The translations under genes and the position numbers were made by a program. This document shows positions 1 to 64,000 of a stretch of 64,000 nt of DNA, in pieces (position 1 is the stretch's first letter; every line of letters starts with the position of its first letter). The notes beneath the pieces were generated by a model. It ran no database searches, had not been told where the DNA came from, and saw only the letters and a list, made by a program, of their open reading frames with translations. Origin of the DNA: Anaerotruncus colihominis (GTDB lineage: Bacteria > Bacillota > Clostridia > Oscillospirales > Ruminococcaceae); the NCBI GenBank assembly GCA_025146135.1, contig CP102255.1, positions 2,852,001 to 2,916,000 of the forward strand. Direction: 5' to 3'.

Positions 1-72
1 AATGACGCGCTGGACGCGCAGCTTGTCACGCGGCGAAAGCGCGCTGTCAGCCCGATCGTTCTTTTTCGCCAT
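1..72 (-). CDS. 5' end of an unidentified protein (partial)
   Basis: An ATG at 72-70 follows a GGAGGA ribosome binding site and opens a frame that stays open to the window edge (24 codons, beginning MAKKNDRADS). It starts 2 nt after the spoVT stop codon, so it is probably co-transcribed with spoVT. In Bacillus a polysaccharide flippase gene (yabM) follows spoVT, but the 24 residues visible here are charged and too few to assign any family. Confidence 0.6.
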   Translation of the reverse strand, partial: MAKKNDRADSALSPRDKLRVQRVI

Positions 73-74
73 CG

Positions 75-614
75 CTATTCCTCCATTTGGCGGCCAAGGA
101 ATGACGCGCCTGCCTGGATCAGCTTGATCTCCGTTTCGGTAGCCGGCGCCGGGCTGTCCCCTGCCAGGAACATCAGGCTTCCGCAGACATCGCCCGCAGC
201 AACAATCGGCGCCTGGGCAAGCGCATAGCGGTCGACTCCCTCGACCGGCTGCATCTTCTTACCGTCGGCTGTGACAGCGAAGCTGCGCCGCTGCTCCATC
301 ATCTCCTCCAGGGCAGGCGATACGCGGCGTTCGATCAGCTCCTTCTTTGGGACGCCCGCGACGCTGATCACATGGTCGCGGTCACATACGATCACAGGAT
401 AACCGGCCGTCTTGCTGAGTACCTCGGCATACTGTCCGGCAAAGGCGGACAGTTCCCCGATCGGACTGTATTTTTTAAAAATTACCTGTCCATCGTTATC
501 AGTATATATTTCCAGTGGGTCGCCTTCCCGGATGCGCATCGTCCGACGAATTTCCTTCGGGATAACTACGCGCCCAAGATCATCGATCCGTCTCACAATT
601 CCTGTGGCTTTCAC
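75..614 (-). CDS. spoVT: Stage V sporulation protein T (SpoVT)
   Basis: SpoVT is a transcription regulator of late forespore (sigma-G) genes. The protein is 179 aa, close to the ~178 aa usual for the family. Residues 1-50 form the SpoVT/AbrB swapped-hairpin DNA-binding domain (GIVRRIDDLGRVVIPKEIRR), and residues ~55-179 form the GAF-like effector domain. The start is GTG at 614, 9 nt after a GGAGG ribosome binding site. The next gene starts directly after its stop. The assignment is firm because both domains and the length match. Confidence 0.95.
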   Translation of the reverse strand: MKATGIVRRIDDLGRVVIPKEIRRTMRIREGDPLEIYTDNDGQVIFKKYSPIGELSAFAGQYAEVLSKTAGYPVIVCDRDHVISVAGVPKKELIERRVSPALEEMMEQRRSFAVTADGKKMQPVEGVDRYALAQAPIVAAGDVCGSLMFLAGDSPAPATETEIKLIQAGASFLGRQMEE

Positions 615-648
615 TTCTTATTACCTCCAAAAGCATGTTTAGGTTTCC

Positions 649-677
649 TTGAACAATCGGAATATTCCTTTGTTCAA
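649..677. promoter_or_regulatory. Inverted repeat upstream of spoVT
   Basis: TTGAACAA (649-656) and TTGTTCAA (670-677) form a perfect 8-bp inverted repeat with 13 nt between the arms, about 35 nt upstream of the spoVT start. It could be an operator for SpoVT autoregulation or another regulator. No clear sigma-G promoter was found. The rest of 678-868 is AT-rich and shows no gene. Confidence 0.35.
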
Positions 678-868
678 ACAAATCCTGATCGATATCAGAT
701 AAAAAGATTGGGATGATGTATTTGATACTTTTGACAGTAGATAGTATCCGCAAAATTTCCTTTGCTATGCTGTGTTTTCCATTGATTATAATGGAAATTT
801 TTTTGGATACTGTCAGAGCCTGCCGGTGGATTTTTTATCCGGAGGTTATGGAAAGCTCACATAGCTGA

Positions 869-903
869 AAAGGGACGCCAATCCATTGGATTGGCGTCCC
901 TTT
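869..903 (-). terminator. Intrinsic terminator of the dehydrogenase gene
   Basis: A perfect 16-bp stem (869-884 with 888-903) has a 3-nt loop. Read on the minus strand it ends in TTTT. It lies about 50 nt downstream of the stop codon of the minus-strand dehydrogenase gene. Confidence 0.85.
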
Positions 904-951
904 GTCATCGCTATTATTTTGCAGCCTTCACCGCTTTGCAGCGGACCAAAA

Positions 952-1989
952 TCAGTCAACGTACATGTGCATAGGCCAAGCCAGATACTCAAGCTCATCC
1001 AGCTTTTCAGCAGTGATATAACCGGCCGGCGCATTTAGAATTGTAGGAATGCGGTTGACAACCGACGCGCAGGTGTGCGCGGGAGTATCCGGCTTTTTCA
1101 GTGTGAACACTGTATCCGGCTCGCCTTTGATCGTCCAGTCGCACATATCGCCGTCGTCCGGTCCATAAACCTTGCCGATGCACTGCGTCTCGATCACAAC
1201 GCCCTGGAACGTCTCAGTCGTCACAACGGCGCTCATGCCGATGCAGTTGCCCTTTGGAATTGTCTCGCCCGTCGTCTCGCACCACAAATCCTGATCATAG
1301 AAATACGGCACACACTTTTGACTGTTCGATTTGATGGTCAAGCCCAGCTTGTTGCACAGCGCCTCGTTGGAATTCCAGACATATGCGGGCTCCAGTGTGG
1401 TCGGATGCGCAATCTGCTCCTCAAACTGCTCCGGCGTCAATCCAACGCCGTGCGCCTTGGCCAGGGCGAGTCCATAATCCTCAACGTTGTAGCTGACCGC
1501 GCCCTCAATGCGATCAATGCGATGAACAGCGCCAGCGACAGTTCCGATCCAGTTGACCCAGAAAATGTCCTGCATACCGGTGCCGGCGATTGTGCAGCCA
1601 TTTTCCTTGGCCATCTTGTCAAGACGGTTGGTGATAGCGGCCGAGGTCGTCCATGGATAAATAGCTTCCTCACAGGTGGTAATAACGTTGATGCCGCGGG
1701 ACAGGCATTTTTCAAAATGCTGCACCATATCAGGCATAAAGCTGAACAGTGTCACGACCGCAATATCGGCGTCGCATTCGTCCAGCACAGCGTCGGCGTC
1801 ATTTCGAATGGGAACATTGAGCTTAACACCCAGCCCGGCGTAATCGCCAACATCCATTCCGACAATAGCCGGATTGACGTCGATGGCGCCAACAATCTCC
1901 GCGCCCTTCTCATAGAGATACCGCAGCGTATATTTTGACATCTTTCCGCAGCCATATTGCACCACGCGGATTTTTTCACGATTGATCAT
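952..1989 (-). CDS. NAD(P)-dependent dehydrogenase of the 2,4-diaminopentanoate dehydrogenase / DapB-like type
   Basis: This is a 345-aa Rossmann-fold protein with an N-terminal nucleotide-binding segment ([19 protein letters not shown]). Its overall plan resembles 2,4-diaminopentanoate dehydrogenase (Ord) and dihydrodipicolinate-reductase-like amine dehydrogenases of Clostridia. Ord acts in ornithine fermentation, but no other ornithine-pathway gene lies in this window, so the substrate is open. The ATG at 1989 is preferred over an upstream in-frame start because AGGG lies 8 nt before it. The gene is preceded by a 19-bp-spacer promoter of the type remodelled by MerR proteins and by the MerR gene itself. 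Confidence 0.7.
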
Positions 1990-2039
1990 TGTAAAATCCC
2001 TCACTTTCTGAATATTCAAGCGATGTTGATTGTGAATTC

Positions 2040-2070
2040 AGTGTAACTGTTGTAGCAGGTATAAGGTCAA
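2040..2070 (-). promoter_or_regulatory. MerR-type promoter and operator for the dehydrogenase gene
   Basis: On the minus strand -35 TTGACC (2070-2065) and -10 TACACT (2045-2040) are separated by 19 bp, the over-long spacer typical of MerR-activated promoters. The spacer region carries ACCTTATACCTGCTACAAC (2067-2049). This 19-mer recurs with two substitutions in front of the MerR gene, which ties the regulator to this target. Confidence 0.75.
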
Positions 2071-2091
2071 TCCGCAAATCTGCCATTTTTT

Positions 2092-2934
2092 TCACAATCT
2101 TTTTGTGCAAAACTCTATGGGCACCTGAAGCCGGAGAAACATCTTGCGTTCATCCGGCAGAGAAATGGGCATGTCCGTAATCACTTCGCACAGGTAGTCC
2201 CCGCTTATTATATAATGCTGCGCTTCAATATATTCCAGCAAGCGGTGCGCATAATCCTTTTCTTTATAGAAATCATCACAATATATACAGGCATAGCTGG
2301 CTGCAGGAAAAATCGTAATCAGCTCGGAAGAAACAAATTCCGGATTGACAAATACAAATACCTCTGTGGAATAAAACAAGCGTTTATCCAGATATGTCCG
2401 GCGCAGCACAGTGCCGGCGTTGCAAAAATAAATCTGAGGCAAATCGTCCTCCAATAGACCCTTTTTCAACTGGCGCAGAAGGGATTCATAGGTGTCAAGG
2501 TCGTGCTCGTAAAAATTGACGCCGGTATCCAGTACATAGGCCTGGCGCGCCGGCATGTATTCCAACTGAAGAACGCCATCCGGCGGAGCCGAACGGTAAA
2601 AAGCCAGGCTTTCCAGGGTGCGGCGCACAGCACTTCTGCGGCATTGGAGCGCGCGCATTTCCTCCATAAGCTGCCGGTCCCTGTCGCGCAACGCCCGTTC
2701 AACGCCTTCAATATCACGTGTTTTTAACTGCTGTCTAATTTCCTTGAGGCTGATGCCAAGCGATTTCATGTACTGAATGACATCCAACTCCACACTCTGT
2801 TTGATATCATAATAACGGTAGCCATTTTCTTTTCGTACACAAGGGCACAGCAGCCCCTCCCGGTCATACAGGCGCAGGGTCTGTTCCGACACATGATTTA
2901 AGCGCGCCATTTCCCCCACTGTCAGCAGATGCAT
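2092..2934 (-). CDS. MerR-family transcriptional regulator with GyrI-like effector domain
   Basis: This is a 280-aa protein. Residues 1-70 are a MerR winged helix (LTVGEMARLNHVSEQTLRLY, then YRYYDIKQ), residues ~75-115 a helical dimerisation segment, and residues ~120-280 a BmrR/GyrI-like ligand-binding domain. Such regulators sense lipophilic or cationic small molecules and activate promoters with 19-20-bp spacers. The start ATG has AAGGAGG before it. The downstream dehydrogenase gene has a promoter with the same operator sequence, so the two probably form a regulator-target pair. Confidence 0.88.
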   Translation of the reverse strand: MHLLTVGEMARLNHVSEQTLRLYDREGLLCPCVRKENGYRYYDIKQSVELDVIQYMKSLGISLKEIRQQLKTRDIEGVERALRDRDRQLMEEMRALQCRRSAVRRTLESLAFYRSAPPDGVLQLEYMPARQAYVLDTGVNFYEHDLDTYESLLRQLKKGLLEDDLPQIYFCNAGTVLRRTYLDKRLFYSTEVFVFVNPEFVSSELITIFPAASYACIYCDDFYKEKDYAHRLLEYIEAQHYIISGDYLCEVITDMPISLPDERKMFLRLQVPIEFCTKRL

Positions 2935-2954
2935 GAAATCACCCTCCTTGTCAT

Positions 2955-2973
2955 GTTATAGCAGGTGTAAGGT
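2955..2973 (-). promoter_or_regulatory. Second copy of the MerR operator, in front of the MerR gene
   Basis: Minus-strand ACCTTACACCTGCTATAAC differs from the copy at 2049-2067 at two positions. Here the element includes a TATAAC -10-like hexamer 20 nt before the start codon of the regulator, suggesting autoregulation. Confidence 0.65.
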
Positions 2974-3622
2974 TTTTCATAATTTCATCATAACACAAAC
3001 CCGGTTGATTTGTCAGGCATAACAGGCCATTTTTTACAGATTGTCTGGAATGGCTGGAAGCCCTCAAAATTGCATCCCCTAGGAGTGATTGAGAAGTATA
3101 AAACTTCATGTGCTTCCGACGCACCACAATCATAAGCAAAATAGGCGACGCTCGAAGTTTTGCGCATGTGGAGCGGGACCGCCACGCGCTTTAATTCCAG
3201 AGCGTGCCGCCAAAGGCGGCACATGGCCATTTTGTTATGCATTTGCATAGCAAAAAAAGACACGGCAGTCAGAATGAATGCCGTGTCCAAATATAGTAAA
3301 GGGATATGAAAGGCCTGTAGAGCGACCTTGCAACCGTTTGCGGGCGGGCACGGCCGATACGAATGAAACACCATGAAAAAACGGTGATATGATATCGGCA
3401 CACCGACGCTTGTCATTAAAAAGAAAATCCGCTATAATAAAAAAATAACGCCCGCTGAAAAGCGCATAGATATAAAACGGTGGGGGACAGAAACCGGCCG
3501 GCGGGATGCAGGCCGATCTCTGTATGAAATCAAAGGGGATCCATGATTGATCTAAGGGATCTATAGACCACAGGTACAATCCCCCTTAACCGTCCTTTCG
3601 CTAATATATATCAATTATTCAT
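2974..3622. other. Intergenic region without a supported gene
   Basis: About 650 bp between the MerR gene and the first XRE gene contain only unconvincing open frames (up to 142 codons on the minus strand, no ribosome binding sites, no recognisable protein signature). A good minus-strand terminator at 3252-3287 suggests that something is transcribed leftward from ~3290-3600, possibly a non-coding RNA. A small hairpin (TGCCGCC-AAA-GGCGGCA) lies near 3206-3222. Confidence 0.4.
3252..3287 (-). terminator. Orphan intrinsic terminator
   Basis: On the minus strand a 9-bp stem GACACGGCA/TGCCGTGTC (3287-3279 with 3267-3259) is followed directly by seven T residues (3258-3252). No credible protein-coding gene ends just upstream of it. 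Confidence 0.7.
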
Positions 3623-3651
3623 ATTTTATCGTATTAGATAACAATTGTCAA
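3623..3651. repeat. 29-bp element, copy 1, upstream of XRE gene 1
   Basis: A 29-bp AT-rich sequence beginning ATTTTATCG and ending TGTCAA recurs at 4052-4080 with 24 of 29 positions identical. Each copy precedes one of two tandem XRE-family genes, so it is a candidate operator or part of the duplicated unit. Copy 1 overlaps an ACAATT...AATTGT inverted repeat. Confidence 0.55.
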
Positions 3652-3723
3652 GATAATTGTTGTTATATATCGAAATTTGTTCTAAAAATCGTAAACTCAC
3701 ACGATCCAAAACGGGTGACCGAT

Positions 3724-4047
3724 ATGCTTGAGAGAATCAAAGCGCTTTGTAAGCATTCATGTATCACGATAACCGAGCTGGAGCGCAAAGCCGGACTTGG
3801 TCGAAGCACCATCCGCTTTTGGGACAATCATCCGCCAGCGGTCGATAAGGTGGCCAAGGTTGCTCGTTATTTTGATGTTTCTGTTGATTATCTGATTGGG
3901 AACACGGATAATCCGCAGTCACACAAGAATGCCGGAGACGCAATGTATGATTTTATCCGTTCCCTGGAGCTGCTCTCCCGCGCAACCTCCGAGGTCCAGG
4001 AGCACTTGGATCATCTTCTCAACTATTCCATTGATGAAAAAGATTAG
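3724..4047 (+). CDS. XRE-family DNA-binding protein, copy 1
   Basis: A 107-aa protein beginning MLERIKALCKHS with an N-terminal Cro/C1 helix-turn-helix (ITELERKAGLGRSTIRFWDN, then PAVDKVAKVARYFDVSVDYL) and a short C-terminal helix. The motif ending VDYLIGNTD is typical of small Clostridial XRE repressors. A GTG at 3715 is an alternative start, and neither has a strong ribosome binding site. The next gene is a close paralogue. The target is unknown; autoregulation via the 29-bp element is inference. Confidence 0.85.
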   Translation: MLERIKALCKHSCITITELERKAGLGRSTIRFWDNHPPAVDKVAKVARYFDVSVDYLIGNTDNPQSHKNAGDAMYDFIRSLELLSRATSEVQEHLDHLLNYSIDEKD

Positions 4048-4051
4048 TTTT

Positions 4052-4080
4052 ATTTTATCGCATTATATACCGAATGTCAA
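4052..4080. repeat. 29-bp element, copy 2, upstream of XRE gene 2
   Basis: Second copy of the element at 3623-3651 (24/29 identical). It begins 4 nt after the stop codon of XRE gene 1 and lies 45 nt before XRE gene 2. Confidence 0.55.
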
Positions 4081-4125
4081 CAAAATTTGCGTCTTTTATT
4101 TGAATTTGAAGGTGAATATTTGCGT

Positions 4126-4422
4126 ATGATTGACCGTATCGCCGCCCTTTGTCAGCAGAAAAATATCAGTATCACAAGGCTGGAACGCGAAGTCAACCTT
4201 GGCAGAAGCACCATACGATATTGGGACAACCATCCGCCCGCAGTCGATAAGGTCGCCAAGGTTGCCCGGTATTTCGGCGTATCCGTTGATTATCTGATCG
4301 GCAATACCGACGATCCGTATTCTCATCAATCAGAACGGTCAAAAATCGCCGAGGCCCTGAAGGAAGTTCAGGCCTATATCGGACAAAAGCTTGCGACGCT
4401 CAATCAGCAGGATCTGGAATAA
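4126..4422 (+). CDS. XRE-family DNA-binding protein, copy 2
   Basis: A 98-aa paralogue of the preceding gene: residues 1-65 share almost the whole helix-turn-helix (WDNHPPAVDKVAKVARYF is identical), while the C-terminal tail differs. A TTG at 4120 with AAGGTG before it is an alternative start giving two extra residues. The gene and its upstream 29-bp element appear to be a tandem duplication of the neighbouring unit. It is followed by a long hairpin terminator shared with the converging BMC operon. Confidence 0.85.
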   Translation: MIDRIAALCQQKNISITRLEREVNLGRSTIRYWDNHPPAVDKVAKVARYFGVSVDYLIGNTDDPYSHQSERSKIAEALKEVQAYIGQKLATLNQQDLE

Positions 4423-4426
4423 AATT

Positions 4427-4466
4427 GGAATGCTCCGCCGGGACGGTTGTCCCAGCGGAGCATTCC
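4427..4466. terminator. Bidirectional hairpin between XRE gene 2 and the BMC operon
   Basis: GGAATGCTCCGC (4427-4438) pairs with GCGGAGCATTCC (4455-4466), with an inner GGGAC/GTCCC stem. It sits between convergent genes ending at 4422 and 4478. The plus-strand side has a T-run at 4474-4478. Confidence 0.75.
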
Positions 4467-4477
4467 GCTTAACTTTT

Positions 4478-5269
4478 TCAGGGGCTGTCTGAAAGCAGCA
4501 AAGCCGCCCCGGCTTTCGCAGGCTGTTCCCAGCCCTCCATGCGCCGCATAGCCTCCAGCCGGGCCACGCCGACACGGACAGCGCCTGCACACAGCAGCGA
4601 TGAGATTTCATCAAAGCTTTTAACCGGTCCGCTTGCTTTCACGGCGGCCTGTTCGCCGATCAGCTCCATAGCCACACGCACATCGCCCGGATCGGTACAG
4701 CGGCGCAGTGCAATCCCGGCCGCACCACAGCGCCGCACCGCTGTCATCACCTGCTCAAGCTCCGCTGCCGACAGCGTCTTGAAATCGATCAGTATGGACA
4801 GGATGCGTCCGCCGGACTGGGCCAGACGCGCCAGCTCCTCCAGCGCGGCCCGCTCTGAGGCCAGCGCGCCCGACTTGACCGCCGCCAGATCGAGCGCGAC
4901 CTCCAACTCATCCGCTCCGGCCTCTATGCAGTCCTTTACGAGCGCCGTGCGCGCCCGCGGCGTCAGCGCGCCCCACGGATGCCCCACCGCCGCGGTCAAA
5001 ACGGTCGGGCTGCCGCTCAACAGCCGCCGTCCAAGCGGCAAAAAATACGGCGGGAGCGTCACCGCCGCCGCACCGAGCATGCGTGCCTGACGGCACGCAT
5101 GCTCTATTTGTCCCTGTGTGCAAAGCGCAGACAGAAGCTCGAGCGAAACGGCTCCCGGCACGGTGGACGACTCCGGCCATCGCTGCGCCCGGCCGCCGCC
5201 AGGTCCTTTGCCGCGGGCGGCGCGCAGCATCTGCTGCTCCACCACGCTTACAATCTCATGCCGTTCCAT
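4478..5269 (-). CDS. DeoC (DERA)-like protein with N-terminal encapsulation-peptide-like helix; Schiff-base lysine missing
   Basis: A 263-aa protein related to deoxyribose-phosphate aldolase. GADELEVALDLAAVKSG (118-134) matches the DERA GATEVDMVINVGALKDG region, and VKASGPVKS (210-218) keeps the second active-site lysine (K211). The segment that normally reads FVKTSTGF, carrying the Schiff-base lysine, is instead GAAGIALRRCTD (182-193), with no lysine between 164 and 211. Activity as an ordinary aldolase is therefore doubtful. Residues 1-20 (MERHEIVSVVEQQMLRAARG) form an amphipathic helix, followed by a Gly/Pro-rich linker, the layout of BMC encapsulation peptides. The start ATG has GGGAGG 8 nt upstream. 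It is the last gene of the shell operon. Confidence 0.8.
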   Translation of the reverse strand: MERHEIVSVVEQQMLRAARGKGPGGGRAQRWPESSTVPGAVSLELLSALCTQGQIEHACRQARMLGAAAVTLPPYFLPLGRRLLSGSPTVLTAAVGHPWGALTPRARTALVKDCIEAGADELEVALDLAAVKSGALASERAALEELARLAQSGGRILSILIDFKTLSAAELEQVMTAVRRCGAAGIALRRCTDPGDVRVAMELIGEQAAVKASGPVKSFDEISSLLCAGAVRVGVARLEAMRRMEGWEQPAKAGAALLLSDSP

Positions 5270-5325
5270 GGCCGTGCCCTCCCTTTCTGCCAAAGCAACG
5301 CACACAGCTTTTGACGTTTTAAAAT

Positions 5326-5613
5326 TTAAAAATAGCTTTTTATTTCACCGTCAAGACAAATGCTGTCCAAAATGCCGCAGATTGTCATATCCGCGATCAC
5401 ATGTTTTCCCAGAAAGATGGCCGATGCGCCGCCGTCTGTGCTTACGAGTACCACGTCGCCCACGCCTGCCTGCGCTGCGTCAAAGACAACGGCGTTTTCC
5501 CCTGTCCGGCGTCCCGCGCCGTCCAGAAAATCGACAATCATCAGCTTTTGTCCCGCATGGCTTGGGTCCTTGACCGTGGACACAATATTGCCTACAACCT
5601 GCGCGACCCGCAC
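5326..5613 (-). CDS. BMC vertex protein, EutN/CcmL family (1 of 3)
   Basis: A 95-aa protein of the EutN/CcmL pentamer family, which caps the vertices of microcompartment shells. It shows the family start (VAQVVGNIVSTVKDPSHAGQ), a central hydrophobic barrel and the end ADMTICGILDSI. It starts with GTG at 5613, with GGAG 7 nt upstream, and begins 4 nt after the preceding BMC-H gene. The two other EutN-family genes in this operon are clearly diverged from it. Confidence 0.93.
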   Translation of the reverse strand: MRVAQVVGNIVSTVKDPSHAGQKLMIVDFLDGAGRRTGENAVVFDAAQAGVGDVVLVSTDGGASAIFLGKHVIADMTICGILDSICLDGEIKSYF

Positions 5614-5617
5614 AGAA

Positions 5618-5896
5618 TCACTCCTTCAAGGCGGGAAGGATCGCCTCGACCTCGTCGGCCGGCGACGGAATCACATGCACGCCATACACCTCGCCGACGC
5701 GCTTGGCGGCGGCAGCGCCCGCCTCCACAGCGGCCTTCACCGCGCCCACATCGCCGCGGACCATCACCGTGACAAGCCCGGAACCGATCTGCTCCTTGCC
5801 CACAAGCGTGACGTTTGCTGCTTTGACCATCGCGTCGGCCGCTTCGATCGCGCCAACCAGCCCACGTGTCTCAACCATACCAAGCGCTAATTTCAT
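5618..5896 (-). CDS. BMC-H hexameric shell protein (1 of 2)
   Basis: A 92-aa single BMC domain of the PduA/EutM/CcmK type that tiles shell facets. It has the edge motif [12 protein letters not shown], the pore-side stretch [20 protein letters not shown] and the C-terminal VHVIPSP. The ATG at 5896, 8 nt after GGAG, is preferred to the GTG three codons upstream. It is nearly identical to the BMC-H at 6197-6472 (about ten substitutions), and an EutN gene lies between the two. The canonical length and motifs leave no doubt about the family. Confidence 0.96.
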
Positions 5897-5908
5897 TTCA
5901 AACACTCC

Positions 5909-6190
5909 TTAATTTATATCATTTGGAATCGCGATATGACAGGTATCGATGATCCCGGCAATCGACGCGTCGGACGGCACCAGCTCGCGCCGGAATACCT
6001 GTGCCGCATGTTCGGAGCCGATCAGATAGACCAGATCGCCCTGGCCGGCCTGGCCGGTTGAATCGGCCGCCACAATCATCCTGGTGCGTCTGCCCTTTTC
6101 AATAAGCTGCACCACCAGCAGCGGGATGTTTTTCAGCCCTTCTGTTTTGACGGTTGATACCACCCGGCCGGTCACCTCGCCGATATACAT
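5909..6190 (-). CDS. BMC vertex protein, EutN/CcmL family (2 of 3)
   Basis: A 93-aa EutN/CcmL-type protein (MYIGEVTGRVVSTVKTEGL at the start, VPSDASIAGIIDTCHI near the end). It sits between the two BMC-H genes with 12- and 6-nt gaps, consistent with one polycistron. In the CcmL fold the GLKNIPLLVVQLI segment is the first long strand pair. Different EutN paralogues in one operon usually mean mixed or specialised vertices. Confidence 0.93.
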   Translation of the reverse strand: MYIGEVTGRVVSTVKTEGLKNIPLLVVQLIEKGRRTRMIVAADSTGQAGQGDLVYLIGSEHAAQVFRRELVPSDASIAGIIDTCHIAIPNDIN

Positions 6191-6196
6191 ACAGCC

Positions 6197-6472
6197 TTAC
6201 TCCTTGACAGGCAGAATCGCCTCGACATCCTCGTGCGGCGAAGGGATCACATGCACGCCGTACAATTCGCCCACATTTTTCACGGCGGCCGCCCCCGCTT
6301 CAACCGCGGCTTTCACCGCGCCCACATCGCCGCGGACCATCACCGTGACAAGCCCGGAGCCGATCTGCTCCCTGCCCACGAGCGTGACGTTTGCAGCTTT
6401 CACCATCGAATCGGCCGCCTCGATCGCACCGATCAAGCCGCGTGTCTCAACCATACCGAGTGCTAATTTCAT
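6197..6472 (-). CDS. BMC-H hexameric shell protein (2 of 2)
   Basis: A 91-aa BMC domain, almost a duplicate of the BMC-H at 5618-5896: same [12 protein letters not shown] start and the same [19 protein letters not shown] core, with differences mainly at the C-terminus ([12 protein letters not shown] versus [13 protein letters not shown]). The ATG at 6472 is 8 nt after AGGAGG; the ATG at 6478 is too close to it. This looks like a tandem duplication or gene conversion within the operon. Confidence 0.96.
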
Positions 6473-6549
6473 TGTCATATCCTCCTGTTGTTATAAAATC
6501 GGATGCTGTCCCTATCATTTCCGGCCCTTCATCCGTCCGGCTTTTGAAC

Positions 6550-7095
6550 TTAATACAATGACCTGATCATATCGGGATGCGGCGCGGGGATCACAACGCT
6601 GTCATTCATCAGCCCAGCCGTCCCTTCGACGGCACGCGCAGCGTCGATCGCGGCCTGCACGGAGGCGATCTCGCCGGTGAGGGCAATGAACGATTTCCCG
6701 CCAAGCCCGCGCCCGAGGCGCACCTCCATCAGCCGCACGTCGGCGGCCTTGGCGGCCGCATCGGCTGCCAGCACGGCCGCGCAAAGCGAAAACACCTCTA
6801 TCACACCCACCGACGCGACCCGGCCGATCTCCGTGCAGGCGTTGATCGCCCGGGGCACCTGGGGATGGATATTCGCGACAAACATGCTGTCCACCAGTTT
6901 TTCACCGCCGGACAGCTTGCCGGCCTCGACGCTCTCGCGCACGGCGGCCGCCTCTCCGGTGACAAGCACAATGTATTTGCCCGCGCAAACCGGTTGCGCG
7001 GTGACAAGCTCCACAGCGGCCGCCTTGAGCATGGCGTCCCCCGCCTGCACGCCGGCCGGGATGCTGGTCAACTCAATCATACCTAAAGCGTTCAT
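6550..7095 (-). CDS. pduT: BMC-T tandem-domain shell protein, PduT-like
   Basis: A 181-aa protein with two BMC domains (about 1-90 and 91-181, the second starting SVGVIEVFSLCAAVLAADAA). Cys37 in the motif QPVCAGK matches the pore cysteine of PduT, which in that family binds a central 4Fe-4S cluster and is thought to pass electrons across the shell. Its start overlaps the PduS stop (ATGA at 7095-7092), matching the known pduS-pduT partnership. The symbol follows the best-characterised relative; the cluster itself is inferred from the cysteine. Confidence 0.9.
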   Translation of the reverse strand: MNALGMIELTSIPAGVQAGDAMLKAAAVELVTAQPVCAGKYIVLVTGEAAAVRESVEAGKLSGGEKLVDSMFVANIHPQVPRAINACTEIGRVASVGVIEVFSLCAAVLAADAAAKAADVRLMEVRLGRGLGGKSFIALTGEIASVQAAIDAARAVEGTAGLMNDSVVIPAPHPDMIRSLY

Positions 7096-8405
7096 ACGGT
7101 CGCCTTCCTTATCTCAATATAGCTGTCCGTCACTGCGGTCACGGTGCCGGAAATGCTCGCATGCATTTTCACACCCAGTTTTCCGGGGGCGATATCGGCT
7201 ATCAGCGTGTTCTTGCGTACCTTGTCCCCTACGCCGACCACCGGGACGCTTGGCGCCCCCACGCCCATGCGCAGCATGATACGCACCTGCCCGGTTGGGA
7301 GCAGCTTTTCCGACAGCGGCGCGTCCACGTCGTAGCGTTCCAGGCCCATCCGTGCGATCAGGCGTTTAACGGGCAGCTTTTTGTCGTCGATGCTGCGGTC
7401 AGCGCGGGTATAAACCTCCTTGCGCGGCTTGACGCCCTTCTGCGCAAGCATCGCCTTCATCTGCTGCATCGCCTGAGACGGCTTCAGCCCAAAATTGCAG
7501 GCGTAGTATGTACACACCCCGCAGTTGCAACAGGAAAAAACCCCGTTCGCATCGCCGAGCAGGTCGGTTCCCTGTGCGATTGTCCGCATCGCCTTGTGCG
7601 GCTGGACGTTCAGGCCAAGGGCGTTGCGCGGGCACATCTGCGTGCACATGGAGCACTGACAGCAAACCGACCGGATCAGCTGCATGTTGAGCGTCTCCTC
7701 GCGCAGCTTCCACAACGGATGATCCACCGGAAAAGCCAAAAAGCCGCCGGTCGTCTTTGTCACCGGGACATCCGGGTCGTCCACCACGCGGCCCATGCAC
7801 GGGCCGCCGATAATATAGCGGCACGGCTCGGCCGTACCGCCGGCCGCCTCAAGCAGTTCCCGGCAGGAGATGCCGACCGGGACCTTGAACGTGCGCGGCG
7901 TGCGCACCGCGCCGCCAACGGTCACATACTTTTCAACCACCTTTTTGCCCGCCGCGGCGTCCGCCACATTGAGCAGGGTGCTCGCGTTGCAGACGACCGC
8001 ACCAACGTCCAGCGGCAGGCCGCCGGTCGGTACGACGCGTCCCGTCACCTCGTAAACGATCTGCTGTTCGTCGCCTGCCGGATAATATTCGCGCAGCAGG
8101 TGCAGCCGGAGCTGCCCAAACGGTTCGATCGCGGCGCCCAGAGCCTTGACCGCGCCTTCATAATGTTTTTTCAGCGCGATGACGCCCTCCTTCGCGCCGG
8201 TCTGTTCCATCACCAGGCGCAGCCCCTCCACGACCTCGGCCGCGTAAAGCTCCATCACCTGCTGATCGACCCGCAAAAGCGGCTCGCACTCCGCGCCGTT
8301 GACGATGACAGTCCCGGCCTGGCAGTTGATCTTTACATGCGTCGGGAACCCCGCGCCGCCCGCGCCCAGGATTCCGGCGTTCATCACCATTTCCTTAACA
8401 TCCAT
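7092..8405 (-). CDS. pduS: PduS-like Fe-S flavoprotein oxidoreductase (RnfC-like)
   Basis: A 437-aa protein of the PduS/RnfC family. Residues 1-30 contain the glycine-rich GILGAGGAGFPTHVKI, the central domain has VYEVTGRVVPTGGLPLDVGA (NADH/FMN region), residues ~245-305 hold two ferredoxin-type clusters (CCQCSMCTQMCP and CCNCGVCTYYACN), and a C-terminal SLBB/barrel-sandwich part follows. PduS moves electrons between NADH, flavin and Fe-S centres and binds the PduT trimer. Here no cobalamin-dependent diol dehydratase is present, so a role in regenerating internal nicotinamide for the alcohol dehydrogenase is more likely than cobalamin reduction. Confidence 0.9.
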   Translation of the reverse strand: MDVKEMVMNAGILGAGGAGFPTHVKINCQAGTVIVNGAECEPLLRVDQQVMELYAAEVVEGLRLVMEQTGAKEGVIALKKHYEGAVKALGAAIEPFGQLRLHLLREYYPAGDEQQIVYEVTGRVVPTGGLPLDVGAVVCNASTLLNVADAAAGKKVVEKYVTVGGAVRTPRTFKVPVGISCRELLEAAGGTAEPCRYIIGGPCMGRVVDDPDVPVTKTTGGFLAFPVDHPLWKLREETLNMQLIRSVCCQCSMCTQMCPRNALGLNVQPHKAMRTIAQGTDLLGDANGVFSCCNCGVCTYYACNFGLKPSQAMQQMKAMLAQKGVKPRKEVYTRADRSIDDKKLPVKRLIARMGLERYDVDAPLSEKLLPTGQVRIMLRMGVGAPSVPVVGVGDKVRKNTLIADIAPGKLGVKMHASISGTVTAVTDSYIEIRKATV

Positions 8406-8443
8406 ATATGACTACCTCAACTCTGATCTGTCACACGCCGAAA

Positions 8444-8752
8444 TCAGCTTTCACCGCTGACAAACTTTTCAAACACGCGCTTGCCGCCGATGTCCACCGA
8501 GTCGATGATCGCGGCGATCGTCAGGTCGGTCGGCTTGTTCACAGTCAACTGCGTCTGGCGGGAGGAGCTGCCGCTGACGAGCATGACGACCTCGCCCTCG
8601 CCGGCGCCGACCGCATCGATGGCGACCATCGGCGCGCCCTTCTCCTCCCAGGTTTCAATATCGATCGGCTTGACGATCAGCAGCTTCAGCCCGGTCAGGG
8701 TTTCCGCTTTGTTTGTGCTGACCACCGTGCCCTTTACTCTTGCCAACTGCAT
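8444..8752 (-). CDS. BMC vertex protein, EutN/CcmL family (3 of 3)
   Basis: A 102-aa EutN/CcmL protein, the most diverged and longest of the three (MQLARVKGTVVSTNKAETL at the start, PTDLTIAAIIDSVDI near the end, then a short charged tail). The ATG at 8752 is chosen because GAGGAG lies 7 nt upstream; an in-frame upstream extension would overlap the neighbouring gene. It lies between the flavoprotein-like gene and pduS. Confidence 0.92.
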   Translation of the reverse strand: MQLARVKGTVVSTNKAETLTGLKLLIVKPIDIETWEEKGAPMVAIDAVGAGEGEVVMLVSGSSSRQTQLTVNKPTDLTIAAIIDSVDIGGKRVFEKFVSGES

Positions 8753-8765
8753 CGGCTCACTCCTC

Positions 8766-9422
8766 TTAGTACCGCAGCCGCACACCCGTTTCATTCAAGG
8801 CGTCCCGGGCGGACGGCGTGATGATCGCGCCGGGGCTGCACCAAACCGTTTTGTCCACAGTCCGCGCGGCCTGGCGCACGGCTTCCTCCGTCACCAGCGT
8901 CAGCCGTTCATGCTGCTGCACGCGGTGGTAATTCACTGTCTCCACATTCATGGAGGCCAGCGTCTCAAGCGCATCGGCGACCTGCCCAAGCAGGCTGTTG
9001 CGGTGAAAGCGCGGCGGGTCAAAATCCAGCAGCAGCTCCACTTTTTTGCCCCACAGGATCGCACGGATGACCAGGAAGGCCAAATCCGTCCCATCCTCTC
9101 CCGCGGCGATCTCCCGCAGGAGGGCGACGGACGGCGCCGCCAGGGCGACCGTCTCTGCCTGCGACGTCAGCGCGAGCAGGCGCCCGCGTTCCAATTGCTC
9201 CGGCGGCAGCGCGTTTTGCATCGTGCCGGAAAAATCCGCCATAATCCAGCCGCCGTATCGCTCTGCAAGGCATCGGCCAAGCTCCTCGGGGAACGCCGCC
9301 GGGGCGGGCAACAGGACGATATGCGCGCTGCTGCGGCCCTGGCCGCCGTTCCTGCGCGCCAGCCGCCGGTCCACCTCGGCGGCGACCTGCTCAATCAGGC
9401 TGTGCATCTGTTCCCTATCCAT
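8766..9422 (-). CDS. BMC-associated flavoprotein-like protein with N-terminal targeting-like helix
   Basis: A 218-aa protein. Residues 1-25 (MDREQMHSLIEQVAAEVDRR...) form an amphipathic helix followed by a Gly/Arg linker, the pattern of an encapsulation peptide. The remainder looks Rossmann/flavodoxin-like (HIVLLPAPAAFPEELGRCL, a later AFLVIRAILWGKKVELLLDF) and ends with ITPSARDALNETGVRL, a tail I associate with conserved hypothetical proteins of Eut/Pdu-type loci. No catalytic motif could be recognised, so enzymatic function is unknown. It sits between the alcohol dehydrogenase and a vertex protein and is probably a core protein. Confidence 0.6.
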   Translation of the reverse strand: MDREQMHSLIEQVAAEVDRRLARRNGGQGRSSAHIVLLPAPAAFPEELGRCLAERYGGWIMADFSGTMQNALPPEQLERGRLLALTSQAETVALAAPSVALLREIAAGEDGTDLAFLVIRAILWGKKVELLLDFDPPRFHRNSLLGQVADALETLASMNVETVNYHRVQQHERLTLVTEEAVRQAARTVDKTVWCSPGAIITPSARDALNETGVRLRY

Positions 9423-9446
9423 ATCCGTACCGCCTCAAGCTGAAAA

Positions 9447-10646
9447 TCAAAGCCCCTGCCGGCGGACCGCCTCCACTACAAGGCCCTCGCAATATGTCTT
9501 TGCGATGATGCGGGCTACCTCGCCCTCAACAGCGTCAACCGGATTTGAAGGTGTGCAGGTATCCTCCATCGCATGGCGGGCCAGCAGCGGGATATCGTCC
9601 ATGGAAAATCCATAACGGTGCAGCGGACGGATACCGATGTCCTCGCTCAGATCGCGGACGCAGTCGGCCGCCGTTTGGGCCGCCTCCTGAGCGGGCAGGC
9701 CGCGGATATCCGCCCCCAGCGCGGCTGCGATATCGCCCATGCGTTCCAAACAGGCCGGGATGTTATATTCCATCACACGGGGCAGGATCTGCGCGCAGGC
9801 AGCGCCATGCGGGATATGGTACTGCGCGCCGAGCTGATGGGCGATGCTGTGCCCTAGCCCCAGGCCCGCGTTTGAAAAGGCGAGTCCCGCCATATATTCC
9901 GCCCAGCACATATCGGTGCGGGCCTGCATGTCGCAGCCATCGGCCACAGCCCTGCGCAGCGACCTGCCCACCAGGCGGATGGCTTCAATCGCCAGCGCGT
10001 CCGTGTAGGGCGTGGCCTCGCGGCAGGTATACGCCTCCACGGCATGAGTCAGCGCGTCCATGCCGGTCGCGGCTGTAAGGGAAGGCGGCATCCCCACCAT
10101 CAGGGTCGGATCGTTAATGGCCAGATACGCCAGGCAGTTCGGGTCCATCATGACCATTTTGACGTTTTTCACCTCGTCGGTGATCACATATGCGCATGTC
10201 ACCTCGCTGCCGGTGCCTGCGGTTGTGTTGACCGCCACGATGGGCACGCCCGGCCGCGCCGACTTGCGCACGCCGCAGTAATCCTCAATGCGGCCGCCAT
10301 TGGCGGCCAGAATGCTTACTGCCTTGGCCACGTCGATCGGCGAGCCGCCGCCGATCGCGATGATGCAGTTACAGCCCTGACGGGTATACTGTTCCATCGC
10401 CTTGTTGACAACGCCAACCGAGGGATTCGGCTGCACGCCGTCGTATGTCCAGTATCGAATTCCGGCGCGGTCAAGCACATCCGTAACCTTTTTGACGGTC
10501 CCGATTTTTACCAAACCCTGGTCGGTTACAACCAGAGCCGTCACCGTGCCTTCCAGCCTGTGCAGGAATTGCGGTATCTCCAAAATGCTGTTTTCCCCGA
10601 TCAGTGTGTGGCGGGGCTGTACCAGCTCGACCACATGATTCTCCAT
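9447..10646 (-). CDS. Iron-containing (group III) alcohol dehydrogenase, PduQ/1,3-propanediol-dehydrogenase type
   Basis: A 399-aa NAD-dependent alcohol dehydrogenase. The nucleotide-binding motif GGGSPIDVAK is at 99-108, and the metal ligands are Asp197 and His201 (GMDALTHAVEAY), His266 (GLGLGHSIAHQ) and His280 (YHIPHG). In metabolosomes this family reduces an aldehyde to an alcohol, regenerating NAD+ inside the shell. No separate encapsulation helix is evident. It is the first gene of the shell operon, directly after the promoter at 10756-10785. Substrate identity (acetaldehyde or a methylthio-aldehyde) is inferred from the neighbouring aldolase. Confidence 0.92.
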   Translation of the reverse strand: MENHVVELVQPRHTLIGENSILEIPQFLHRLEGTVTALVVTDQGLVKIGTVKKVTDVLDRAGIRYWTYDGVQPNPSVGVVNKAMEQYTRQGCNCIIAIGGGSPIDVAKAVSILAANGGRIEDYCGVRKSARPGVPIVAVNTTAGTGSEVTCAYVITDEVKNVKMVMMDPNCLAYLAINDPTLMVGMPPSLTAATGMDALTHAVEAYTCREATPYTDALAIEAIRLVGRSLRRAVADGCDMQARTDMCWAEYMAGLAFSNAGLGLGHSIAHQLGAQYHIPHGAACAQILPRVMEYNIPACLERMGDIAAALGADIRGLPAQEAAQTAADCVRDLSEDIGIRPLHRYGFSMDDIPLLARHAMEDTCTPSNPVDAVEGEVARIIAKTYCEGLVVEAVRRQGL

Positions 10647-10755
10647 GCTGTCACTCTCCTTTGCCTTGCCCGACCGTGCGCTTTGCAGGCGTCTGCTTCG
10701 TTTATAAGCGGATATTTTTCCACAAAATCAAACAATTTATCACATTTACAGTGTC

Positions 10756-10785
10756 ATTATATCACGAGGAAAACGCTCTGCGCAA
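10756..10785 (-). promoter_or_regulatory. Sigma-A-type promoter of the BMC shell operon
   Basis: On the minus strand -35 TTGCGC (10785-10780), an 18-bp spacer and a consensus -10 TATAAT (10761-10756) lie about 110 nt before the alcohol dehydrogenase start. The remainder of 10647-10887 holds no gene. Confidence 0.65.
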
Positions 10786-10887
10786 CCGTCTCAAGGTTGT
10801 CAAACCTGTAGAAATTACATCGTATTTTTTGTCATGCGTACATCCGGTCCATGCCGATGTCCGATTTTGTCCGTTTTATTCGAAACC

Positions 10888-11991
10888 TCACTGCGCAATA
10901 CCGGCCATTCCGAACCAATGACGCTTGAGCGGATAGTCCTCTGTCAGCTGCGCCGTCCACTGCTCATACGTCTGCTCGCGCAGCCGTTCCTCCACGGCCT
11001 GATCCCGGGCCGCTTCATCCTGGTTGAGCCCAATGTAAAACAGGATAAAATACCCCGCGTCTTTATAAGCGACGGTCCCAACATCCCCATATGCGCGGGC
11101 GGGATCCGTCAGCCATGCGCGGTTGCCTTCGTTAAGACGTGAAACAAGCATCGTCTGAAGGGTGGCGCCGTCGTCCGCATACGTTTGCTGTTCGTCAGCG
11201 GACGCATAATCCCGCGCCATCTGTGCGAAGGAAGCTTCGTCCGTCACCTTCGAGGCGGCTTCTTCGGCTTGCTCCTGGCTGGAGCCCGCGTAATAAAAGG
11301 AACGGAAGGTCGCCATATCAAACGTTTCCGGCGACGCCTCGTAAGCCGCCTGAATCTCCGACTGATCAAAGGTCAATCCCGTCCTGTACGCATTCCGATA
11401 ACTCTCGGCCAGCTTCACCGTTTCCACAAATTTCTGATAGGTATCAAGGTTGCAGCCCGCGCCGACAGTCGCGGCCAGATAGCTGTCCGCGTCGGCATAG
11501 CCGTCGCTCTCCGCCATGCTTTTTATCAGGGCCGTCTCCTCCTCTACCGCGGCCTGATCCTCCGGCCGCAGCGTCCAGCCCGCCTTCCGCGCCTCCGCCG
11601 CAACAGCGTAATCACTCTGGATGGCCGCGTCGGCCTGCCCTTTGACCAGATCGCGCCAGTCGGACCCGGTCGCCTCGTCGTAGTAACTTTCGAGGCTTTC
11701 ACCGCCTGTCATGGAGAATACAGAGGATATCTCCGCATACGCCTTGCTGAAATAACAACTGTATGTAGCCGCGCTTACCTTTATATCGCCGACCGTCACC
11801 GCTGTGGCCCATCTGGCGTAAAACCCGGTAGCGGCCAGCGCCATAGCGAGCACCGCAAGCAAAGCCGCCGCTGCGGCGATGCATGCCGCAGTCAATCGAA
11901 TACGCCGGCGCCGCTGCGCCGTCTGCACGGCCGCTGCGCGGCCGGCGGGCGTTGCTGCCGGCACGCCGCCGGTTCGGTTTTTTCTGCTCAT
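10888..11991 (-). CDS. Membrane-anchored PrsA/SurA-like (parvulin-type) protein
   Basis: A 367-aa protein. Residues 1-30 are Arg/Ala-rich and cytoplasmic, residues ~31-55 form one transmembrane or signal-anchor helix, and the rest is an extracytoplasmic region resembling SurA/PrsA chaperones: an N-terminal helical part, then a parvulin-like stretch (FDMATFRSFYYAGSSQEQAE ... GDVGTVAYKDAGYFILFYIG). Its start (ATG after AAAGGGAG) is only 12 nt past the stop of the class II aldolase, so the two appear co-transcribed. A surface folding factor in a microcompartment operon is unexpected; it may serve the lipoprotein importer or be a bystander. Prolyl-isomerase activity is not certain because the rotamase domain is weakly conserved. 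Confidence 0.65.
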   Translation of the reverse strand: MSRKNRTGGVPAATPAGRAAAVQTAQRRRRIRLTAACIAAAAALLAVLAMALAATGFYARWATAVTVGDIKVSAATYSCYFSKAYAEISSVFSMTGGESLESYYDEATGSDWRDLVKGQADAAIQSDYAVAAEARKAGWTLRPEDQAAVEEETALIKSMAESDGYADADSYLAATVGAGCNLDTYQKFVETVKLAESYRNAYRTGLTFDQSEIQAAYEASPETFDMATFRSFYYAGSSQEQAEEAASKVTDEASFAQMARDYASADEQQTYADDGATLQTMLVSRLNEGNRAWLTDPARAYGDVGTVAYKDAGYFILFYIGLNQDEAARDQAVEERLREQTYEQWTAQLTEDYPLKRHWFGMAGIAQ

Positions 11992-12003
11992 AAACCGCTC
12001 CCT

Positions 12004-12852
12004 TTACCGCTTAGTGCGCGCCATCACCTGGCGCACGATATCCACGATATCCTCCATCGCGACAGTTCCCGCGTCCGCCCCGGCCGGCGGCTGACCGCCA
12101 TGGGTACACTGCCCGCCGCATTTTTTCTGTTCCATACAGGCTGGAACGCCGTCTTTTCCGACATTTTGACATACTGGGCGGCCGCCGGTACTAATCCCCA
12201 GCCGTGTACGCGTGTCGACAAGCTGATCGATCTGCTCGCAGGAAAGCTCGTTGGCCTGTCCAATGATGCTGCCTGTATACATAGTCACAAGCGCATAATA
12301 TTCAAGCGACTCCATGCGGAAATACGCCTGCATCGGGTCCTTTCCCCAAGTCAGCGCACCGTGGTTGGCCAGAAGGACGCCGTTGTGCGTTTTACAGAAC
12401 GGCGCGATCGAATCCGGCACCTCCTGCGTACCGGGCGCAGCATACGGCGCGACGGGCACCTCGCCGAGCTGCACCACCGCCTCCGGCAGAATAGCCCGTG
12501 AGAGCGGGATTCCCGCAATCGCAAACGAAGTGGCCACCGGCGGATGGGCATGTACCACACTTTTCACCTGCGGATTTTCGCGATAGACGCGCAGATGCAT
12601 TTTCAATTCGCTGGACGGCTTTGTGCTGCCGCGCAGGATATTTCCGTCCAAATCGACCTTGACAAGAATATCCTCCGTCATATATCCCTTGGAAACGCCG
12701 GTCGGCGTCGTCCACAGCTCGTTGTCACCGACCTTGCAGCTGATATTTCCGTCGTTGGCCGCCACAAAATTTTTGTTGTACATCCTTCGGCCAACCTCCA
12801 AAATCAGCTGCTTGGCCTCATAATCGCCCATATATTCGCCCATATTTCTCAT
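12004..12852 (-). CDS. Class II aldolase (L-fuculose-phosphate-aldolase family) with C-terminal encapsulation peptide
   Basis: A 282-aa metal-dependent aldolase. The zinc-site histidines are in HAHPP (H101, H103) and NHGALTWGK (H164), and the catalytic Glu is E82 (KPSSEL). Family members cleave L-fuculose-1-P, L-rhamnulose-1-P or, in DHAP-shunt organisms, 5-deoxyribulose-1-P/5-methylthioribulose-1-P into DHAP and an aldehyde. After the catalytic domain (~220 aa, the usual length) comes a Cys/Gly-rich linker (228-262) and an amphipathic helix VAMEDIVDIVRQVMARTKR (264-282), the classic encapsulation-peptide arrangement. The ATG at 12852 after GGGAGG is preferred over upstream in-frame ATGs. The neighbours mtnA and mtnK make 5-deoxy-pentulose-1-phosphates the most likely substrates. 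Confidence 0.9.
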   Translation of the reverse strand: MRNMGEYMGDYEAKQLILEVGRRMYNKNFVAANDGNISCKVGDNELWTTPTGVSKGYMTEDILVKVDLDGNILRGSTKPSSELKMHLRVYRENPQVKSVVHAHPPVATSFAIAGIPLSRAILPEAVVQLGEVPVAPYAAPGTQEVPDSIAPFCKTHNGVLLANHGALTWGKDPMQAYFRMESLEYYALVTMYTGSIIGQANELSCEQIDQLVDTRTRLGISTGGRPVCQNVGKDGVPACMEQKKCGGQCTHGGQPPAGADAGTVAMEDIVDIVRQVMARTKR

Positions 12853-12926
12853 TTTGATTGAACCTCCCATGTTTTTCATGATCCGTACCGCCGTGCGGCC
12901 TGAACCCAATGAATACCTCTGTACTT

Positions 12927-12955
12927 ATTATCCGGGGCAGCGCGCGCTTTGTCAA
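12927..12955 (-). promoter_or_regulatory. Promoter of the aldolase gene
   Basis: On the minus strand -35 TTGACA (12955-12950), a 17-bp spacer and -10 GATAAT (12932-12927) lie about 75 nt upstream of the aldolase start, divergent from the DeoR-family regulator promoter. Confidence 0.75.
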
Positions 12956-13025
12956 GAAATCGCCGCCTGCTTTGCATCCGGACGTCTGCACCACATGGAG
13001 TTCTGCCGATCCGGATAAGCTTATG

Positions 13026-13054
13026 TTGCACTTTGCACGAAAACGTGGTAATAT
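13026..13054 (+). promoter_or_regulatory. Promoter of the DeoR-family regulator
   Basis: -35 TTGCAC (13026-13031), a 17-bp spacer and -10 TAATAT (13049-13054) lie 40 nt before the regulator start. The spacer contains TTTGCAC following a TTGCAC direct repeat, a possible operator. Confidence 0.65.
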
Positions 13055-13093
13055 GTCCGTAAAAGAGTTCTCACAGGGAAAAGGGGATTGGCA

Positions 13094-13846
13094 ATGCTTG
13101 CGATCACACGGCGCAACGCCATCAAGGAGCAGCTTCTCGAACGAAAAAGCGTTACAATAACCGATCTGTCAAAACGCCTTCATGTGACAAAGGAAACCAT
13201 CCGCAGGGATCTGCGCTTGATGGAGGAGCAGGGCGACCTGATCCGCACCCACGGCGGCGCTTACATTCTGGACGGTGTGCAAAACGACATCGACATCTCC
13301 ATGCGTCAGGTCCTTAAAACCAAGGAAAAAACCCTGATTGCAGAAAAATGCAGCCAGCATATCCAATCCGGCGACTCTATTTTTCTCGACGGCTCGACCA
13401 CCTGCTGGTTTGTCGCCCGGCAACTGGCCAATAAAAACCTCACGGTTTTAACCACGTCCCTGCAAATTGCGACCATCCTGGCGGCCTCCCCCACGATCAG
13501 TCTCATTCTGATCGGAGGCGCCTTTTCCCCAAAAAGCATGGCGTTCCTTGGCGACAACGCCTGCCGCGCCCTCTCAAATTACTATGTCGATAAAGCCTTT
13601 ATATCCTGCCGGTCTGTCAGCATGGAAAACGGGCTGACGGATGTCTCCGAAGGCGAGGCGGCCATCCACCGGCTGATCACACAGCGCAGCAACCGCACCT
13701 ATCTGGTGGTGGATCACTCCAAGGTAGGGCCGACCTCCTTTGCCTTCGCCTGCGGGCTGGATTCGATCGACGCCATGATCTGTGATAAGCCCCTGCCCCA
13801 AGAGTGGCAAGACTATCTGTCTGGAAAAAATATTGCATTTTATTGA
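13094..13846 (+). CDS. DeoR-family transcriptional regulator
   Basis: A 250-aa regulator. Residues 1-57 are the DeoR winged helix (RRNAIKEQLLERKSVTITDL, later VTKETIRRDLRLMEEQGDL), and residues ~75-235 the sugar-phosphate-sensing DeoRC domain (IFLDGSTTCWFVARQL; later ALSNYYVDKAFISC). DeoR proteins usually repress sugar catabolism operons and are released by a phosphorylated sugar. The divergent position between the aldolase gene and mtnA/mtnK makes it the likely local regulator, with a 5-deoxy-pentose phosphate or DHAP as candidate inducer. The ATG at 13094 is used because the upstream TTG is almost on top of the AAGGGG site. Confidence 0.9.
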   Translation: MLAITRRNAIKEQLLERKSVTITDLSKRLHVTKETIRRDLRLMEEQGDLIRTHGGAYILDGVQNDIDISMRQVLKTKEKTLIAEKCSQHIQSGDSIFLDGSTTCWFVARQLANKNLTVLTTSLQIATILAASPTISLILIGGAFSPKSMAFLGDNACRALSNYYVDKAFISCRSVSMENGLTDVSEGEAAIHRLITQRSNRTYLVVDHSKVGPTSFAFACGLDSIDAMICDKPLPQEWQDYLSGKNIAFY

Positions 13847-13861
13847 TGATTGATATTCTGT

Positions 13862-13898
13862 AAAAAGGGAGATGGGCTGATGGTCCATCTCCCTTTTT
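13862..13898. terminator. Bidirectional terminator between the DeoR gene and mtnA
   Basis: A 14-bp stem (AAAAAGGGAGATGG with CCATCTCCCTTTTT; 13862-13875 with 13885-13898) gives an A-run/T-run on both sides, serving two convergent genes. Confidence 0.85.
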
Positions 13899-13910
13899 CA
13901 TTGCGCCTGC

Positions 13911-14975
13911 TTATTTGATGCCCAGCTTTTCAAACGCCTTGTCAAAGGGAGCGTAAGCAATTCCCTTTTCTGTAATGATACCTGTCACCAAGCTGTGGTC
14001 CGTCACGTCAAAGGCGGGATTGTTGACCTTGACGCCCTCCGGCGCCATACGTTTGGCATACCACATCTCCGTGACCTCCTCGGCCGGACGCTCCTCAATC
14101 ACGATCTCATCGCCGCTTTTCAGCGACATGTCGATCGTGGAGGACGGCGCGCAGACGTAAAACGGAATGCCATAGTGCTTGGCGAGAATCGCCACGCCGC
14201 TCGTGCCGATCTTGTTGGCAAAGTCGCCGTTCGAAGCGACGCGGTCGCAGCCGACAAACACAATATTGATCTTGCCGCGCTTCATGGTGATCGAAGCCAT
14301 GTTGTCGCAGATCAGCGTGGTGTCCACGCCTGCCGTCTGCATCTCAAAGGCGCTCAGGCGCGCGCCCTGGAGCAGCGGGCGCGTCTCGTCGCAAAACACA
14401 TGCAGATCGTCCCAACCATGCTCAAGCGCGATATAAACCGGCGCCAGAGCGGTACCGTACTTGGCTGTGGCAAGCGTGCCTGCGTTGCAGTGGGTCAGAA
14501 TACCGTCGCCGTGGTGCAGCAGTTCAAAGCCCAAATTCCCGATGCTGCGGCTGATGGCAATATCCTCCTCGCGGATAGCGTCCGCCTCCTGGCAGAGACG
14601 CTCCTTCATCTGCGCGACCGTCAGCTTATCGCGGTTCTCCTCGAGCACCTTCTCCATCCGGTTGAGCGCCCAGGAGAGGTTGACGGCCGTCGGGCGTGAG
14701 GAATCGAGATAAGCTTTCTTCTCCTTGAAATTCTTCACAAAAGCGTCCATATCGTCCGTCTCAAGCTGTGAAGCGACGATATAGATCCCGTAGCCGGCGG
14801 CCACGCCGATGGCCGGCGCGCCGCGCACACGCAGCGCATAGATGGCCTCCCAAATGTCCTCCGCCTTGGAGAGCGTCAGATATTTGATCTCCCCTGGCAG
14901 AAGGGTCTGGTCGAGGATGATCATTTCCTTTTTATTGTCCGCCAATACGACGGTATCAAGACTTAACGCATTCAT
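13911..14975 (-). CDS. mtnA: S-methyl-5-thioribose-1-phosphate isomerase (MtnA-type)
   Basis: A 354-aa aldose-ketose isomerase of the MtnA/eIF2B-alpha-like family. It shows [15 protein letters not shown] (49-63), the catalytic cysteine C163 in [10 protein letters not shown] and the catalytic aspartate D244 in [17 protein letters not shown], with the usual length for the family. It converts 5-methylthioribose-1-P (or 5-deoxyribose-1-P) to the 1-phospho-ribulose form, the substrate for the class II aldolase. It follows mtnK by 29 nt in one transcript. No MtnB/MtnW/MtnX genes of the classical methionine salvage pathway are present, which favours the aldolase branch. Confidence 0.93.
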
Positions 14976-15004
14976 TTATGTATATCCTCCTTCTGACGGC
15001 CGGC

Positions 15005-16228
15005 TCACAGGCAGGCGGCGGCGTCCTTCAAAACCTTCAGGAAATCGGCGCCGCTGTGCAGCGCAGCGCGCTCTTTGATATATCGTTTGGCGGCCAGGAT
15101 GCAGATGCGCTCGGCGCGCGTGCGCTTCGCCTCGTCGGCAATGGTGGTCAAATCCTTGACGTTCGCCATGCCGACCGTGCGGCGGATCAATTCAAGGCCT
15201 GTAACAGCGGCGGTGTCGGACAGGATCGTGCCAAGATAATAATCCATATAGCCGGGCGTTTTGGCCATGCGGTCGGTGACATGCTCCGTATAGTATGCCT
15301 TCATTTTCGCCATTGTCAGATCAACCACATCGACGATCACCTGCTCGGCCCATCCGCAGAATTTGCCGCGCTCTGCCGGTTCGGCAATTTCCGCGTCGCC
15401 GTTGCACCATGCAAAGATGATATTTGCGACAACGTTGCCGATATCATAGCCCATGGGGCCATAGAAGCAGAACTCCGGATCGAACACCATGGTGGTGTCG
15501 TCGTTGATGAAAATGGAGCCGGTGTGCAGGTCGCCGTGAATCAACGACTGCGCGTTGCACATGAAGTCCATTTTCAGCTTGGCGACCTCCAAATGGAGCG
15601 CCGCGTCGTCATAAAGCTCCTTTTTAACAAAGTCGGCGTTGGGCGGATAGACGTTGTTGCGGTTTGCGCAGTTGTTATACGGCTCGGTATAGACAAGGTC
15701 CTCCGTAATTTCGCACAGCTCGGGGTTGATGTATTTCTTTTGAAGCTCCTTTTTCTCCTTGTGATCCAGCACGATGTCGGTCGTCCCCATCAGCGTATTG
15801 GCCATAAAAGTGGTGATCTGCTCGGCGAACTTCGGATAGATCTTGTGCTGGAGCATACTCGTGCGCATGATCGCATGATCGCTCAAATCCTGCATTCCGC
15901 AGGCGCACATCACCGTGTCATAAAAATAAATCTCTGGCACATAACCGGGCGCCAGTTTGCCCTGAAGCAGCAGAATTTCGGATTCAATGCGGTTTCGGTC
16001 GGTAGAAATGTGCATGTCGGCCGATATGCGCAGCGCCTCGCCGGCCTGCTTGATTATGGCAGAATGGCCCTTGCCATCCCAGACGCGGAACACATAGTTC
16101 AGGTTGCCGTCGCCGATCTCCTTGCACTGCATGGAGTTTTCGTCCCAGTCGAACCGCGTCACCTTTTCAAGGGCGTACTCCTTGGCGTCGTTTAGGTTCA
16201 TCAGAAAATAGCTGTCATACTTTTTCAT
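15005..16228 (-). CDS. mtnK: 5-methylthioribose kinase (MtnK-type)
   Basis: A 407-aa aminoglycoside-phosphotransferase-fold kinase. It carries the MtnK signature around the catalytic loop (HGDLHTGSIF) and metal site (DPEFCFYGPMGYDIG) and the N-terminal EIGDGNLNYVFRV loop. It phosphorylates free 5-methylthioribose (or 5-deoxyribose) at C1. The start at 16228 (ATG after AGGAGG) removes an arginine-rich upstream extension. It has its own promoter at 16334-16362 and is followed by mtnA, and the upstream ABC importer would supply the free sugar. Confidence 0.93.
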   Translation of the reverse strand: MKKYDSYFLMNLNDAKEYALEKVTRFDWDENSMQCKEIGDGNLNYVFRVWDGKGHSAIIKQAGEALRISADMHISTDRNRIESEILLLQGKLAPGYVPEIYFYDTVMCACGMQDLSDHAIMRTSMLQHKIYPKFAEQITTFMANTLMGTTDIVLDHKEKKELQKKYINPELCEITEDLVYTEPYNNCANRNNVYPPNADFVKKELYDDAALHLEVAKLKMDFMCNAQSLIHGDLHTGSIFINDDTTMVFDPEFCFYGPMGYDIGNVVANIIFAWCNGDAEIAEPAERGKFCGWAEQVIVDVVDLTMAKMKAYYTEHVTDRMAKTPGYMDYYLGTILSDTAAVTGLELIRRTVGMANVKDLTTIADEAKRTRAERICILAAKRYIKERAALHSGADFLKVLKDAAACL

Positions 16229-16333
16229 TCCGCAAAACCTCCTGTGTCGTCGATTACGATTCCATACAAATGATCTGCTGATTTCCAGTAGGAGCAATTA
16301 TGTTATTTTTTGTTTTTATTTTTGTTTAATTTG

Positions 16334-16362
16334 ATTTTATCTCTATTTTAAATATTTGTCAA
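16334..16362 (-). promoter_or_regulatory. Promoter in front of mtnK
   Basis: On the minus strand consensus -35 TTGACA (16362-16357), a 17-bp spacer and -10 TAAAAT (16339-16334) lie in a very AT-rich 260-bp gap between the permease gene and mtnK. A GC-rich hairpin (GCCGCCGC...GTGCGGCGGC) at about 16429-16457 follows the permease stop and may attenuate read-through, so mtnK-mtnA can be expressed separately from the transporter. Confidence 0.75.
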
Positions 16363-16487
16363 TTGAAAACGGTCAAAAAACAACATTTTCAATATAACAC
16401 ATTTTAATATCAATAAAGAAAGAACGAGCCGCCGCCGAACAAAGCCGTGCGGCGGCCCCTTCCTGATTGCAAGAGAAAAAGCGAGGT

Positions 16488-17474
16488 TCAATCCTCTTTC
16501 TTGGTTGCGTAAGCGGCAATCAACGCCAGAGCCAAGACCGCGCCCTTGACAGCCGGCAGCACATAGTACGAAACGCCAACCTGGGTAAGCCCGTTTTCCA
16601 GCGTGCAGATCAGCGCGGCGCCAATCATAGTACCGATCGCGTTGGGCTTTTCTGCGCCCCCCACAGAGCGCCCGACGAATACAGCGGCCAGCGACGGCAT
16701 CAGATAGTTGTCGCAGCCGGTGATCTGCGCGGCGGAGTTGCGCGAGCAGACGACCATCGCGCCGATGGCGATAAACACCGCGGTCACCATTCCGGCGATG
16801 AAGCGGTATTTCTTAACGTTGATACCTGAGAGCTTCGCGGCCGTCTTGTTGCCGCCCATCGCGTAGAGATAACGGCCGTGCTTGGTGTAGTTGAGGAAAA
16901 TAAACGCAAAAAGCACGCATGCCAGCATGATCAGGATGCACCAGGGAGCGCGTCCGATGTTCAAAAAGCCTTCGGTCCAGCCTTTGCGGATGGGTTCCGC
17001 TTTCCATGGCGTCGGCATACCGGAGGAAACCGCGCCGCCGCCCGTCCACCAGAGTCCAAGGCCCTGGTGCACGAACATCAGGGAGCAGGTCGCCAGCATA
17101 TCGGGGATTTTGCAGACCAGGATTAAAAACATGGTCAGCAGATACATAACCATTGTAAACACAATCGTCGCCAGGATACTGGCCCACAACGGCAGGCCGA
17201 ACCACAGAAACGTACTCGCGAACACATAGGCAGAGAAGGACGCCAGGGTGCAGGCGGACATATCAAATCCGTCCGGCGCCATGGTCACGGTTGCGGCGAT
17301 GGCAAAAATAGTGGTAATGGCCATGGCCCTTAAAATATTAATCGCATTGGCTGCGGAGAAAAACGCGCCGCCCTGGATGACTGTGAAAATAACGATAGAA
17401 ACCACAAGCGCGATAACGGCGGCCCAGTCCATCAGAAAACGGCCGGCGCTTTTCTTTTTGAGCAATTGATTCAT
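16488..17474 (-). CDS. Sugar ABC transporter permease (RbsC/BPD-transp-2 family)
   Basis: A 328-aa integral membrane protein with 8-10 hydrophobic segments and the family's EAA-like cytoplasmic loop region (GRYLYAMGGNKTAAKLSGIN). It belongs to the ribose/xylose/galactoside/AI-2 permease group. The ATG at 17474 has AGGGGGA upstream. It starts 43 nt after the ATPase stop. With the ATPase and binding protein it makes a complete importer. Substrate is inferred from the linked mtnK/mtnA as a free 5-modified ribose. Confidence 0.88.
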   Translation of the reverse strand: MNQLLKKKSAGRFLMDWAAVIALVVSIVIFTVIQGGAFFSAANAINILRAMAITTIFAIAATVTMAPDGFDMSACTLASFSAYVFASTFLWFGLPLWASILATIVFTMVMYLLTMFLILVCKIPDMLATCSLMFVHQGLGLWWTGGGAVSSGMPTPWKAEPIRKGWTEGFLNIGRAPWCILIMLACVLFAFIFLNYTKHGRYLYAMGGNKTAAKLSGINVKKYRFIAGMVTAVFIAIGAMVVCSRNSAAQITGCDNYLMPSLAAVFVGRSVGGAEKPNAIGTMIGAALICTLENGLTQVGVSYYVLPAVKGAVLALALIAAYATKKED

Positions 17475-17516
17475 ATGTATTTCCCCCTGAATGAGTGGAT
17501 TTATGCCGCAGCCCAA

Positions 17517-19046
17517 TCAACTGGCCACGAAAGCTTCCGTTCCGCCGACCGCGTAGTGCATGATCTCATCCTCACACGTTTCGGCTGTCTTAAGCTCCGC
17601 CATGATCCTGCCGTCAAACATGACATAGGTCCGGTCGGTAATGGAAAGAATCTCGGAGTTTTCACACGATGCATAGAGCACACAGTTGCCCTGCTTGGCA
17701 ATCTCATTGATCAACTTAAAGATTTCAGCCTTCGCGCCGACGTCGACGCCTTTGGTCGGCTCGTCAAAGATATAAATATCGCAGTCGGCCGCAAGCCATT
17801 TCCCGACGACCACCTTCTGCTGATTGCCGCCGGACAGGTTGCGCACCATCTGGAAAATGGACGGCGTCTTGATGCCGAGCGACTCGACAAACTGCTTGGC
17901 GTTGGCCGCCGTTTTGTTCCTGTTGATAAACGACAGCCGGCAAAACTTGCTCAGGCACGCGGCCGACAGGTTGAAATCGACCGTCTCGTTGACAAGCACG
18001 CCCTCCTTGCGGCGCTCCTCAGGCACCAGCGCCATACGATTGCGCACCGCGTCGGACGGGTTCTTGATCTTGAGCTGCCTGCCGCCCATGGTAATCGTGC
18101 CGGCGGATTTTTTCATTGCGCCGAACAGCGTCTTGCAAAGCTCGCTCTTGCCCGCGCCGACCAGACCGGCGACGCCGACAATCTCGCCGCGGCGGACATA
18201 CAGCGACACATCGTTGACCTTGCCCTCCGTATCGGAGAGATGATCCACCTCAAACGCCTTTTCGCCGATGTCCACAATCTCCTTGGGGAAGTTCTCCTCA
18301 AACGAGCGGCCGAGCATCTTTTCCACGATTTCCTTTGTGGTCGTTTCCGGCGTGATGGGGGAGTTGTCCACAATCTCGCCGTTGCGCATAACGGTGTACG
18401 AATCGCAGATCTGCAGCACCTCGTGCAAACGGTGGGAAATAAAGATAACCGCAAGATTTTCTGTCTCGACCAGGTGCTTGCAGAGCCGGAACAGCTCCTC
18501 TGTCTCCGTATCGCTCAAGGGCGCGGTCGGCTCGTCAAGAATCAAAAAGTTGCAGGAGCTTTGGATCGCGCGGGCGATCAGAACCATCTGCTTTTGTGCC
18601 AGTGAAAGCGTTCCGACCAGACGGCTCACATCGAGGTTGATGTTCAGGCGCTTGAGCACTTCTCTCGCCTCGCTGCGGATTTTCCCCCAGTTCATGAACT
18701 GCCCATGCCCCATGTTCATAACCATGTGGTTAAACATGACGTTTTCCGCGACGGACAGCGAGGGGATCAGCGCCATATCGACCTCCTGATAAACGATCTG
18801 GATGCCAAGCGCCTTTGCGGAGGCCGGCTTGCGCAGCTCTACCACCTCGCCGTTATACAGCACGTCTCCGGTGTAATCAGGGTTTGAACCGGCCAACACC
18901 TTCATCAGCGTCGACTTTCCGGCGCCGTTGGCGCCAAGCACCGCATGAATTTTGCCTGTTTCAATTTCAAAATCCACGTTTGACAGTGCCTTGACGCCGG
19001 GAAAAACAATGGAAACATTCCTGGTTCCAAGCGTAATTTTATCCAT
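17517..19046 (-). CDS. Sugar ABC transporter ATPase with two nucleotide-binding domains (RbsA/MglA type)
   Basis: A 509-aa ATPase with two fused ABC domains. Domain 1 has Walker A GANGAGKST and Walker B LILDEPTAPL; domain 2 has Walker A GLVGAGKSE, signature LSGGNQQK and Walker B IYIFDEPTKGVDVG. The signature of domain 1 is degenerate (GTLSLAQKQ), as is common for one half in this family. It energises import by the permease at 16488-17474. A 204-bp gap with a strong stem-loop separates it from the binding-protein gene upstream. Confidence 0.93.
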   Translation of the reverse strand: MDKITLGTRNVSIVFPGVKALSNVDFEIETGKIHAVLGANGAGKSTLMKVLAGSNPDYTGDVLYNGEVVELRKPASAKALGIQIVYQEVDMALIPSLSVAENVMFNHMVMNMGHGQFMNWGKIRSEAREVLKRLNINLDVSRLVGTLSLAQKQMVLIARAIQSSCNFLILDEPTAPLSDTETEELFRLCKHLVETENLAVIFISHRLHEVLQICDSYTVMRNGEIVDNSPITPETTTKEIVEKMLGRSFEENFPKEIVDIGEKAFEVDHLSDTEGKVNDVSLYVRRGEIVGVAGLVGAGKSELCKTLFGAMKKSAGTITMGGRQLKIKNPSDAVRNRMALVPEERRKEGVLVNETVDFNLSAACLSKFCRLSFINRNKTAANAKQFVESLGIKTPSIFQMVRNLSGGNQQKVVVGKWLAADCDIYIFDEPTKGVDVGAKAEIFKLINEIAKQGNCVLYASCENSEILSITDRTYVMFDGRIMAELKTAETCEDEIMHYAVGGTEAFVAS

Positions 19047-19160
19047 AGATTCCCTCTTTTCCAGTTTATGGTTTCCCCGCCGGCTGGCAGTGAAAAACCG
19101 CGTGCAGCGCCGCGCAGCGCGCGGCTTTTCACAATCAGCCGATGGGAAAAGCGTTAAGCA

Positions 19161-19187
19161 GGGCGTCGGGGGGAACCCCCGACGCCC
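19161..19187 (-). promoter_or_regulatory. Stem-loop between binding-protein and ATPase genes
   Basis: GGGCGTCGGGGG (19161-19172) pairs with CCCCCGACGCCC (19176-19187) around a GAA loop. No strong T-run follows on the minus strand, so it looks more like an mRNA-stabilising or attenuating hairpin that keeps binding-protein levels above those of the membrane components. A second GC-rich palindrome lies near 19100-19130. Confidence 0.55.
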
Positions 19188-19250
19188 GCTTCGTTACACG
19201 TAACGCTCAGAGCAGTCGTTCTTCCCAGAGATCCGCTCCTTTATTTTGGA

Positions 19251-20477
19251 TCAGTCCCCCAGCAGGGCGGCCATCCAGTCGGTGGTGGGCATCCAGGAAC
19301 GATCGCTGTAGCCTTCGCCCGCAACCGTATCCAGGTTCATCACGTTGATTCCGCCGCCGGACACCATATCCTGGGTCACGACTGTGGTCGGCAGCTCGAG
19401 CCAATCGCTGGCCGTGCCAGTCATCGGGTCGATAATCTTATCGTACTCGCCGGCCATTTCCAGGGCCAGAACGCGCATACCGAATTCGCCGTTATAGTAC
19501 CAGTTGGTGGTGGCGCAGGCCTTCCACGGGGAATTAGCCGCGGCCATCTTGTCGATATCGGCGTTGCTGATGTCAACGCTGACCATTGGGATGTCGAAGT
19601 TGCCCTGGGTCAGAGCGGTATACACGCCGCTGGCGTACAGGTCATAGCAACACCAGATCGCATCGATGTCGCCCGGCTGGTATTTGGCCAGCGTGGCGGT
19701 CGTAACGTCGGTCATGGAAGCCTCGGCGTTGTTGAAATCGGACGGGCCGATTGTCTCAACCGTCTGGATAAGTCCTTCCTGCTCGTACTTCTCATAGCCG
19801 ACCTGGCGGCGGTCAAACGGCGAATTGAAGTTCGGGCCAACCCAAACCTTCAGAACCTTGACAGGCTCGCCGGCTGCGACCTTATCAGGATACAGGGTAT
19901 TGCAGATGTAGTCGAGCAGCAGCTCGGCAAACTGGGCATCCTGCTGGAAGAACTGGGTCACGCCCTCGATCTTCTGGGTTTCGCCGTTGCTGTCCTTAAA
20001 CGGGGTGTCGAAGGTTGCGATCTTCAGATCGGGATACTGTTTGAGCAGATCGGTCAGAAATGTGTAAGCGTAGTTCTGACCGCCGTGGCTGAGCAGCAGG
20101 CCGTCATAGCCGCCGGAAGCGCACTGGGAAACAGTATCCTGCCAAGTGGTATCCGAACCGTTGCAGAAGAACGCCTGATACTCCATGCCGAGACCCACCG
20201 CGGTTTTCTCCGCGTACTCGGACCACATCTGGAAAATGTCGGAAGGCGCCATCTGCATGATATAGGCAACCTTCTTGCCGGCCACAGGCGAGGCGCTTGT
20301 GTCGCCGGAGGGCGCGCTGGCGGCCGGCGCGCTGGCCGCAGGTGTGCTGGCATCGCCAGCCGGGGCGGTGTCTGCCGCCGGGGTGCTTGCAGTGCTGGCC
20401 GTGTTGTTGGAGCCGCCGCATCCGGCAACTGTCAAAAGCATTGCAAGAGCCATCATCAAAGCAATAATCTTTTTCAT
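19251..20477 (-). CDS. Sugar ABC transporter substrate-binding lipoprotein
   Basis: A 408-aa type I periplasmic-binding-fold protein. It has a signal peptide with lipobox LTVAGC (Cys20), a low-complexity Ser/Thr/Ala/Pro tether (21-70), and then the ribose-binding-protein-like lobes (VAYIMQMAPSDIFQMWSEYA; later GDIDAIWCCYDLYASGVYTA). It should deliver the sugar to the permease/ATPase pair encoded downstream. It has its own promoter and is divergent from dhaK. The exact ligand cannot be read from sequence. Confidence 0.9.
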   Translation of the reverse strand: MKKIIALMMALAMLLTVAGCGGSNNTASTASTPAADTAPAGDASTPAASAPAASAPSGDTSASPVAGKKVAYIMQMAPSDIFQMWSEYAEKTAVGLGMEYQAFFCNGSDTTWQDTVSQCASGGYDGLLLSHGGQNYAYTFLTDLLKQYPDLKIATFDTPFKDSNGETQKIEGVTQFFQQDAQFAELLLDYICNTLYPDKVAAGEPVKVLKVWVGPNFNSPFDRRQVGYEKYEQEGLIQTVETIGPSDFNNAEASMTDVTTATLAKYQPGDIDAIWCCYDLYASGVYTALTQGNFDIPMVSVDISNADIDKMAAANSPWKACATTNWYYNGEFGMRVLALEMAGEYDKIIDPMTGTASDWLELPTTVVTQDMVSGGGINVMNLDTVAGEGYSDRSWMPTTDWMAALLGD

Positions 20478-20537
20478 TGTATCCTCCTATTAATCTTTCT
20501 CCTGGGGGGCCGCTTACTGCTCCCCTGTGTTATCTCC

Positions 20538-20566
20538 AATTTAACACAGCCTGTTTGGTTTGTAAA
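20538..20566 (-). promoter_or_regulatory. Promoter of the sugar importer operon
   Basis: On the minus strand -35 TTTACA (20566-20561), a 17-bp spacer and -10 TAAATT (20543-20538) lie about 60 nt before the binding-protein start. Confidence 0.6.
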
Positions 20567-20962
20567 CGAATTTGTTGTATTTTTTTTGTTTTTTGGTTAT
20601 TCCACCAAATTGCTTAAATTCTTTTTGTCAATATTAACCATCTGTTTTTAATTAGAAAGCTTGGAATTAGTAAAAAGAGATATTCTATTGCGCAATATAT
20701 TTAAAAATTCTGTTTTATATGTTGATAAAACTACCTGTCCACGTGCCAAGCAAAGCCCCTGCTTTCCCATCCCCTAATTTATCCATTTTATTTTCCCAGA
20801 GTTGATTCAGTCAAAATCAAACATTTTGCAACATAAAATGAAGTGTGCGCTTTATGCCTTTTCTTGCCTACCCATGTTTTGCATCCGTCTGCCAACACCT
20901 TCTTTTCGTCATTTTATCCTATTTTTTCTGTTGTTTTTCTCTTTTTGCTTTTGTCCTTTTTC
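20567..20962. other. AT-rich divergent intergenic region
   Basis: About 400 bp between the importer and dhaK promoters are AT-rich with several T-runs and no supported gene. A plus-strand open frame of 71 codons here has no ribosome binding site and poly-Phe/Leu composition. Additional promoter-like TTGACA (RC) near 20630 has no matching -10. Confidence 0.5.
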
Positions 20963-20991
20963 TTGACATTTTTTGAATTAAATTCTATGAT
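20963..20991 (+). promoter_or_regulatory. Consensus promoter of dhaK-dhaL
   Basis: -35 TTGACA (20963-20968), a 17-bp spacer and -10 TATGAT (20986-20991), 165 nt before dhaK. The sequence is near sigma-A consensus, so regulation probably depends on a repressor; an inverted repeat lies downstream at 21034-21061. Confidence 0.8.
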
Positions 20992-21033
20992 AAAATACAT
21001 ACAAAGCATTTATTTTATCCCTGACGGCCAATC

Positions 21034-21061
21034 TTATCATGCCGCGCTGCTGACATGATAA
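21034..21061. promoter_or_regulatory. Inverted repeat in the dhaK leader (candidate operator)
   Basis: TTATCATG (21034-21041) and CATGATAA (21054-21061) are perfect 8-bp inverted arms 12 nt apart, about 45 nt downstream of the -10 box. ATGATAAAAT also occurs at the promoter -10 itself, which suggests a shared binding sequence. Confidence 0.5.
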
Positions 21062-21155
21062 AATGTATCTGAAGGCATGCCGCTGACGTCTGAAAATGGG
21101 CGTCCCCTTCCCGCGCGGGCGGGGCGGCGTATCAAACAAGGAGGAATTTCATCAC

Positions 21156-22151
21156 ATGAAAAAGATCATCAATGCTCCTGAACAGTACACCGACGATATG
21201 CTCAAGGGAATCTATGCCGCGCATAGCGACGCGGTCAAATATGCGGACGGCGATCTGCGCTGTTACTGCACGGCAAAAAAGAAAGACGGCAAGGTCGCCA
21301 TCATCACCGGCGGCGGCACCGGCCATTTGCCGCTGTTTCTCGGTTATGTCGGCGAAAATCTGCTCGACGGCTGCGGCGTCGGCGGCGTGTTCCAGTCGCC
21401 TTCTGCCGAACAGATCTTCAACGTGTCAAAAGAGGTAGAAGCAGGAGCCGGCATCCTCTATTTATACGGCAACTACACCGGCGACATCATGAATTTTGAC
21501 ATGGCTGCGGAAATGTGTGAAATGGAGGATATCGAAACGCGTTCCATTGTGGGCGCCGACGATGTCAACTCCAACGCCAATCCCGACACGCGGCGCGGTG
21601 TGGCAGGTATCTTCTTTATGTATAAATGCGCCGGCGCCAAGGCCGCCCAGATGGGCACGCTCGACGAGGTGCTCGCCGCAGCGCAGAAGGCCAAGGACAA
21701 CACCCGCACCGTCGGCTTCGCGCTCACCCCCTGCATCATTCCGGAGGTGGGGCATCCCAATTTCACGCTCGGTGAAAACGAAATGGCCATGGGCATGGGC
21801 ATCCACGGCGAGCCTGGCGTCTGGAACGGACCGCTCAAGACAGCCGACGAAATCGCCGCCGAGTCGCTCGACACGCTGCTTGGGGATATGCCGCTGTCCG
21901 CCGGCGAGGAGGTCTGTCTGCTGATCAACGGCCTGGGCGCCACCTCTGTCGAGGAGCTTTATATCCTCAGCGGCAGCGTCACCCGCATCCTGAAGGAAAA
22001 GGGCGTCTCCATCTACCGCACCTTTGTCGGCGAGTACGCCACCTCCATGGAGATGGCCGGCGCCTCCATTTCGATCTGCCGTATGGCCGATCAAGAGATG
22101 AAGGAGCAGATTGACATGCCGGTGAATACGCCGTTCTACTGTCAGAAATGA
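21156..22151 (+). CDS. dhaK: Dihydroxyacetone kinase subunit DhaK
   Basis: A 331-aa DhaK. It has the substrate-site GGGTGHLPL (His56 region) and the covalent-binding histidine His217 (GMGIHGEPGVWNG), with the usual length. The subunit binds dihydroxyacetone, or in some paralogues erythrulose, as a hemiaminal; DhaL supplies the phosphate. The ATG at 21156 follows AAGGAGG. It sits divergent to the sugar importer of the BMC locus. DHA phosphorylation yields DHAP, the same product as the encapsulated aldolase, but whether the two converge physiologically is inference. Confidence 0.9.
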   Translation: MKKIINAPEQYTDDMLKGIYAAHSDAVKYADGDLRCYCTAKKKDGKVAIITGGGTGHLPLFLGYVGENLLDGCGVGGVFQSPSAEQIFNVSKEVEAGAGILYLYGNYTGDIMNFDMAAEMCEMEDIETRSIVGADDVNSNANPDTRRGVAGIFFMYKCAGAKAAQMGTLDEVLAAAQKAKDNTRTVGFALTPCIIPEVGHPNFTLGENEMAMGMGIHGEPGVWNGPLKTADEIAAESLDTLLGDMPLSAGEEVCLLINGLGATSVEELYILSGSVTRILKEKGVSIYRTFVGEYATSMEMAGASISICRMADQEMKEQIDMPVNTPFYCQK

Positions 22152-22163
22152 GGAGGCTTTAAA

Positions 22164-22808
22164 ATGACTGTGATCACCTGTGAGCAGCTTCCCGAGCTGT
22201 TCGCCGCGGTCGGCGGCCTGTTCACGGAAAAACGCGACGAGCTGTGTGAAATGGACGCTCAGATGGGCGACGGCGACTTGGGGCTGACTATGAGTAAGGG
22301 TTACGGTGCCCTGCCGCAGCTTTTGCGCGACAATATGGAGCCTGGTGACATCGGCAAAACGCTGATGAAGGGCGGCATGAAAATGTCCTCCGTCGTCCCC
22401 TCCACCATGGGCACGCTGATGTCCTCCGGCATCATGGCCGGCGGTAAGGCGCTCAAGGGCAAGCCGGAGCTTGACGCTGCCGGCCTGGCGGCCTATATTG
22501 CCGCCTTCGCAGACGGCATTCAGCAGCGCGGCAAATGCCAGCGCGGCAACCGTACCATTCTCGACGCGCTCGCCGCCGCTGCGGACAAGGCGTCCGCCCT
22601 TGTGTCCGCACATCCTGAATCTTCCTTGCAGGATGTGATCAACGCCGCTGTCGAGGGCGCCGGCGAGGGTGTGGAGGCTACCAAGTCCATGACGCCTGTA
22701 TTCGGCAAAGCGGCTGTTTTCGCTGCAAAGGCGATTGGTACGCCCGATCAAGGCGCTGTGGCGGGCCGGTATATGCTCATCGGAATGCAAAACTATATTT
22801 GCCAGTAG
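22164..22808 (+). CDS. dhaL: Dihydroxyacetone kinase ADP-binding subunit DhaL
   Basis: A 214-aa helical-barrel nucleotide-binding subunit. The Mg-binding aspartates lie in MDAQMGDGDLGLTM (about 30-43), followed by SSVVPSTMGTLMSSG and QRGKCQRGNRTILDA. It starts 12 nt after dhaK. No DhaM phosphotransfer subunit is encoded nearby, so the phosphate donor is either the general PTS with a distant DhaM or ATP directly; the sequence alone does not decide. Confidence 0.9.
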   Translation: MTVITCEQLPELFAAVGGLFTEKRDELCEMDAQMGDGDLGLTMSKGYGALPQLLRDNMEPGDIGKTLMKGGMKMSSVVPSTMGTLMSSGIMAGGKALKGKPELDAAGLAAYIAAFADGIQQRGKCQRGNRTILDALAAAADKASALVSAHPESSLQDVINAAVEGAGEGVEATKSMTPVFGKAAVFAAKAIGTPDQGAVAGRYMLIGMQNYICQ

Positions 22809-22847
22809 CCTGCGCATCCCCTTTTACCTTAAATGAATTGAAAAAAT

Positions 22848-22882
22848 GGCCGCTGTGGGGCTTTCCGCAGCGGCCGCTTTTT
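22848..22882 (+). terminator. Terminator after dhaL
   Basis: GGCCGCTGTGG (22848-22858) pairs with CCGCAGCGGCC (22865-22875) with one G-U pair, followed by GCTTTTT. It ends the dhaKL transcript 40 nt past the stop codon. Confidence 0.85.
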
Positions 22883-23140
22883 GTGCAGCGAAAAGTGCTA
22901 CAGCCTGCTGCCGCGGTAAGCTTAATCAATGCAAAAGGTTATATGGATAAAAATTTTGAGTACATGCAGGAAAACATCACAGAGCGCACACTTTATATGT
23001 GGGTTTTTATCCCCCCGGGTCCTGCCCGCCGAAAGGGCGGCGGCCATTCTTTTTTAAGGCGCGGCTTTGTCAACCGCTCCGGAATGTGTTATGATGGTAA
23101 ACAGCGGCCGGTGCGGCCGGCTGACTGGAGGGCTTTTTTG

Positions 23141-23956
23141 ATGGGTACAAAAGAATACCGAATGAAAAAAATGGAATACTATGGCCGCCCGATGGGTGCG
23201 TTAAACCTATATATGTATCTGCTGCTGCCTGCATTCGTTCTGTACAGCGCGGTTATGTTCGTTTGGCGTGCGACAGTTACAAGCGCACAGTTCGCCTCGC
23301 CGGCGGAATTTTTGACCAATCTGATCCTGTTGATCCTTGCGACCGCGGCGCTTGTTTCTGTTTACGGAGCGGATCGGTACGCCTTTTTCAGCAACGTCTT
23401 ATTCCTGCCGGTTCTGGCCGTGTGGCGGGTCTTGTCCACCTTTTCACCGTCTCTGTTTGAACCGGCCGCCGGGGCGGCTGCGGGCGCGCCATCCTCTGCC
23501 CAGACGGCCATCGACAGCGTCATCCAGAATATTTCAATGATTACACAGGGCGTTCAGACATTCGCGGCCGGTCTGCCGGAGGGCTTGCAGGCGGCGGCTT
23601 CCCGGGCGCTTGAAATCCTTTCCAGCGCCTCGATGGGGAGCGGTATGGGGATGATGGGCGGCAGCATGGGCGATATAGGCATAGGTATGATGGATGCGGG
23701 TATGATGGGCATGGACGCGGGCATGATGGGCGTGGACGGCATGGCTGGCGAAGGTGCGGCTGCCGGCGGTTCCCTGGTTGCAAAGCTCGTTGGTTTGTTC
23801 GTCAAAACCGGCGACGACATCACGCTCTTTGTCAGTACGATTGAATGCGGATTGTTTGTTCTTTTGTGTCTGTTTTTCTTTTTCTTTTTTATCAAGCACG
23901 CCAAATTTTTTCTCACGCCCCTTGATCGGTTCCGCGCCAGAGATGAATTGGCTTAA
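23141..23956 (+). CDS. Predicted membrane protein with Gly/Met-rich central segment
   Basis: A 271-aa protein of unknown function. Hydrophobic segments lie at about 27-50, 60-82, 85-100 and, near the C-terminus, ~240-262 (a run of Phe: FFFFFFI). Between them residues ~155-205 are an unusual GM-rich tract (SMGSGMGMMGGSMGDIGIGM and onward) with repeated GMM(D/G) units. The start ATG has GGAG 10 nt upstream. It is followed by an AT-rich stretch and a MITE-like repeat. Methionine-rich tracts can bind soft metals such as copper, but nothing else here supports that role. Confidence 0.7.
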   Translation: MGTKEYRMKKMEYYGRPMGALNLYMYLLLPAFVLYSAVMFVWRATVTSAQFASPAEFLTNLILLILATAALVSVYGADRYAFFSNVLFLPVLAVWRVLSTFSPSLFEPAAGAAAGAPSSAQTAIDSVIQNISMITQGVQTFAAGLPEGLQAAASRALEILSSASMGSGMGMMGGSMGDIGIGMMDAGMMGMDAGMMGVDGMAGEGAAAGGSLVAKLVGLFVKTGDDITLFVSTIECGLFVLLCLFFFFFFIKHAKFFLTPLDRFRARDELA

Positions 23957-24197
23957 TTCCCAGGCTGTTCTACTTTTTCGCCAATACCCGGGCCGCACGG
24001 CGCGGGTATTTTTATATATTTTTACAATCACTCCATTTTTCAATTGAAATTCATAAAAAATATTATAGTTAATTTAAATATTTTTTAATTAAATTATAAT
24101 TTAAATTTATTTATATATTCCAAACAGGCGGAAGGCACATAAATTTTTACCATGTTTTATTTTTATCCGGCGATGCGTTATTCTAATTTCAGACATT

Positions 24198-24360
24198 CCA
24201 GGGCCTGATTGAAAACAAAGTAATTGCCGGATTGTTCGCAGACAGGTATGAGAATACAATGCAAAAATCAGGAATCCTTTCGGATTCCGAGGCTTTTTAA
24301 CGCGGCATTCGCCGCTATTTGCAGAAAAAACGGTAATTTCGATCTTTCAGATAGCCCTTA
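24198..24360. repeat. MITE-like element, copy A
   Basis: About 163 bp homologous (in inverse orientation) to the element at 54808-54973 and to the shortened copy at 25749-25852. It contains the shared hairpin GGAATCC-TTTC-GGATTCC and imperfect terminal inverted repeats (CAGGGCCTGATTGAAAA at the left, CTTTCAGATAGCCCTTA at the right). It separates the Met-rich membrane protein from pyridoxal kinase. The AT-rich stretch before it (23957-24197) shows no gene. Confidence 0.75.
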
Positions 24361-24376
24361 AAAAAGGAGCGATTGC

Positions 24377-25219
24377 ATGCGTGTTCCAAAGGTCGCCGCA
24401 ATCAATGATCTGTCCGGCCTTGGCAGGTGTTCTCTGACAGCTGCGATTCCCATTCTGTCGGCGATGGGGGTTCAGGCTTGTCCGCTGCCGACAGCGGTTC
24501 TCAGCAATCAAACCGGTTTTGAGAGCTTCGCCTCGATTGACCTTTCAAAGCAGATTTCCCGCTTTTCCCATGAATGGCGTAAACGCGGCGTGATCTTCGA
24601 TGGAATCTACACAGGCTTTCTCAATGGTCCCGTGCAGGCCGGACAAATTGCAGATTGGATCGATCAATTTCGCACTCCGCAGACGCATGTGCTCGTCGAT
24701 CCCGTACTCGGCGATCGCGGGCATATCTATCCTGTATTTGATCACGCCATGGTCACGGCGACGCGCGCACTGATCGCAAAGGCGGATATCATCACCCCCA
24801 ACCTGACGGAAGCATGTATCCTGGCCGGTGTCGGCTATGAAGAAGCAATGCGTTCCGACGGACTGGAGGCCGTTCGTTTAGCGGCCTGCGCGCTGCGGGA
24901 ACAGGGACCGTCCACCGTTGTTATCACAGGCATCCCGCGCGGCGAACAGATTGTCAACGCTGTATTTTCCCCGCAAGGCGAGCATTTGATCGCGACGCGG
25001 CGCCTGGGCGACGGCTTTTCCGGGACCGGCGATATTCTGGCGTCTGTGCTGTGCGGCGGCCTGGCCCGCAAAATGAAGCCGCAAGCCGCGCTGGATTTGG
25101 CTGCTGCCTTGCTCCAAAAGGCAATTGCCCATACGTTTGCCGAAGGTACCGATCCAAATGACGGCGTTGCGTTTGAACCATATCTGTATTTATTAACTGA
25201 CAGGGAGGCTTATCAATGA
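24377..25219 (+). CDS. pdxY: Pyridoxal/pyridoxine kinase (PdxK/PdxY-type)
   Basis: A 280-aa ribokinase-fold kinase of the PdxY group. It shows the N-terminal NDLSGLGRCSLTAAIPILSA, the vitamin-kinase motif VDPVLGDRG (about 112-120) and the catalytic-base loop GDGFSGTGD (about 211-219). It phosphorylates B6 vitamers in the cytoplasm. Its stop overlaps the start of the ECF S-component gene (ATGA), pairing B6 uptake with trapping by phosphorylation. The start ATG has AAAAGGAG upstream. Confidence 0.92.
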   Translation: MRVPKVAAINDLSGLGRCSLTAAIPILSAMGVQACPLPTAVLSNQTGFESFASIDLSKQISRFSHEWRKRGVIFDGIYTGFLNGPVQAGQIADWIDQFRTPQTHVLVDPVLGDRGHIYPVFDHAMVTATRALIAKADIITPNLTEACILAGVGYEEAMRSDGLEAVRLAACALREQGPSTVVITGIPRGEQIVNAVFSPQGEHLIATRRLGDGFSGTGDILASVLCGGLARKMKPQAALDLAAALLQKAIAHTFAEGTDPNDGVAFEPYLYLLTDREAYQ

Positions 25220-25752
25220 ATCGTCATACAACCAGCGTCACACCCTCAGGGCGGCTGTTGACCTCAGCCGCGATGTTCGCGGCCATGATTACATTAACCA
25301 CAGCATATCTGTTTCACATCCCGATTGGTGCGAATGGCGGTTATATCCATTTTGGCGACGCTTTCATCTATCTGGCCGCGAGCCTGCTGCCGATGCCGTA
25401 TGCCTGTGCAGCCGCTGCGATCGGCGGGGGCTTGGCCGATTTTTTATCCGGCGTGCCAATCTGGGTGATCCCCACAATGATCATCAAGCCGTTGACGGCT
25501 GTCTGGTTCACTTCGCACAGTGAACGGCTGCTTTGCCGGCGGAATGTCTGCGCGCTGATTTTGGCAGGTCTTGTTTCCAATGCGGGCTATTACATTGCGG
25601 AGGCCCTGTTTTCCGGCAACTGGCTCGCTCCTCTGGCGCTCCAGTGGGGCGGCGTCGTGCAGTCCGCAGGCAGTGCCGTGCTGTTCCTGCTGGCCGCCGC
25701 CGCAGCCGACCGCCTGGGATTGAAAAAACAGCTTTTTCGAACACAAGCTTAA
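25216..25752 (+). CDS. ECF transporter S component, probable vitamin B6 precursor uptake
   Basis: A 178-aa hydrophobic protein with about five to six membrane helices and the S-component hallmarks (HIPIGANGGYIHFGDAFIYL, then AAIGGGLADFLSG). It overlaps the kinase gene by 4 nt. The kinase pairing points to pyridoxine/pyridoxal as ligand; energising EcfA/EcfT subunits would be encoded elsewhere. The stop TAA lies in the end of a MITE-like repeat. Confidence 0.85.
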   Translation: MNRHTTSVTPSGRLLTSAAMFAAMITLTTAYLFHIPIGANGGYIHFGDAFIYLAASLLPMPYACAAAAIGGGLADFLSGVPIWVIPTMIIKPLTAVWFTSHSERLLCRRNVCALILAGLVSNAGYYIAEALFSGNWLAPLALQWGGVVQSAGSAVLFLLAAAAADRLGLKKQLFRTQA

Positions 25753-25852
25753 AGCTTGTTTGAAAATATAGCAATGCCGAAATTTTCGTAAACAGCAGGA
25801 GAATGCTGAAATCCTTAAAGATGAAAATTTTGATTGTCCAAACAGCCTATGA
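25749..25852. repeat. MITE-like element, copy B (internally deleted)
   Basis: About 104 bp. The left end TTAAAGCTTGTTTGAAAAT and the right part AAATTTTGATTGTCCAAACA match both ends of the 166-bp copy at 54808-54973 (minus-strand reading), but the centre with the GGAATCC hairpin is missing. The left end contributes the stop codon of the ECF S-component gene. Confidence 0.7.
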
Positions 25853-25949
25853 GTTCTGACAAAATCGTTGTTTTGCAGCTTTATCTTGCACATCTGTCCA
25901 CTTTGCGGGCAGGCGTATTCTCATCAAAAGCAATGGAGGAAAACGCAGC

Positions 25950-26561
25950 ATGGAGGATATTCTTTATACATACGGCAAAAATTTATATGTGAATCTAACG
26001 AACCGCTGCCCCTGCAACTGCACCTTTTGCATCCGTTCCCAAAAGCAGGGGCTTGGTTCCGCAGAAACGCTCTGGCTTGATCATGACCCCTCCGCCGACG
26101 AAGTGATCGCCGCATTCCAGGCTTATCGCCTTGAGGTCTTTGAGGAATTGATTTTCTGCGGCTACGGCGAGCCATTTTGCGCACTCGACAATATGCTTGC
26201 GGTCTGCCGGTATATACGTTCTGTCAGCGATATCAAAATTCGTGTCAATACCAACGGCCTTGGCGACCTGATCAACGGCCGCGAAACGCCGCCGCTGCTG
26301 ATTGGACTGGTCGATACAGTATCTGTCAGCCTGAACGCACCGGACGCACAGTCGTATTTAGAGGTGACACGTCCATCTTTCGGTATACAATCGTTTGATG
26401 CTATGGTTGATTTCGCCGCACGCTGCAAAGCCGCTTCACTCAATACAGTTTTTTCAATCGTCGATGTGCTGCCAGCCGAGGAAATTGAAGCGTGCAAGCG
26501 CCTGTCGGAACAAACAAAAATTCCGCTTCGGATCCGTCATTTTTCCGGAAAAGACGCATAG
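25950..26561 (+). CDS. TatD-associated radical SAM protein
   Basis: A 203-aa short radical SAM enzyme. The CX3CX2C cluster motif is at about residues 20-27 (NRCPCNCTFCIRS), with a GGE-like GYGEPF motif (about 69-74) and a partial TIM barrel. Its length and sequence match the radical SAM family typically encoded next to TatD DNases in Firmicutes. No tatD gene is adjacent here. The reaction is unknown. The ATG follows a GGAGG site 14 nt upstream (ATGGAGGAAAACGCAGCATG). Confidence 0.85.
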   Translation: MEDILYTYGKNLYVNLTNRCPCNCTFCIRSQKQGLGSAETLWLDHDPSADEVIAAFQAYRLEVFEELIFCGYGEPFCALDNMLAVCRYIRSVSDIKIRVNTNGLGDLINGRETPPLLIGLVDTVSVSLNAPDAQSYLEVTRPSFGIQSFDAMVDFAARCKAASLNTVFSIVDVLPAEEIEACKRLSEQTKIPLRIRHFSGKDA

Positions 26562-26570
26562 CTCAAAGCA

Positions 26571-26599
26571 GGGGGAGAAGCCTATAAGGCTTCTCCCCC
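26571..26599 (+). terminator. Terminator after the radical SAM gene
   Basis: GGGGGAGAAGCCT (26571-26583) pairs with AGGCTTCTCCCCC (26587-26599), loop ATA, followed by TTTCCTTTTT. Confidence 0.88.
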
Positions 26600-27088
26600 T
26601 TTCCTTTTTCCACCGTCATCCCACCAAATAAAGCCGCGCCAGCCCCAAAAGCGGAAGATGCGCCCGATAAAACAGATAAAAAACCGCATAAGCGCACAGG
26701 AACCTGCACTTGTCGCTGCCAGCCCATACAGACAACGGGGAATCGTCACTATGCGGCCGGCGCCTGTATCTGTTCCATAACAGGATCACAGCAGCCGGTC
26801 CGAAGGAGCAGGATGCGGAATATACACTGATTTTACGGAACGCTTCCTCAATTTGTCCATAAAAGCACAATTTTTCTAATCGCTCCAAAAGCGTATATTT
26901 TCAATTGGCATTTATCTGCAAATTACCTTGTATGTCAATTTGCACGTCATTTCATACGATTATTCCACTGCACATCACATCGCTGCTGTCATATCATGAA
27001 TCAGGAGGGTTCTGCGCGCACCCGCATATTTCTGTGGGCTTTTCCCTGTGCGCCGCCCTTATCGCTTTGGAAAAGGAGAATTTGGCAT
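26600..27088. other. Intergenic region upstream of the cotJ operon
   Basis: About 490 bp. A minus-strand frame of 90 codons at 26616-26888 has no ribosome binding site and no recognisable sequence, so it is not called. The right half (26890-27070) is AT-rich and should hold the sporulation-type (sigma-E) promoter of cotJ, but I could not pick an unambiguous one. Confidence 0.4.
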
Positions 27089-27286
27089 ATGGAATGCAAG
27101 CTCAATACCGAGACGGTTGTGATTGCGGTGCAGGATTGCCCCGACAACATGCCGGCTCTTGGCATGACGTATTCGCCGTGGCAGCAGTGGACCTCTGTTT
27201 ATGAAGCGGATGTCGGCTTTTGCCGTGGAACAATCTTCCCTGAACTCGACAAACCTTTCTTAGAGGGGGCGTGTCCTTGTGTGTGA
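27089..27286 (+). CDS. cotJA: Spore coat-associated protein CotJA
   Basis: A 65-aa CotJA. It has the family core LGMTYSPWQQWTSVYEADVG with GRGTIFPELDKPF-type ending (here CRGTIFPELDKPFLEG). The ATG at 27089 with AAAGGAGA 10 nt upstream is preferred over an upstream frame extension. CotJA is needed for assembly of the spore inner coat together with CotJC. The stop overlaps the cotJB start by 8 nt. Confidence 0.93.
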   Translation: MECKLNTETVVIAVQDCPDNMPALGMTYSPWQQWTSVYEADVGFCRGTIFPELDKPFLEGACPCV

Positions 27287-27530
27287 ACGTCAGAAATTGT
27301 TACGGCAAATCCAAATACACAATTTTGCCATCACCGATGTCGTCCTCTACCTCGATGGTCATCCGACCTGCCAGCCGGCTCTCGCATATTATGAGAAACA
27401 TAAACAACTGCGCGACGAGGCGGTGGCCCTTTATAACCAACGGTTTGGCCCGCTGAACATGCGTGAAAACACAAACCCGAACAGATGGACCTGGGTCGAT
27501 GATCCGTGGCCCTGGGAATTGGAGGCGTAA
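27279..27530 (+). CDS. cotJB: Spore coat protein CotJB
   Basis: An 83-aa CotJB with the conserved helices LLRQIQIHNFAITDVVLYLD and ALAYYEKHKQLRDEAVALYN and the Trp-rich end WTWVDDPWPWE. The start is GTG at 27279 (GAGGGGG 9 nt upstream). It forms part of the cotJABC operon expressed in the mother cell during sporulation. Overlap with cotJA suggests translational coupling. Confidence 0.93.
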   Translation: MCERQKLLRQIQIHNFAITDVVLYLDGHPTCQPALAYYEKHKQLRDEAVALYNQRFGPLNMRENTNPNRWTWVDDPWPWELEA

Positions 27531-27536
27531 GGCGAT

Positions 27537-28571
27537 ATGTGGTTATATGAAAAGAAACTGGAGTATCCGGTTAAGATTAAAAATCCCAACCCGGCGCTCG
27601 CAAAATTTATTATCTCCCAGGTCGGCGGTCCGGACGGAGAATTCGGCGCCGCGACCCGCTACCTTCAGCAGCGTTACAGCATGCCGTATGCGCAGGTCAA
27701 GGGGATCCTGACCGATATCGGTACAGAGGAACTGGCGCATATCGAAATGGTGTCCGCAATCATTCATCAGCTCACCCGCTGCCTCACCCCTGAGCAGATT
27801 AAACGCAGCGGCTTCGACACCTATTTTGTCGACCACGGTACCGGCGTTTACCCGCAGGCTGCGGCCGGCGTACCGTTTTCCACCTCTGTACTGCAGGTCA
27901 CAGGCGACACATACGCCGATCTCTATGAGGATCTTGCAGCAGAACAGAAAGCCCGCAAAACGTATGACAATATCCTGCGCCTTGCGGATGATCCCGATGT
28001 ACGTGATCCGATCAAATTCCTGCGTGAGCGTGAAATCGTACACTTCCAGCGTTTCGGCGACGCGCTGCGCATCACCCAGGAAAATACGAATGCAAAGAAC
28101 TTCTATGCGTTCAACCCTAGCTTTGATAAAGCCTGCAATCCGCCCGATAAGCTGTTCTCGCCGCCGTGTACTGCGGCTGGAGAGGCTGGGGCTGTTGTCA
28201 GCGCGGCTGAATCGGCCTGTGCGCCTACAGCCTGCCGCGGCCGTACACCAGCAAACACCCGCAACCGGTGCGCCGCCCCCACCTGTGGACGTACAAACAC
28301 GGCACAGGCGAACACCTGCGGACGCGCCGCCCCCGCCTGTGGCTGTGCGGCAGTAGTTGCGGATAACTGCCAGCCCGCACCTGCCTGCGGTTGTGAGGCT
28401 GCAAAGCCTGAACCTGCCTGCGGCTGTTCGGATACGGCGCCGGCCGCCGCGCCGGTTTTCCAATCGTGCGAGCCGGAGCCGATCGGCTTTAAAAGCTACG
28501 GCTGCGCCCCGATAGCTGCCCCATATGTAGTGCCCAAGCGCAGCAAACACAGCGACTGCGGCTGCGGCTGA
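27537..28571 (+). CDS. cotJC: CotJC manganese catalase-like spore coat protein with a cysteine-rich C-terminal extension
   Basis: A 344-aa protein. Residues 1-~198 are the ferritin-like CotJC/manganese catalase domain (KIKNPNPALAKFIISQVGGP; metal ligands in GTEELAHIEM and REREIVHFQRFGDAL). Typical CotJC is ~190-200 aa. Here a further ~145 residues follow, rich in Ala/Pro and carrying 17 cysteines, with repeated PACGC units (for example PACGCAAVV, PACGCEAAK, PACGCSD) and ending HSDCGCG. The extension is read in the same frame without a stop, and codon use looks coding. It could cross-link the coat by disulfides or bind metal; both are inference. Confidence 0.92.
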   Translation: MWLYEKKLEYPVKIKNPNPALAKFIISQVGGPDGEFGAATRYLQQRYSMPYAQVKGILTDIGTEELAHIEMVSAIIHQLTRCLTPEQIKRSGFDTYFVDHGTGVYPQAAAGVPFSTSVLQVTGDTYADLYEDLAAEQKARKTYDNILRLADDPDVRDPIKFLREREIVHFQRFGDALRITQENTNAKNFYAFNPSFDKACNPPDKLFSPPCTAAGEAGAVVSAAESACAPTACRGRTPANTRNRCAAPTCGRTNTAQANTCGRAAPACGCAAVVADNCQPAPACGCEAAKPEPACGCSDTAPAAAPVFQSCEPEPIGFKSYGCAPIAAPYVVPKRSKHSDCGCG

Positions 28572-28595
28572 CGGTCCTGCCTGCCCAATCAAGCA

Positions 28596-28628
28596 AAAAG
28601 AGCCTTTGCTGCTTGCAAAGGCTCTTTT
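28596..28628. terminator. Bidirectional terminator between cotJC and fprA
   Basis: A perfect 14-bp stem AAAAGAGCCTTTGC / GCAAAGGCTCTTTT (28596-28609 with 28615-28628), with A- and T-runs on both sides of a convergent gene pair. Confidence 0.9.
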
Positions 28629-28648
28629 CAGTTATTAATTTATAACGC

Positions 28649-29872
28649 TTATTCCGCTGTATGGCCTACTGATTCAAGAAGCGCGTTGGCAAGCGTCTCC
28701 AGCTCGACCGCTTTGTCAGCATGCAGCGACGAGGCCATCGAAAGCCGCTCATTGAGAACGGTCATGTTTTTCATCTCCTCATCGATGAACTTCTGCATCA
28801 AATCGCCCGATTTGCATGCCCAGGAACCATTTTCAATCAGGGCAAAGGTCCTGTTTTGCAGGTTCAGCGCCTTCATATCGATCAGGAAGTTGTGCATAAC
28901 CGGATAAATGCCCAGATTATAAGTCACAGAAGCCAGCACGATGTGGCTGTACTTAAACGCCTCGGAGATCAGTGTGGAGACATGCGTATTGGAGACATCG
29001 TAAAGGGCGACCTTGGTCAGGCCTTTGTCGCACAGCCGGGCGGCCAAAGCCTGCGCGGCGTCCTCGGTATTTCCGTACATGGAAGCATACGCGATCAGGA
29101 CGCCCTGCTCCTCCGGCGCGTAACGGCTCCAGTGATCGTATTTATCGATCAGATAGGCCAGGTTGCTGCGCCAGACCGGACCGTGCAGGGGACAGACCAC
29201 CTTGATCTTGTCCAGGATGCCGCCGGCTTTTTTCAAAAGCAATTGGACATGCGGCCCATACTTGCCGACAATGTTGGTAAAATAGCGGCGGGCGTCGTCG
29301 AGCCAGTCGCGGTCGAAATCAACCTCGTCGTTAAAGAGCTTTCCATCAAGCGCGCCAAACGAACCGAACGCGTCGGCGGAAAAGAGAACGCCGTTTGTCA
29401 GGTCAAACGTCACCATCGCCTCGGGCCAATGCACCATCGGCGCGGCCACGAAGGTGACGGTATGCTTGCCAAAGCACTGCGTATCGCCCTCTTTGACCTC
29501 GATCAGTTCATGATCGTCGATCCTGAAACCAAACTGCCGCATCAGCATGAACGCCTTCTCCGTGCTGATCACCTTGACTTTTGGCCAGCGCAGCAGGATT
29601 TCCTCGATGGACGCGCCGTGGTCCGGCTCCATATGATTGATCAGCAGATAATCGAGCGGGCGGCCGTCGAGCAGGTGCTCGACATTTTCAAGGAGCTGGC
29701 GGCAGGCCGACCAATCGACGGTGTCAAAAAGCACGGTGCTTTCGTCGAGCAGCAGATAGGCGTTATATGAAACACCGCGCGGGATGGGATGGATATTTTC
29801 AAACAGATGGAGCCGGTGGTCGTTTGCTCCGACCCAGTAAAGATCCTCTGTCACATTACGGACGCAATACAT
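28649..29872 (-). CDS. fprA: A-type flavodiiron protein (FprA, rubredoxin:oxygen oxidoreductase)
   Basis: A 407-aa flavodiiron protein. Residues ~1-250 are the beta-lactamase-like diiron domain (HMEPDHGAS ligand motif, later VHWPEAM and HGPVW), and residues ~255-400 a flavodoxin domain (IAYASMYGNTEDAAQ). These enzymes reduce O2 (or NO) to water in anaerobes, with rubredoxin as electron donor. The ATG at 29872 has AAGGAGG upstream. Directly upstream on the same strand is a rubredoxin-containing acyl-CoA dehydrogenase fusion, which could be its electron source. Confidence 0.93.
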   Translation of the reverse strand: MYCVRNVTEDLYWVGANDHRLHLFENIHPIPRGVSYNAYLLLDESTVLFDTVDWSACRQLLENVEHLLDGRPLDYLLINHMEPDHGASIEEILLRWPKVKVISTEKAFMLMRQFGFRIDDHELIEVKEGDTQCFGKHTVTFVAAPMVHWPEAMVTFDLTNGVLFSADAFGSFGALDGKLFNDEVDFDRDWLDDARRYFTNIVGKYGPHVQLLLKKAGGILDKIKVVCPLHGPVWRSNLAYLIDKYDHWSRYAPEEQGVLIAYASMYGNTEDAAQALAARLCDKGLTKVALYDVSNTHVSTLISEAFKYSHIVLASVTYNLGIYPVMHNFLIDMKALNLQNRTFALIENGSWACKSGDLMQKFIDEEMKNMTVLNERLSMASSLHADKAVELETLANALLESVGHTAE

Positions 29873-29908
29873 AATTGATTCCTCCTTATGATGGCGGCGC
29901 ACAGATTC

Positions 29909-31819
29909 TTACGCCTCGATAAACTGCTCCTTACCTTCCGCGCATTCCGGACAGACCCAATCCTCCGGCAGCTTTTCAAAGAGCGTTCCCGGCGCCGCGT
30001 CGCTGTCCGGGTCGCCAAATTCAGGATTGTATTCGTAGCCGCATCCGCCGCAGACATACGTTTTGCCAATGGGGGCGGGCTTGGGCGGGGTCGGACGCTT
30101 CATCTTAACCATCGGGGGCGCGGGCTGCTTCTCGCCCCGGTCAAGCGCGGCAGTCAGCAGCGGCAGAATTTCTGTCAGATCGCCCACGATCCCGTAGTCG
30201 CAGTTTTTAAAGATCGGTGCATTAGCGTTTTTATTGATCGCTACAATTGTCGAAGCGTCCTTAATCCCCTTGAGGTGCTGTGTGGCGCCCGAGATACCGC
30301 AGGCTATGTAAAGGTTCCCTGTAAATTTCTGGCCGGACATTCCAACATAACGGCCAAGCGGAACATACTTGAGTGTCTCCGCGACCGGACGGGACGAACC
30401 AATTGCCGCGCCCGCCTGAGCGGCCAGCGCCTCAATCAGCTTCATGTTTTTCTTGTCGCCGATGCCCTTGCCCGCCGAAACGACACGTTCCGCCTGAGCG
30501 ATGGGGGTATCGAGCGGGATGCCGACCGTGAAATCATGGCCGTCCTTTTCGAGCGCCGCTACAAGCGCCGCAACCCGTTCGGAGGCGTCGCCCTCCTTAA
30601 AGATCATCGTCTTGCGCAGACCCGTGACCGGCGCGGGCTTTTTGCGCAGCTTGCCGCCGTCGGAGGACTCCTTCGGAGGCTTCCCGAGCAGATGCGAGGC
30701 GATGACCACGCGCTGGATTTCGTTTGTACCCTCATAAATGGTTGTGATCTTCGCGTCGCGATAAGCGCGTTCGACCTCCATACCCTTGAGATAGCCGCTG
30801 CCGCCGAAAATCTGCAGCGCGTCGTTTGTAACCTCCAGCGCGATATCGGAGGCGTACATCTTGGCCATCGCCGATTCCATGCCATAGGGGACATGGTGCT
30901 CCTTCAGCTCGGCCGAGCTGTAGATGAGCATACGCGCGCAGCGCAGCTTGGTGGCCATGTCTGCGATCTTGAAGGAAAGCGCCTGCTGGAAGGCGATCGG
31001 CTTGCCGAACTGGATGCGTTCCTTGGCGTATTCGACCGCATGCTCAAACGCGCCCTGCGCGATGCCGAGCGCCTGGGCCGCGATGCCGATGCGTCCGCCG
31101 TCGAGTGTCGCCATCGCGATTTTAAAGCCTTCCCCTTCTTTGCCGAGCAGGTTTTCCTTGGGGACCTTGACATCGTTGAAGATCAGCTCCGCAGTGCTGG
31201 AGGAGCGGATGCCCATCTTGTCGTAATGATCGCCGAAGGTGAAGCCTTCCCAGCCCTTTTCCACGATGAAGGCCGAGATGCCGCGTGTGCCGATGTCGGG
31301 CGTCGTCACGGCGAAAACGACATAGATATCCGACTTGGGCGCGTTGGTAATAAAGATCTTGCTGCCGTTGAGAAGATAATAATCGCCCTTGAGCACCGCG
31401 GTCGTTTCCGTGCCGCCCGCGTCCGAACCGGCGTTCTGCTCTGTCAGGCCAAATGACCCGAGCTTTTCACCGCGCGCCAGTGGGACGAGATACTTCTGCT
31501 TCTGCTCCTCTGTTCCAAAGGCGAAAATCGGCCAGGAACCGAGCGAAACATGTGCGGAGAGGATGACGCCCGTACCGCCGTCGACACGGGAAAGCTCCTC
31601 AACCGCGATGGCGTAGCTTAAGGCGTCAAGCCCCGCGCCGCCGTACTCCTTGGGATATGGGATGCCCATCAGCCCCATTTCGCCAAAGTGCTTGATCTGC
31701 TCGTCGGGAAACTCATTGTTTTGGTCCATGACAAAGGCAATCGGTTTGATTTCATTTTCCGCAAACTCCCTTACCTTTGCACGCAGCGCCTCATGCGCCT
31801 GGGTGGTTTGAAACAACAT
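29909..31819 (-). CDS. Acyl-CoA dehydrogenase fused to ETF-alpha FAD domain and rubredoxin
   Basis: A 636-aa three-domain protein. Residues ~1-380 are a short-chain acyl-CoA dehydrogenase ([20 protein letters not shown]/substrate region; catalytic Glu in [10 protein letters not shown]). Residues ~400-575 hold an ETF-alpha C-terminal FAD-binding domain ([20 protein letters not shown], then CDYGIVGDL) without the ETF-alpha N-terminal domain. Residues ~588-636 are rubredoxin ([12 protein letters not shown] ... [10 protein letters not shown]). The fusion could pass electrons internally from acyl-CoA to FAD to rubredoxin and then to FprA, encoded 37 nt downstream. ATG 31819 after AAAGGAGG. No ETF-beta gene is nearby. 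Confidence 0.92.
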
Positions 31820-31939
31820 GGGATCGTCCTCCTTTATCTTGCGCAATTTCGTGCTTTGATCATGTGGATACAAACGGCCCGCCGCATACAGGACTATTTT
31901 CATCCACTTTTTAGCTGAAAAACAGCGCCGGACACCGTC

Positions 31940-32353
31940 TCATCCTAGTTTTCCGGAGAGAATGGACGCCAGGCTGTGCGATTGCAATTCACGGTCTACC
32001 GCCTGCTGGATCGACTCAAGCTGCGCGTGGATGCCGCATTTGCCGCCGCAACGCTCCCGCCAGAGGCATTGATAGCCCGGCGCCATGCAGGCATTGACAA
32101 ATTCAACGGAATCCATGGCGAATAAAAGGTCATAGAGGGTCTTTTCCCGCAGATCGACCGCCAGCCGGCATCCTCCATCGGCGCCTCTGGTGATTGAAAC
32201 GAAGCTCGCCTTTGACAGCTTGCGCATAATCTTATATGCGAACGGCTGCGGGATCAGTTCCCGCTGACAGAGCTGCGCCGCGCTCACCTGTTCCCCCTCG
32301 GACAACGCCCGTAAAATGCGCAGCGCATAATCGACCTCCCGTGTGATCAGCAG
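31940..32353 (-). CDS. Rrf2-family redox-responsive regulator, CTG start
   Basis: A 137-aa Rrf2 protein. The typical N-terminus LITREVDYALRILRALS is only reached if translation begins at CTG 32353, 7 nt after GGAGGG; the upstream ATG at 32360 is in another frame, and the next in-frame start (TTG) would cut off the first helix. It carries three clustered cysteines (CMAPGYQCLWRERCGGKC region) as in Fe-S-sensing Rrf2/IscR proteins. It precedes the acyl-CoA dehydrogenase fusion and fprA on the same strand, and is a plausible oxygen/redox switch for them. Confidence 0.85.
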   Translation of the reverse strand: MLITREVDYALRILRALSEGEQVSAAQLCQRELIPQPFAYKIMRKLSKASFVSITRGADGGCRLAVDLREKTLYDLLFAMDSVEFVNACMAPGYQCLWRERCGGKCGIHAQLESIQQAVDRELQSHSLASILSGKLG

Positions 32354-32554
32354 GTTTCATCCCTCCCTGTGGATATCATCTTTTTAATGGTTCCACTCTA
32401 CCATTCTGGATAAAAAATGTCAAGAATCCAGACACGATCCTTACTATTTTTGGAGGATCATCCAGGAAATCAGTGGGAATCTTGTGCAGAAAAGCACTCA
32501 TTCTTCATAAGTTTCTGCGTTGCCGGCTTAACTATTTTTGCATGACCAGTACCC

Positions 32555-32587
32555 GGAGGGCCTTTTCCAGCTTAAGAAAGGCCCTCC
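32555..32587 (-). terminator. Hairpin downstream of the sensor kinase gene
   Basis: GGAGGGCCTTT (32555-32565) pairs with AAAGGCCCTCC (32577-32587). On the minus strand it lies 40 nt beyond the kinase stop, but no T-run follows, so termination is uncertain. The rest of 32354-32628 shows no gene. Confidence 0.5.
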
Positions 32588-32628
32588 GTCCTGCCGCGTT
32601 CGTTTCCTTGCCTGCAGCAATGCGGCTC

Positions 32629-34506
32629 TCATCCGTCCGGTTTGCAATCGAGCGGCAGAGCGACGCTGTATGTAAAATAACCGTCCTCCAGAGAAGCCGT
32701 CTGTATCCCTCCATACTTCTCCACAATCTGCGTGACGACTGTCAGCCCATGCCCATGCAGCACCGTGTCCCGCTTCGCGGTCCGCCCCGGCAAATCCCCA
32801 TGGGCCGTATTGCGGATAATCACAGAAAAGCTTCGGTTTGCGCACTGAATGCCCACCCGGAGCACACGGGCCATCCCCGCCGGCATCCGCTCACACGCCT
32901 CAACCGCGTTATCCAACAGATTGCCCATCAGACTGCATAGATCAACATCCTCATATGGCAGCTCGGACGGCACACAGGCCACCTCCTGCTGTATATCGAT
33001 ATTAAGCGCGCGCGCACGCGCCAGCTTGACCGTCAAAATGGCATTGAGCAGCCTGTGCGGCGCGTATACCTGCAAAACATCCGCCGTTTCGCCGCAGAGC
33101 TGTTCCAAAAGACGGGCCAGCTTCTCCGTTTCGCCCTGTGTCTGATAAAACCGCAGCAGTCCATAATTTTGCTGCACCTCATGGTTCCTGCGCGCCGTCG
33201 TTTCCAGGTAGCGGGCCAACAGATCGGCCTCCTCCTTCTGGACCGCCAACGCCGACTGCGCGGCCAGGCCCTCCCGCCAGACACGGAGATTTTCCCCGAT
33301 TAAAATCCCCGCAATGACAAAAATCAGCACAAGACCACCCCATTCCGCGGGCCAGCCAGTGACAGCCGGCTCGTAAAGCGGCGCGGCTGCACGCGCAAGC
33401 AGTGCGCACCCAAATACGCCTGTCCCACAGAGCAGGGCGCGCGCCTGCTGATTTCCCCGCCATGCGTCCGCTACGCATAGAACGATCAAATAAACGGCCG
33501 CGGCCCACTGATAGAGATGCAAAAGCACACTGTAAAGGCGCATGGCCACCGCATCCCACGCGCCGGGCAGCAGCGGAAAGCCTGTCACCAGTGCGCATAC
33601 CGCCATCCCGACCGAAAAAGCAGCGGTACGTATGCGCAGCGGCGCTTTGCAGAGCTGTCCAGCGACCACCGTAAGCGCGAACAGCATCCCATACAGGCTT
33701 AATTTTTCAAAAAGATACCACCACCCTCCGGTGATCCCCACCGCATGCGCCACAGGGTATCCGGCATAGCCAAAATAACACAGGCAAAGCAGCGCGAAGC
33801 CGGCCGAACCTGCCCGTCTGCCCTGCCGCAGTCCAAGCAGCAGACAGGAACCGCCCACAAGCAGCGCGGCGGCGATAGCCGCGCTGTGCAGCGCCAGGCG
33901 AAGGGATCGCAGCAATCCAACGGCCTTTGGTGTTCCAAAGGCCGGCGGGTAGATCAGCCCGCTATAAAAGCTGTCAAAATTGCTGACCGCGATGACAAGC
34001 TCGACTGCGCCTTCTGCCCGGATCGCGACCGGCGCGTCTGCAATAGCAGGGCTGTACCGCTCCGGGTCCGGCTCGCCTGACGAGTAGTACGCTTCACCGT
34101 TTACCCACAGGCGGCAGGCGGAGTATGCCTCCGGCATTTCAAGCAGCCAGTCATGCCCGCCTTCTGTCAGGATGGTCAGCCGGTAGGTTGCGCTGCCGCA
34201 CGGATCGGCGGCAGGATCATCAAGCTCATATCCGCCGTACTGTCCAAGATAAAGCACCCGATCGGGCGACAACCCGTCCAGTTCGTCCGGTGTGTGATAG
34301 CCGCGGTAAAATTCCCATCCGTCAACCAGAAAGAACAGCGGATATCTCTGCCGGTCGCCCGGATTCATCTTGAGCACCCCCTGGCGGCCGCGCGGGCCGG
34401 GCCAGTTGTATTTATTATCGTACCGGCAGAGCAGTAAAAATCCGGCGAGACTGCATGCCAACAGCGCACAAAGCAGCATGGCGAATGGAATGCGTCGCTT
34501 TTTCAA
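32629..34506 (-). CDS. Membrane sensor histidine kinase, GHKL/HPK10 type with 7TM-DISM-like sensor
   Basis: A 625-aa protein. One N-terminal helix (FAMLLCALLACSLAGFLLL), an extracytoplasmic beta-rich domain (~40-200), seven hydrophobic helices (~205-430), a coiled-coil dimerisation segment with RNHEVQQNYGLLRF (phospho-acceptor His), then a GHKL ATPase domain with N-box GNLLDNAVEAC and G-box HGHGLTVV. Start is TTG at 34506 after GGGGAGG; this TTG overlaps the TGA that ends the upstream surface-protein frame (TTGA), so the two are translationally coupled. No response regulator gene is adjacent. Confidence 0.87.
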   Translation of the reverse strand: MKKRRIPFAMLLCALLACSLAGFLLLCRYDNKYNWPGPRGRQGVLKMNPGDRQRYPLFFLVDGWEFYRGYHTPDELDGLSPDRVLYLGQYGGYELDDPAADPCGSATYRLTILTEGGHDWLLEMPEAYSACRLWVNGEAYYSSGEPDPERYSPAIADAPVAIRAEGAVELVIAVSNFDSFYSGLIYPPAFGTPKAVGLLRSLRLALHSAAIAAALLVGGSCLLLGLRQGRRAGSAGFALLCLCYFGYAGYPVAHAVGITGGWWYLFEKLSLYGMLFALTVVAGQLCKAPLRIRTAAFSVGMAVCALVTGFPLLPGAWDAVAMRLYSVLLHLYQWAAAVYLIVLCVADAWRGNQQARALLCGTGVFGCALLARAAAPLYEPAVTGWPAEWGGLVLIFVIAGILIGENLRVWREGLAAQSALAVQKEEADLLARYLETTARRNHEVQQNYGLLRFYQTQGETEKLARLLEQLCGETADVLQVYAPHRLLNAILTVKLARARALNIDIQQEVACVPSELPYEDVDLCSLMGNLLDNAVEACERMPAGMARVLRVGIQCANRSFSVIIRNTAHGDLPGRTAKRDTVLHGHGLTVVTQIVEKYGGIQTASLEDGYFTYSVALPLDCKPDG

Positions 34507-34760
34507 GGCTTTGGCCTCCCCTTTCGCCGGCAAATCCAGCGGTAAAACGCGCCGCCTGCAGCCGCTGCGGAGCAAAACAGCAGGGCGATTGGCAATATGG
34601 CGCTTAAGCCGCCGCCCGATTCCCTTACACTGTCTTGAGCCGACAGGGCTTTTAAAGCCTCAGAGCCGCTTTGTACCTGCGGATGGGAGGAGACGGGTGC
34701 GGACACACCAGACTCGCCGGCTTGCAGCCCGCCGGCAAAGCCCGGCGGGCTGCAAGCCGG
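34503..34760 (-). pseudogene. Out-of-frame C-terminal part of the surface protein, with membrane anchor
   Basis: This segment continues the upstream surface protein in a shifted frame: ...GGLQAGESGVSAPVSSHPQ, then a transmembrane helix (LSAILPIALLFCSAAAAGGA) and a basic tail (RRKGRPKP). It joins the N-terminal part in frame if one of the two 58-bp repeats at 34718-34833 is removed. Its TGA overlaps the sensor kinase start, which argues that the long frame is the ancestral one. Either a phase-off state, a recent mutation or an assembly error. Confidence 0.75.
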
Positions 34761-34838
34761 ATCACGAGCGTGATCCGGCTTGCAGCCCGCCGGCAAAGCC
34801 CGGCGGGCTGCAAGCCGGATCACGAGCGTGATCCGGCT
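34718..34838. repeat. Tandem 58-bp palindromic repeat (2 copies plus 5 bp)
   Basis: Two identical 58-bp units (34718-34775 and 34776-34833), followed by the first 5 bp of a third. Each unit contains two inverted repeats: CTTGCAGCCCGCCGG / CCGGCGGGCTGCAAG and GGATCACG-AG-CGTGATCC. Because 58 is not a multiple of three, each added unit shifts the reading frame of the surface-protein gene in which it lies. Confidence 0.95.
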
Positions 34839-36450
34839 CTGCTGATGCAGACTGCAGCGTTTGCGCCTGGCTGGAAGCAAGCTCTGCTGCGGGAAGCGCT
34901 TGTGAAGCCGCAGGCGCTCTGTCAGCCGATTCAGTCAGACGTATGCCGTTCAAATCTGAACCGTCGGCCCCACTGTCCTCCGATGGACGCGCGGGGCGGT
35001 CGCCCCGGTGACTGTCATCCCGGTCGCCGCTGAGCGACCTGCTTTGCGGCAGGCCATTTTCTCCGACCGAAACCTCTATCAGATTTGTCCGCAAGACCTG
35101 GCCGTCCATATTCACATCCACCTGAAACCAATAGGTTCTCCCATTCTCCAACCGCCGGTCCAATGCGATGGCGCCGGTATTCTCAACAGGCGTCCACTCT
35201 CCCCAGGCTGTCCAGCTTTCACCGCTGTCCTCAGAGCAGTAGACCTGTCCTGTCCATCCCCCCGGCACGGGGCCGTACAATTCAAGAATATCCCGCTCAG
35301 TATGGACGTCATGATAAGCGCGCCGCAGGTAGGGCAGTCCCTCCTCCACCACCGTCAGGGTAATCTCCGCCTCCGGGCAGGCGAGCGGCACTCCTTCAAA
35401 GGGAGGCCGCGGCGTTACAGCAACCTGATAAATGCCCGGCTGTGTGATATCCTGCCCGCCGCTTCGCCAATCCACAGACAGATCGGCAAACTCCATCGGA
35501 ATATCCTCCGCGTTCTCCGCTGACAGCACATAAGGCAGGGTTTCCAGCAGGATCGGATCCTCCCCATATGCAAGGCGGAACAGCGGAAAAATAATCGCCT
35601 CCCGATCGAGACGGGCCGTGCGTTCGATCACCCGGGCATGTTCCGGCACCGGAGAAATGCCGGTCGCATCGATTGTCAGCATCCCGCCCGCCGTGACTGC
35701 GCCCTCTATCACAGAAAGATACAGCCGGATATCGCCCGCGGCTTCGACCGCCTTTGCGCCGCCTTCCGTCCTGATATTGGCCATATTCAGAAACAGATCG
35801 CCTTTGGATCGGACCGCCACCGCGCCCGGCCCTTTTGCGGTCACAGAGCCGTAATTCGGTGAAAATCCCGCCTGGTCTGGATTTTCGGGCGAATCCCCCT
35901 CCAATTCGACGGCGCAGCCGTTCGTAACCTCCAACGCCGCATCCACATTGAGCTTGAGCAGCCCGCCTGTCTGGACGGTAAACATCGGCGCGCCGCCGTC
36001 TCCGATAAACCGGTAGTTTCCGACAGGAGCAAACATTTTTCTTTTTGGGATAAGGATATTATGACCGCCCATATACAGCGTCCTGCTTCCGCCCCCGGAT
36101 GCCGGAAACCCGCCGCCGGGCCAGACCACGTCGCCGGTCAGCGTATATTCCGGTTCATCGCTTTCCAGCCAGCCGAGCAGTCCCGCGAGCGCCTCGGCGT
36201 CGCCCTGCGGCATGTCGCCTGTGGGCGGCGGCTTTTGAATTCCTCCCAGATTTGCAGAAGGAAGGTCATACGCCCCCGAATCCAGCACTGCCGCAGGGCT
36301 GGACGCCGCTATACCAGCCACAGAGGACGCTTCTTCCGCTGCGGGCCGCTCCTGCGCCCGTACCGGCGCCAATATGGAAGGAAGCAGCAGAAGCGCCGTC
36401 AACAAAGCCGCCATTTTGCGGACACATCGTTTTTTTATGGGTTGGCTCAA
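34762..36450 (-). CDS. Secreted surface protein, N-terminal part; truncated by tandem repeat
   Basis: A 562-aa product as it stands. TTG start at 36450 (GGGGAG 6 nt upstream) gives a signal peptide (basic KKRCVRK, then MAALLTALLLLPSILAPVRA). The mature part resembles right-handed beta-helix/Ig-like surface proteins (a Gly-rich LTGDVVWPGGGFPASGGG region, then beta-sandwich segments around SGESWTAWGEWTPVENTGAI). The frame ends with TGA inside the second repeat unit met by the ribosome. With one unit the protein would be 629 aa with a C-terminal membrane anchor. The gene is coupled to the downstream sensor kinase, so it may be its ligand-binding partner. Enzymatic function not recognised. Confidence 0.72.
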   Translation of the reverse strand: MSQPIKKRCVRKMAALLTALLLLPSILAPVRAQERPAAEEASSVAGIAASSPAAVLDSGAYDLPSANLGGIQKPPPTGDMPQGDAEALAGLLGWLESDEPEYTLTGDVVWPGGGFPASGGGSRTLYMGGHNILIPKRKMFAPVGNYRFIGDGGAPMFTVQTGGLLKLNVDAALEVTNGCAVELEGDSPENPDQAGFSPNYGSVTAKGPGAVAVRSKGDLFLNMANIRTEGGAKAVEAAGDIRLYLSVIEGAVTAGGMLTIDATGISPVPEHARVIERTARLDREAIIFPLFRLAYGEDPILLETLPYVLSAENAEDIPMEFADLSVDWRSGGQDITQPGIYQVAVTPRPPFEGVPLACPEAEITLTVVEEGLPYLRRAYHDVHTERDILELYGPVPGGWTGQVYCSEDSGESWTAWGEWTPVENTGAIALDRRLENGRTYWFQVDVNMDGQVLRTNLIEVSVGENGLPQSRSLSGDRDDSHRGDRPARPSEDSGADGSDLNGIRLTESADRAPAASQALPAAELASSQAQTLQSASAEPDHARDPACSPPGFAGGLQAGSRS

Positions 36451-36671
36451 GGATATCTCCCCTTCAATGGTTCTCAGGAGCAGGCTGCTTTTTCCACAGT
36501 CTGTAATAAACAGCCGAAAATTGCCGAATATACATTGGCGCCGCCTGAATTCCATTATAACGCTTTCAAAGCAAAACGGCCACCCCTGTCAAAAAATTCT
36601 CCTGTGCGGGGGATTTTTTCTTCGCTTGCTCGTATATAAACCAAAAGCCGTCAGGCATCAGGAGGCTATTC

Positions 36672-37574
36672 ATGTATTTGCTCCGTTTGTCGCAGCCTCA
36701 GTTATCTGCGTTTCTCCCATATATCCCGTCTTACCTGCATCCATCCCTGCTTTCAAAGGGCTGCGAGGCGGTCGGATGCGTTTCGCAGAGTGGTCTGCTC
36801 TGCGCGGCCGCTGTTGTGGAAACGCCCTTTACAGGTGAAAACGAATGGCGGTTAAGCTGGTTTTTTGTCGATGAAAAAATGCGGGAACAGGGCGTAGGTT
36901 CTCTCCTGCTGGCGGGCGCGCAGAAGCTTGCCGCCGAAGGCGGAGCCAGTACGCTGCGCATCCGCTTCACTTTGCCCTTTGCGCAGTCGGATGCATTTGA
37001 AAACTTTTTACACCGGCACGGCTTTTACACCACCGGCACGACCGCCGTCACCTACCGTTCCACAGTCGGGGAGGTGCGCCGTTCCGCCTATCTGCCCCGT
37101 CTGGAGCGGATGGCGGCAAGCAGGCTTCAGGTTCTTGCCTTGACCGCTCTGACCGATGCGCAGGCCGACCTGATTGACGAATCGATGAATACCCTGGACA
37201 GCCCTATGAGCAGCCTGCTTCTGGACGACGCCACCCTCCTGAACGCTTCTGTCGCCGCCTTTTGCGGTGAAACGCTCGTCGGCTGTCTGCTGATGCGGGA
37301 GGAAGGCGGCGAGCTTGAGCTTTCCGACTGCATAACGGTCAAACGTGACCTTGGCGTTCTGGCGGCGATGGCAAGCCGTGCCCTTGCGCTTGCCCTTCCA
37401 GGGCGTCCGGCGGAGCAGCCGATGCGCATCACCGCAATCAACTCCACCGCCGAGGGCATGATCAGGCACTTTATCTCCGGCATTTCAACCGAGATGGAGC
37501 GTGAAAAAACAATGCTCTGCCATTTTTCCAAAACGGCAGAAATACCTTTCCGGGAGGCGAACAGAAATGTATGA
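36672..37574 (+). CDS. Tandem GNAT-like acyltransferase protein
   Basis: A 300-aa protein. The first half contains the GNAT acetyl-CoA-binding pattern (WRLSWFFVDEKMREQGVGSL, then LLAGAQKLAAEGG), and the second half (from ~170) looks like a degenerate second GNAT domain. Substrate is unknown. ATG 36672 follows AGGAGG. The stop overlaps the next gene by 8 nt, putting it in one transcript with the two probable injection-system cargo genes; it might modify a cargo or structural protein, which is inference. Confidence 0.75.
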   Translation: MYLLRLSQPQLSAFLPYIPSYLHPSLLSKGCEAVGCVSQSGLLCAAAVVETPFTGENEWRLSWFFVDEKMREQGVGSLLLAGAQKLAAEGGASTLRIRFTLPFAQSDAFENFLHRHGFYTTGTTAVTYRSTVGEVRRSAYLPRLERMAASRLQVLALTALTDAQADLIDESMNTLDSPMSSLLLDDATLLNASVAAFCGETLVGCLLMREEGGELELSDCITVKRDLGVLAAMASRALALALPGRPAEQPMRITAINSTAEGMIRHFISGISTEMEREKTMLCHFSKTAEIPFREANRNV

Positions 37575-38259
37575 ATCCGATCGGCGGCGTGCAGCGCCGC
37601 TCACCTCCCTGTACATGCAGCGGACACCGGCGGCGCGTGCCGTGTCCCCACGCATGGCCCGCACAGACGCCATCCAGCGGCCGGTCGAGCCGCCCAACCC
37701 GCCGATTGTTGAAAGCGCGCAGCCTGTTCTCCCGCTTGGCGGCGCGCCGGTCCAGGCCCGAATCTCCCCCGGCTCCAAGCCGGAGCGCATCGCGCGCCGC
37801 CGGGCACAGCGCGCGCCGCAACCGGCCGCACCGGACGGCGAAGCAATCGCCTCCATGGTGGGCGAATATGACAACAACCCGCCGTCCGAGCCCGCTTTCG
37901 GTGAGAATGAAAACAATCCGCCGGCTGAACCAGAGGCTGTTGGCCCCGCGCCGGCCCCGCGCCGGCCGGGCTTCTGGGACCGGGAATATGCGGAAGGCTC
38001 GGTGCTCGGCGGCATCCAGTCCTTCCGCAACCGTTACCTTTCACTGGAAGGGGCGGCACGGGAAGAGTACCGCGACGATATCGCCCACTTTATCGGCCGC
38101 GTTCCCACCCGTGAGGAAGTGCGGGACAACCGCGCGCGCGGCGTCACAGGCTTCGACGCGCATCGCCATCCGCTTTTGCGGCGGATGGGCGCGCGGGCGC
38201 TGCGTTCAAACGCCGCTACACGCCTTTTCAACAGCCGTTGGTTTACAGGGGCGCACTGA
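37567..38259 (+). CDS. Hypothetical Pro/Arg-rich protein, possible eCIS cargo
   Basis: A 230-aa protein without recognised domains. Residues 1-145 are low-complexity, Pro/Ala/Arg-rich and probably disordered, with two EPAFGENENNPP-like acidic repeats (EYDNNPPSEP, ENENNPPAEP). Residues ~145-230 look folded and helical (GIQSFRNRYLSLEGAAREEY). ATG 37567 has GGGAGG 9 nt upstream. It lies between the GNAT protein and the DUF4157 protein; a disordered N-terminus is common in proteins loaded into contractile injection tubes, but function here is unproven. Confidence 0.65.
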   Translation: MYESDRRRAAPLTSLYMQRTPAARAVSPRMARTDAIQRPVEPPNPPIVESAQPVLPLGGAPVQARISPGSKPERIARRRAQRAPQPAAPDGEAIASMVGEYDNNPPSEPAFGENENNPPAEPEAVGPAPAPRRPGFWDREYAEGSVLGGIQSFRNRYLSLEGAAREEYRDDIAHFIGRVPTREEVRDNRARGVTGFDAHRHPLLRRMGARALRSNAATRLFNSRWFTGAH

Positions 38260-38294
38260 CAATATCCAAATATCCTTGAAGGGAGCCGTACAGG

Positions 38295-39698
38295 ATGCAA
38301 AGCTATGTACAACGCGCTAAAAAACAAGCTGCTTCTCCGGACATTATCCAGGCAGTCCGTTCTTCGGGCAGACCCCGCGCCATCCCCGAGCCTATCCGGG
38401 AAAAAATGGGCGCTTCGCTCGGTATGGATTTTTCCTCTGTAAAGATCTATGAAAGCCCGCTGGTCGGCGAACAGGGGGCGCAGGCCGCCGCGATGGGCAA
38501 TGAGATCGCGTTCGCGCCCGGCAAATTTAATATGGGTTCCTTTTCCGGGCAGGCGCTGCTTGGCCACGAGCTGGCGCATATCGGGCAGCAGGCGCGCGGC
38601 GAGGTTTCCGGCGGTGGGCTGGTCCGAAACAGCTCCTTCGAGCATCAGGCCGACGTGCAGGGCATGATGGCCGCGCGCGGCGAAACCGCCGTCTCACCGG
38701 CATCTAGTGCGCAGATCGCGCCGATGAGCGCCGCTCCCATTCAGGCGCGCGAGTCCAAAAGCGAACGCAAGGCCCGCAGCCGGCAGGTCAGCGCATGGAA
38801 AGCCGGTATGCAGCAACAATACGAACAGGAGGGGGCGCTTTGGGCGGCGCGCGCCGACGCCGATCCGGCCGATCAGACTGCCCGTTATCGTGCGAATTCC
38901 TTCGGTCCGGCAGCAGACAAAACCACCGGCGAGATGGCCGACACCCTGGCCAAGGTAGACCCAATTTCATTGGGGATCAAGACGCGGACCGACGCTTTCA
39001 AAGCCGCCCACCCCGGCTATACGATCGGCGGCACCACCAACCGCGACATGGTGCGTTTTCTTACCTCCCATGCCCAACGCGACCAGGCGGTTGCCGCAGG
39101 AGATGAAACCATGGGGGTCAGCGATCAACAGATGGAGGCCGCCCTGCAGGCGGAAAACGCCACCAGCCAGGCTCTTGCCGACCTTAATCGCGCAAAGCGC
39201 GCAGGCAACGCCGAGGAGGAGGCGCGGCTGTCGCAGCACGCCGCCACCAGCGGCATGCCGCTGGTGGGAATGGTGGGACAATCGGTCGCTGACCTTCAAG
39301 CTGAGATGGCTCAGCTGGAAGGGGCGCACAACAAGCCCATCCTTTCCACCGACGACGCCGCCATGCGCTATGCGCAAACTTCGGAGCTTTATAAGAAGGC
39401 GCAGATCACCCGCGATATCGCCAGCCTGCTGAACAAGACCGGAACCGCACAGGCGCTGCCCGAGGAACAGGCTCGTCAGTTTGAGGCGCAGTACCACTAC
39501 GCCCAGGATATCTGTGAATATGTCAAGGCCCTCTTGGGCTATGCCAACAGCGGGCAGAGGAGCAAAGAGGGCGACAGGAGCCAAAAAGCGATCTTTGAGG
39601 AAAATGAATCAAATCTGGGAGGCAAGGGCAACGCGAACTTCGCCAATTTCATGGCAGGACGGACGCAAGCGCGCCGCCGCCGCGCCGCCGGCAATTGA
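38295..39698 (+). CDS. DUF4157-domain protein (metalloprotease-like, eCIS-associated)
   Basis: A 467-aa protein. Residues ~30-130 form a DUF4157 domain with MDFSSVKIYESP and the zinc motif HELAH (H91, E92, H95) in LLGHELAHIGQQ. DUF4157 proteins are strongly associated with extracellular contractile injection systems and are thought to be cargo or cargo-processing proteases. The remainder (~170-467) is helical and unrecognised. ATG follows GAAGGGAG. It converges on the AAA ATPase gene of the eCIS cluster with a shared terminator. Confidence 0.88.
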   Translation: MQSYVQRAKKQAASPDIIQAVRSSGRPRAIPEPIREKMGASLGMDFSSVKIYESPLVGEQGAQAAAMGNEIAFAPGKFNMGSFSGQALLGHELAHIGQQARGEVSGGGLVRNSSFEHQADVQGMMAARGETAVSPASSAQIAPMSAAPIQARESKSERKARSRQVSAWKAGMQQQYEQEGALWAARADADPADQTARYRANSFGPAADKTTGEMADTLAKVDPISLGIKTRTDAFKAAHPGYTIGGTTNRDMVRFLTSHAQRDQAVAAGDETMGVSDQQMEAALQAENATSQALADLNRAKRAGNAEEEARLSQHAATSGMPLVGMVGQSVADLQAEMAQLEGAHNKPILSTDDAAMRYAQTSELYKKAQITRDIASLLNKTGTAQALPEEQARQFEAQYHYAQDICEYVKALLGYANSGQRSKEGDRSQKAIFEENESNLGGKGNANFANFMAGRTQARRRRAAGN

Positions 39699-39716
39699 CC
39701 GGCCTCCATACGACAT

Positions 39717-39754
39717 AAAGAGCCGCCCCTCCTGAACAGGAGGGGCGGCTCTTT
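39717..39754. terminator. Bidirectional terminator between the DUF4157 gene and the AAA ATPase gene
   Basis: An 18-bp near-perfect stem (39717-39734 with 39737-39754; core GCCGCCCCTCCT / AGGAGGGGCGGC) with flanking A- and T-runs, between convergent genes. Confidence 0.9.
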
Positions 39755-39759
39755 TCCGT

Positions 39760-41892
39760 TCAGTCGAAGGCAAGGTCGGCATATTCCCGCAGATCCTCCC
39801 GGACGACGACGATCTCATTTTTACGCAACTCCCCCACCGCCGACCGGACAAGGTGCCTCATACAGATCGGCGCATCCTCCTCAGCGGCGAGAAACGCCGC
39901 GTGCAGGACAATGTTTTTAATCCCGCCGCCTGACACCTTGAACCGTTCGGCCAGAAAGGCAAAGTCGACGTCGTCCGCGACGGGGGCGGCTGCCGGCAGC
40001 ATTCCATGGTAAAGGCGTTCGCGCATCTCCTTCTCTGGGAAGGGAAAGTGAACGACAAACCCGATGCGCCGCATAAATGCCGGATCGATATTCTGGAGCA
40101 GGTTGGTCGCCATAATGGTGACGCCGTCGTGATCCTCCACCTGCTGGAGCAGATAGGCGGTTTCCATATTGGCATTTCGGTCATTTGAATCCTTGACTTC
40201 CGAAGCGCGCTTTCCAAACAGAGCGTCGCACTCGTCAAAAAACAGGATACTGTTCGATTTGCGCGCCTCGGTAAAAACCTCCCGCAAATTTTTTTCCGTT
40301 TCGCCGATGTATTTGCTCACCACCTGCGAAATCTGAATCTTGTAAAGCTCCATGTGAAGCTGATTAGCAATCACCTGTGCGCCCATTGTTTTTCCGGTTC
40401 CGGGCGGCCCTGCAAAAAGCATGGAAACGCCGCGGCCATACTGCACACGGCCCCCAAAGCCCCATTGACCATAGACCTTGTAGCTTTGACGTACATGCGC
40501 ACAAGCTTCCCTGAGCAGCCGCACCTGTCCGGGCGGCAGGATGAGATCGTCCCAATCATAAGCCGGCCGCACCTTCGCGGCCAATGCATCCAGACGATGA
40601 ACCGCCTGCCCATAGCAGCAGCGGTGGATTTCCTCCGCTCCTATCATCCGGCGCGCAGATTCAGCCGCAGTACCCTTGGCCTGTCTTACGGCATTGTAAA
40701 TCTGCATGGGGGTAAACCGGAATTTTGCCGAAAGCTCCCGCGTATCGATTCCCGGTCCCAAGGTCCAGCCATCCAGAAAAGCGTCAAACAGGGCCGCGCG
40801 CTCCTCCTGGGTCGTTTCGGATAGTTCGTAAGTGAATATCACCCGCCGGTTTGAAAGCCCACAGGCCCGGTAATTGTTTTCAGTCAGCAAAAAGACAGGC
40901 GCGCATCTCTCCGGCAGATTGCCGACCGCCTCCTCAAAAACCGATTCCAACGGCTTTTCCGGCATATCCAACGCCTCCCCATGCAGAAAGCAGGGGCAGG
41001 CTCCGGCAAGCAGGGCCGCAGCAGCTGTGTAACGCACCATTCCGGGGATATCTTCCAGACCGTCGCGCAGATCGGAAAAAAACGCGCCCTTCCCGGCCTG
41101 TGCAAGGGCGTGGCGGCATATCAGGCGTTTACCGCTGCCGGATTCTCCCCGGATCACCAGCATTCCGGCCGCTCCGCAGGCCATGCGGCCCAATTTTTCG
41201 GCCGCCTCCCCACGAATTGCCAACGGTTCACGCGGCTCACAGGCCGCCAAATGCGTCATCCCCGGCGCAAGCCGGAACGCGCTGCCAATCAGATAATCCA
41301 TTACAAACGGGCGCAGTTCCAAATCGGCGTTTTCCCATCCGCGCGGTTCAAACAGGGCGGAAAACAGCCCGCCAGCCCGAAAGCTTGCCATACTGCCTGC
41401 GATCAATTCACCGGGCTTTGTAAAAAGCTGACAGCACAATGCCATCCCGGGCAGCTTGCGCGCCGCGTCGTCCTGCAGGTAGGAAAACAGCTTTTCATAC
41501 TTCGCATCAGTTGCTGCTACAAAGCCAAGCAGCACGCAGTCCCGCTCAAACCGGCTCAGTCCCAGCGTCTGCGCCAGAGAGAGGGCCGGCAGCACGCCGC
41601 CTGTACAATCGATGCGGTTTTCCACCAACGTGCTGGCCGCCTCGATATCGCGCAGTTCCTCGTCCGACACACCTTGAAACGCCTGTTCCTGTGCGCCGCG
41701 GGCAAGATTATATTCGAATTCCTCGCGGGATACCACAAGCCCCATCATATTTTGGAGCCTGTTTTCCGGCCCAAGCCACGCATGATTTTGATAGACAAGG
41801 TAGATGCGCCAATCAAGCAGAGCCTTCCAGTCCTCCAGAAAGGACTTCTGATCCATGTACGGTTTCCCCGCATTTATAAAATCAAGGCTCAT
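39760..41892 (-). CDS. eCIS AAA+ ATPase (Afp15/Pvc15-like) with two P-loops
   Basis: A 710-aa protein. The C-terminal AAA+ module has Walker A GPPGTGKT (495-502), Walker B ILFFDE (549-554), the sensor-1-like MATNLLQNIDPAFMRRI and arginine finger. The N-terminal half carries a second P-loop GESGSGKR (249-256) inside a degenerate AAA-like domain. ATPases of this type are a constant part of contractile injection clusters and are thought to load cargo or assist assembly. ATG 41892 is chosen for AAAGGAG 5 nt upstream; the longer frame would begin in a repeat. Confidence 0.92.
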   Translation of the reverse strand: MSLDFINAGKPYMDQKSFLEDWKALLDWRIYLVYQNHAWLGPENRLQNMMGLVVSREEFEYNLARGAQEQAFQGVSDEELRDIEAASTLVENRIDCTGGVLPALSLAQTLGLSRFERDCVLLGFVAATDAKYEKLFSYLQDDAARKLPGMALCCQLFTKPGELIAGSMASFRAGGLFSALFEPRGWENADLELRPFVMDYLIGSAFRLAPGMTHLAACEPREPLAIRGEAAEKLGRMACGAAGMLVIRGESGSGKRLICRHALAQAGKGAFFSDLRDGLEDIPGMVRYTAAAALLAGACPCFLHGEALDMPEKPLESVFEEAVGNLPERCAPVFLLTENNYRACGLSNRRVIFTYELSETTQEERAALFDAFLDGWTLGPGIDTRELSAKFRFTPMQIYNAVRQAKGTAAESARRMIGAEEIHRCCYGQAVHRLDALAAKVRPAYDWDDLILPPGQVRLLREACAHVRQSYKVYGQWGFGGRVQYGRGVSMLFAGPPGTGKTMGAQVIANQLHMELYKIQISQVVSKYIGETEKNLREVFTEARKSNSILFFDECDALFGKRASEVKDSNDRNANMETAYLLQQVEDHDGVTIMATNLLQNIDPAFMRRIGFVVHFPFPEKEMRERLYHGMLPAAAPVADDVDFAFLAERFKVSGGGIKNIVLHAAFLAAEEDAPICMRHLVRSAVGELRKNEIVVVREDLREYADLAFD

Positions 41893-41908
41893 AACCGCTC
41901 CTTTCCGG

Positions 41909-42003
41909 CCTTTTTGAAAAAACGCCTCGGCGAAAAACTTTAGTCGGCTGCGCCCCCGCTTTTTTGAAAAAAAGCTCGGCAAAAAACTTTAGGCGGCGGC
42001 GCC
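41909..42003. repeat. Imperfect tandem repeat, ~50-bp period
   Basis: Two copies of a unit CTTTTTTGAAAAAA-CTCGGC-AAAAACTTTAG-CGGC (41909-41955 and 41959-42003) fill the gap between the lipoprotein gene and the ATPase gene. Each copy can fold (TTTTTTGAAAAAA palindrome). May act as an intercistronic RNA element; no ORF here. Confidence 0.65.
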
Positions 42004-42068
42004 GCGAACAGTGGGGTGGGCGCTGCGTTTTTTTGCAGGCTGTGTTTCAATCGGTGCACACGAGGTTT

Positions 42069-43259
42069 TTAATAAATTTTTTCACAGGAGATAAGCAGTT
42101 CAAATGGAAGCTGAATATTTAGCGCACGCGCCGCCTGTTGATTGGCAACGATATACGGTGTGCATGTGTAGGGCTGCATGATATCCCCCGGCTGTTCTCC
42201 GCAAAGCACCCGTACCGTCACATCCGCGACGAGCTGCCCGATCTCCTCGTCGACAAGGCTTTCCTGCATAATCAGGCCGCCCGCCTCGACCAATGGTTCG
42301 CCGGTCTGAATGAAAACGGGGACGCCCGCTTCATGAAACCTTTGGATGAACGCCTGAGCTCGCTGCTGTGGTTGGATGAGCTGCGTCGTCAGCATGAATG
42401 CGTCAATGCCTTCCTGCTCCAGCAGCTCATCGCAGGCGGCCTCCAATCCGGCCCAGTAAGCGGCAAGCGCAGCCTCGCTATCCGCGCTGTTGGACACGGG
42501 CGGCGGATCGATCCGCCGTTCCACCAGCTCGATTCCTATCTGCGCAGCCGCCTCCCGATAACCTGTACGGCCGCCAAGGCCCTCGTCATAATAGATCAGC
42601 CCCAGCTTTTTAAAGGGAATCAGGTCGTGATAGAGCACAAGCTGACGCTGATACCGCTCCGGGTCGGTATAAGCCCAAACATTGGGAATTCCCGAATATT
42701 GCTCCCCCTTCACAATCCCGCTGCCGACGGCGTCCGCAAGCGGGAAAGCGAGCACCGGCACCCGATCGCGCGCGTGCAGCTTGCCAAGCTGCGCGGCCTC
42801 TGTGCCAAGCGTCACAATGATATCAGCCTCGCCGGCGTCCACATACGCCTGAACCGCCTGACTCACAGCCTGCTGTCCATCGGCTGCAATATCATAGATC
42901 TTTTCTCCGCAAACCTCCAGATAAGGACCCAATTCACATCCGTCGAACAGCCCGTCATACTGTACAGCCTGACCGTCCTCCAGCGGATTTTCCAGTATCC
43001 AGCCGGTTTGTTTCAGTCCACGCAGATAGCAATCGGCGACAGACACGGTGGCGTCGAACGAAATTGCCACCATCAGTACCCTGTACGGCTTCCTGTTCTC
43101 CCGCGGCGCCGGTGTGCGGACCACTCTTTCCTTTTCGACAGATTCCAGCGCGAGCCAGGACGGCGCAATCTGTGATTTCTGCGAAGCCGGAGCACAGCCG
43201 TTCAAAAACGGCAGGAGTACGGCGCAGAGCAAAGCCGTCATTCGTATTCGCAGCCTCAT
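42069..43259 (-). CDS. ABC-type substrate-binding lipoprotein (PF04392-like)
   Basis: A 396-aa protein with a lipoprotein signal (MTALLCAVLLPFLNGC) and a two-lobed type I binding fold of the 'ABC_sub_bind' group (VLMVAISFDATVSVADCYLR; later VTLGTEAAQLG, YSGIPNVWAYTDP). Relatives bind amino acids or aromatic ligands and are usually linked with a permease and ATPase, which are absent here. The start ATG overlaps the stop of the upstream sensor-like gene (ATGA), so the pair may form a ligand-sensing module in the eCIS operon. Confidence 0.85.
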   Translation of the reverse strand: MRLRIRMTALLCAVLLPFLNGCAPASQKSQIAPSWLALESVEKERVVRTPAPRENRKPYRVLMVAISFDATVSVADCYLRGLKQTGWILENPLEDGQAVQYDGLFDGCELGPYLEVCGEKIYDIAADGQQAVSQAVQAYVDAGEADIIVTLGTEAAQLGKLHARDRVPVLAFPLADAVGSGIVKGEQYSGIPNVWAYTDPERYQRQLVLYHDLIPFKKLGLIYYDEGLGGRTGYREAAAQIGIELVERRIDPPPVSNSADSEAALAAYWAGLEAACDELLEQEGIDAFMLTTQLIQPQQRAQAFIQRFHEAGVPVFIQTGEPLVEAGGLIMQESLVDEEIGQLVADVTVRVLCGEQPGDIMQPYTCTPYIVANQQAARALNIQLPFELLISCEKIY

Positions 43260-44287
43260 GCCATCACCTTCTTTTTTCCACAGCGCCGTATGGCGGCCGG
43301 GGCCAATCCGGCAGCCAGGCAAACGGCCGTGCAGCATCCAAGCGTAACGCCGGCCGTTGCCGCCGCCCTGGCTGCGTAGCCCCGTGTGCGCCGGCTGACA
43401 TATTCGGAGGAATGCTGCCCGTATATCATCGCGTTCTGATCGCTGTAAAGTGTGCGGATCACCTCAATGTTTCCTTCCGTTTTGCGCAGGTAGCTGTTGA
43501 GATCGGTGAGGCTGTCCGGCTGCGCTCCCTTGGCGATCACGCTGTTCACCTCCTCCTGGATGGTCTGGACAACCTGATGGGCGCTGCGCCGGGCCATCGA
43601 TTCTGTCCGCCATCCGGCCTGCACGGTTTCCAATCCCAAGTCAACCGCCTGTGCCGCCAGGATAAACACACAAACCAAAACACAAAACCGAAGCGCAGCG
43701 CGGGGGCGGCGCTTCTCCTTTGCACGCATAATCACAAGTGCAACAATCGAGGCAGCCTCCAGCCAGATTACCAACGACTGCAACGCTGCCGATTGCTTTT
43801 CCTGTTCAACCTCAGTGTTAAGGGCGGCGCGGTTGAGCCTCAGCAGCATCCAGCCCGCAAACCCTTCCCGTCCCTCGATATCCAGCCAAAGCCACGCCTC
43901 ATCTGCCGTGTCCAGACTTCCATACAGTCCGTCCGCCTCTGGCAGCGACGCAGGGTCCAAAATCCGCCCGTCAAACCGGCCCGCCTGTCCGCACAACTTT
44001 CCATCCGCGGACACCACACAGACCCCCTCCATGTAGGAGGAGGTCTGACGCAGCCGCTCCAGCAGGCTGTCCATATTATAATATGCCTCCAACTGTTTGC
44101 CGTAACGGAGGGCATATTCAATCCGGCTCACATACTGCCCGGCGGAAAAGGCAAGCTGTAAGCGGTTATTTTCGGCGTAGACAGCGTCGATCGTCGTCCG
44201 CTTAACCGAGAGGGTGCACAGCATCCCGATCAAAAACACGATCAGCACCATCAGGATCGCCAACCCCTTTTTAACTCTATGGCCCAT
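43256..44287 (-). CDS. Two- to three-helix membrane sensor-like protein
   Basis: A 343-aa protein. TM1 at ~8-28, an extracytoplasmic segment ~30-165 (dCache/PAS-like: SYMEGVCVVSADGKLCGQAG), TM2/TM3 around ~170-220, a second external helical segment ~225-300 (RSAHQVVQTIQEEVNSVIAK), and TM4 at ~305-330 with a short basic tail. It has no HAMP, kinase or methyl-accepting domain. It is translationally coupled to the binding lipoprotein gene, so it could couple ligand binding to another membrane protein in the cluster. Family not recognised. Confidence 0.65.
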   Translation of the reverse strand: MGHRVKKGLAILMVLIVFLIGMLCTLSVKRTTIDAVYAENNRLQLAFSAGQYVSRIEYALRYGKQLEAYYNMDSLLERLRQTSSYMEGVCVVSADGKLCGQAGRFDGRILDPASLPEADGLYGSLDTADEAWLWLDIEGREGFAGWMLLRLNRAALNTEVEQEKQSAALQSLVIWLEAASIVALVIMRAKEKRRPRAALRFCVLVCVFILAAQAVDLGLETVQAGWRTESMARRSAHQVVQTIQEEVNSVIAKGAQPDSLTDLNSYLRKTEGNIEVIRTLYSDQNAMIYGQHSSEYVSRRTRGYAARAAATAGVTLGCCTAVCLAAGLAPAAIRRCGKKKVMA

Positions 44288-44314
44288 CAGTCACGCTCCT
44301 TTTGCAGCAATCCT

Positions 44315-44692
44315 TTATGGGACATTCACAGTGGAGGCGGGACTCATCGTCACGCTGATCACCCCGCCATAGGCGCACATCAGCTTGGAGGTGTTGTTAA
44401 GCGCCGGCTTACCGCCCACCAGTACGGTCGGAGAACCGGGCGCCCATACGCCGGCCGGGACAGGCGTACACGGCATTGGCGTCAGAACGCCCAGTGCGGC
44501 CGCCGTTGCACTGGCGACCGTTGGATTTGCCATGGATGAACACATCCCAAAGGTGGCAAGCGTCACATCGGAAATGGTCGCCACCGGCATATTGACCGCC
44601 AATGCCTGCTGCTGGCTCGTCGCCATGAGCGGGCACGGCGCGACGCCGAACGTGCAGCTGCACATCGCGCCGTTTACGACAGGCATCGCCAT
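44315..44692 (-). CDS. PAAR-like spike-tip protein (DUF4280)
   Basis: A 125-aa protein of the DUF4280 family. It has a Cys-containing start (VVNGAMCSCTFGVAPCPLM) and the conserved GSPTVLVGGKPALNNTSKLMC. DUF4280 proteins are PAAR-like tips that sharpen the VgrG/gp5 spike and can carry effectors. It corresponds in position and role to Afp10. It lies 28 nt before the sensor-like gene. Confidence 0.9.
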   Translation of the reverse strand: MAMPVVNGAMCSCTFGVAPCPLMATSQQQALAVNMPVATISDVTLATFGMCSSMANPTVASATAAALGVLTPMPCTPVPAGVWAPGSPTVLVGGKPALNNTSKLMCAYGGVISVTMSPASTVNVP

Positions 44693-44705
44693 TTAACCAC
44701 CTCCT

Positions 44706-45443
44706 TCAAAGAGCGAAGGTCTGTTCGCCGCTGGCCGCGTCGACAGCAAACCGCCGGTATGTCCCATCCGCCTCAAGATAAAGCTCCGCCTGCGCCGTCC
44801 CCATCAGCGCGGCAAAAAAGCGGCCGTCCGCCCCCGTCTGGTAACGGCGTACCGGATAGAGCGCGGTCCCGCGCTTGTGCGCAGCCCTCAGCGGCGCTGC
44901 CAGTAAAAACAGCCCGTCGCGTTCCTCCATAAGCATCACCGTCTCGCTGCTTTTGCCATCCGGCAAAAAGAATTCCCCCGGCACCGCCTGCATCAGATTT
45001 CTTGAGGAAAGGAACAGGCGCAGCCGCTCCCGTCCGGCCTCGACACCATCCTCCGCAAGCTTGATCTGCCCGCGTCCGGGCTGTATCAGCAGCGCCTCCC
45101 GCCCTGCCGCGGGCGTGCCTGAGACAAGCACCGTTCCGTAAAATCGGACCGCTGCGCCGCCAAACGGATAATCTTCCGCGGGATTGAGTTCCCGGTAATA
45201 TTCCAAAAAGCCTGTGCCATCCGGCAGGACGGCTGTCCATTCCAATGGACAAAAGCCCGGTCCGTCCACGCGCACTGTGTATTCCCCTGGAGGCAGATCG
45301 ATCAAAACGAACCATCCGCCCGGCTTATAGAGCGGCTTCACGGCCTGCCCATTGAGCCAGAAGCGCACTGCCGCCGCGCTCGCGACCGGTTGGCCGCGAA
45401 AGCCGTCTGTCAGCCGCAGTACCAGAGAAGCTCTGTGTGTCAC
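44706..45443 (-). CDS. Beta-sandwich protein of the eCIS cluster
   Basis: A 245-aa protein without a firm family. The first ~90 residues read like a carboxypeptidase-regulatory/transthyretin-like domain (GGWFVLIDLPPGEYTVRVDGPG), and a second beta domain follows (about 100-245, ending DGRFFAALMGTAQAELYLEA). Starts with GTG overlapping the DUF4255 stop (GTGA). Found between the cap protein and the PAAR tip, it may be a structural or fibre component; this is inference from position. Confidence 0.65.
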   Translation of the reverse strand: MTHRASLVLRLTDGFRGQPVASAAAVRFWLNGQAVKPLYKPGGWFVLIDLPPGEYTVRVDGPGFCPLEWTAVLPDGTGFLEYYRELNPAEDYPFGGAAVRFYGTVLVSGTPAAGREALLIQPGRGQIKLAEDGVEAGRERLRLFLSSRNLMQAVPGEFFLPDGKSSETVMLMEERDGLFLLAAPLRAAHKRGTALYPVRRYQTGADGRFFAALMGTAQAELYLEADGTYRRFAVDAASGEQTFAL

Positions 45444-46027
45444 CGTGCATCCCTCCCCGCACTCTTTTCATCGAGTGTAACGCTGATTTGTCCGACACGT
45501 CCGGCTGTACGGGTCCTGGTAGATTCGATTGAGACGGTGCAGTTCACCGCGAAGGACGCCTTATATGGCTTGGAATTGGAATTCCACATGCGCTGGAGCG
45601 CCTCCATCGTCAGCTTCGAGATTGAGACGAGCAGCGCCTCCCCGCTTTGTGCGAGCGAACCGCTCAACACCCCGCTGTCAATGGCAGGATTGTCGCGCAG
45701 CGCCTGTACGGCCCGTCCAAGGATACGGTATTCGTCCTCCGCGCGGTTTGTGACCGGCGCTTTGGAGTGGGCGGTGACCAGATATGTCAGCTTGAGCTGT
45801 AAAGGAGCCATCCGCTGCGTATTGCGTCCTTCCTGTATAAATCCCTGCCGGCCCTCCGCGCTTTCCTCCAAATGGAGCAGATGGACCGTGAGCTGAAAGT
45901 CCTCCGGCTCAAATGGGCTGCCCAAACCGATCAGTTCCGGCTTGCTCACCGGCTCCGGCGTCATTTCCCGGCGCAGCAGCGCCACAATGGCCTGTCCCGC
46001 CTCCGCGATCGCCGTATAACCAGCCAT
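45440..46027 (-). CDS. DUF4255 protein, eCIS cap/terminator (Afp16/Pvc16-like)
   Basis: A 195-aa protein matching DUF4255: YTAIAEAGQAIVALLRREMT at the start, then PFEPEDFQLTVHLLHLEES and PLQLKLTYLVTAHSKAP. In Afp/PVC particles the DUF4255 protein caps the tube-sheath at the distal end. The ATG at 46027 (AAAGGGGGA upstream) is preferred to an upstream start in a palindromic stretch. Its stop overlaps the next gene. Confidence 0.9.
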   Translation of the reverse strand: MAGYTAIAEAGQAIVALLRREMTPEPVSKPELIGLGSPFEPEDFQLTVHLLHLEESAEGRQGFIQEGRNTQRMAPLQLKLTYLVTAHSKAPVTNRAEDEYRILGRAVQALRDNPAIDSGVLSGSLAQSGEALLVSISKLTMEALQRMWNSNSKPYKASFAVNCTVSIESTRTRTAGRVGQISVTLDEKSAGRDAR

Positions 46028-46084
46028 ATCCGATTCCCCCTTTACGCGCCGCGGCAGAAACCGCGGCTTTATCAACAGGCCGGT

Positions 46085-48157
46085 TTATGCCTTCTGTTTC
46101 GACGCCGGTTTTAACCGGCTTTGTTTTTCTTCCGATACCCGGGACGAAGCCTCATCGTCCTGCGTATTGTCCGCCGTTTCCCCATCGTCCGCCGGCTGCT
46201 CGGCCGGCGCCGGCATCTGCTCATGTGAACGCAGCGCCAGAAATACCATCGGCACCTTTGGAAGCTGTTCCCGCGCCGGATCGGATGAATCCTCTATTTC
46301 GGAGGACGCCTGCGTTTGCTCAGATGCTCCGCCTTCAGAATCCTCATCGGACGGCTGCGCCTGCTGCGCAGCGTCCGGATTTGTCCAGCCCCAGGCGGTT
46401 GCGGTATATTCATCATACTCGAACCAGCGGGACTGGTCGGGCGCTTTGGCCGAGGCAGCGATCGCGTCAGCCGCGCCGCCAAGCATCTGTGAAAGCCCTT
46501 GCCCGCTGGCAAAAACCGGCAGCGCCAACAGCTCCGATCCGGTCGAAACAGGTTCGTCCAGCGTGCCAAACTGCTCCAGGTCGCATGCGGAAAGCAGATC
46601 CTCATTAAAGACATAAACCTCGTAAACTCTGGCGGGCGTGTCCTCCCCAGCGGGCAGGTCGGTCACAAGCGCGATCCCGGCGTCCCTGTTGATCACAAGG
46701 CCATAACCGGACTCCTCACGCGTTTCGGTGCGCGCCTGAGCAAAGGCTTCCGCGGCATCCGCAGCTGTCTGACCGAGCAGCTCGGCCGGGTAAGGGATTC
46801 CGCTTTCAAAGTTGCCCTGATAGATCGCATTGCCGCGCGCATGATAGAGAACACCCTCGCCCGAAAGCAATCCATCGGCAAAAGAACCTTCCAGATAAAG
46901 CTTTCCGTTTCTATAGACGCTTCCGGAGCCTTGGGCAACGCCCTGTTCAAAGCTGCATTCCAGCACATCGCCCGAGGAAAGCGATAGCCGGCCTGCGCCC
47001 TGGTATATGCCGTCGAGCAGTTCCCCCTCATAAAGGAGCTTTCCGCCCGGTCCATAAAGTTTTCCAGAGCCGGTGCGCTGTCCCATCACATACCCGCCTG
47101 TATAGCAGGCCGCGCCGTCCTCAAAATATTCGCTCCCCTCGCCGTCATACTTTCCCAGCAGGAAACCGCCCTTGTAGAAAAGCGAGCCATCCGGCCGAAA
47201 CAACGCGCCGGAACCGCTGTATACGCCCTGTTCAAAATCTCCCTGGTATTTGACGGTTCCATCCGGGTAAAACTCGGTGCCGGCACCGGAAAGCAGTCCT
47301 CCGGAAAAGGTTCCGGTAAACTGCGCTGCGCCGTCTGCAAAGAGCGTACCCTTGCCCTCATACTGCCCGGAGACAAACCCGCCTTCATACTGCTTTTGTC
47401 CATCCGGATTATAAAGCGTGCCGGTTCCGCTGTAGCTTCCCTGATCGAAGTTGCCCTCATAATGCACGGTTTTCCCGTCTTCATAAAAGAGCCTGCCAGC
47501 TCCCTGATAGACGCCCTGCTCCAAATTCCCTTCATACAGCGGCAGGCCGTTTTCATAGACAACCCCATACCCCTGACGGACCCCCGCCGCAAAATCGCCC
47601 TCATAAAGGCGGTGGTTCTGTTCGTCATAAAGCGTCCCTTTGCCCTCGTACAGGCCGCTGGCAAACATGCCCTCGTATTGAAGCTGGCCGCTCTCATAGT
47701 ATTCCTTGCCCCTGCCGGTCTTTGCCCCTTCCTCCAGCTTTCCATGAAACAGGAGCACCGTTTTGCCATCGTCAGCATAGAGCTTCACCCGTCCGGTATA
47801 TGTCTCCACACGCGTGTCGGATACCGGCAGGCAGGCAGTCAGAAATCGGCTCTGCACAAACGGCCAGCCAATATAATATACGAACAGCCCGCCCGCAATC
47901 AATACCAGGGCGATCACCACAAACAGGCTCTTGGCGATGAATACAGGCCCGGCGTCGATATAATCGGCGCGCGTCTCGGGCTTGAGCTTCACCTTTGTCA
48001 CGCTTTTGGTGACCGCCGGTACCACCTTGGAGAACTGCCGGCCTAAATTGGTCGCGCGGCGCAGCCGGAACCAGACGGCGCGAAACGGACGTGTAACCGC
48101 TGTTCGAAGCATGCGCAGCCCCATCCGCAGGGAGCTTGTAAGTTGTCTGAATAGCAT
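46085..48157 (-). CDS. Membrane protein with MORN repeats
   Basis: A 690-aa protein. Basic N-terminus (~1-75), one transmembrane helix (~77-100, SLFVVIALVLIAGGLFVYYI), then about fifteen MORN-type repeats (pattern YEGxFxxGxYxGxGxLY; ~140-480), a globular part (~490-590) and an acidic Ser/Glu/Gln-rich tail. MORN arrays form elongated, hairpin-rich rods that bind lipids or proteins. Start ATG 48157 follows GGAGGA. Not a standard eCIS subunit; its placement between the cap protein and the cyclase-like sensor suggests a scaffold or surface docking role. Confidence 0.82.
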   Translation of the reverse strand: MLFRQLTSSLRMGLRMLRTAVTRPFRAVWFRLRRATNLGRQFSKVVPAVTKSVTKVKLKPETRADYIDAGPVFIAKSLFVVIALVLIAGGLFVYYIGWPFVQSRFLTACLPVSDTRVETYTGRVKLYADDGKTVLLFHGKLEEGAKTGRGKEYYESGQLQYEGMFASGLYEGKGTLYDEQNHRLYEGDFAAGVRQGYGVVYENGLPLYEGNLEQGVYQGAGRLFYEDGKTVHYEGNFDQGSYSGTGTLYNPDGQKQYEGGFVSGQYEGKGTLFADGAAQFTGTFSGGLLSGAGTEFYPDGTVKYQGDFEQGVYSGSGALFRPDGSLFYKGGFLLGKYDGEGSEYFEDGAACYTGGYVMGQRTGSGKLYGPGGKLLYEGELLDGIYQGAGRLSLSSGDVLECSFEQGVAQGSGSVYRNGKLYLEGSFADGLLSGEGVLYHARGNAIYQGNFESGIPYPAELLGQTAADAAEAFAQARTETREESGYGLVINRDAGIALVTDLPAGEDTPARVYEVYVFNEDLLSACDLEQFGTLDEPVSTGSELLALPVFASGQGLSQMLGGAADAIAASAKAPDQSRWFEYDEYTATAWGWTNPDAAQQAQPSDEDSEGGASEQTQASSEIEDSSDPAREQLPKVPMVFLALRSHEQMPAPAEQPADDGETADNTQDDEASSRVSEEKQSRLKPASKQKA

Positions 48158-48228
48158 CGTTTCTATTTCCTCCGTGAGCGTATCCAATGGGAAGGGCCAA
48201 AGCCCTCCGAAAGCCCTGTGCCCGGCCC

Positions 48229-50925
48229 TCAGCCCTCGAAAATGCGGTATACCGGATCGCTGCACCCCTGGGTGCAGTACCGGTCGGCCCAGTACATATA
48301 GTTGCGGGAGACGCCATCCTCCAGCGAAGCCTGCAAAATCTGCATAAACAGCGCCCGCGCCGGTTCATACCGCTGCTGGTAGAAGGCGTCCACCGCCCGG
48401 CGGTAAACCTCTGAATAGGACTGCTTGTGCTTGAGCAGCGAATAGGGATCGCCTTCGTAAAGGTCAAACAGCCGTTCCCTGCGGCCGCCCAGATCGGCTA
48501 ATCCGACATAACGGCTGCGATAGCCTTCGATCCGTTCAAATACCTGTCCTGTACAAATGATGTAGAGACTGCTGTCCCAGCACAGATCCATCATGCGGCG
48601 GGCGGTGTCCATCGCATCTGAAACAGCGGTGGGCGACATGCGCTGCTCATCTCCAATGATTCCGAGCAGCACCTCGCCCGAAACGATTGCCGCACGGATA
48701 TCCACGCGGCAATCGTCAGCCGCGTTCAGGGCGGATTGCGCCTCGCGAATCTGGATTGCGCAGCGCACGGCGTCCGCCGGCTCGCCGCTGAAAACGGCAT
48801 GGAAACCATCATGCCTGAAGTCATATACTGTTCCGCCGTTGGCGCTCACAAGCGGCGCGATCCGCTCAATCACCCGGTTGATCGCGGAGAACAAGGCGTC
48901 GGCCGTCTGCGGTGTCCCGTCCGGAAATATGAAACGAACCAGCAGAGTCGTCATATCGGCCTTGACAAAGGCCGTCTTGTCTATCTGCTCCAGTGATTGC
49001 GCGCCGATCAGCCGAAGCAGGTTTTCCGGCACAAACCGGAGAACCGTTTTGTTGACGCCCGCCAGGCTTGCCACCTGCCGCCTGATAACGCCTGTCATCG
49101 TGTTGAAGGCGCGCGACAGGTCCTCCACCTCGTCGCCGGAAAAGATCTCAGTATGTACAGCGTAGTTGCCCGCGCTTACCGCGTCAACCCCGCGCTTGAG
49201 CCTGCGCAGTCCGCGCACCACAAACCACTGCACGACAAGCAGCACCAGCAGCATCACCGCGCCGCCGACACTCAAAACAAGCGCAATATCGCGCAAAAAC
49301 ATATCGATCGTGCGCTGCATGCCGACCGCGCTGGAAGACACGCTCAGAAGCCTTCCCTCCGGCAGCCGGGCAAACAGATAGAACCGCTGGCCGAGCTGTT
49401 CATAGGTATCGACATAGACCACACCGCCCTCCGCGAGCGCGGCGACCTCCGGGACGCCTGCGGCAATCGCCGCCTGCTTATCCCTTAGAGGAAGGTACTG
49501 GAGCAAAACGCCCTCCATCCCGTGGGTACTTGAAAGCTCCACCCGCCAGCTTCCGTTCATCTCGCGCAGCAAATCATACCTCAGAGGCACCTCGGCAGAA
49601 CCGTTCCCCTCGTGCAGAACGCTGCCTTTTTCAAGTTCATCCCAAAGCGTCTGCCCCTGACCAGCCCGGATGCCGGCCTCGGCGGTCTGCGCGGCTGCAA
49701 GCAGCCGTTCGCGGTACTGCCAGGTCAGCATCTGCTCCAGGCTCTGTGAAAATACAAGCTGAATCAGCAGGCCGGTCATGGCGGCCATACTGAGCACAAT
49801 CGTAATCGTCTGTTTAAAGACGATCGATACGCGCATTTTCAAAAAGTCCACGTAAACGTCCCAAAGGAAAGTTGCCACAAGCAATACTCCAAGGGCGATT
49901 GCCGCGACCCAGAAAATTTGCAGGTTAAAGCCGCGCTGCCCGGTACTGCCCGTGTAATCCATATAACTGCTGCCGCCGGTATAAAATTCACCGCCCATAG
50001 GCGTGCGCACCACGCCCGCAATGCGCAGAGACGGATTGACCGATACCAGGTCGAATTGCCGCAGCCGCAGGCCGCTCTCCTCATAGACGACGGTTTCTCC
50101 CCGCGCGCAGGGATATGCGGTCATCTTCACCGGGTCCGCCAGATAGAGATCCCCGCTGGCCATATCCAGAAAAACGGCTGCGCCGTCTCCCTGCCGCCAG
50201 AAGCGGCCAGGCAGCAATCCGTCATCGATCGTGATTTCACGCGCGCTGTCCCCGGACAAAAGCGCCAGCCGCCCCGGGGCCGCCGCGATCGCGGTGCTGC
50301 TGTCCAGGGCCAGGAAGCCGGTGTAGCCGGTATCCGGATATTCCCCCACCTTGCGGGCCGTCTCAAAAGCGCCTTCCGCCGCCGTATACAGTTCGATCAC
50401 CTGCCGGCCGTCCGCGCCCCTGGTAAAGACTCCAAACAGGATTTCCCCGTCCGCCTCGCTCACAGAGGAAAACCGCACGCCGCCTGTGAGCGCCTGTTCG
50501 GCGCTCTGATCGCAGAAAAGCTCAAAGAGCCGCCCTGCATGTGTCCCGTTTGCATAAAAGGCGTCTATTGCGATAGAGGAAATTCGCTCGGTCAGAGGGT
50601 CGACAGCGGCGCTGGCCACCAACAGGGAGCCGGTTTCAGACGCATAAAGATCCATGACAAGCCGCTCCTGCTCGTCCTCCTCAAAGAGCGCCTTTTCCAG
50701 AAAACGCTGTCCGGTGTCGTCCACACCAATCAGCAGTAGCCTGCCGCCGGTATTTTGCAGGCAGTAGATATTACCCCTTGGGTCGAGGCAGACCGCGCCA
50801 AGCGACTGCCTGCGGCTGACAGTTTCCGGATTAAGCACCTGGATGATATATCCGCCGAAGATGCCCCAGGCAGCCGCTGCCGTCACAAGGAGAATCAGCA
50901 GATAGGACAGTATTTTTTTCGCCAC
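48229..50925 (-). CDS. Membrane protein with propeller-like sensor, HAMP and degenerate nucleotide cyclase domain
   Basis: An 898-aa protein. TM1 (~5-25), a beta-propeller-like external region (~40-325), TM2/TM3 (~330-350, ~375-395), an external segment, TM4 (~545-570), a HAMP-like linker (~570-630), and a class III cyclase fold (~660-810) followed by a TPR-like tail. Compared with active cyclases, the first metal aspartate (LFADI position) is replaced (LLVRFI), the second is kept (HDGFHAVF), and the transition-state Asn is Asp/Thr (DAMDTARRM). So it may bind nucleotides without catalysis. It sits between the MORN protein and the kinase-like protein. Confidence 0.78.
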   Translation of the reverse strand: MAKKILSYLLILLVTAAAAWGIFGGYIIQVLNPETVSRRQSLGAVCLDPRGNIYCLQNTGGRLLLIGVDDTGQRFLEKALFEEDEQERLVMDLYASETGSLLVASAAVDPLTERISSIAIDAFYANGTHAGRLFELFCDQSAEQALTGGVRFSSVSEADGEILFGVFTRGADGRQVIELYTAAEGAFETARKVGEYPDTGYTGFLALDSSTAIAAAPGRLALLSGDSAREITIDDGLLPGRFWRQGDGAAVFLDMASGDLYLADPVKMTAYPCARGETVVYEESGLRLRQFDLVSVNPSLRIAGVVRTPMGGEFYTGGSSYMDYTGSTGQRGFNLQIFWVAAIALGVLLVATFLWDVYVDFLKMRVSIVFKQTITIVLSMAAMTGLLIQLVFSQSLEQMLTWQYRERLLAAAQTAEAGIRAGQGQTLWDELEKGSVLHEGNGSAEVPLRYDLLREMNGSWRVELSSTHGMEGVLLQYLPLRDKQAAIAAGVPEVAALAEGGVVYVDTYEQLGQRFYLFARLPEGRLLSVSSSAVGMQRTIDMFLRDIALVLSVGGAVMLLVLLVVQWFVVRGLRRLKRGVDAVSAGNYAVHTEIFSGDEVEDLSRAFNTMTGVIRRQVASLAGVNKTVLRFVPENLLRLIGAQSLEQIDKTAFVKADMTTLLVRFIFPDGTPQTADALFSAINRVIERIAPLVSANGGTVYDFRHDGFHAVFSGEPADAVRCAIQIREAQSALNAADDCRVDIRAAIVSGEVLLGIIGDEQRMSPTAVSDAMDTARRMMDLCWDSSLYIICTGQVFERIEGYRSRYVGLADLGGRRERLFDLYEGDPYSLLKHKQSYSEVYRRAVDAFYQQRYEPARALFMQILQASLEDGVSRNYMYWADRYCTQGCSDPVYRIFEG

Positions 50926-50972
50926 GGCTGGCCGCGCCTCCTTTTCTCAGTGGTTTTCCCCCGGGACAATGG

Positions 50973-51719
50973 TCAATACCTGTATCGCGCGCGCAGTGCG
51001 CGCCCCCCCTTGCGCCGCCGCAGCCAGGTAACCAGACCGTAAAACAGCCGGGCAGGCGCGTTTTTGGCATTGTAAGCCTTCCATTCCTCCCGGCGGTCGC
51101 ACAGCGCGCGCCAAGCTGCATAGGCGGCTCCTACCGTCCGGTAGGTGCCTGTGCGCAGCGCATCGAGAAACTCCAGTTCGGCCCGCATGGAGCAAAACCT
51201 GCGCCCCAGCAGGCATTCGCTTAATTTCCCAAGCTCAAGCACAGCCGCATCCCCGCGCTGAAACCGTTCCGGCCGCGCCCGCATCTGCACCGATACACGG
51301 CGGCTGTCAAGCTCCACCAGAATATTTTCCTCGCACAGAAGGCTGTTTTGAAGTTCCAAAGGCAATTGGGAAAGGGCGATCGCCTGTAGGAACATCCGTT
51401 CCTCCAGCTCGCGCCGCAGCTCATGTGAAAGGCCGCGTTTGACGGCCGCGCGCAGCGGAGCGCCGCGCGCGGCGCGAAAGACCGCGGCGAAGCGGCCGTA
51501 GTCGGTGAATAGTTCCACCAGGCCGGGGCATCCTCGCTCGCGCGCTTCAAAAAAGAGCGGCAGCAGGCGCCTAACCGTCTCCGGGTCTCCATAGCGGTTG
51601 ACAAGCACCTCGGCGTGTTCCCGCGCCTCGATATCTACGGCGGTAAACGCCTCATAACCGCCGCCGGACTCCAGACGGTCGATCACCTTGTATTTTCCCC
51701 TGTTCGCCAGTGCCTCCAT
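50973..51719 (-). CDS. Degenerate protein-kinase-like protein
   Basis: A 248-aa protein. The N-terminus (KYKVIDRLESGGGYEAFTAV) resembles the glycine-rich loop of Ser/Thr kinases, and LQNSLLCEENILVELDSRRV has the spacing of a catalytic/magnesium region, but the HRD and DFG motifs are missing. It ends in a very basic tail (RLFYGLVTWLRRRKGGRALR). Probably a pseudokinase or scaffold in the sensory part of the eCIS cluster; the assignment is weak. Starts 47 nt before the cyclase-like gene. Confidence 0.5.
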   Translation of the reverse strand: MEALANRGKYKVIDRLESGGGYEAFTAVDIEAREHAEVLVNRYGDPETVRRLLPLFFEARERGCPGLVELFTDYGRFAAVFRAARGAPLRAAVKRGLSHELRRELEERMFLQAIALSQLPLELQNSLLCEENILVELDSRRVSVQMRARPERFQRGDAAVLELGKLSECLLGRRFCSMRAELEFLDALRTGTYRTVGAAYAAWRALCDRREEWKAYNAKNAPARLFYGLVTWLRRRKGGRALRARYRY

Positions 51720-51899
51720 CGCTGCTTCATCCCTTTAGAACCTGTATTCACATTCGCCGAGCGCCGTCCGGGCGGGTCTTTAGCCCTCGCTTTGCATTGA
51801 ATTTTCTTGCCGTACGACAGACCGCCTGCAAAAATTTTTCCTTCATCGGATGCAAGCCCCCTCGCCTGGCCGGCATCCTCCGGATGTGAATAAAGGTTC

Positions 51900-53684
51900 T
51901 TATTCTTCTACAATCACAAAGGTGCTCGCCGCCGCTTCCGGGTCGGCGGCGCTGCGCGCGACAATCTCAAATGTGCCGCACATATCCGGCGCCTGATAAA
52001 GCCCGTTCTGATCGACGCTGCCGCCGTCCAGATCCCGCAGCTCCCAAATCACCTGCTTATCCTCCGTGCCGGTGACAAGCGCCTTCAGGCGCAGGCGTTC
52101 GCGCACATGCACGCGCTGGACCTCCGGGAGCACCTGGATCGCCACACGGTCGTGGAGCTTGAGGCTATCCACATCCCGGCTGACCTTGGCGGCGAAATAC
52201 CGCACGCGCAGCACTGTGCCGGGCACCGTATCCTGGAGCCAGACGCCCACTTGGAAGGTCCCCTTTTCGGGATACAGGATAACGCCCGTCTCCACCTGCG
52301 GGACGGCGCGGTTGCCGTTCCTGGCGCGAAAGACCTCGCCGTTGCCGAAGAAAAGGCGGGGCTGGTCGTCCTCTGTGAATTCCACCGCAAGCTGGATGCT
52401 CACATTTCCTGGACCCAGGTTGTGGGGCACCTCGTCCGAATAATATCGCGCGTTCACGCGCATACCGCTGCTCATCGGGATCTCCACCACACCAGAGGAG
52501 GTGTCGTAATCGTATGCCTGCGCCGTTGGGATCCCAAACTGGAAATCGAGCGAGCCGGTCGAGCGGTTATAACTGACACCGACCTCCGGCTTCTGCCAGT
52601 ATTTGAGCGAACGCACCTGGCTGGCGACCTTCTCCAGCCCATATCCGCCCGCCGCGCCTCCCTCCTGCGGACGACGCAGCCTCTGCCCGAACGGCAGCGG
52701 CGTAACGCCGCTTATGATGCTCGACGAGCCGGCCGGTACAAGATCGAGCCGCGCCAGATAGATAGGCAGGTCGTTCTGCTCCAGGCGGCGCGCAAGCGTG
52801 TCACGCCGCGCCAGATACTGCTCCGCCTCCGTGCGGCCGGTGGCCAGATAGACGCTGTTGTCCAGCACTACCTGCACCTCGTCCTGCAAATCGCCCATCG
52901 AAAGCCGCAGCAACGCCTGACCGGAGGCCACCGGCACGGTCATGCGCATGAGCGGCGAAGCGCGCAGCTTCATCGCGCGGCGGTAAAGGCTTTTTTGCTC
53001 CAGCGCGTTTTCTGTGAATTCCAGATGGATCTCGCCGCTCCCTTCCTCCGGCACGCAGGCGTCCGACGGAAAATCGAGGGTGAAATGCAGCGGCAGGCTG
53101 CCGGCCTCCTTCATCACAATGCATTCGACGGCGAATTCCTCCCCGGCTGTCACACAGACCGGAAAGCCGAGCGCGATGCGCACCTCGTTCGCACTGTAGG
53201 CCAGACAGGTATGCGTCATGCCGGAAGCGTCGAAAATCGCTCCGATATCCGGCTCGCCTGTTTCGAGCGAAAGGGCGTAGCCTTCGACGAATTTGTTGTA
53301 CTGGATATTTTCACCGCTCTGTGCGCCGACCGCATTCACCTGTTCCGCAGCCTGTTCGCGGTACCGCAGGCAGACAAACGCCTCCCGCTTGCCGATGATT
53401 TCTTCAAAGCCGTCGAGCATCTGAAGTTTTTTGATCACTGGCGCGTCCACCACGATCTCGCGGCCCATGCAATCGAGCGCCAGCCCGCTCTCAAGCATCA
53501 GCGTCATGTCGTCGCTTTTGCTGACTGTCAGTCCGCAGACCACGCCAGGCCCGGCGATCGCCAGGTTGAGCAGACGCCGCTTGTCGTTGAGATATTTCTG
53601 TTCAAGCTCAAAATCCCGCACCGTCAGCAGCTTCCCATAAAAATAACGGTTGCGTTCAATCGGAAACAGACTCAGATTTGTCAT
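51900..53684 (-). CDS. eCIS baseplate-associated / fibre-like structural protein
   Basis: A 594-aa protein. N-terminal motif ERNRYFYGKLLTVRDFELEQ, which I associate with large proteins of contractile-system clusters, then several beta domains and a C-terminal Ig-like (Big_2-type) domain (VHVRERLRLKALVTGTEDKQ; GTFEIVARS). ATG 53684 with GGAGGGG 6 nt upstream lies within the end of the preceding gene, overlapping it by 29 nt. The Ig-like end suggests a surface-binding or fibre role. No enzymatic motif seen. Confidence 0.7.
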   Translation of the reverse strand: MTNLSLFPIERNRYFYGKLLTVRDFELEQKYLNDKRRLLNLAIAGPGVVCGLTVSKSDDMTLMLESGLALDCMGREIVVDAPVIKKLQMLDGFEEIIGKREAFVCLRYREQAAEQVNAVGAQSGENIQYNKFVEGYALSLETGEPDIGAIFDASGMTHTCLAYSANEVRIALGFPVCVTAGEEFAVECIVMKEAGSLPLHFTLDFPSDACVPEEGSGEIHLEFTENALEQKSLYRRAMKLRASPLMRMTVPVASGQALLRLSMGDLQDEVQVVLDNSVYLATGRTEAEQYLARRDTLARRLEQNDLPIYLARLDLVPAGSSSIISGVTPLPFGQRLRRPQEGGAAGGYGLEKVASQVRSLKYWQKPEVGVSYNRSTGSLDFQFGIPTAQAYDYDTSSGVVEIPMSSGMRVNARYYSDEVPHNLGPGNVSIQLAVEFTEDDQPRLFFGNGEVFRARNGNRAVPQVETGVILYPEKGTFQVGVWLQDTVPGTVLRVRYFAAKVSRDVDSLKLHDRVAIQVLPEVQRVHVRERLRLKALVTGTEDKQVIWELRDLDGGSVDQNGLYQAPDMCGTFEIVARSAADPEAAASTFVIVEE

Positions 53685-54780
53685 GGTCATCCCCTCCAAT
53701 CATGGTATCATACCGGATGGCCGCGCTCTCATCGATCGAGGCCGGCGCATATCCGCCGATCCCGGAGTTAATGCCGAGGTAGGTGTGCCAATCCAGATAA
53801 GTACTCTTACGAAGCAGGACCAGCTTCGCGGTTACATTAGCGGGCAGCGCCCGTTCCAGATGTTCCAGCAGGCGGTCGGCCTCGCCGGGACTTCGGAAAG
53901 CCGTCTCCTCCATCAGTAAAAAGAACTGATTGGGATTGGATCCGTAAAGCTGGCTGTAAAGCGCACGGTCGCGTCCCTTTTTAATCATGTCCTCCACCTG
54001 CCAGTGCTCCAGCAGGATCGGGTCGCTTTTGGTCCACAGCTTTACCAGCGCTCGGATGCCCCGGGGCGTCTGTGCCAGGCTTCCCGCGCGGACCGTCCGG
54101 AAAATCTCCTCCCGCAGCTGGCTGTCTTCAAGGCCCTGTACGTCGGCGTCCACCCAGGACGCAAGAAAGCGCAGCATCTCTCCCTGCGCCCGACCAACAT
54201 CAAACAGGCTGGCTGTGTGATAAATTGCCTCCTCCAAATCGAGCGACAGACTGTCAAAGATGCTTAAAAACCGCCAGACAAAACTTTCACGTCCGCCAAG
54301 ACGGTAGCAAGCGGGCAGATAGTCCGCCATATGATCCCCCTGATACTGCACGCGGACGGCGCGCACCATCAGCGGCGCGGATTCAGCAAAAACAAGCTCC
54401 AGACGCACCCATAGATACCGGCCCCGGCAGGAAAGCAGCAGATCTGCGCCCTCATACCGGTCCTCAAAGAGCGCGTCAAGCTCCTGCGCACGCCCCTCCC
54501 GCAGCAGCCGCTTTATCGGTACGCCGCCGGGGTCGGATACGTTTGAGGAGCAAACTCCCACCGAGATCAGCGTATTTTCAGGCAACTGCCCTTCCAGAGT
54601 CAGGCGGGTCCATTCAAAGTCGCGCTCCCGGCTGTCAAAAGCGGGGCTGTACCAGACGCCGCGCGACACACCGCCGCTGGCTGCGGGCGTGAGGCAGCCG
54701 CCGGCGATCTCCATTTTGTCACAGAAACCTGCGCGCCAGTGCGCTTCGCTGTTCATCGTGATAAAACTTCTGCGCTGCAT
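53656..54780 (-). CDS. Phage tail protein I / baseplate-type protein of eCIS
   Basis: A 374-aa protein with the tail-protein-I-like core (MADYLPACYRLGGRESFVWRFL as start of that region, then LASWVDADVQGLEDSQLREE and AQTPRGIRALVKLWT). In phage tails gpI links the baseplate to the fibres. ATG 54780 after GGGGGG. It lies downstream of the second baseplate J gene, separated from it by a MITE-like repeat, and upstream of the fibre-like gene. Confidence 0.82.
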   Translation of the reverse strand: MQRRSFITMNSEAHWRAGFCDKMEIAGGCLTPAASGGVSRGVWYSPAFDSRERDFEWTRLTLEGQLPENTLISVGVCSSNVSDPGGVPIKRLLREGRAQELDALFEDRYEGADLLLSCRGRYLWVRLELVFAESAPLMVRAVRVQYQGDHMADYLPACYRLGGRESFVWRFLSIFDSLSLDLEEAIYHTASLFDVGRAQGEMLRFLASWVDADVQGLEDSQLREEIFRTVRAGSLAQTPRGIRALVKLWTKSDPILLEHWQVEDMIKKGRDRALYSQLYGSNPNQFFLLMEETAFRSPGEADRLLEHLERALPANVTAKLVLLRKSTYLDWHTYLGINSGIGGYAPASIDESAAIRYDTMIGGDDHDKSESVSD

Positions 54781-54807
54781 TTTGTTCCCCCCGTTCATCC
54801 GGCCCGC

Positions 54808-54973
54808 TTAGGGACTGTTTGAAAAATCAAAATTCCCGTCTTTTTCTACAAACAGCGGCGGATGCTGTGTCAGAAAGCCTCGGAATCCGAAAGGATTCCT
54901 GCGTTTTTTGCCTTGCATTTTCCTGCTGCCTGCGAAAAATCCGGCAATTCCTCTATTTTCAAACAAGCCCTAA
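54808..54973. repeat. MITE-like element, copy C (complete)
   Basis: A 166-bp element with terminal inverted repeats: left TTAGGGACTGTTTGAAAAAT, right (reverse complement) TTAGGGCTTGTTTGAAAAT. It contains the internal hairpin GGAATCC-GAAA-GGATTCC. It is homologous to copies at 24198-24360 and 25749-25852. It lies inside the eCIS operon between two structural genes and supplies the TAG stop codon of the upstream baseplate gene. Confidence 0.85.
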
Positions 54974-57066
54974 CGTTCCGATACATATAGTTCCAATTTT
55001 TCCAGATAGGCGACGGCATGTTTTGGGATCAACACATCCCCCTGTTCACTGTGGCGGCACTGCGAGCCTTTATAGGTCAGAGCCGCACGCCGCACGCCGA
55101 TGACGCTTTCCGCCGCGCCCAGCACGCCCAACAGATCGTTGAGCAGCACCGGCGCGCCCGGCTCACATTCCCTAAAATAAAGCTCCAGACGTTCCTGCGC
55201 CTGGCGCGCCGTCTCCGCTTCCCCGCTTTTGGAGAGCACCTCCGCACGCACCAGGATGGGCACATAGACCGGCGCTGTGACAATGACACGTGTACAGACA
55301 GTACGGTACCGTTCCATCTGCGCCGCCACACAGTCCAAAAATCGCTGGTCCGGCAGCGGCCGCGGACGGCCGCTGTAGGGCGCGGCCACCAGTGTCAGCG
55401 TGTTCGGCTCCAACTGTGAAAAAAGATTTTCCGGCCGGTAATGTGGAATTGCCTTTACAAGGCCCACACGCCGGCCCGGCGTGCGGCGCGCAACTTGCTC
55501 ATAATCCCGCGCCGTGGCCGCGCGCGAATCACAGCGCCACTGCTCCCGCAGACGCGCCGCCGCATCCTCCGGCGTCTCGGCGTCCCGGCCCGGACGCACA
55601 TAAAAGGCGGCGCCGACCTGAGGCTGTTCATCTCCGCCGCGGCCTGGGGCCAACAGGGCCTGCCCGTGCGGCAATGCGCCCCGCGCGCCGTCCGTCAGCG
55701 CAAAGCCTGTCAAATAGACTGCTTCTTTACCGCCCTCCGGCGCAGCCCCATACAGGTTGTCTCCAAACAGCAGTCCGTCTCCATCCAGGGTGTAGACCCG
55801 GTCAAACGGGCCTGCCTGCTCCAGCGTATCGACATATGTCCAATCCTCGTAACGCACACTCCCATCCGCGAACGTGCGCGCGCACATCAGCCTGAGGCAG
55901 CCTGTCGCCGCTGTTTCCTCGCCGTCAAGCAGGTCTATTCGGCCGCCAGGCAGGCCGGTATGCGCGCGCCGCACGGCAAAATCCCGTTCCCGGCAGCACA
56001 GGCGGACATTGGGCGCGCCGTCCTGCGCCGCATCCTGCGCGGAAAAGCTGCAGCGCACGCCAGCGATCCCGTCCCGCACGGCCGGCTCCATTGCGGCGCT
56101 TACCAGACGCCAGCCGCGTCCATCGCGTACAAACAAATCCCGCTCACCGCTGGCAGCAAGACGCGTATACAGCTCAACCGAAGCCGTCTCGCCGCAGGAC
56201 ACTGTGAAATCACCGCTTTCAGCGCGCGTCTGCCGCTGTACCAGCCGGCCGCAGCCAGCGGCAATGCCCAGGATAGCGGGGTCCTCCTCGCAGCCTGGAT
56301 CTGTGATGCGCAGCCGCAGCCAACAAAATTTTGGCAGCCCCATGCCGGCGTCGGAGACTCCCAACGGCTCCTTCAGCCGCAGCGACAGACTGCCTGAGAA
56401 GGAAAGCGCGAAGGTTTCATCCCGCAGCACCTGTACCGGGACGGCGCGCGCGCCGTCCATCGCTTCGATCACAAAGATGCGCGGCGGCGGATCGTCCGGC
56501 CCGGCCGGACGGTTGCGGGGCGACGGATGGCGGTCGTCTATCTCCACCCACAGCTCAAGATCTGTTTTTGCCCCGGAAAAGGAGAAGCCGAGGTAAAGCG
56601 TCTCCTCACGCGTCAGCGTATAAAACACCTTCCACTGATTCAAAAGGCCCGTGATGTCGTCGGGCCGTTCGTTTCGCCCTGCATAGGCGGCGCACAGCCG
56701 CACATGCCCTGGATTCCAGGACTCCTCCAATTCAAAGACGACGCCGCCCGCTGAATAAAGGCGCTCGCCGCACGCGAACGGTTCCTGTATGCCCTTCCCG
56801 GCGGCAAGCAGATTGGCGCGCGTCTCCCGGACCGGCTCGGGCACGATCCCCATCAGCTTTAAAAACATCCGCAGATGATCGGCTGTGATCTGGTCCAGAT
56901 GGTACTGCTGCATCTGCTTATACCAGGCAAACAGCTCGATCAGAGTGATACCCGGATCGTGCTCATTAAAATCGGTCCATTCCGCACATAGCTGCGGAAT
57001 GCGCTTTTTTGCCTCGGTTACAATATCTTCAAACCTCTGGTCATCCAGAACCGGCAGGTTCAGCAA
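54970..57066 (-). CDS. Baseplate J-like protein 2 (Afp12-like)
   Basis: A 698-aa protein. N-terminal FNEHDPGITLIELFAWYKQM and C-terminal CDSRAATARDYEQVARRTPG are hallmarks of putative baseplate assembly proteins of the J/gp6-gp7 group. It should form part of the baseplate wedge with the 978-aa paralogue just upstream. The start is TTG at 57066 with GAGGTG upstream. Its last codons run into the end of a MITE-like repeat, so its C-terminus may be slightly altered. Confidence 0.88.
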   Translation of the reverse strand: MLNLPVLDDQRFEDIVTEAKKRIPQLCAEWTDFNEHDPGITLIELFAWYKQMQQYHLDQITADHLRMFLKLMGIVPEPVRETRANLLAAGKGIQEPFACGERLYSAGGVVFELEESWNPGHVRLCAAYAGRNERPDDITGLLNQWKVFYTLTREETLYLGFSFSGAKTDLELWVEIDDRHPSPRNRPAGPDDPPPRIFVIEAMDGARAVPVQVLRDETFALSFSGSLSLRLKEPLGVSDAGMGLPKFCWLRLRITDPGCEEDPAILGIAAGCGRLVQRQTRAESGDFTVSCGETASVELYTRLAASGERDLFVRDGRGWRLVSAAMEPAVRDGIAGVRCSFSAQDAAQDGAPNVRLCCRERDFAVRRAHTGLPGGRIDLLDGEETAATGCLRLMCARTFADGSVRYEDWTYVDTLEQAGPFDRVYTLDGDGLLFGDNLYGAAPEGGKEAVYLTGFALTDGARGALPHGQALLAPGRGGDEQPQVGAAFYVRPGRDAETPEDAAARLREQWRCDSRAATARDYEQVARRTPGRRVGLVKAIPHYRPENLFSQLEPNTLTLVAAPYSGRPRPLPDQRFLDCVAAQMERYRTVCTRVIVTAPVYVPILVRAEVLSKSGEAETARQAQERLELYFRECEPGAPVLLNDLLGVLGAAESVIGVRRAALTYKGSQCRHSEQGDVLIPKHAVAYLEKLELYVSER

Positions 57067-57090
57067 GCTCTTTCACCTCGTCTTTCCATA

Positions 57091-60027
57091 TTACATCCGA
57101 ACCCTGTGGGTTCCCCCCTGTACCACCGTAAACGGCACCGACACCGACCCGTCCAGGCTGACAAGCCGGCGGCGGCCATCCTCATAATAGTCGCCCTCCA
57201 AAAAGACGTCGCGCACCGCCGCCACATGCTCGACATACTTGAGCCTGCTGTAAAAATCGGCGGCGGCCGGCAGTTCCCCGATTCCGCGGATCAGGCCGCG
57301 CCCATCCGACGGTTCAAGCAGCCGCCTGATCGCGGCGACCGCATCGCGCTCAACCTGCGCGGCATAGTCGAGGTCGTCCGGCATCAGATGAACGGTGACG
57401 TTTACTGTCATAACCACCGCCGGGATCACCGCAAGACGTTCCAGCGCCATGCAGTCGCAGCAATTCTCCAGCATCGCACGGATCCGTCTGCACAGGCGCA
57501 GCACATAATCGCGGTTATTAAAATCGCGTGCCATCACCACAACCGTGACAGCTCCCGGAGCAGGCCGGCCGTCCGCACCGGTATTGGAAAAGCATTTAAC
57601 CTGCACCACCTCTCCGAACTGTTCGCCGATCAGGTCCTCGTAATCGCGGGCGCAGACCGCCCGGTAGCGGTGACGGACGCGGCGCGGACCCAGGCGTTCA
57701 ACCGCTTCCATCGTCTGCAAATCGCTGCCGCCGCAGGTGGGCGTTATATTTGTTACGCCGGTTATGTAAGCGATTGAACCGACCATGCCGCCGATGCGCC
57801 CTGCGGGCAGGTTCCCGCGGCTGCCTCCGCCTGATGAATATTGCACAAGGATGCTCTCCTCACCGGCGGCCGGCACTTTGCCGCGCCGGCCGTTTCCAAA
57901 GGTGAGCCGCCCTTCGATCCGGTCGATCTGATAGACGCGGCTTTCCGGTCCGGTCCCTGAAAAGCTGTCGGTTTCCTCCCAGCGCACCCGCAGGCGGATC
58001 AGCGCGCCTTCCTCATCATACTCGGGACGTATGGGCGCTTTGGGATCGTCCAGGAGACGATCGCGCTCCTGCTGCGGCAGCTCGGGCAGCTCGTCTACCC
58101 AAACCTCGCAGGAAAGCACGGGCCTGTGCGGCAGAACGATTTCACGCCCGGTCTCGTGAATATCGGCCGCAAAGAGCTGGTCAAGCTCCCGGTGCGACTG
58201 CGTAATGCCCGCCACGTTTGTCAAAACACGCGTCACACGGGGCAGCGCCCCCCTGCGCGCGCGGCGCTCCCCCAGGATACGCAGAAAATACCCCTCGTGT
58301 CCAAACAGACGGCCGCGCGCGGGCGGCTCCCCCAGATAGACGCTCAGGATGCCGCTGCCCGAAAGGCCGTCGGTCCGGTCGGCGGCATTTACCTTTTGAA
58401 AGCCATCCGCCAAAAGCGCCTGCACCTCCAGTCTGTCAATTCCTTCGCACTGTCCATCCAGATCGAAGAACAGGTTGACCGGATAGCCGCAGAACGGCCG
58501 GTCAAAACAGAGGTAGACAGCCGGCGGCGTCTGCTCCGGACTCTCAAACGCGTCCAGAGCAAGATTTTCCAGCCGGTGCGCGTCGGCAAGTATCTGGCTT
58601 TCACAGTTGTTGTCCGACCGCACATAATGGGCCGGCTGCGTCTCGTCATAGGCATATTGCAGCCGGACTCCCTGTACAAATGGAAGCAGACGGTCGCCGG
58701 TCGTGCTGAAATTGTTTTCCACAAATCCCACGCGGGCGCGCAGCCAATAATTTTCTACCGCGCCCACAGTCACCGGCTCCATATCCGCGGGGCAGACGCA
58801 GCTAAGCTCCATCCGTCCCTCTCTGCGGCAGGCGAACGGATTGGCGTCGCCCTCCACAAAAAGCCGTTTCCAGCCCGCGCCGTTCCAGTATTCCCATATC
58901 ACCTGTGAAATGTAGATTTCCGGCACCGATGTGAGCCGGTCGTTTTTATCGATGATATATTTTTTATTGAATTCATACCGCTGGTCCGGAGTCATCTGCT
59001 GCACCACGACGGTACGCATCTCCAGCTCAATCTTCAGCCGCGCCCCGCGTTTGGAAAACGCCTCGCCGCTGGCCAGATAAAAACAGTCGTAAGGCACGGG
59101 TTCCCGCCCAAAGCAATAGCCGCCAAGCGCGCGGTCGATCGGAAGGTCGTTATAAAAAAGTTCCTCCGCTTCGAGCGCAGCGTCCCTTAGCGGGCTTGTA
59201 CGCAGCCGCGCCGCGCGCAGGCGAATCTCCGGCTGCGCTCCCTGCATCACGCAGCGGATGCAGGCCGGGGCGTCAGCCCCTTGCGCTTCCATCGGGCCGT
59301 CGGCGGTCTTTTGCAGCAGTATGGTTTTCTGCCGCGCCTCTGCATGGTCAAAGGCGCTCCAGCGCGCGCCGTCATAATACTCCCATTTGGCGGATTGCGG
59401 CTGTGCAAGCTGTTCCGCAGCCTGCCCGCTCAGAAGCTCCACATCTGTATGCAGCTCCACCTCCACCATGCACGGCGTGTGCAGCAAAAACAGATCCGGA
59501 TGCCCCAGATAGAGGATATGGCTTTGCAAATTGCGTTCGGGATGCGCCCCGAACAGCTCGGCCGCATCGCCGGAAAGGGCGTCGTACCATTCGATACAAT
59601 CCGCCTGCGGATGTACCAGAAGCAGGCCTTCCAGCACGGCGGCCGACGCGTCGAATCCGCTGTCGGTTTCATAGAGGACATCCTCCCCGCCGCCGCTCTG
59701 TGCATAAAGCTGCGTACCTTTCTCCACGTGTGCGCCGCGCGCGTCGGGCGTCTCACAGGAAAAGCGCGCATAGCCCACGGCTGGCGTGGCGGGGGTGCGG
59801 CGGGTATCGAGCATATTCAGAAAATAAAGGAACTGTTTATATGGAATCCGGTTGTACCGGCAGATCGTCTCATAAAGCATACCGCCAAAGAGTTCGGCAA
59901 GCGCCGCTCCTGCGTCAGGCTGCTCAAAATCCAGGCGCCATTCGGGCGTATACCGGCGCGCCCGCGCGGCAATCTGGGCGAGCAGATCCTGTTTGGTCCG
60001 GCTGTCGAGCACTGGAAACTGTTTCAC
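57091..60027 (-). CDS. Baseplate J-like protein 1 (Afp11-like)
   Basis: A 978-aa putative baseplate assembly protein. N-terminal FEQPDAGAALAELFGGMLYE and the baseplate-J core near the C-terminus (RRVRHRYRAVCARDYEDLIG; LVQYSSGGGSRGNLPAGRI) identify it as the large wedge subunit. Start ATG overlaps the gp25 stop by 4 nt, matching the conserved gp25-J-J order of contractile systems. Confidence 0.92.
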   Translation of the reverse strand: MKQFPVLDSRTKQDLLAQIAARARRYTPEWRLDFEQPDAGAALAELFGGMLYETICRYNRIPYKQFLYFLNMLDTRRTPATPAVGYARFSCETPDARGAHVEKGTQLYAQSGGGEDVLYETDSGFDASAAVLEGLLLVHPQADCIEWYDALSGDAAELFGAHPERNLQSHILYLGHPDLFLLHTPCMVEVELHTDVELLSGQAAEQLAQPQSAKWEYYDGARWSAFDHAEARQKTILLQKTADGPMEAQGADAPACIRCVMQGAQPEIRLRAARLRTSPLRDAALEAEELFYNDLPIDRALGGYCFGREPVPYDCFYLASGEAFSKRGARLKIELEMRTVVVQQMTPDQRYEFNKKYIIDKNDRLTSVPEIYISQVIWEYWNGAGWKRLFVEGDANPFACRREGRMELSCVCPADMEPVTVGAVENYWLRARVGFVENNFSTTGDRLLPFVQGVRLQYAYDETQPAHYVRSDNNCESQILADAHRLENLALDAFESPEQTPPAVYLCFDRPFCGYPVNLFFDLDGQCEGIDRLEVQALLADGFQKVNAADRTDGLSGSGILSVYLGEPPARGRLFGHEGYFLRILGERRARRGALPRVTRVLTNVAGITQSHRELDQLFAADIHETGREIVLPHRPVLSCEVWVDELPELPQQERDRLLDDPKAPIRPEYDEEGALIRLRVRWEETDSFSGTGPESRVYQIDRIEGRLTFGNGRRGKVPAAGEESILVQYSSGGGSRGNLPAGRIGGMVGSIAYITGVTNITPTCGGSDLQTMEAVERLGPRRVRHRYRAVCARDYEDLIGEQFGEVVQVKCFSNTGADGRPAPGAVTVVVMARDFNNRDYVLRLCRRIRAMLENCCDCMALERLAVIPAVVMTVNVTVHLMPDDLDYAAQVERDAVAAIRRLLEPSDGRGLIRGIGELPAAADFYSRLKYVEHVAAVRDVFLEGDYYEDGRRRLVSLDGSVSVPFTVVQGGTHRVRM

Positions 60028-60431
60028 GCTTCGACCCCCTCAAGCAAATGGAACGGGTAGACCAGGTTAAAGTAATTGTTGGTGCTGCGGACCGTATAGC
60101 TGATCTCCACCACGGCGGTTGTATGATCTTTGCCCTCCATACGGGCGGCAACCTTCACGTCCCGGATGCGCGGTTCGCAGCGGGTAAGCGCACCCTCCAG
60201 CTCGCTGGAAACCGACAGCGCAAAGTCCTGGGCGTCCGATTCAAAAACATAATCCGCCGCGCGGGAGCCAAACGACGGCCGCATGACCCGCTCGCCCCGA
60301 TAGGTGCGCAGGATCAGGCCGACTGATTGCCTGATGTCCTCCTCATGGGAAACCATCGCAATCCGCCCTGTCCGCGGGTCTACCGCAATGGGAAAGCTCC
60401 ATCCGCGCCCCAGAAAATCCCTGCTGTCCAT
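60024..60431 (-). CDS. GPW/gp25 family baseplate wedge protein (Afp9-like)
   Basis: A 135-aa gp25-like protein. FLGRGWSFPIAVDPRTGRIA and the conserved ILRTYRGERVMRPSFGSRAA are classic for the family, including the EPR-type RCEPRI motif. It nucleates sheath assembly on the baseplate. ATG 60431 preceded by GGGGGCAAGG. It overlaps the J gene. Confidence 0.95.
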   Translation of the reverse strand: MDSRDFLGRGWSFPIAVDPRTGRIAMVSHEEDIRQSVGLILRTYRGERVMRPSFGSRAADYVFESDAQDFALSVSSELEGALTRCEPRIRDVKVAARMEGKDHTTAVVEISYTVRSTNNYFNLVYPFHLLEGVEA

Positions 60432-60466
60432 ACGCCTTGCCCCCATTCTTCCCGATCATTGGGATA

Positions 60467-61228
60467 TCAGTTAATCTTGACCATCGAGCCTTTGAGATTC
60501 GCCAGCCCGCTCGCCTGAAGCGTCAGCTGGCCGCTTGCCTTGATTTCACACTGTCCGGACGCTTCCATGCCGATCTGGGCGCCTTTCAGTTCCAGCTTTG
60601 TCTTACCCTCGGCTGAAACCTTCCCGCCTGTTCCGTCGAGCACAACAGCGGCATTCGATCCGGCCTTAAGCGTAATTTTCTTCTCAGCCCGGATGGTGAT
60701 CTCGCCGTTTTTCAATGCGACTGTTATCCCGTTTTTGCCGTCCTTGTCCGCAAAGGTAAGCGTCTCGCCCCCATCGTCAAGCACAAGGCGGCTGCCCTTT
60801 TTGGTAGTGATGCTGATTTTCTCCTTGTCCTTGGCGTCGTCCAAAAGAAGCTCCGCTCCCGATGGCGTCCTGATGCTGCGGATTTCGTTCTTGCCATCCT
60901 GATAGTGGTAAGGACCGGCGGCTTCCTTCGTCCAAACGCTGCCCAACACAACCGGGCTGTGGAGGTCGCCGCCCAGAAAGCCAAGCACCACCACATCTCC
61001 CACATCGGGGAAAAAGGTCGCTCCATAGCCCTTGCCGCCCATAAAGCTCATGACCCAGGCCCAGTTGGTTTCCTTGACCTCGGGATTTTTTGTAAGCAAC
61101 TGACAGCGCACCCGGTCAAGCTTGTCCGGGTCCTGGATATTTGTGACCTTTGCCAGCGCCACCCCGGGGACGGCTGAGAGCTGTGTCATTTCGCTGCGGT
61201 TCGCGTCAAGCTGGTCCAGAATGCTCAA
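60467..61228 (-). CDS. Baseplate spike protein, gpV/VgrG-gp5-like
   Basis: A 253-aa protein. The OB-fold (VALAKVTNIQDPDKLDRVRC; MGGKGYGATFFPDVGDVVVL) is followed by a repetitive beta-helix needle (VALKNGEITIRAEKKITLKA and onward). It is the spike that carries the PAAR tip. The start is TTG at 61228, overlapping the gpD stop (TTGA). Together gpD and this protein make up what VgrG or Afp8 provides as one chain. Confidence 0.93.
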   Translation of the reverse strand: MSILDQLDANRSEMTQLSAVPGVALAKVTNIQDPDKLDRVRCQLLTKNPEVKETNWAWVMSFMGGKGYGATFFPDVGDVVVLGFLGGDLHSPVVLGSVWTKEAAGPYHYQDGKNEIRSIRTPSGAELLLDDAKDKEKISITTKKGSRLVLDDGGETLTFADKDGKNGITVALKNGEITIRAEKKITLKAGSNAAVVLDGTGGKVSAEGKTKLELKGAQIGMEASGQCEIKASGQLTLQASGLANLKGSMVKIN

Positions 61229-62361
61229 TTGGTGCGCGCCCCCTTCAATTCAAAGTCGGTGGTAAAGCCCTGTTCCGAATAACGGTGCACCACCCGCGAG
61301 ATAAAATACAACCCGTTTGTATGCTTGTCCATACCGTCTATTTTCAAATAGCGGCCGGGCACCAGCTCCGGCAGGCCGATACAGGAGCCGCGGCCGCTGA
61401 CAAATTCCATCGACCGTTCGTTAAAAATGGCCTGCGCTACCCTTTTTAAACCCGCGGCGGTGAACTCCAGCGGGTCCTGATAATCGAGCTGGCGCGTCTT
61501 GAGGGCCGGCATCATCGCAAGCGCCGTCTTGGAGCCTGTGCCGGAAATATCGGTCGCGGTGATCTGCGCCAGCTCCGGGGCAAGCCCCACGCCCACAGAG
61601 CTGACCGTCACCTTGCCGATCTGACGGCTGCTGTCAAGCTCTTTTTCAAAGCTCTTGAGGTGCCTGCCATATTCCAGCGTCATCAGGGCGCCGGTTTTTT
61701 TATAAAGCTCTGTAAAAATCACCTGCCCATGGATAATCGCAAAGCAATATCCCGCGCGGCGCGCCAGATGTGTGATGAATTCACTGTCATCCATGCCCGA
61801 TTGAATCAACCGGATCTTATTTTGGCCGATCTTGCTGACCTTGCCCATCTTTGCATAGCCGTTGACCGTGCACTGCTCCAACAGCTTCTGAATCACCGCG
61901 TCCTGATCCTCCTGCTCATATGCCACCGATTTTTTGATGTTGCGCAACAGGACAGAGGCGTCCATGGCCTCCACCGTGATGCTGATCCCTTCCGGACTGT
62001 AGGTGTGACGCACATGGACAATCAGCCCCACAAAGAGCGTGATCCGCGTGTTATATCCGCCGTTGACCTCGACCTTTTTCCCAACCTCCAGCTTGGCGAG
62101 CAAATCCCCTGTGAACGCGCTTTTGTCCAGATCGAACTGGCCGGAAAGCTGAAAGGTACAGGAGCTTGCTTCGCCGCGCCGGGCGCCATCCCCGGCGCCG
62201 ACCGGAATATTGATCTCAATCGATTGCAGCTGGCACGTCTGGTCGGCGAGCTTCACGCCTCCCACCAGGATTTCAAACGACGGAGCGGCGAAGCCCTTAT
62301 ATTTTTGTTCAAGCTGGTCATAGTCATAGCTGCTGCTTGTGCTGAATGTGATGGCCGCCAT
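61225..62361 (-). CDS. Late control D / gp27-like hub protein
   Basis: A 378-aa phage late control D-type protein, the trimeric hub to which the spike attaches. It shows FEILVGGVKLADQTCQLQSI at the start and the hub middle (GMDDSEFITHLARRAGYCFA) with the C-terminal YFISRVVHRYSEQGFTTDFE. ATG start. It lies between the LysM protein and the spike gene, as in Afp-type clusters. Confidence 0.93.
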   Translation of the reverse strand: MAAITFSTSSSYDYDQLEQKYKGFAAPSFEILVGGVKLADQTCQLQSIEINIPVGAGDGARRGEASSCTFQLSGQFDLDKSAFTGDLLAKLEVGKKVEVNGGYNTRITLFVGLIVHVRHTYSPEGISITVEAMDASVLLRNIKKSVAYEQEDQDAVIQKLLEQCTVNGYAKMGKVSKIGQNKIRLIQSGMDDSEFITHLARRAGYCFAIIHGQVIFTELYKKTGALMTLEYGRHLKSFEKELDSSRQIGKVTVSSVGVGLAPELAQITATDISGTGSKTALAMMPALKTRQLDYQDPLEFTAAGLKRVAQAIFNERSMEFVSGRGSCIGLPELVPGRYLKIDGMDKHTNGLYFISRVVHRYSEQGFTTDFELKGARTN

Positions 62362-62391
62362 CCGCCGCCCTCCTCTGTCCGGCCGGGACGT

Positions 62392-63102
62392 TTAAAGCCA
62401 CGCCGGTATTTTGATTACCTGTCCGGTTTTCAGCAGTCTTGGATTATCGATCCGGTTGACCCGGGCAATCTCGCGCCACAATTCCGGATCGCCGTACTCC
62501 TGCGCCGCGATGGCGGTGAGGGTATCCCCCGCCTGTACGGTCCAATATTTTGTGCGGTCCGGCGAGTTGCGCGGTTCCCCTGTGAGCTGGTCCTGCGGGG
62601 AAATATGCCGCTGGAATGTGACCTCCAGTCTGGCGCGCACAGGTTTGCCGGTAAAGGTGAACATCAAAAATTCCTGCCGCACCGAAACGACATACCCCTG
62701 AAACGAAAGTCCGCCCCATCGGAATTCTACCAGCGGCGGCGCATGCCGGTCGCCCGCCACATCCATCAGCGCATAAATCTGGCTTGTGTACTCCGTTACA
62801 TCGATCTTCCCGGCCTCGGGCAGCAGGCTGGTTGCCGCCAGCTTCACTGAATCGGCGATACTTCCGGCGCTGACGCCCGCCTCATATGTATCGAAAAACA
62901 GGTTCATGGTGAGCCGTTCGGCACTGCCGTTGACAAACTGCGCAATGGGCAGGTCAAGCCCCTGGATCACATGCTCCGCGTAGTTCACCGTGCGTTCAAT
63001 CACATATTCAGACGGATTGAACAGGACGGTAATAGGGGATTGTAGAAGGGTTGGCGGCGGATCGATCTGATAAATTTTCGCCTTTTGCAGCAATAACGGC
63101 AT
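62392..63102 (-). CDS. LysM-containing tail/baseplate protein (Afp7/gp53-like)
   Basis: A 236-aa protein. The body has VLFNPSEYVIERTVNYAEHV and FVNGSAERLTMNLFFDTYEA, and the C-terminus a LysM domain (YWTVQAGDTLTAIAAQEYGD, then RLLKTGQVIKIPA). Such proteins bridge hub and sheath/tube in contractile systems. ATG start. Its conserved place between the upstream tube/sheath part (outside the window) and gpD supports the call. Confidence 0.93.
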   Translation of the reverse strand: MPLLLQKAKIYQIDPPPTLLQSPITVLFNPSEYVIERTVNYAEHVIQGLDLPIAQFVNGSAERLTMNLFFDTYEAGVSAGSIADSVKLAATSLLPEAGKIDVTEYTSQIYALMDVAGDRHAPPLVEFRWGGLSFQGYVVSVRQEFLMFTFTGKPVRARLEVTFQRHISPQDQLTGEPRNSPDRTKYWTVQAGDTLTAIAAQEYGDPELWREIARVNRIDNPRLLKTGQVIKIPAWL

Positions 63103-63132
63103 ATCTTGTTTTCACCTGCGCTTTTCTGTGTA

Positions 63133-64000
63133 TTACAGCCCGAACCGCCTGCGTTCGGCGCTGATCCTGCTTTCCAGTTTGCGATAGATCTGATCCGCCA
63201 TCCGGCTTAATTCCGCATCGCTCACCTGCCCGGACTGCCGGATCACCTGCGTTTCCCGTGTAGTCCGCACAGATGTGTTGAGCGAGCGCGGCTGTCCCTC
63301 CGTTTGAGAAGGCAAGCGCCCCGCGGCGTCCGTCCCACGCTCCTTGTAAGCGATATCCGGCATCATCAGGCGCGGCGGCACGCCGGCCGGCGCAATGCCG
63401 CCCGCCTCACGTTCGCGCCGGGCCAGCTCGGCCCTCGCGCGGAAAAAGGACTGTGCTTTCCGCGCCTGTTCGCCGGATAGCTGCGCGGGAAGCGGGCCGT
63501 CCGGCTGCGCTTCAGCCGCGTCCCGGCCTCCTGCGGTAAACGCCCCGTGCGGAGCGTCCGACCATCCGACCTTTTTCCAGTCCTGCCGTCCGACCGGCCT
63601 GGCGGAACCTTCACCGAACCGCCCTAAATATGAAGGCGGGTTGAGCATCACAATTTCAGAAGGGTTAAACACTTGGCGCATCGGTCCCTGGCGGCCCGAA
63701 AGCGCCATTTCAAGCGACAACGGCGTCTGCTCCGCCCGCTGCTGCTCCAGTGTCAAAAGAGCGATCCGCCCCCGCCGTTCAATCGCGCCGGCCAGATCAG
63801 GGGCCTGCCCGGCAAGACGCGCGGACATCCGCGCAGGCCCTCCCCGCGCCTGCATGAGCAGGCTGCGGTTTTGCCGCAGGCTGCGGCTGGCGTGCAGCTC
63901 ATCCCAGCCGCAGTCTGCGGACTGCGCACGGCTCCCGTCTATGGCAGCCTGCGTCCGCCCGTCCCGGCGCTCACGCGCATCGGTTCTTATCACACGGCCG
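63133..64000 (-). CDS. Hypothetical eCIS protein, possibly 5'-incomplete
   Basis: A frame of at least 286 codons, still open at the window edge, so the start may lie beyond base 64000 (GTG 63993 is one candidate). The sequence is rich in Arg/Gly/Ala/Gln and mostly low-complexity, ending with a helical segment SDAELSRMADQIYRKLESRI. Homologues of this kind (disordered body, short amphipathic C-terminal helix) occur next to the LysM gene in some contractile clusters, but I do not recognise a named family. Confidence 0.55.
   Translation of the reverse strand, partial: GRVIRTDARERRDGRTQAAIDGSRAQSADCGWDELHASRSLRQNRSLLMQARGGPARMSARLAGQAPDLAGAIERRGRIALLTLEQQRAEQTPLSLEMALSGRQGPMRQVFNPSEIVMLNPPSYLGRFGEGSARPVGRQDWKKVGWSDAPHGAFTAGGRDAAEAQPDGPLPAQLSGEQARKAQSFFRARAELARREREAGGIAPAGVPPRLMMPDIAYKERGTDAAGRLPSQTEGQPRSLNTSVRTTRETQVIRQSGQVSDAELSRMADQIYRKLESRISAERRRFGL

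Follow-up and report, generated by a model that had tools for sequence, protein, structure and literature searches.

For the locus at positions 4478-22808 of the window (the whole 64,000-nucleotide stretch of Anaerotruncus colihominis DNA that was analysed), the function is probably that of a catabolic bacterial microcompartment (BMC) for 5-deoxypentoses (5-deoxy-D-ribose and 5-methyl­thio-D-ribose). Since the pairing of mtn and shell genes is kept in other bacteria, breakdown of 5-deoxyribose/5-methylthioribose is suggested to run inside the organelle. This reading is based on gene content, conserved synteny, clade membership and purifying selection, from which we infer the substrate, the encapsulation and the direction of electron flow.

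All listed genes were intact open reading frames at the coordinates in Table 1. The host genome is a single 3.56 Mb contig, and its four PF00936 matches all lie within this locus. The components named in an earlier note on this DNA were recovered: the shell gene set, described there as complete, consists of two BMC-H, one BMC-T and three BMC-P genes (Pfam), mtnK and mtnA both exceeded the curated NCBIfam cut-offs, the ABC importer and DeoR regulator were recognised by Pfam (the sugar-binding lipoprotein just under cut-off), and the aldolase at 12004-12852 is of class II (PF00596) and ends, by eye, in a helix resembling an encapsulation peptide (EP).

Table 1. Features of the candidate 5-deoxypentose locus (positions within the window; bits with model cut-offs)
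Position	Strand	Feature	Support
4478..5269	-	DeoC/DERA-like protein	TIGR00126 70 bits, under cut-off 117; PDB DERA matches; N-terminal helix resembles EP
5326..5613	-	BMC-P (EutN/CcmL) pentamer	PF03319
5618..5905	-	BMC-H	PF00936
5909..6190	-	BMC-P (EutN/CcmL) pentamer	PF03319
6197..6478	-	BMC-H	PF00936
6550..7095	-	BMC-T, tandem (two BMC domains; labelled PduT-like here)	PF00936 twice; 71% to BMC-T of SPU-like locus L121
7092..8405	-	PduS/RnfC-like flavin/Fe-S electron carrier	PF01512, PF13375, PF13534; tree with L121
8444..8752	-	BMC-P (EutN/CcmL) pentamer	PF03319
8766..9422	-	PduM-like protein	TIGR04493 25 bits, under cut-off 50; 38% to L121 counterpart; N-terminus resembles EP (by eye)
9447..10646	-	Iron-containing alcohol dehydrogenase, lactaldehyde-reductase-like	PF00465/PF25137; TIGR02638 412 bits, under cut-off 523
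10888..11991	-	Apparently membrane-anchored protein within operon	
12004..12852	-	Class II aldolase (Ald2/DrdA type by context)	PF00596
13088..13846	+	DeoR-family regulator, divergent	PF00455, PF08220
13911..14975	-	MtnA, 5-methylthioribose/5-deoxyribose 1-phosphate isomerase	NF004326 450 bits (271), TIGR00512 424 (279)
15005..16228	-	MtnK, 5-methylthioribose/5-deoxyribose kinase	TIGR01767 394 bits (275); PDB match 2olc, methylthioribose kinase
16488..17516	-	Sugar ABC importer permease	PF02653
17517..19046	-	Sugar ABC importer ATPase (double)	PF00005 twice
19251..20477	-	Sugar-binding lipoprotein	PF13407 34.3 bits, just under cut-off 35.1
21096..22151	+	DhaK-like kinase subunit (Dak1)	PF02733; dhaK1 339, below cut-off 406
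22164..22808	+	DhaL-like kinase subunit (Dak2)	PF02734; DhaL 102, below cut-off 138

The window aldolase falls in a group of 22 rows (support 100/99), and mtnA or mtnK was present in the same stretch for 19 of these. Other BMC aldolases of the same bacterial family lie outside this mtn-linked group (100/100 in a smaller tree); neighbours among these include rhamnose isomerase and diol dehydratase genes (L045), diol dehydratase and its reactivase (L048) and an FGGY sugar kinase (L050). A Cys-containing linker accompanies the EP-like helix of the window protein. By eye, an EP-like tail was present in all 12 shell-linked aldolases besides that of the window and absent from the shell-free, mtn-linked aldolases L047, L051, L054, L074, L078, L150 and L152. 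The tail by itself is no proof of encapsulation, because the mtn-linked aldolase has a like tail in all four genomes covered from a single genus (L109, L111-L113), none of which has a PF00936 match genome-wide; the helical moment of the window tail is also unexceptional, with 203 of 2000 shuffles equally high. The nearest solved structures are those of other aldolases, with 6btd, taken here as DrdA, in fifth place; the substrate is therefore assigned from context alone.

Searching with the aldolase gave 15 named loci, and 12 of them have shell genes. Proximity of mtnA and mtnK among relatives had been set beforehand as a test of the assignment, and both genes were kept beside the same-clade, shell-linked aldolase at nine of the ten shell-linked loci with upstream DNA covered (L064-L069, L071, L072 and L077), the shells of which, except in the sister species (L064), are of a different lineage from that of the window. 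These nine loci represent about four lineages, and the hosts of shell-linked mtn loci are assigned to Oscillospiraceae, Lachnospiraceae and Bacillaceae. The exception, L075, has the aldolase and a type A shell (see below) without mtnK or mtnA in 7.5 kb upstream. With mtn genes, shell genes and aldolase recurring together in other bacteria, the assignment proposed in the earlier note is supported as a candidate. The pairing is rare, since none of 29 other sampled MtnK genes (13 from the class, 16 from the phylum) had a shell gene within the stretch covered; in the surroundings of the aldolase, mtn and shell genes were found together in one of 18 other family genomes (G033, Acetanaerobacterium).

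Judged from gene content, one cargo pathway is paired with two shell chassis. The type A chassis comprises an aldehyde dehydrogenase (AldDH) and PduL together with one BMC-P and four or five BMC genes of a single domain each, and acylating AldDH and PduL were present in most shell-linked loci. The window chassis has PduS, a tandem BMC-T and three BMC-P, and the sister species L064 has the same gene set. Its closest match, and the nearest other shell relative found, is the SPU-like locus L121, which is without mtn genes; shell genes, PduS, PduM-like protein and iron-containing alcohol dehydrogenase (Fe-ADH) match in order and identity (the PduS tree had 8 rows and the alcohol dehydrogenase tree 12).

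No CoA-acylating AldDH was found in the window locus (Pfam and NCBIfam) or in L064, and the window locus had no PduL; the earlier note did not mention these two absences from the window locus. Elsewhere in the host genome there is one full-length PF00171 protein of the methylmalonate-semialdehyde type (MMSDH), about 1.36 Mb from the locus, and two further partial PF00171 matches within one 419-aa frame, which was taken for a putative ProA. The single PduL-type PTAC of the genome lies outside the locus and, by eye, is without an N-terminal extension. With neither AldDH nor PduL in the locus, and with a DERA homologue that has lost its Schiff-base lysine, the aldehyde is probably only reduced in the window species.

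In the predicted pathway, the sugar would be taken up by the ABC importer and converted in the cytosol by MtnK to the 1-phosphate and by MtnA to the 1-phosphoketose. The ketose phosphate would then enter the shell, where the EP-tailed aldolase would yield dihydroxyacetone phosphate (DHAP) and acetaldehyde (or 2-methylthioacetaldehyde), with DHAP leaving the shell for glycolysis. In the window species, the Fe-ADH would reduce the aldehyde with electrons from glycolytic NADH, perhaps via PduS and BMC-T; in type A loci the aldehyde could also pass through acyl-CoA and acyl-phosphate to ATP. A more specific reading, tentative as a whole and rather doubtful, is that an SPU shell served Anaerotruncus as the base for an organelle that works one way only, by reduction. 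In this scenario the DHAP shunt aldolase took the place of the deoxyribose cargo, AldDH and PduL were given up, and the DERA, catalytically dead, was retained as a scaffold that bears an EP. The organelle would be a pure electron sink, acetaldehyde to ethanol (or methylthioacetaldehyde to 2-methylthioethanol), with electrons entering through PduS and BMC-T, and DhaKL, divergent from known DhaK/DhaL, would feed free 5-deoxypentuloses to the same aldolase. If true, such an organelle would make fermentation of 5-deoxyribose possible for an anaerobe; E. coli, although it has the shunt too, is reported to be unable to ferment this sugar (PMC10986504).

The resemblance to L121 raises the alternative of an SPU compartment that processes 2-deoxyribose 5-phosphate, in which the DeoC-like protein would be the signature enzyme and the DHAP shunt would run alongside in the cytosol. 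The shell composition fits SPU4, a BMC-T being present in a few cases, and PMC8156839 lists A. colihominis among the carriers of SPU4. We consider this unlikely: alignment showed the Schiff-base lysine to be absent from the DeoC-like protein in both Anaerotruncus sequences but kept in the L121 homologues and in two canonical DeoC of the same genome, no Pfam match (pfam01791 type) was obtained even at E 5, and its dN/dS against the sister species (0.32) indicated the weakest constraint among the genes measured. Compared with SPU compartments, the window locus is without RpiB, AldDH and PduL and adds the class II aldolase and mtn genes, and the gene common to type A loci is the aldolase, not DeoC. 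RpiB (pfam02502) was found by BLAST neither in the window nor in L121; the host genome has three matches elsewhere, the nearest about 0.3 Mb from the locus. The absence of AldDH and PduL and the missing lysine of the DERA homologue could also mark a decaying remnant, with the shunt running without a functional shell. This is quite unlikely given that the shell genes are under purifying selection between the two species (dN/dS 0.010-0.106), as are PduS (0.067), Fe-ADH (0.074) and Ald2 (0.064), and that the sister species keeps the gene set. The values for MtnK and MtnA were 0.032 and 0.016.

There is little probability that L-fucose/L-rhamnose is the sugar degraded, with fuculose-1-P or rhamnulose-1-P cleaved by the aldolase as in PVM/GRM5 and mtnK and mtnA as bystanders. 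PVM, PVM-like and GRM5 compartments have in common with the window a homologous class II aldolase, a DeoR regulator and the conversion of a ketose-1-phosphate to DHAP and an aldehyde (predicted in the window), the Fe-ADH resembles lactaldehyde reductase, and PMC8156839 describes human-microbiome PVM-like BMCs as likely using a substrate similar to that of PVM. Against this, the window aldolase groups with mtn-linked ones, mtnK and mtnA accompany nearly all informative shell-linked loci, and no rhamnose isomerase, FGGY kinase, diol dehydratase or glycyl radical enzyme (the last unlike GRM5) was recognised among the window locus genes, which include mtnK/mtnA instead of fucose/rhamnose genes. 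The PVM/PVM-like pairing of class II aldolase with AldDH is likewise absent from the window locus; in catalogues, the name PVM-like may refer to the type A relatives. The rhamnose/fucose-type BMCs with diol dehydratase (L045, L048, L050) share a BMC-linked aldolase with an EP-like tail but differ in its clade, and no mtn genes were found in their stretches. The halophile Ru1P aldolase route converts ribose via ribulose-1-P to glycolaldehyde, and the Ru1P-aldolase model is among the sub-threshold matches of the window aldolase. Ribose as substrate is nevertheless highly improbable, the match lying far under the cut-off (91 bits versus 300) and the kinase being MtnK-type; according to PMC6079011, the characterised DrdK acted, among the sugars tested, on 5-deoxyribose and 5-methylthioribose only and was inactive on ribose.

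The preferred 5-deoxypentose reading draws on the DHAP shunt, whose features MtnK, MtnA and mtn-linked class II aldolase are all present. The shunt operons of E. coli ATCC 25922 (mtnK-mtnA-ald2) and B. thuringiensis (drdK-drdI-drdA) likewise place these three enzyme families next to each other, and that of E. coli also has a putative transporter gene and a repressor acting on the operon; the window aldolase differs in its linker and EP-like tail and in lying inside a shell operon. Of the metabolosome (catabolic BMC) features, the locus has the alcohol dehydrogenase but neither AldDH nor PduL. It resembles BUF (BMC of unknown function, no AldDH) in its complete shell without AldDH, but has an alcohol dehydrogenase and a nameable aldehyde-producing enzyme. 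The earlier note knew of no BMC assigned to 5-deoxyribose/5-methylthioribose; our search of the open-access literature found none either, and the word microcompartment is absent from the three papers considered on the DHAP shunt and 5-deoxyribose disposal.

These are waste sugars from a universal cofactor, 5-deoxy sugars being leftovers of radical-SAM enzymes, polyamine synthesis and other SAM chemistry, and according to PMC10986504 they are excreted by E. coli without the shunt. The locus suggests a way for anaerobes to ferment such sugars with acetaldehyde contained, and offers a shell without AldDH whose likely job is nameable and testable. If true, it would also supply a substrate for compartments that are listed in catalogues without an assignment or perhaps under other sugars.

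In addition, the host genome encodes an MTA/SAH nucleosidase above cut-off. DhaK was found in 8 of the 12 shell-linked loci, and the DhaK-like subunit is a possible second entry route. The protein at 10888..11991 matched no Pfam or NCBIfam family and nothing meaningful in the PDB, and is conserved in L064 (88%).

For the compact locus encoding bacterial microcompartment (BMC) shell proteins together with MtnK and MtnA, an encapsulated DHAP shunt is a well-supported candidate function. The shell set, mtnK, mtnA, the ABC importer, the DeoR regulator and the class II aldolase claimed for this locus by the earlier note were all present in Pfam and NCBIfam searches, from which the family assignments in the window were made (see table). 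MtnK and MtnA scored above the curated NCBIfam cut-offs, while the DeoC-like and PduM-like proteins scored below them. No BMC-domain match was found outside the locus in the whole genome (one contig, 3.56 Mb), and no Rfam family reached its gathering score in the window. Counterparts of the locus proteins in the sister species (L064, Anaerotruncus colihominis JM4-15) were 86-99% identical. The weakest constraint measured was that on the DeoC-like protein, which is still constrained (dN/dS 0.32), followed by the PduM-like protein (0.21) and the other 17 genes measured (0.010-0.140).

Features of the window and of the compared loci
Stretch	Position	Strand	Feature
Window	4478-22808	almost entirely minus	compact BMC and mtn locus
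Window			first part in transcription order: sugar-binding lipoprotein, ABC ATPase, permease, MtnK, MtnA; then divergent DeoR regulator
Window			middle part: class II aldolase, 10888-11991 protein, Fe-alcohol dehydrogenase (Fe-ADH), PduM-like, BMC-P, PduS/RnfC-like
Window			end: BMC-T, BMC-H, BMC-P, BMC-H, BMC-P, DeoC-like protein
Window	10888-11991		protein of 367 aa
Window	12004-12852		class II aldolase
Window	21096-22808	plus	DhaK and DhaL, past the importer
Window	38295-62361		cluster resembling an extracellular contractile injection system
L058	1293-2963		DhaK and DhaL
L072	2328-3740		O-acetylhomoserine sulfhydrylase
L039 (window's own genome, C1, ~3.22 Mb)	7219-9624		second class II aldolase
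Type A loci			start: aldolase, aldehyde dehydrogenase, four single-domain BMC genes, PduL, BMC-P, solute-binding protein
Type A loci			rest: pyridine-nucleotide-disulphide oxidoreductase, two CoA-transferase subunits, Fe-ADH, DhaK

Neither aldehyde dehydrogenase nor PduL was found in the window locus (Pfam and NCBIfam), and both are likewise absent from L064. The single full-length PF00171 match in the genome is a methylmalonate-semialdehyde-type dehydrogenase (548 bits, cut-off 448.5), a second frame with two partial matches is probably ProA, and the one PduL-type PTAC, encoded elsewhere, is without an N-terminal extension by eye. The slot of the aldehyde dehydrogenase in type A loci is occupied in the window by the 367-aa protein, which is apparently membrane-anchored, lies 12 bases after the aldolase and is kept in L064. 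This protein had no Pfam or NCBIfam match, and its two PDB matches (E 0.7-0.9) were judged to be chance and discarded as a guide to its identity.

A scan of the named genomes with the aldolase yielded 15 loci, 12 of them with shell genes (L064-L073, L075, L077). L070 and L073 start just upstream of the aldolase and hence stand outside the mtn count; both mtnK and mtnA were present in nine of the 10 informative shell-linked loci (L064-L069, L071, L072, L077), so that their proximity to a shell aldolase, set as a test by the earlier note, is conserved. These loci belong to Anaerotruncus (L064), Acetanaerobacterium elongatum (L065), Saliterribacillus persicus of the Bacillaceae (L072), and Lacrimispora and differently named records with near-identical or similar aldolases (L066-L069, L071, L077). 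Since the aldolases of L066-L068, L070, L071 and L077 are near-identical, the nine loci represent about four lineages. In L075 (Equihabitans), mtnK and mtnA were absent from 7.5 kb of upstream DNA, whose frames resemble housekeeping genes, and in L072, unlike the other shell-linked loci, DeoR, Fe-ADH and DhaK were not found in the stretch. L074 and L078 (Selenomonadales) carry the aldolase and MtnA with no shell genes in the stretch, and L076 is a 3 kb fragment. The MAGs behind L066, L068 and L077 are named Paenibacillaceae and Hungatella, and their aldolases are almost identical to that of Lacrimispora xylanisolvens; these names are probably wrong.

MtnK was detected at E <=1e-60 in 14 of 391 genomes of the class and 18 of 398 of the phylum. 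Around 29 distinct other MtnK genes from the two samples, in stretches extending 6.9-9.5 kb to one side of the gene and 1.3-10.2 kb to the opposite side, BLAST gave an MtnA match in 23 cases, an aldolase match in 21 and shell genes in none, and MtnK alone therefore failed as a guide to such compartments. Ald2-type aldolase matches were observed in 74 of 197 family genomes; among the 18 besides the window's own that were fetched at length, mtn and shell genes occurred together in one (G033, Acetanaerobacterium), shell genes without mtn in six, mtn without shell genes in three, and neither in eight, several of those stretches being short. The DHAP shunt is thus usually shell-free; its pairing with a shell is exceptional and, where it occurs, conserved. 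Within the genus, BMC-domain matches were found in 7 of 11 genomes, the window's count of four recurring in just one other (G197).

A 53-row tree placed the window aldolase in a group of 22 rows (100/99). For 19 of these, the window among them, the stretch also carries mtnA or mtnK, the exceptions being L070, L073 and L075. The remaining BMC aldolases of the window's bacterial family form a separate 14-row group (91/91). The tree excludes ORFs <180 aa, the short loci L079-L107 and L125-L140, L040 (a copy of L065), L059, L076 and L039. In a tree of 23 of these rows, L068 being among those left out, the two groups were split with 100/100 support. Forcing the 12 shell-linked mtn-group aldolases into one clade of the 23-row tree was not rejected (p-AU 0.307), so that the aldolase is compatible with one union of the shunt with shells as well as with several; the different shell chassis speak for more than one. 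Glu82, His101, His103 and His164 of the window aldolase, which we take from FucA/DrdA to be the metal-ligand residues of the fold, are invariant in two alignments.

By the neighbours of three of its rows, the other BMC aldolase group is of the rhamnose/fucose type: rhamnose isomerase (596 bits) and the large subunit of a diol dehydratase are encoded in L045, diol dehydratase and reactivase in L048, and an FGGY kinase in L050. A GRM5-like label for this group was dropped, given the diol dehydratase genes in L045 and L048. Fucose or rhamnose was rejected as the first choice of substrate for the window on three grounds, namely where its aldolase groups, which genes adjoin the other group, and synteny, and a ribose/glycolaldehyde reading was weakly supported and set aside.

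The shell chassis of the window differs from that of the type A loci. The gene order given for type A is that of L065, L067-L069, L071 and L077, for which long stretches were available. NCBIfam identified the aldehyde dehydrogenase as EutE/PduP-like in L065 (659 bits, cut-off 403) and L067 (660 bits) and confirmed PduL in L065 (267 bits, cut-off 209), and Pfam confirmed four BMC domains, BMC-P and the accessory families in L065. Apart from L064, the nearest chassis relative found for the window is L121, which belongs to the same order but a different family. It was obtained with the DeoC-like query, which matched five of the 394 genomes searched in the order, the window's own among them. Its identity to the window is 71% for BMC-T, 70% for PduS, 80%, 65% and 58% for BMC-P, 81-84% for BMC-H, 60% for Fe-ADH, 38% for the PduM-like protein, and 24% and 31% for two DeoC homologues. 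The window grouped with L121 at 100/100 both in the PduS tree (8 rows), against rhamnose/fucose-type rows, and in the Fe-ADH tree (12 rows), against type A rows, each tree being built from selected loci with one gene entered twice. L121 carries aldehyde dehydrogenase and PduL, with mtn genes absent from the stretch and RpiB not found by BLAST, and looks like an SPU-type locus. The window DeoC-like protein aligns with DERA across most of its length, and its N-terminal helix resembles that of the L121 DeoC proteins. The lysine that we take to be the Schiff-base residue is substituted in both Anaerotruncus DeoC-like sequences and kept in the L121 and L122 homologues and in both canonical DeoC proteins of the window's genome. 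A 2-deoxyribose (SPU) function was rejected on account of the loss of this lysine. A. colihominis is named as an SPU4 carrier in a published survey (PMC8156839); the window agrees with SPU4 in its shell but not in SPU chemistry.

Encapsulation of the aldolase was considered from its C-terminal tail. As judged by eye, the window aldolase and each of the 12 shell-linked ones in the mtn group have a linker followed by a helix-like tail of the encapsulation-peptide type, which is missing in the shell-free, mtn-linked L047, L051, L054, L074, L078, L150 and L152; tails were viewed for aldolases scoring >150 bits to that of the window. The genome behind L047 (G006) has BMC genes on other contigs, and that behind L054 (G041) has none. 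Four genomes of one genus (L109, L111-L113) have an mtn-linked aldolase with a like tail and no PF00936 match, so that such a tail is either a relic of a lost shell or serves something else too. Amphipathicity was too weak to prove that the tail is an encapsulation peptide, since 203 of 2000 shuffled tails had a helical moment as high as that of the window tail. Several cysteines were seen in the linker of the BMC-linked aldolases of the window, L064, L065, L067 and L042, and none, by eye, in that of the L109-type aldolases.

MtnK/DrdK, MtnA/DrdI and a class II aldolase are described as converting 5-deoxyribose and 5-methylthioribose to DHAP and an aldehyde (PMC6079011, PMC10986504, PMC12632272), and these papers do not use the word microcompartment. 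In the encapsulated shunt, the importer would take up the sugar, the kinase and isomerase steps would be cytosolic, and the ketose phosphate would enter the shell and be cleaved inside, with DHAP leaving and the aldehyde being reduced by Fe-ADH. Oxidation of DHAP to pyruvate would supply the NADH consumed in this reduction, so that ethanol formation would keep the pathway in redox balance even though aldehyde dehydrogenase is absent; NADH may reach the lumen by way of PduS and BMC-T. In type A, aldehyde dehydrogenase and PduL would give extra ATP. In E. coli with the shunt, 5-deoxyribose is reported to be respired and not fermented (PMC10986504). As to sugar sources, an MTA/SAH nucleosidase encoded in the genome (149 bits, cut-off 73.8) points to an internal one and the importer to an external one. 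In Saliterribacillus, the O-acetylhomoserine sulfhydrylase (660 bits, cut-off 495) adjoins the mtn-BMC locus L072 upstream, its frame ending 27 bases before the binding-protein frame, which hints at sulfur salvage from methylthioribose, possibly as methanethiol.

DhaK adjoins both kinds of mtn-BMC locus: eight of the 12 shell-linked loci have it (L064, L065, L067-L071, L077), the other four having a short stretch or, in L072, no DhaK; DhaL is present where the stretch reaches. Since DhaK and DhaL of the window score below the equivalog cut-offs, their substrate may be another ketose. A further ketose-phosphate cleavage locus is perhaps present at L039, where the second class II aldolase adjoins DhaL and DhaK homologues.

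The catalogues assign SPU to 2-deoxyribose and PVM, PVM-like and GRM5 to fucose/rhamnose, and also list ACI and BUF (PMC4207490, PMC8217296, PMC8156839, PMC9052549, PMC6620236); in their accessible main text, supplementary tables aside, no BMC is assigned to 5-deoxyribose or 5-methylthioribose, and such loci may be filed in the supplements as SPU4 or PVM-like. No paper pairing a bacterial microcompartment with 5-deoxyribose or methylthioribose-1-phosphate isomerase was found in the open-access library searched. Microcompartments are mentioned together with another of the searched terms in PMC2982820, PMC6629762, PMC9397018, PMC13031608, PMC12583861 and PMC8147161. In A. woodii, a methylthioribose kinase gene adjoins the pdu cluster, and its authors regard this gene as having no part in BMC function (PMC7593272). 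The encapsulated shunt would represent a new substrate assignment in a known kind of organelle, with the window as an unusual variant without aldehyde dehydrogenase.

Elsewhere in the window, the cluster resembling an extracellular contractile injection system encodes an eCIS core domain protein (PF13699), an AAA ATPase with a variant winged helix, two Baseplate_J proteins, a Phage_base_V spike protein and a YQBQ-like protein.
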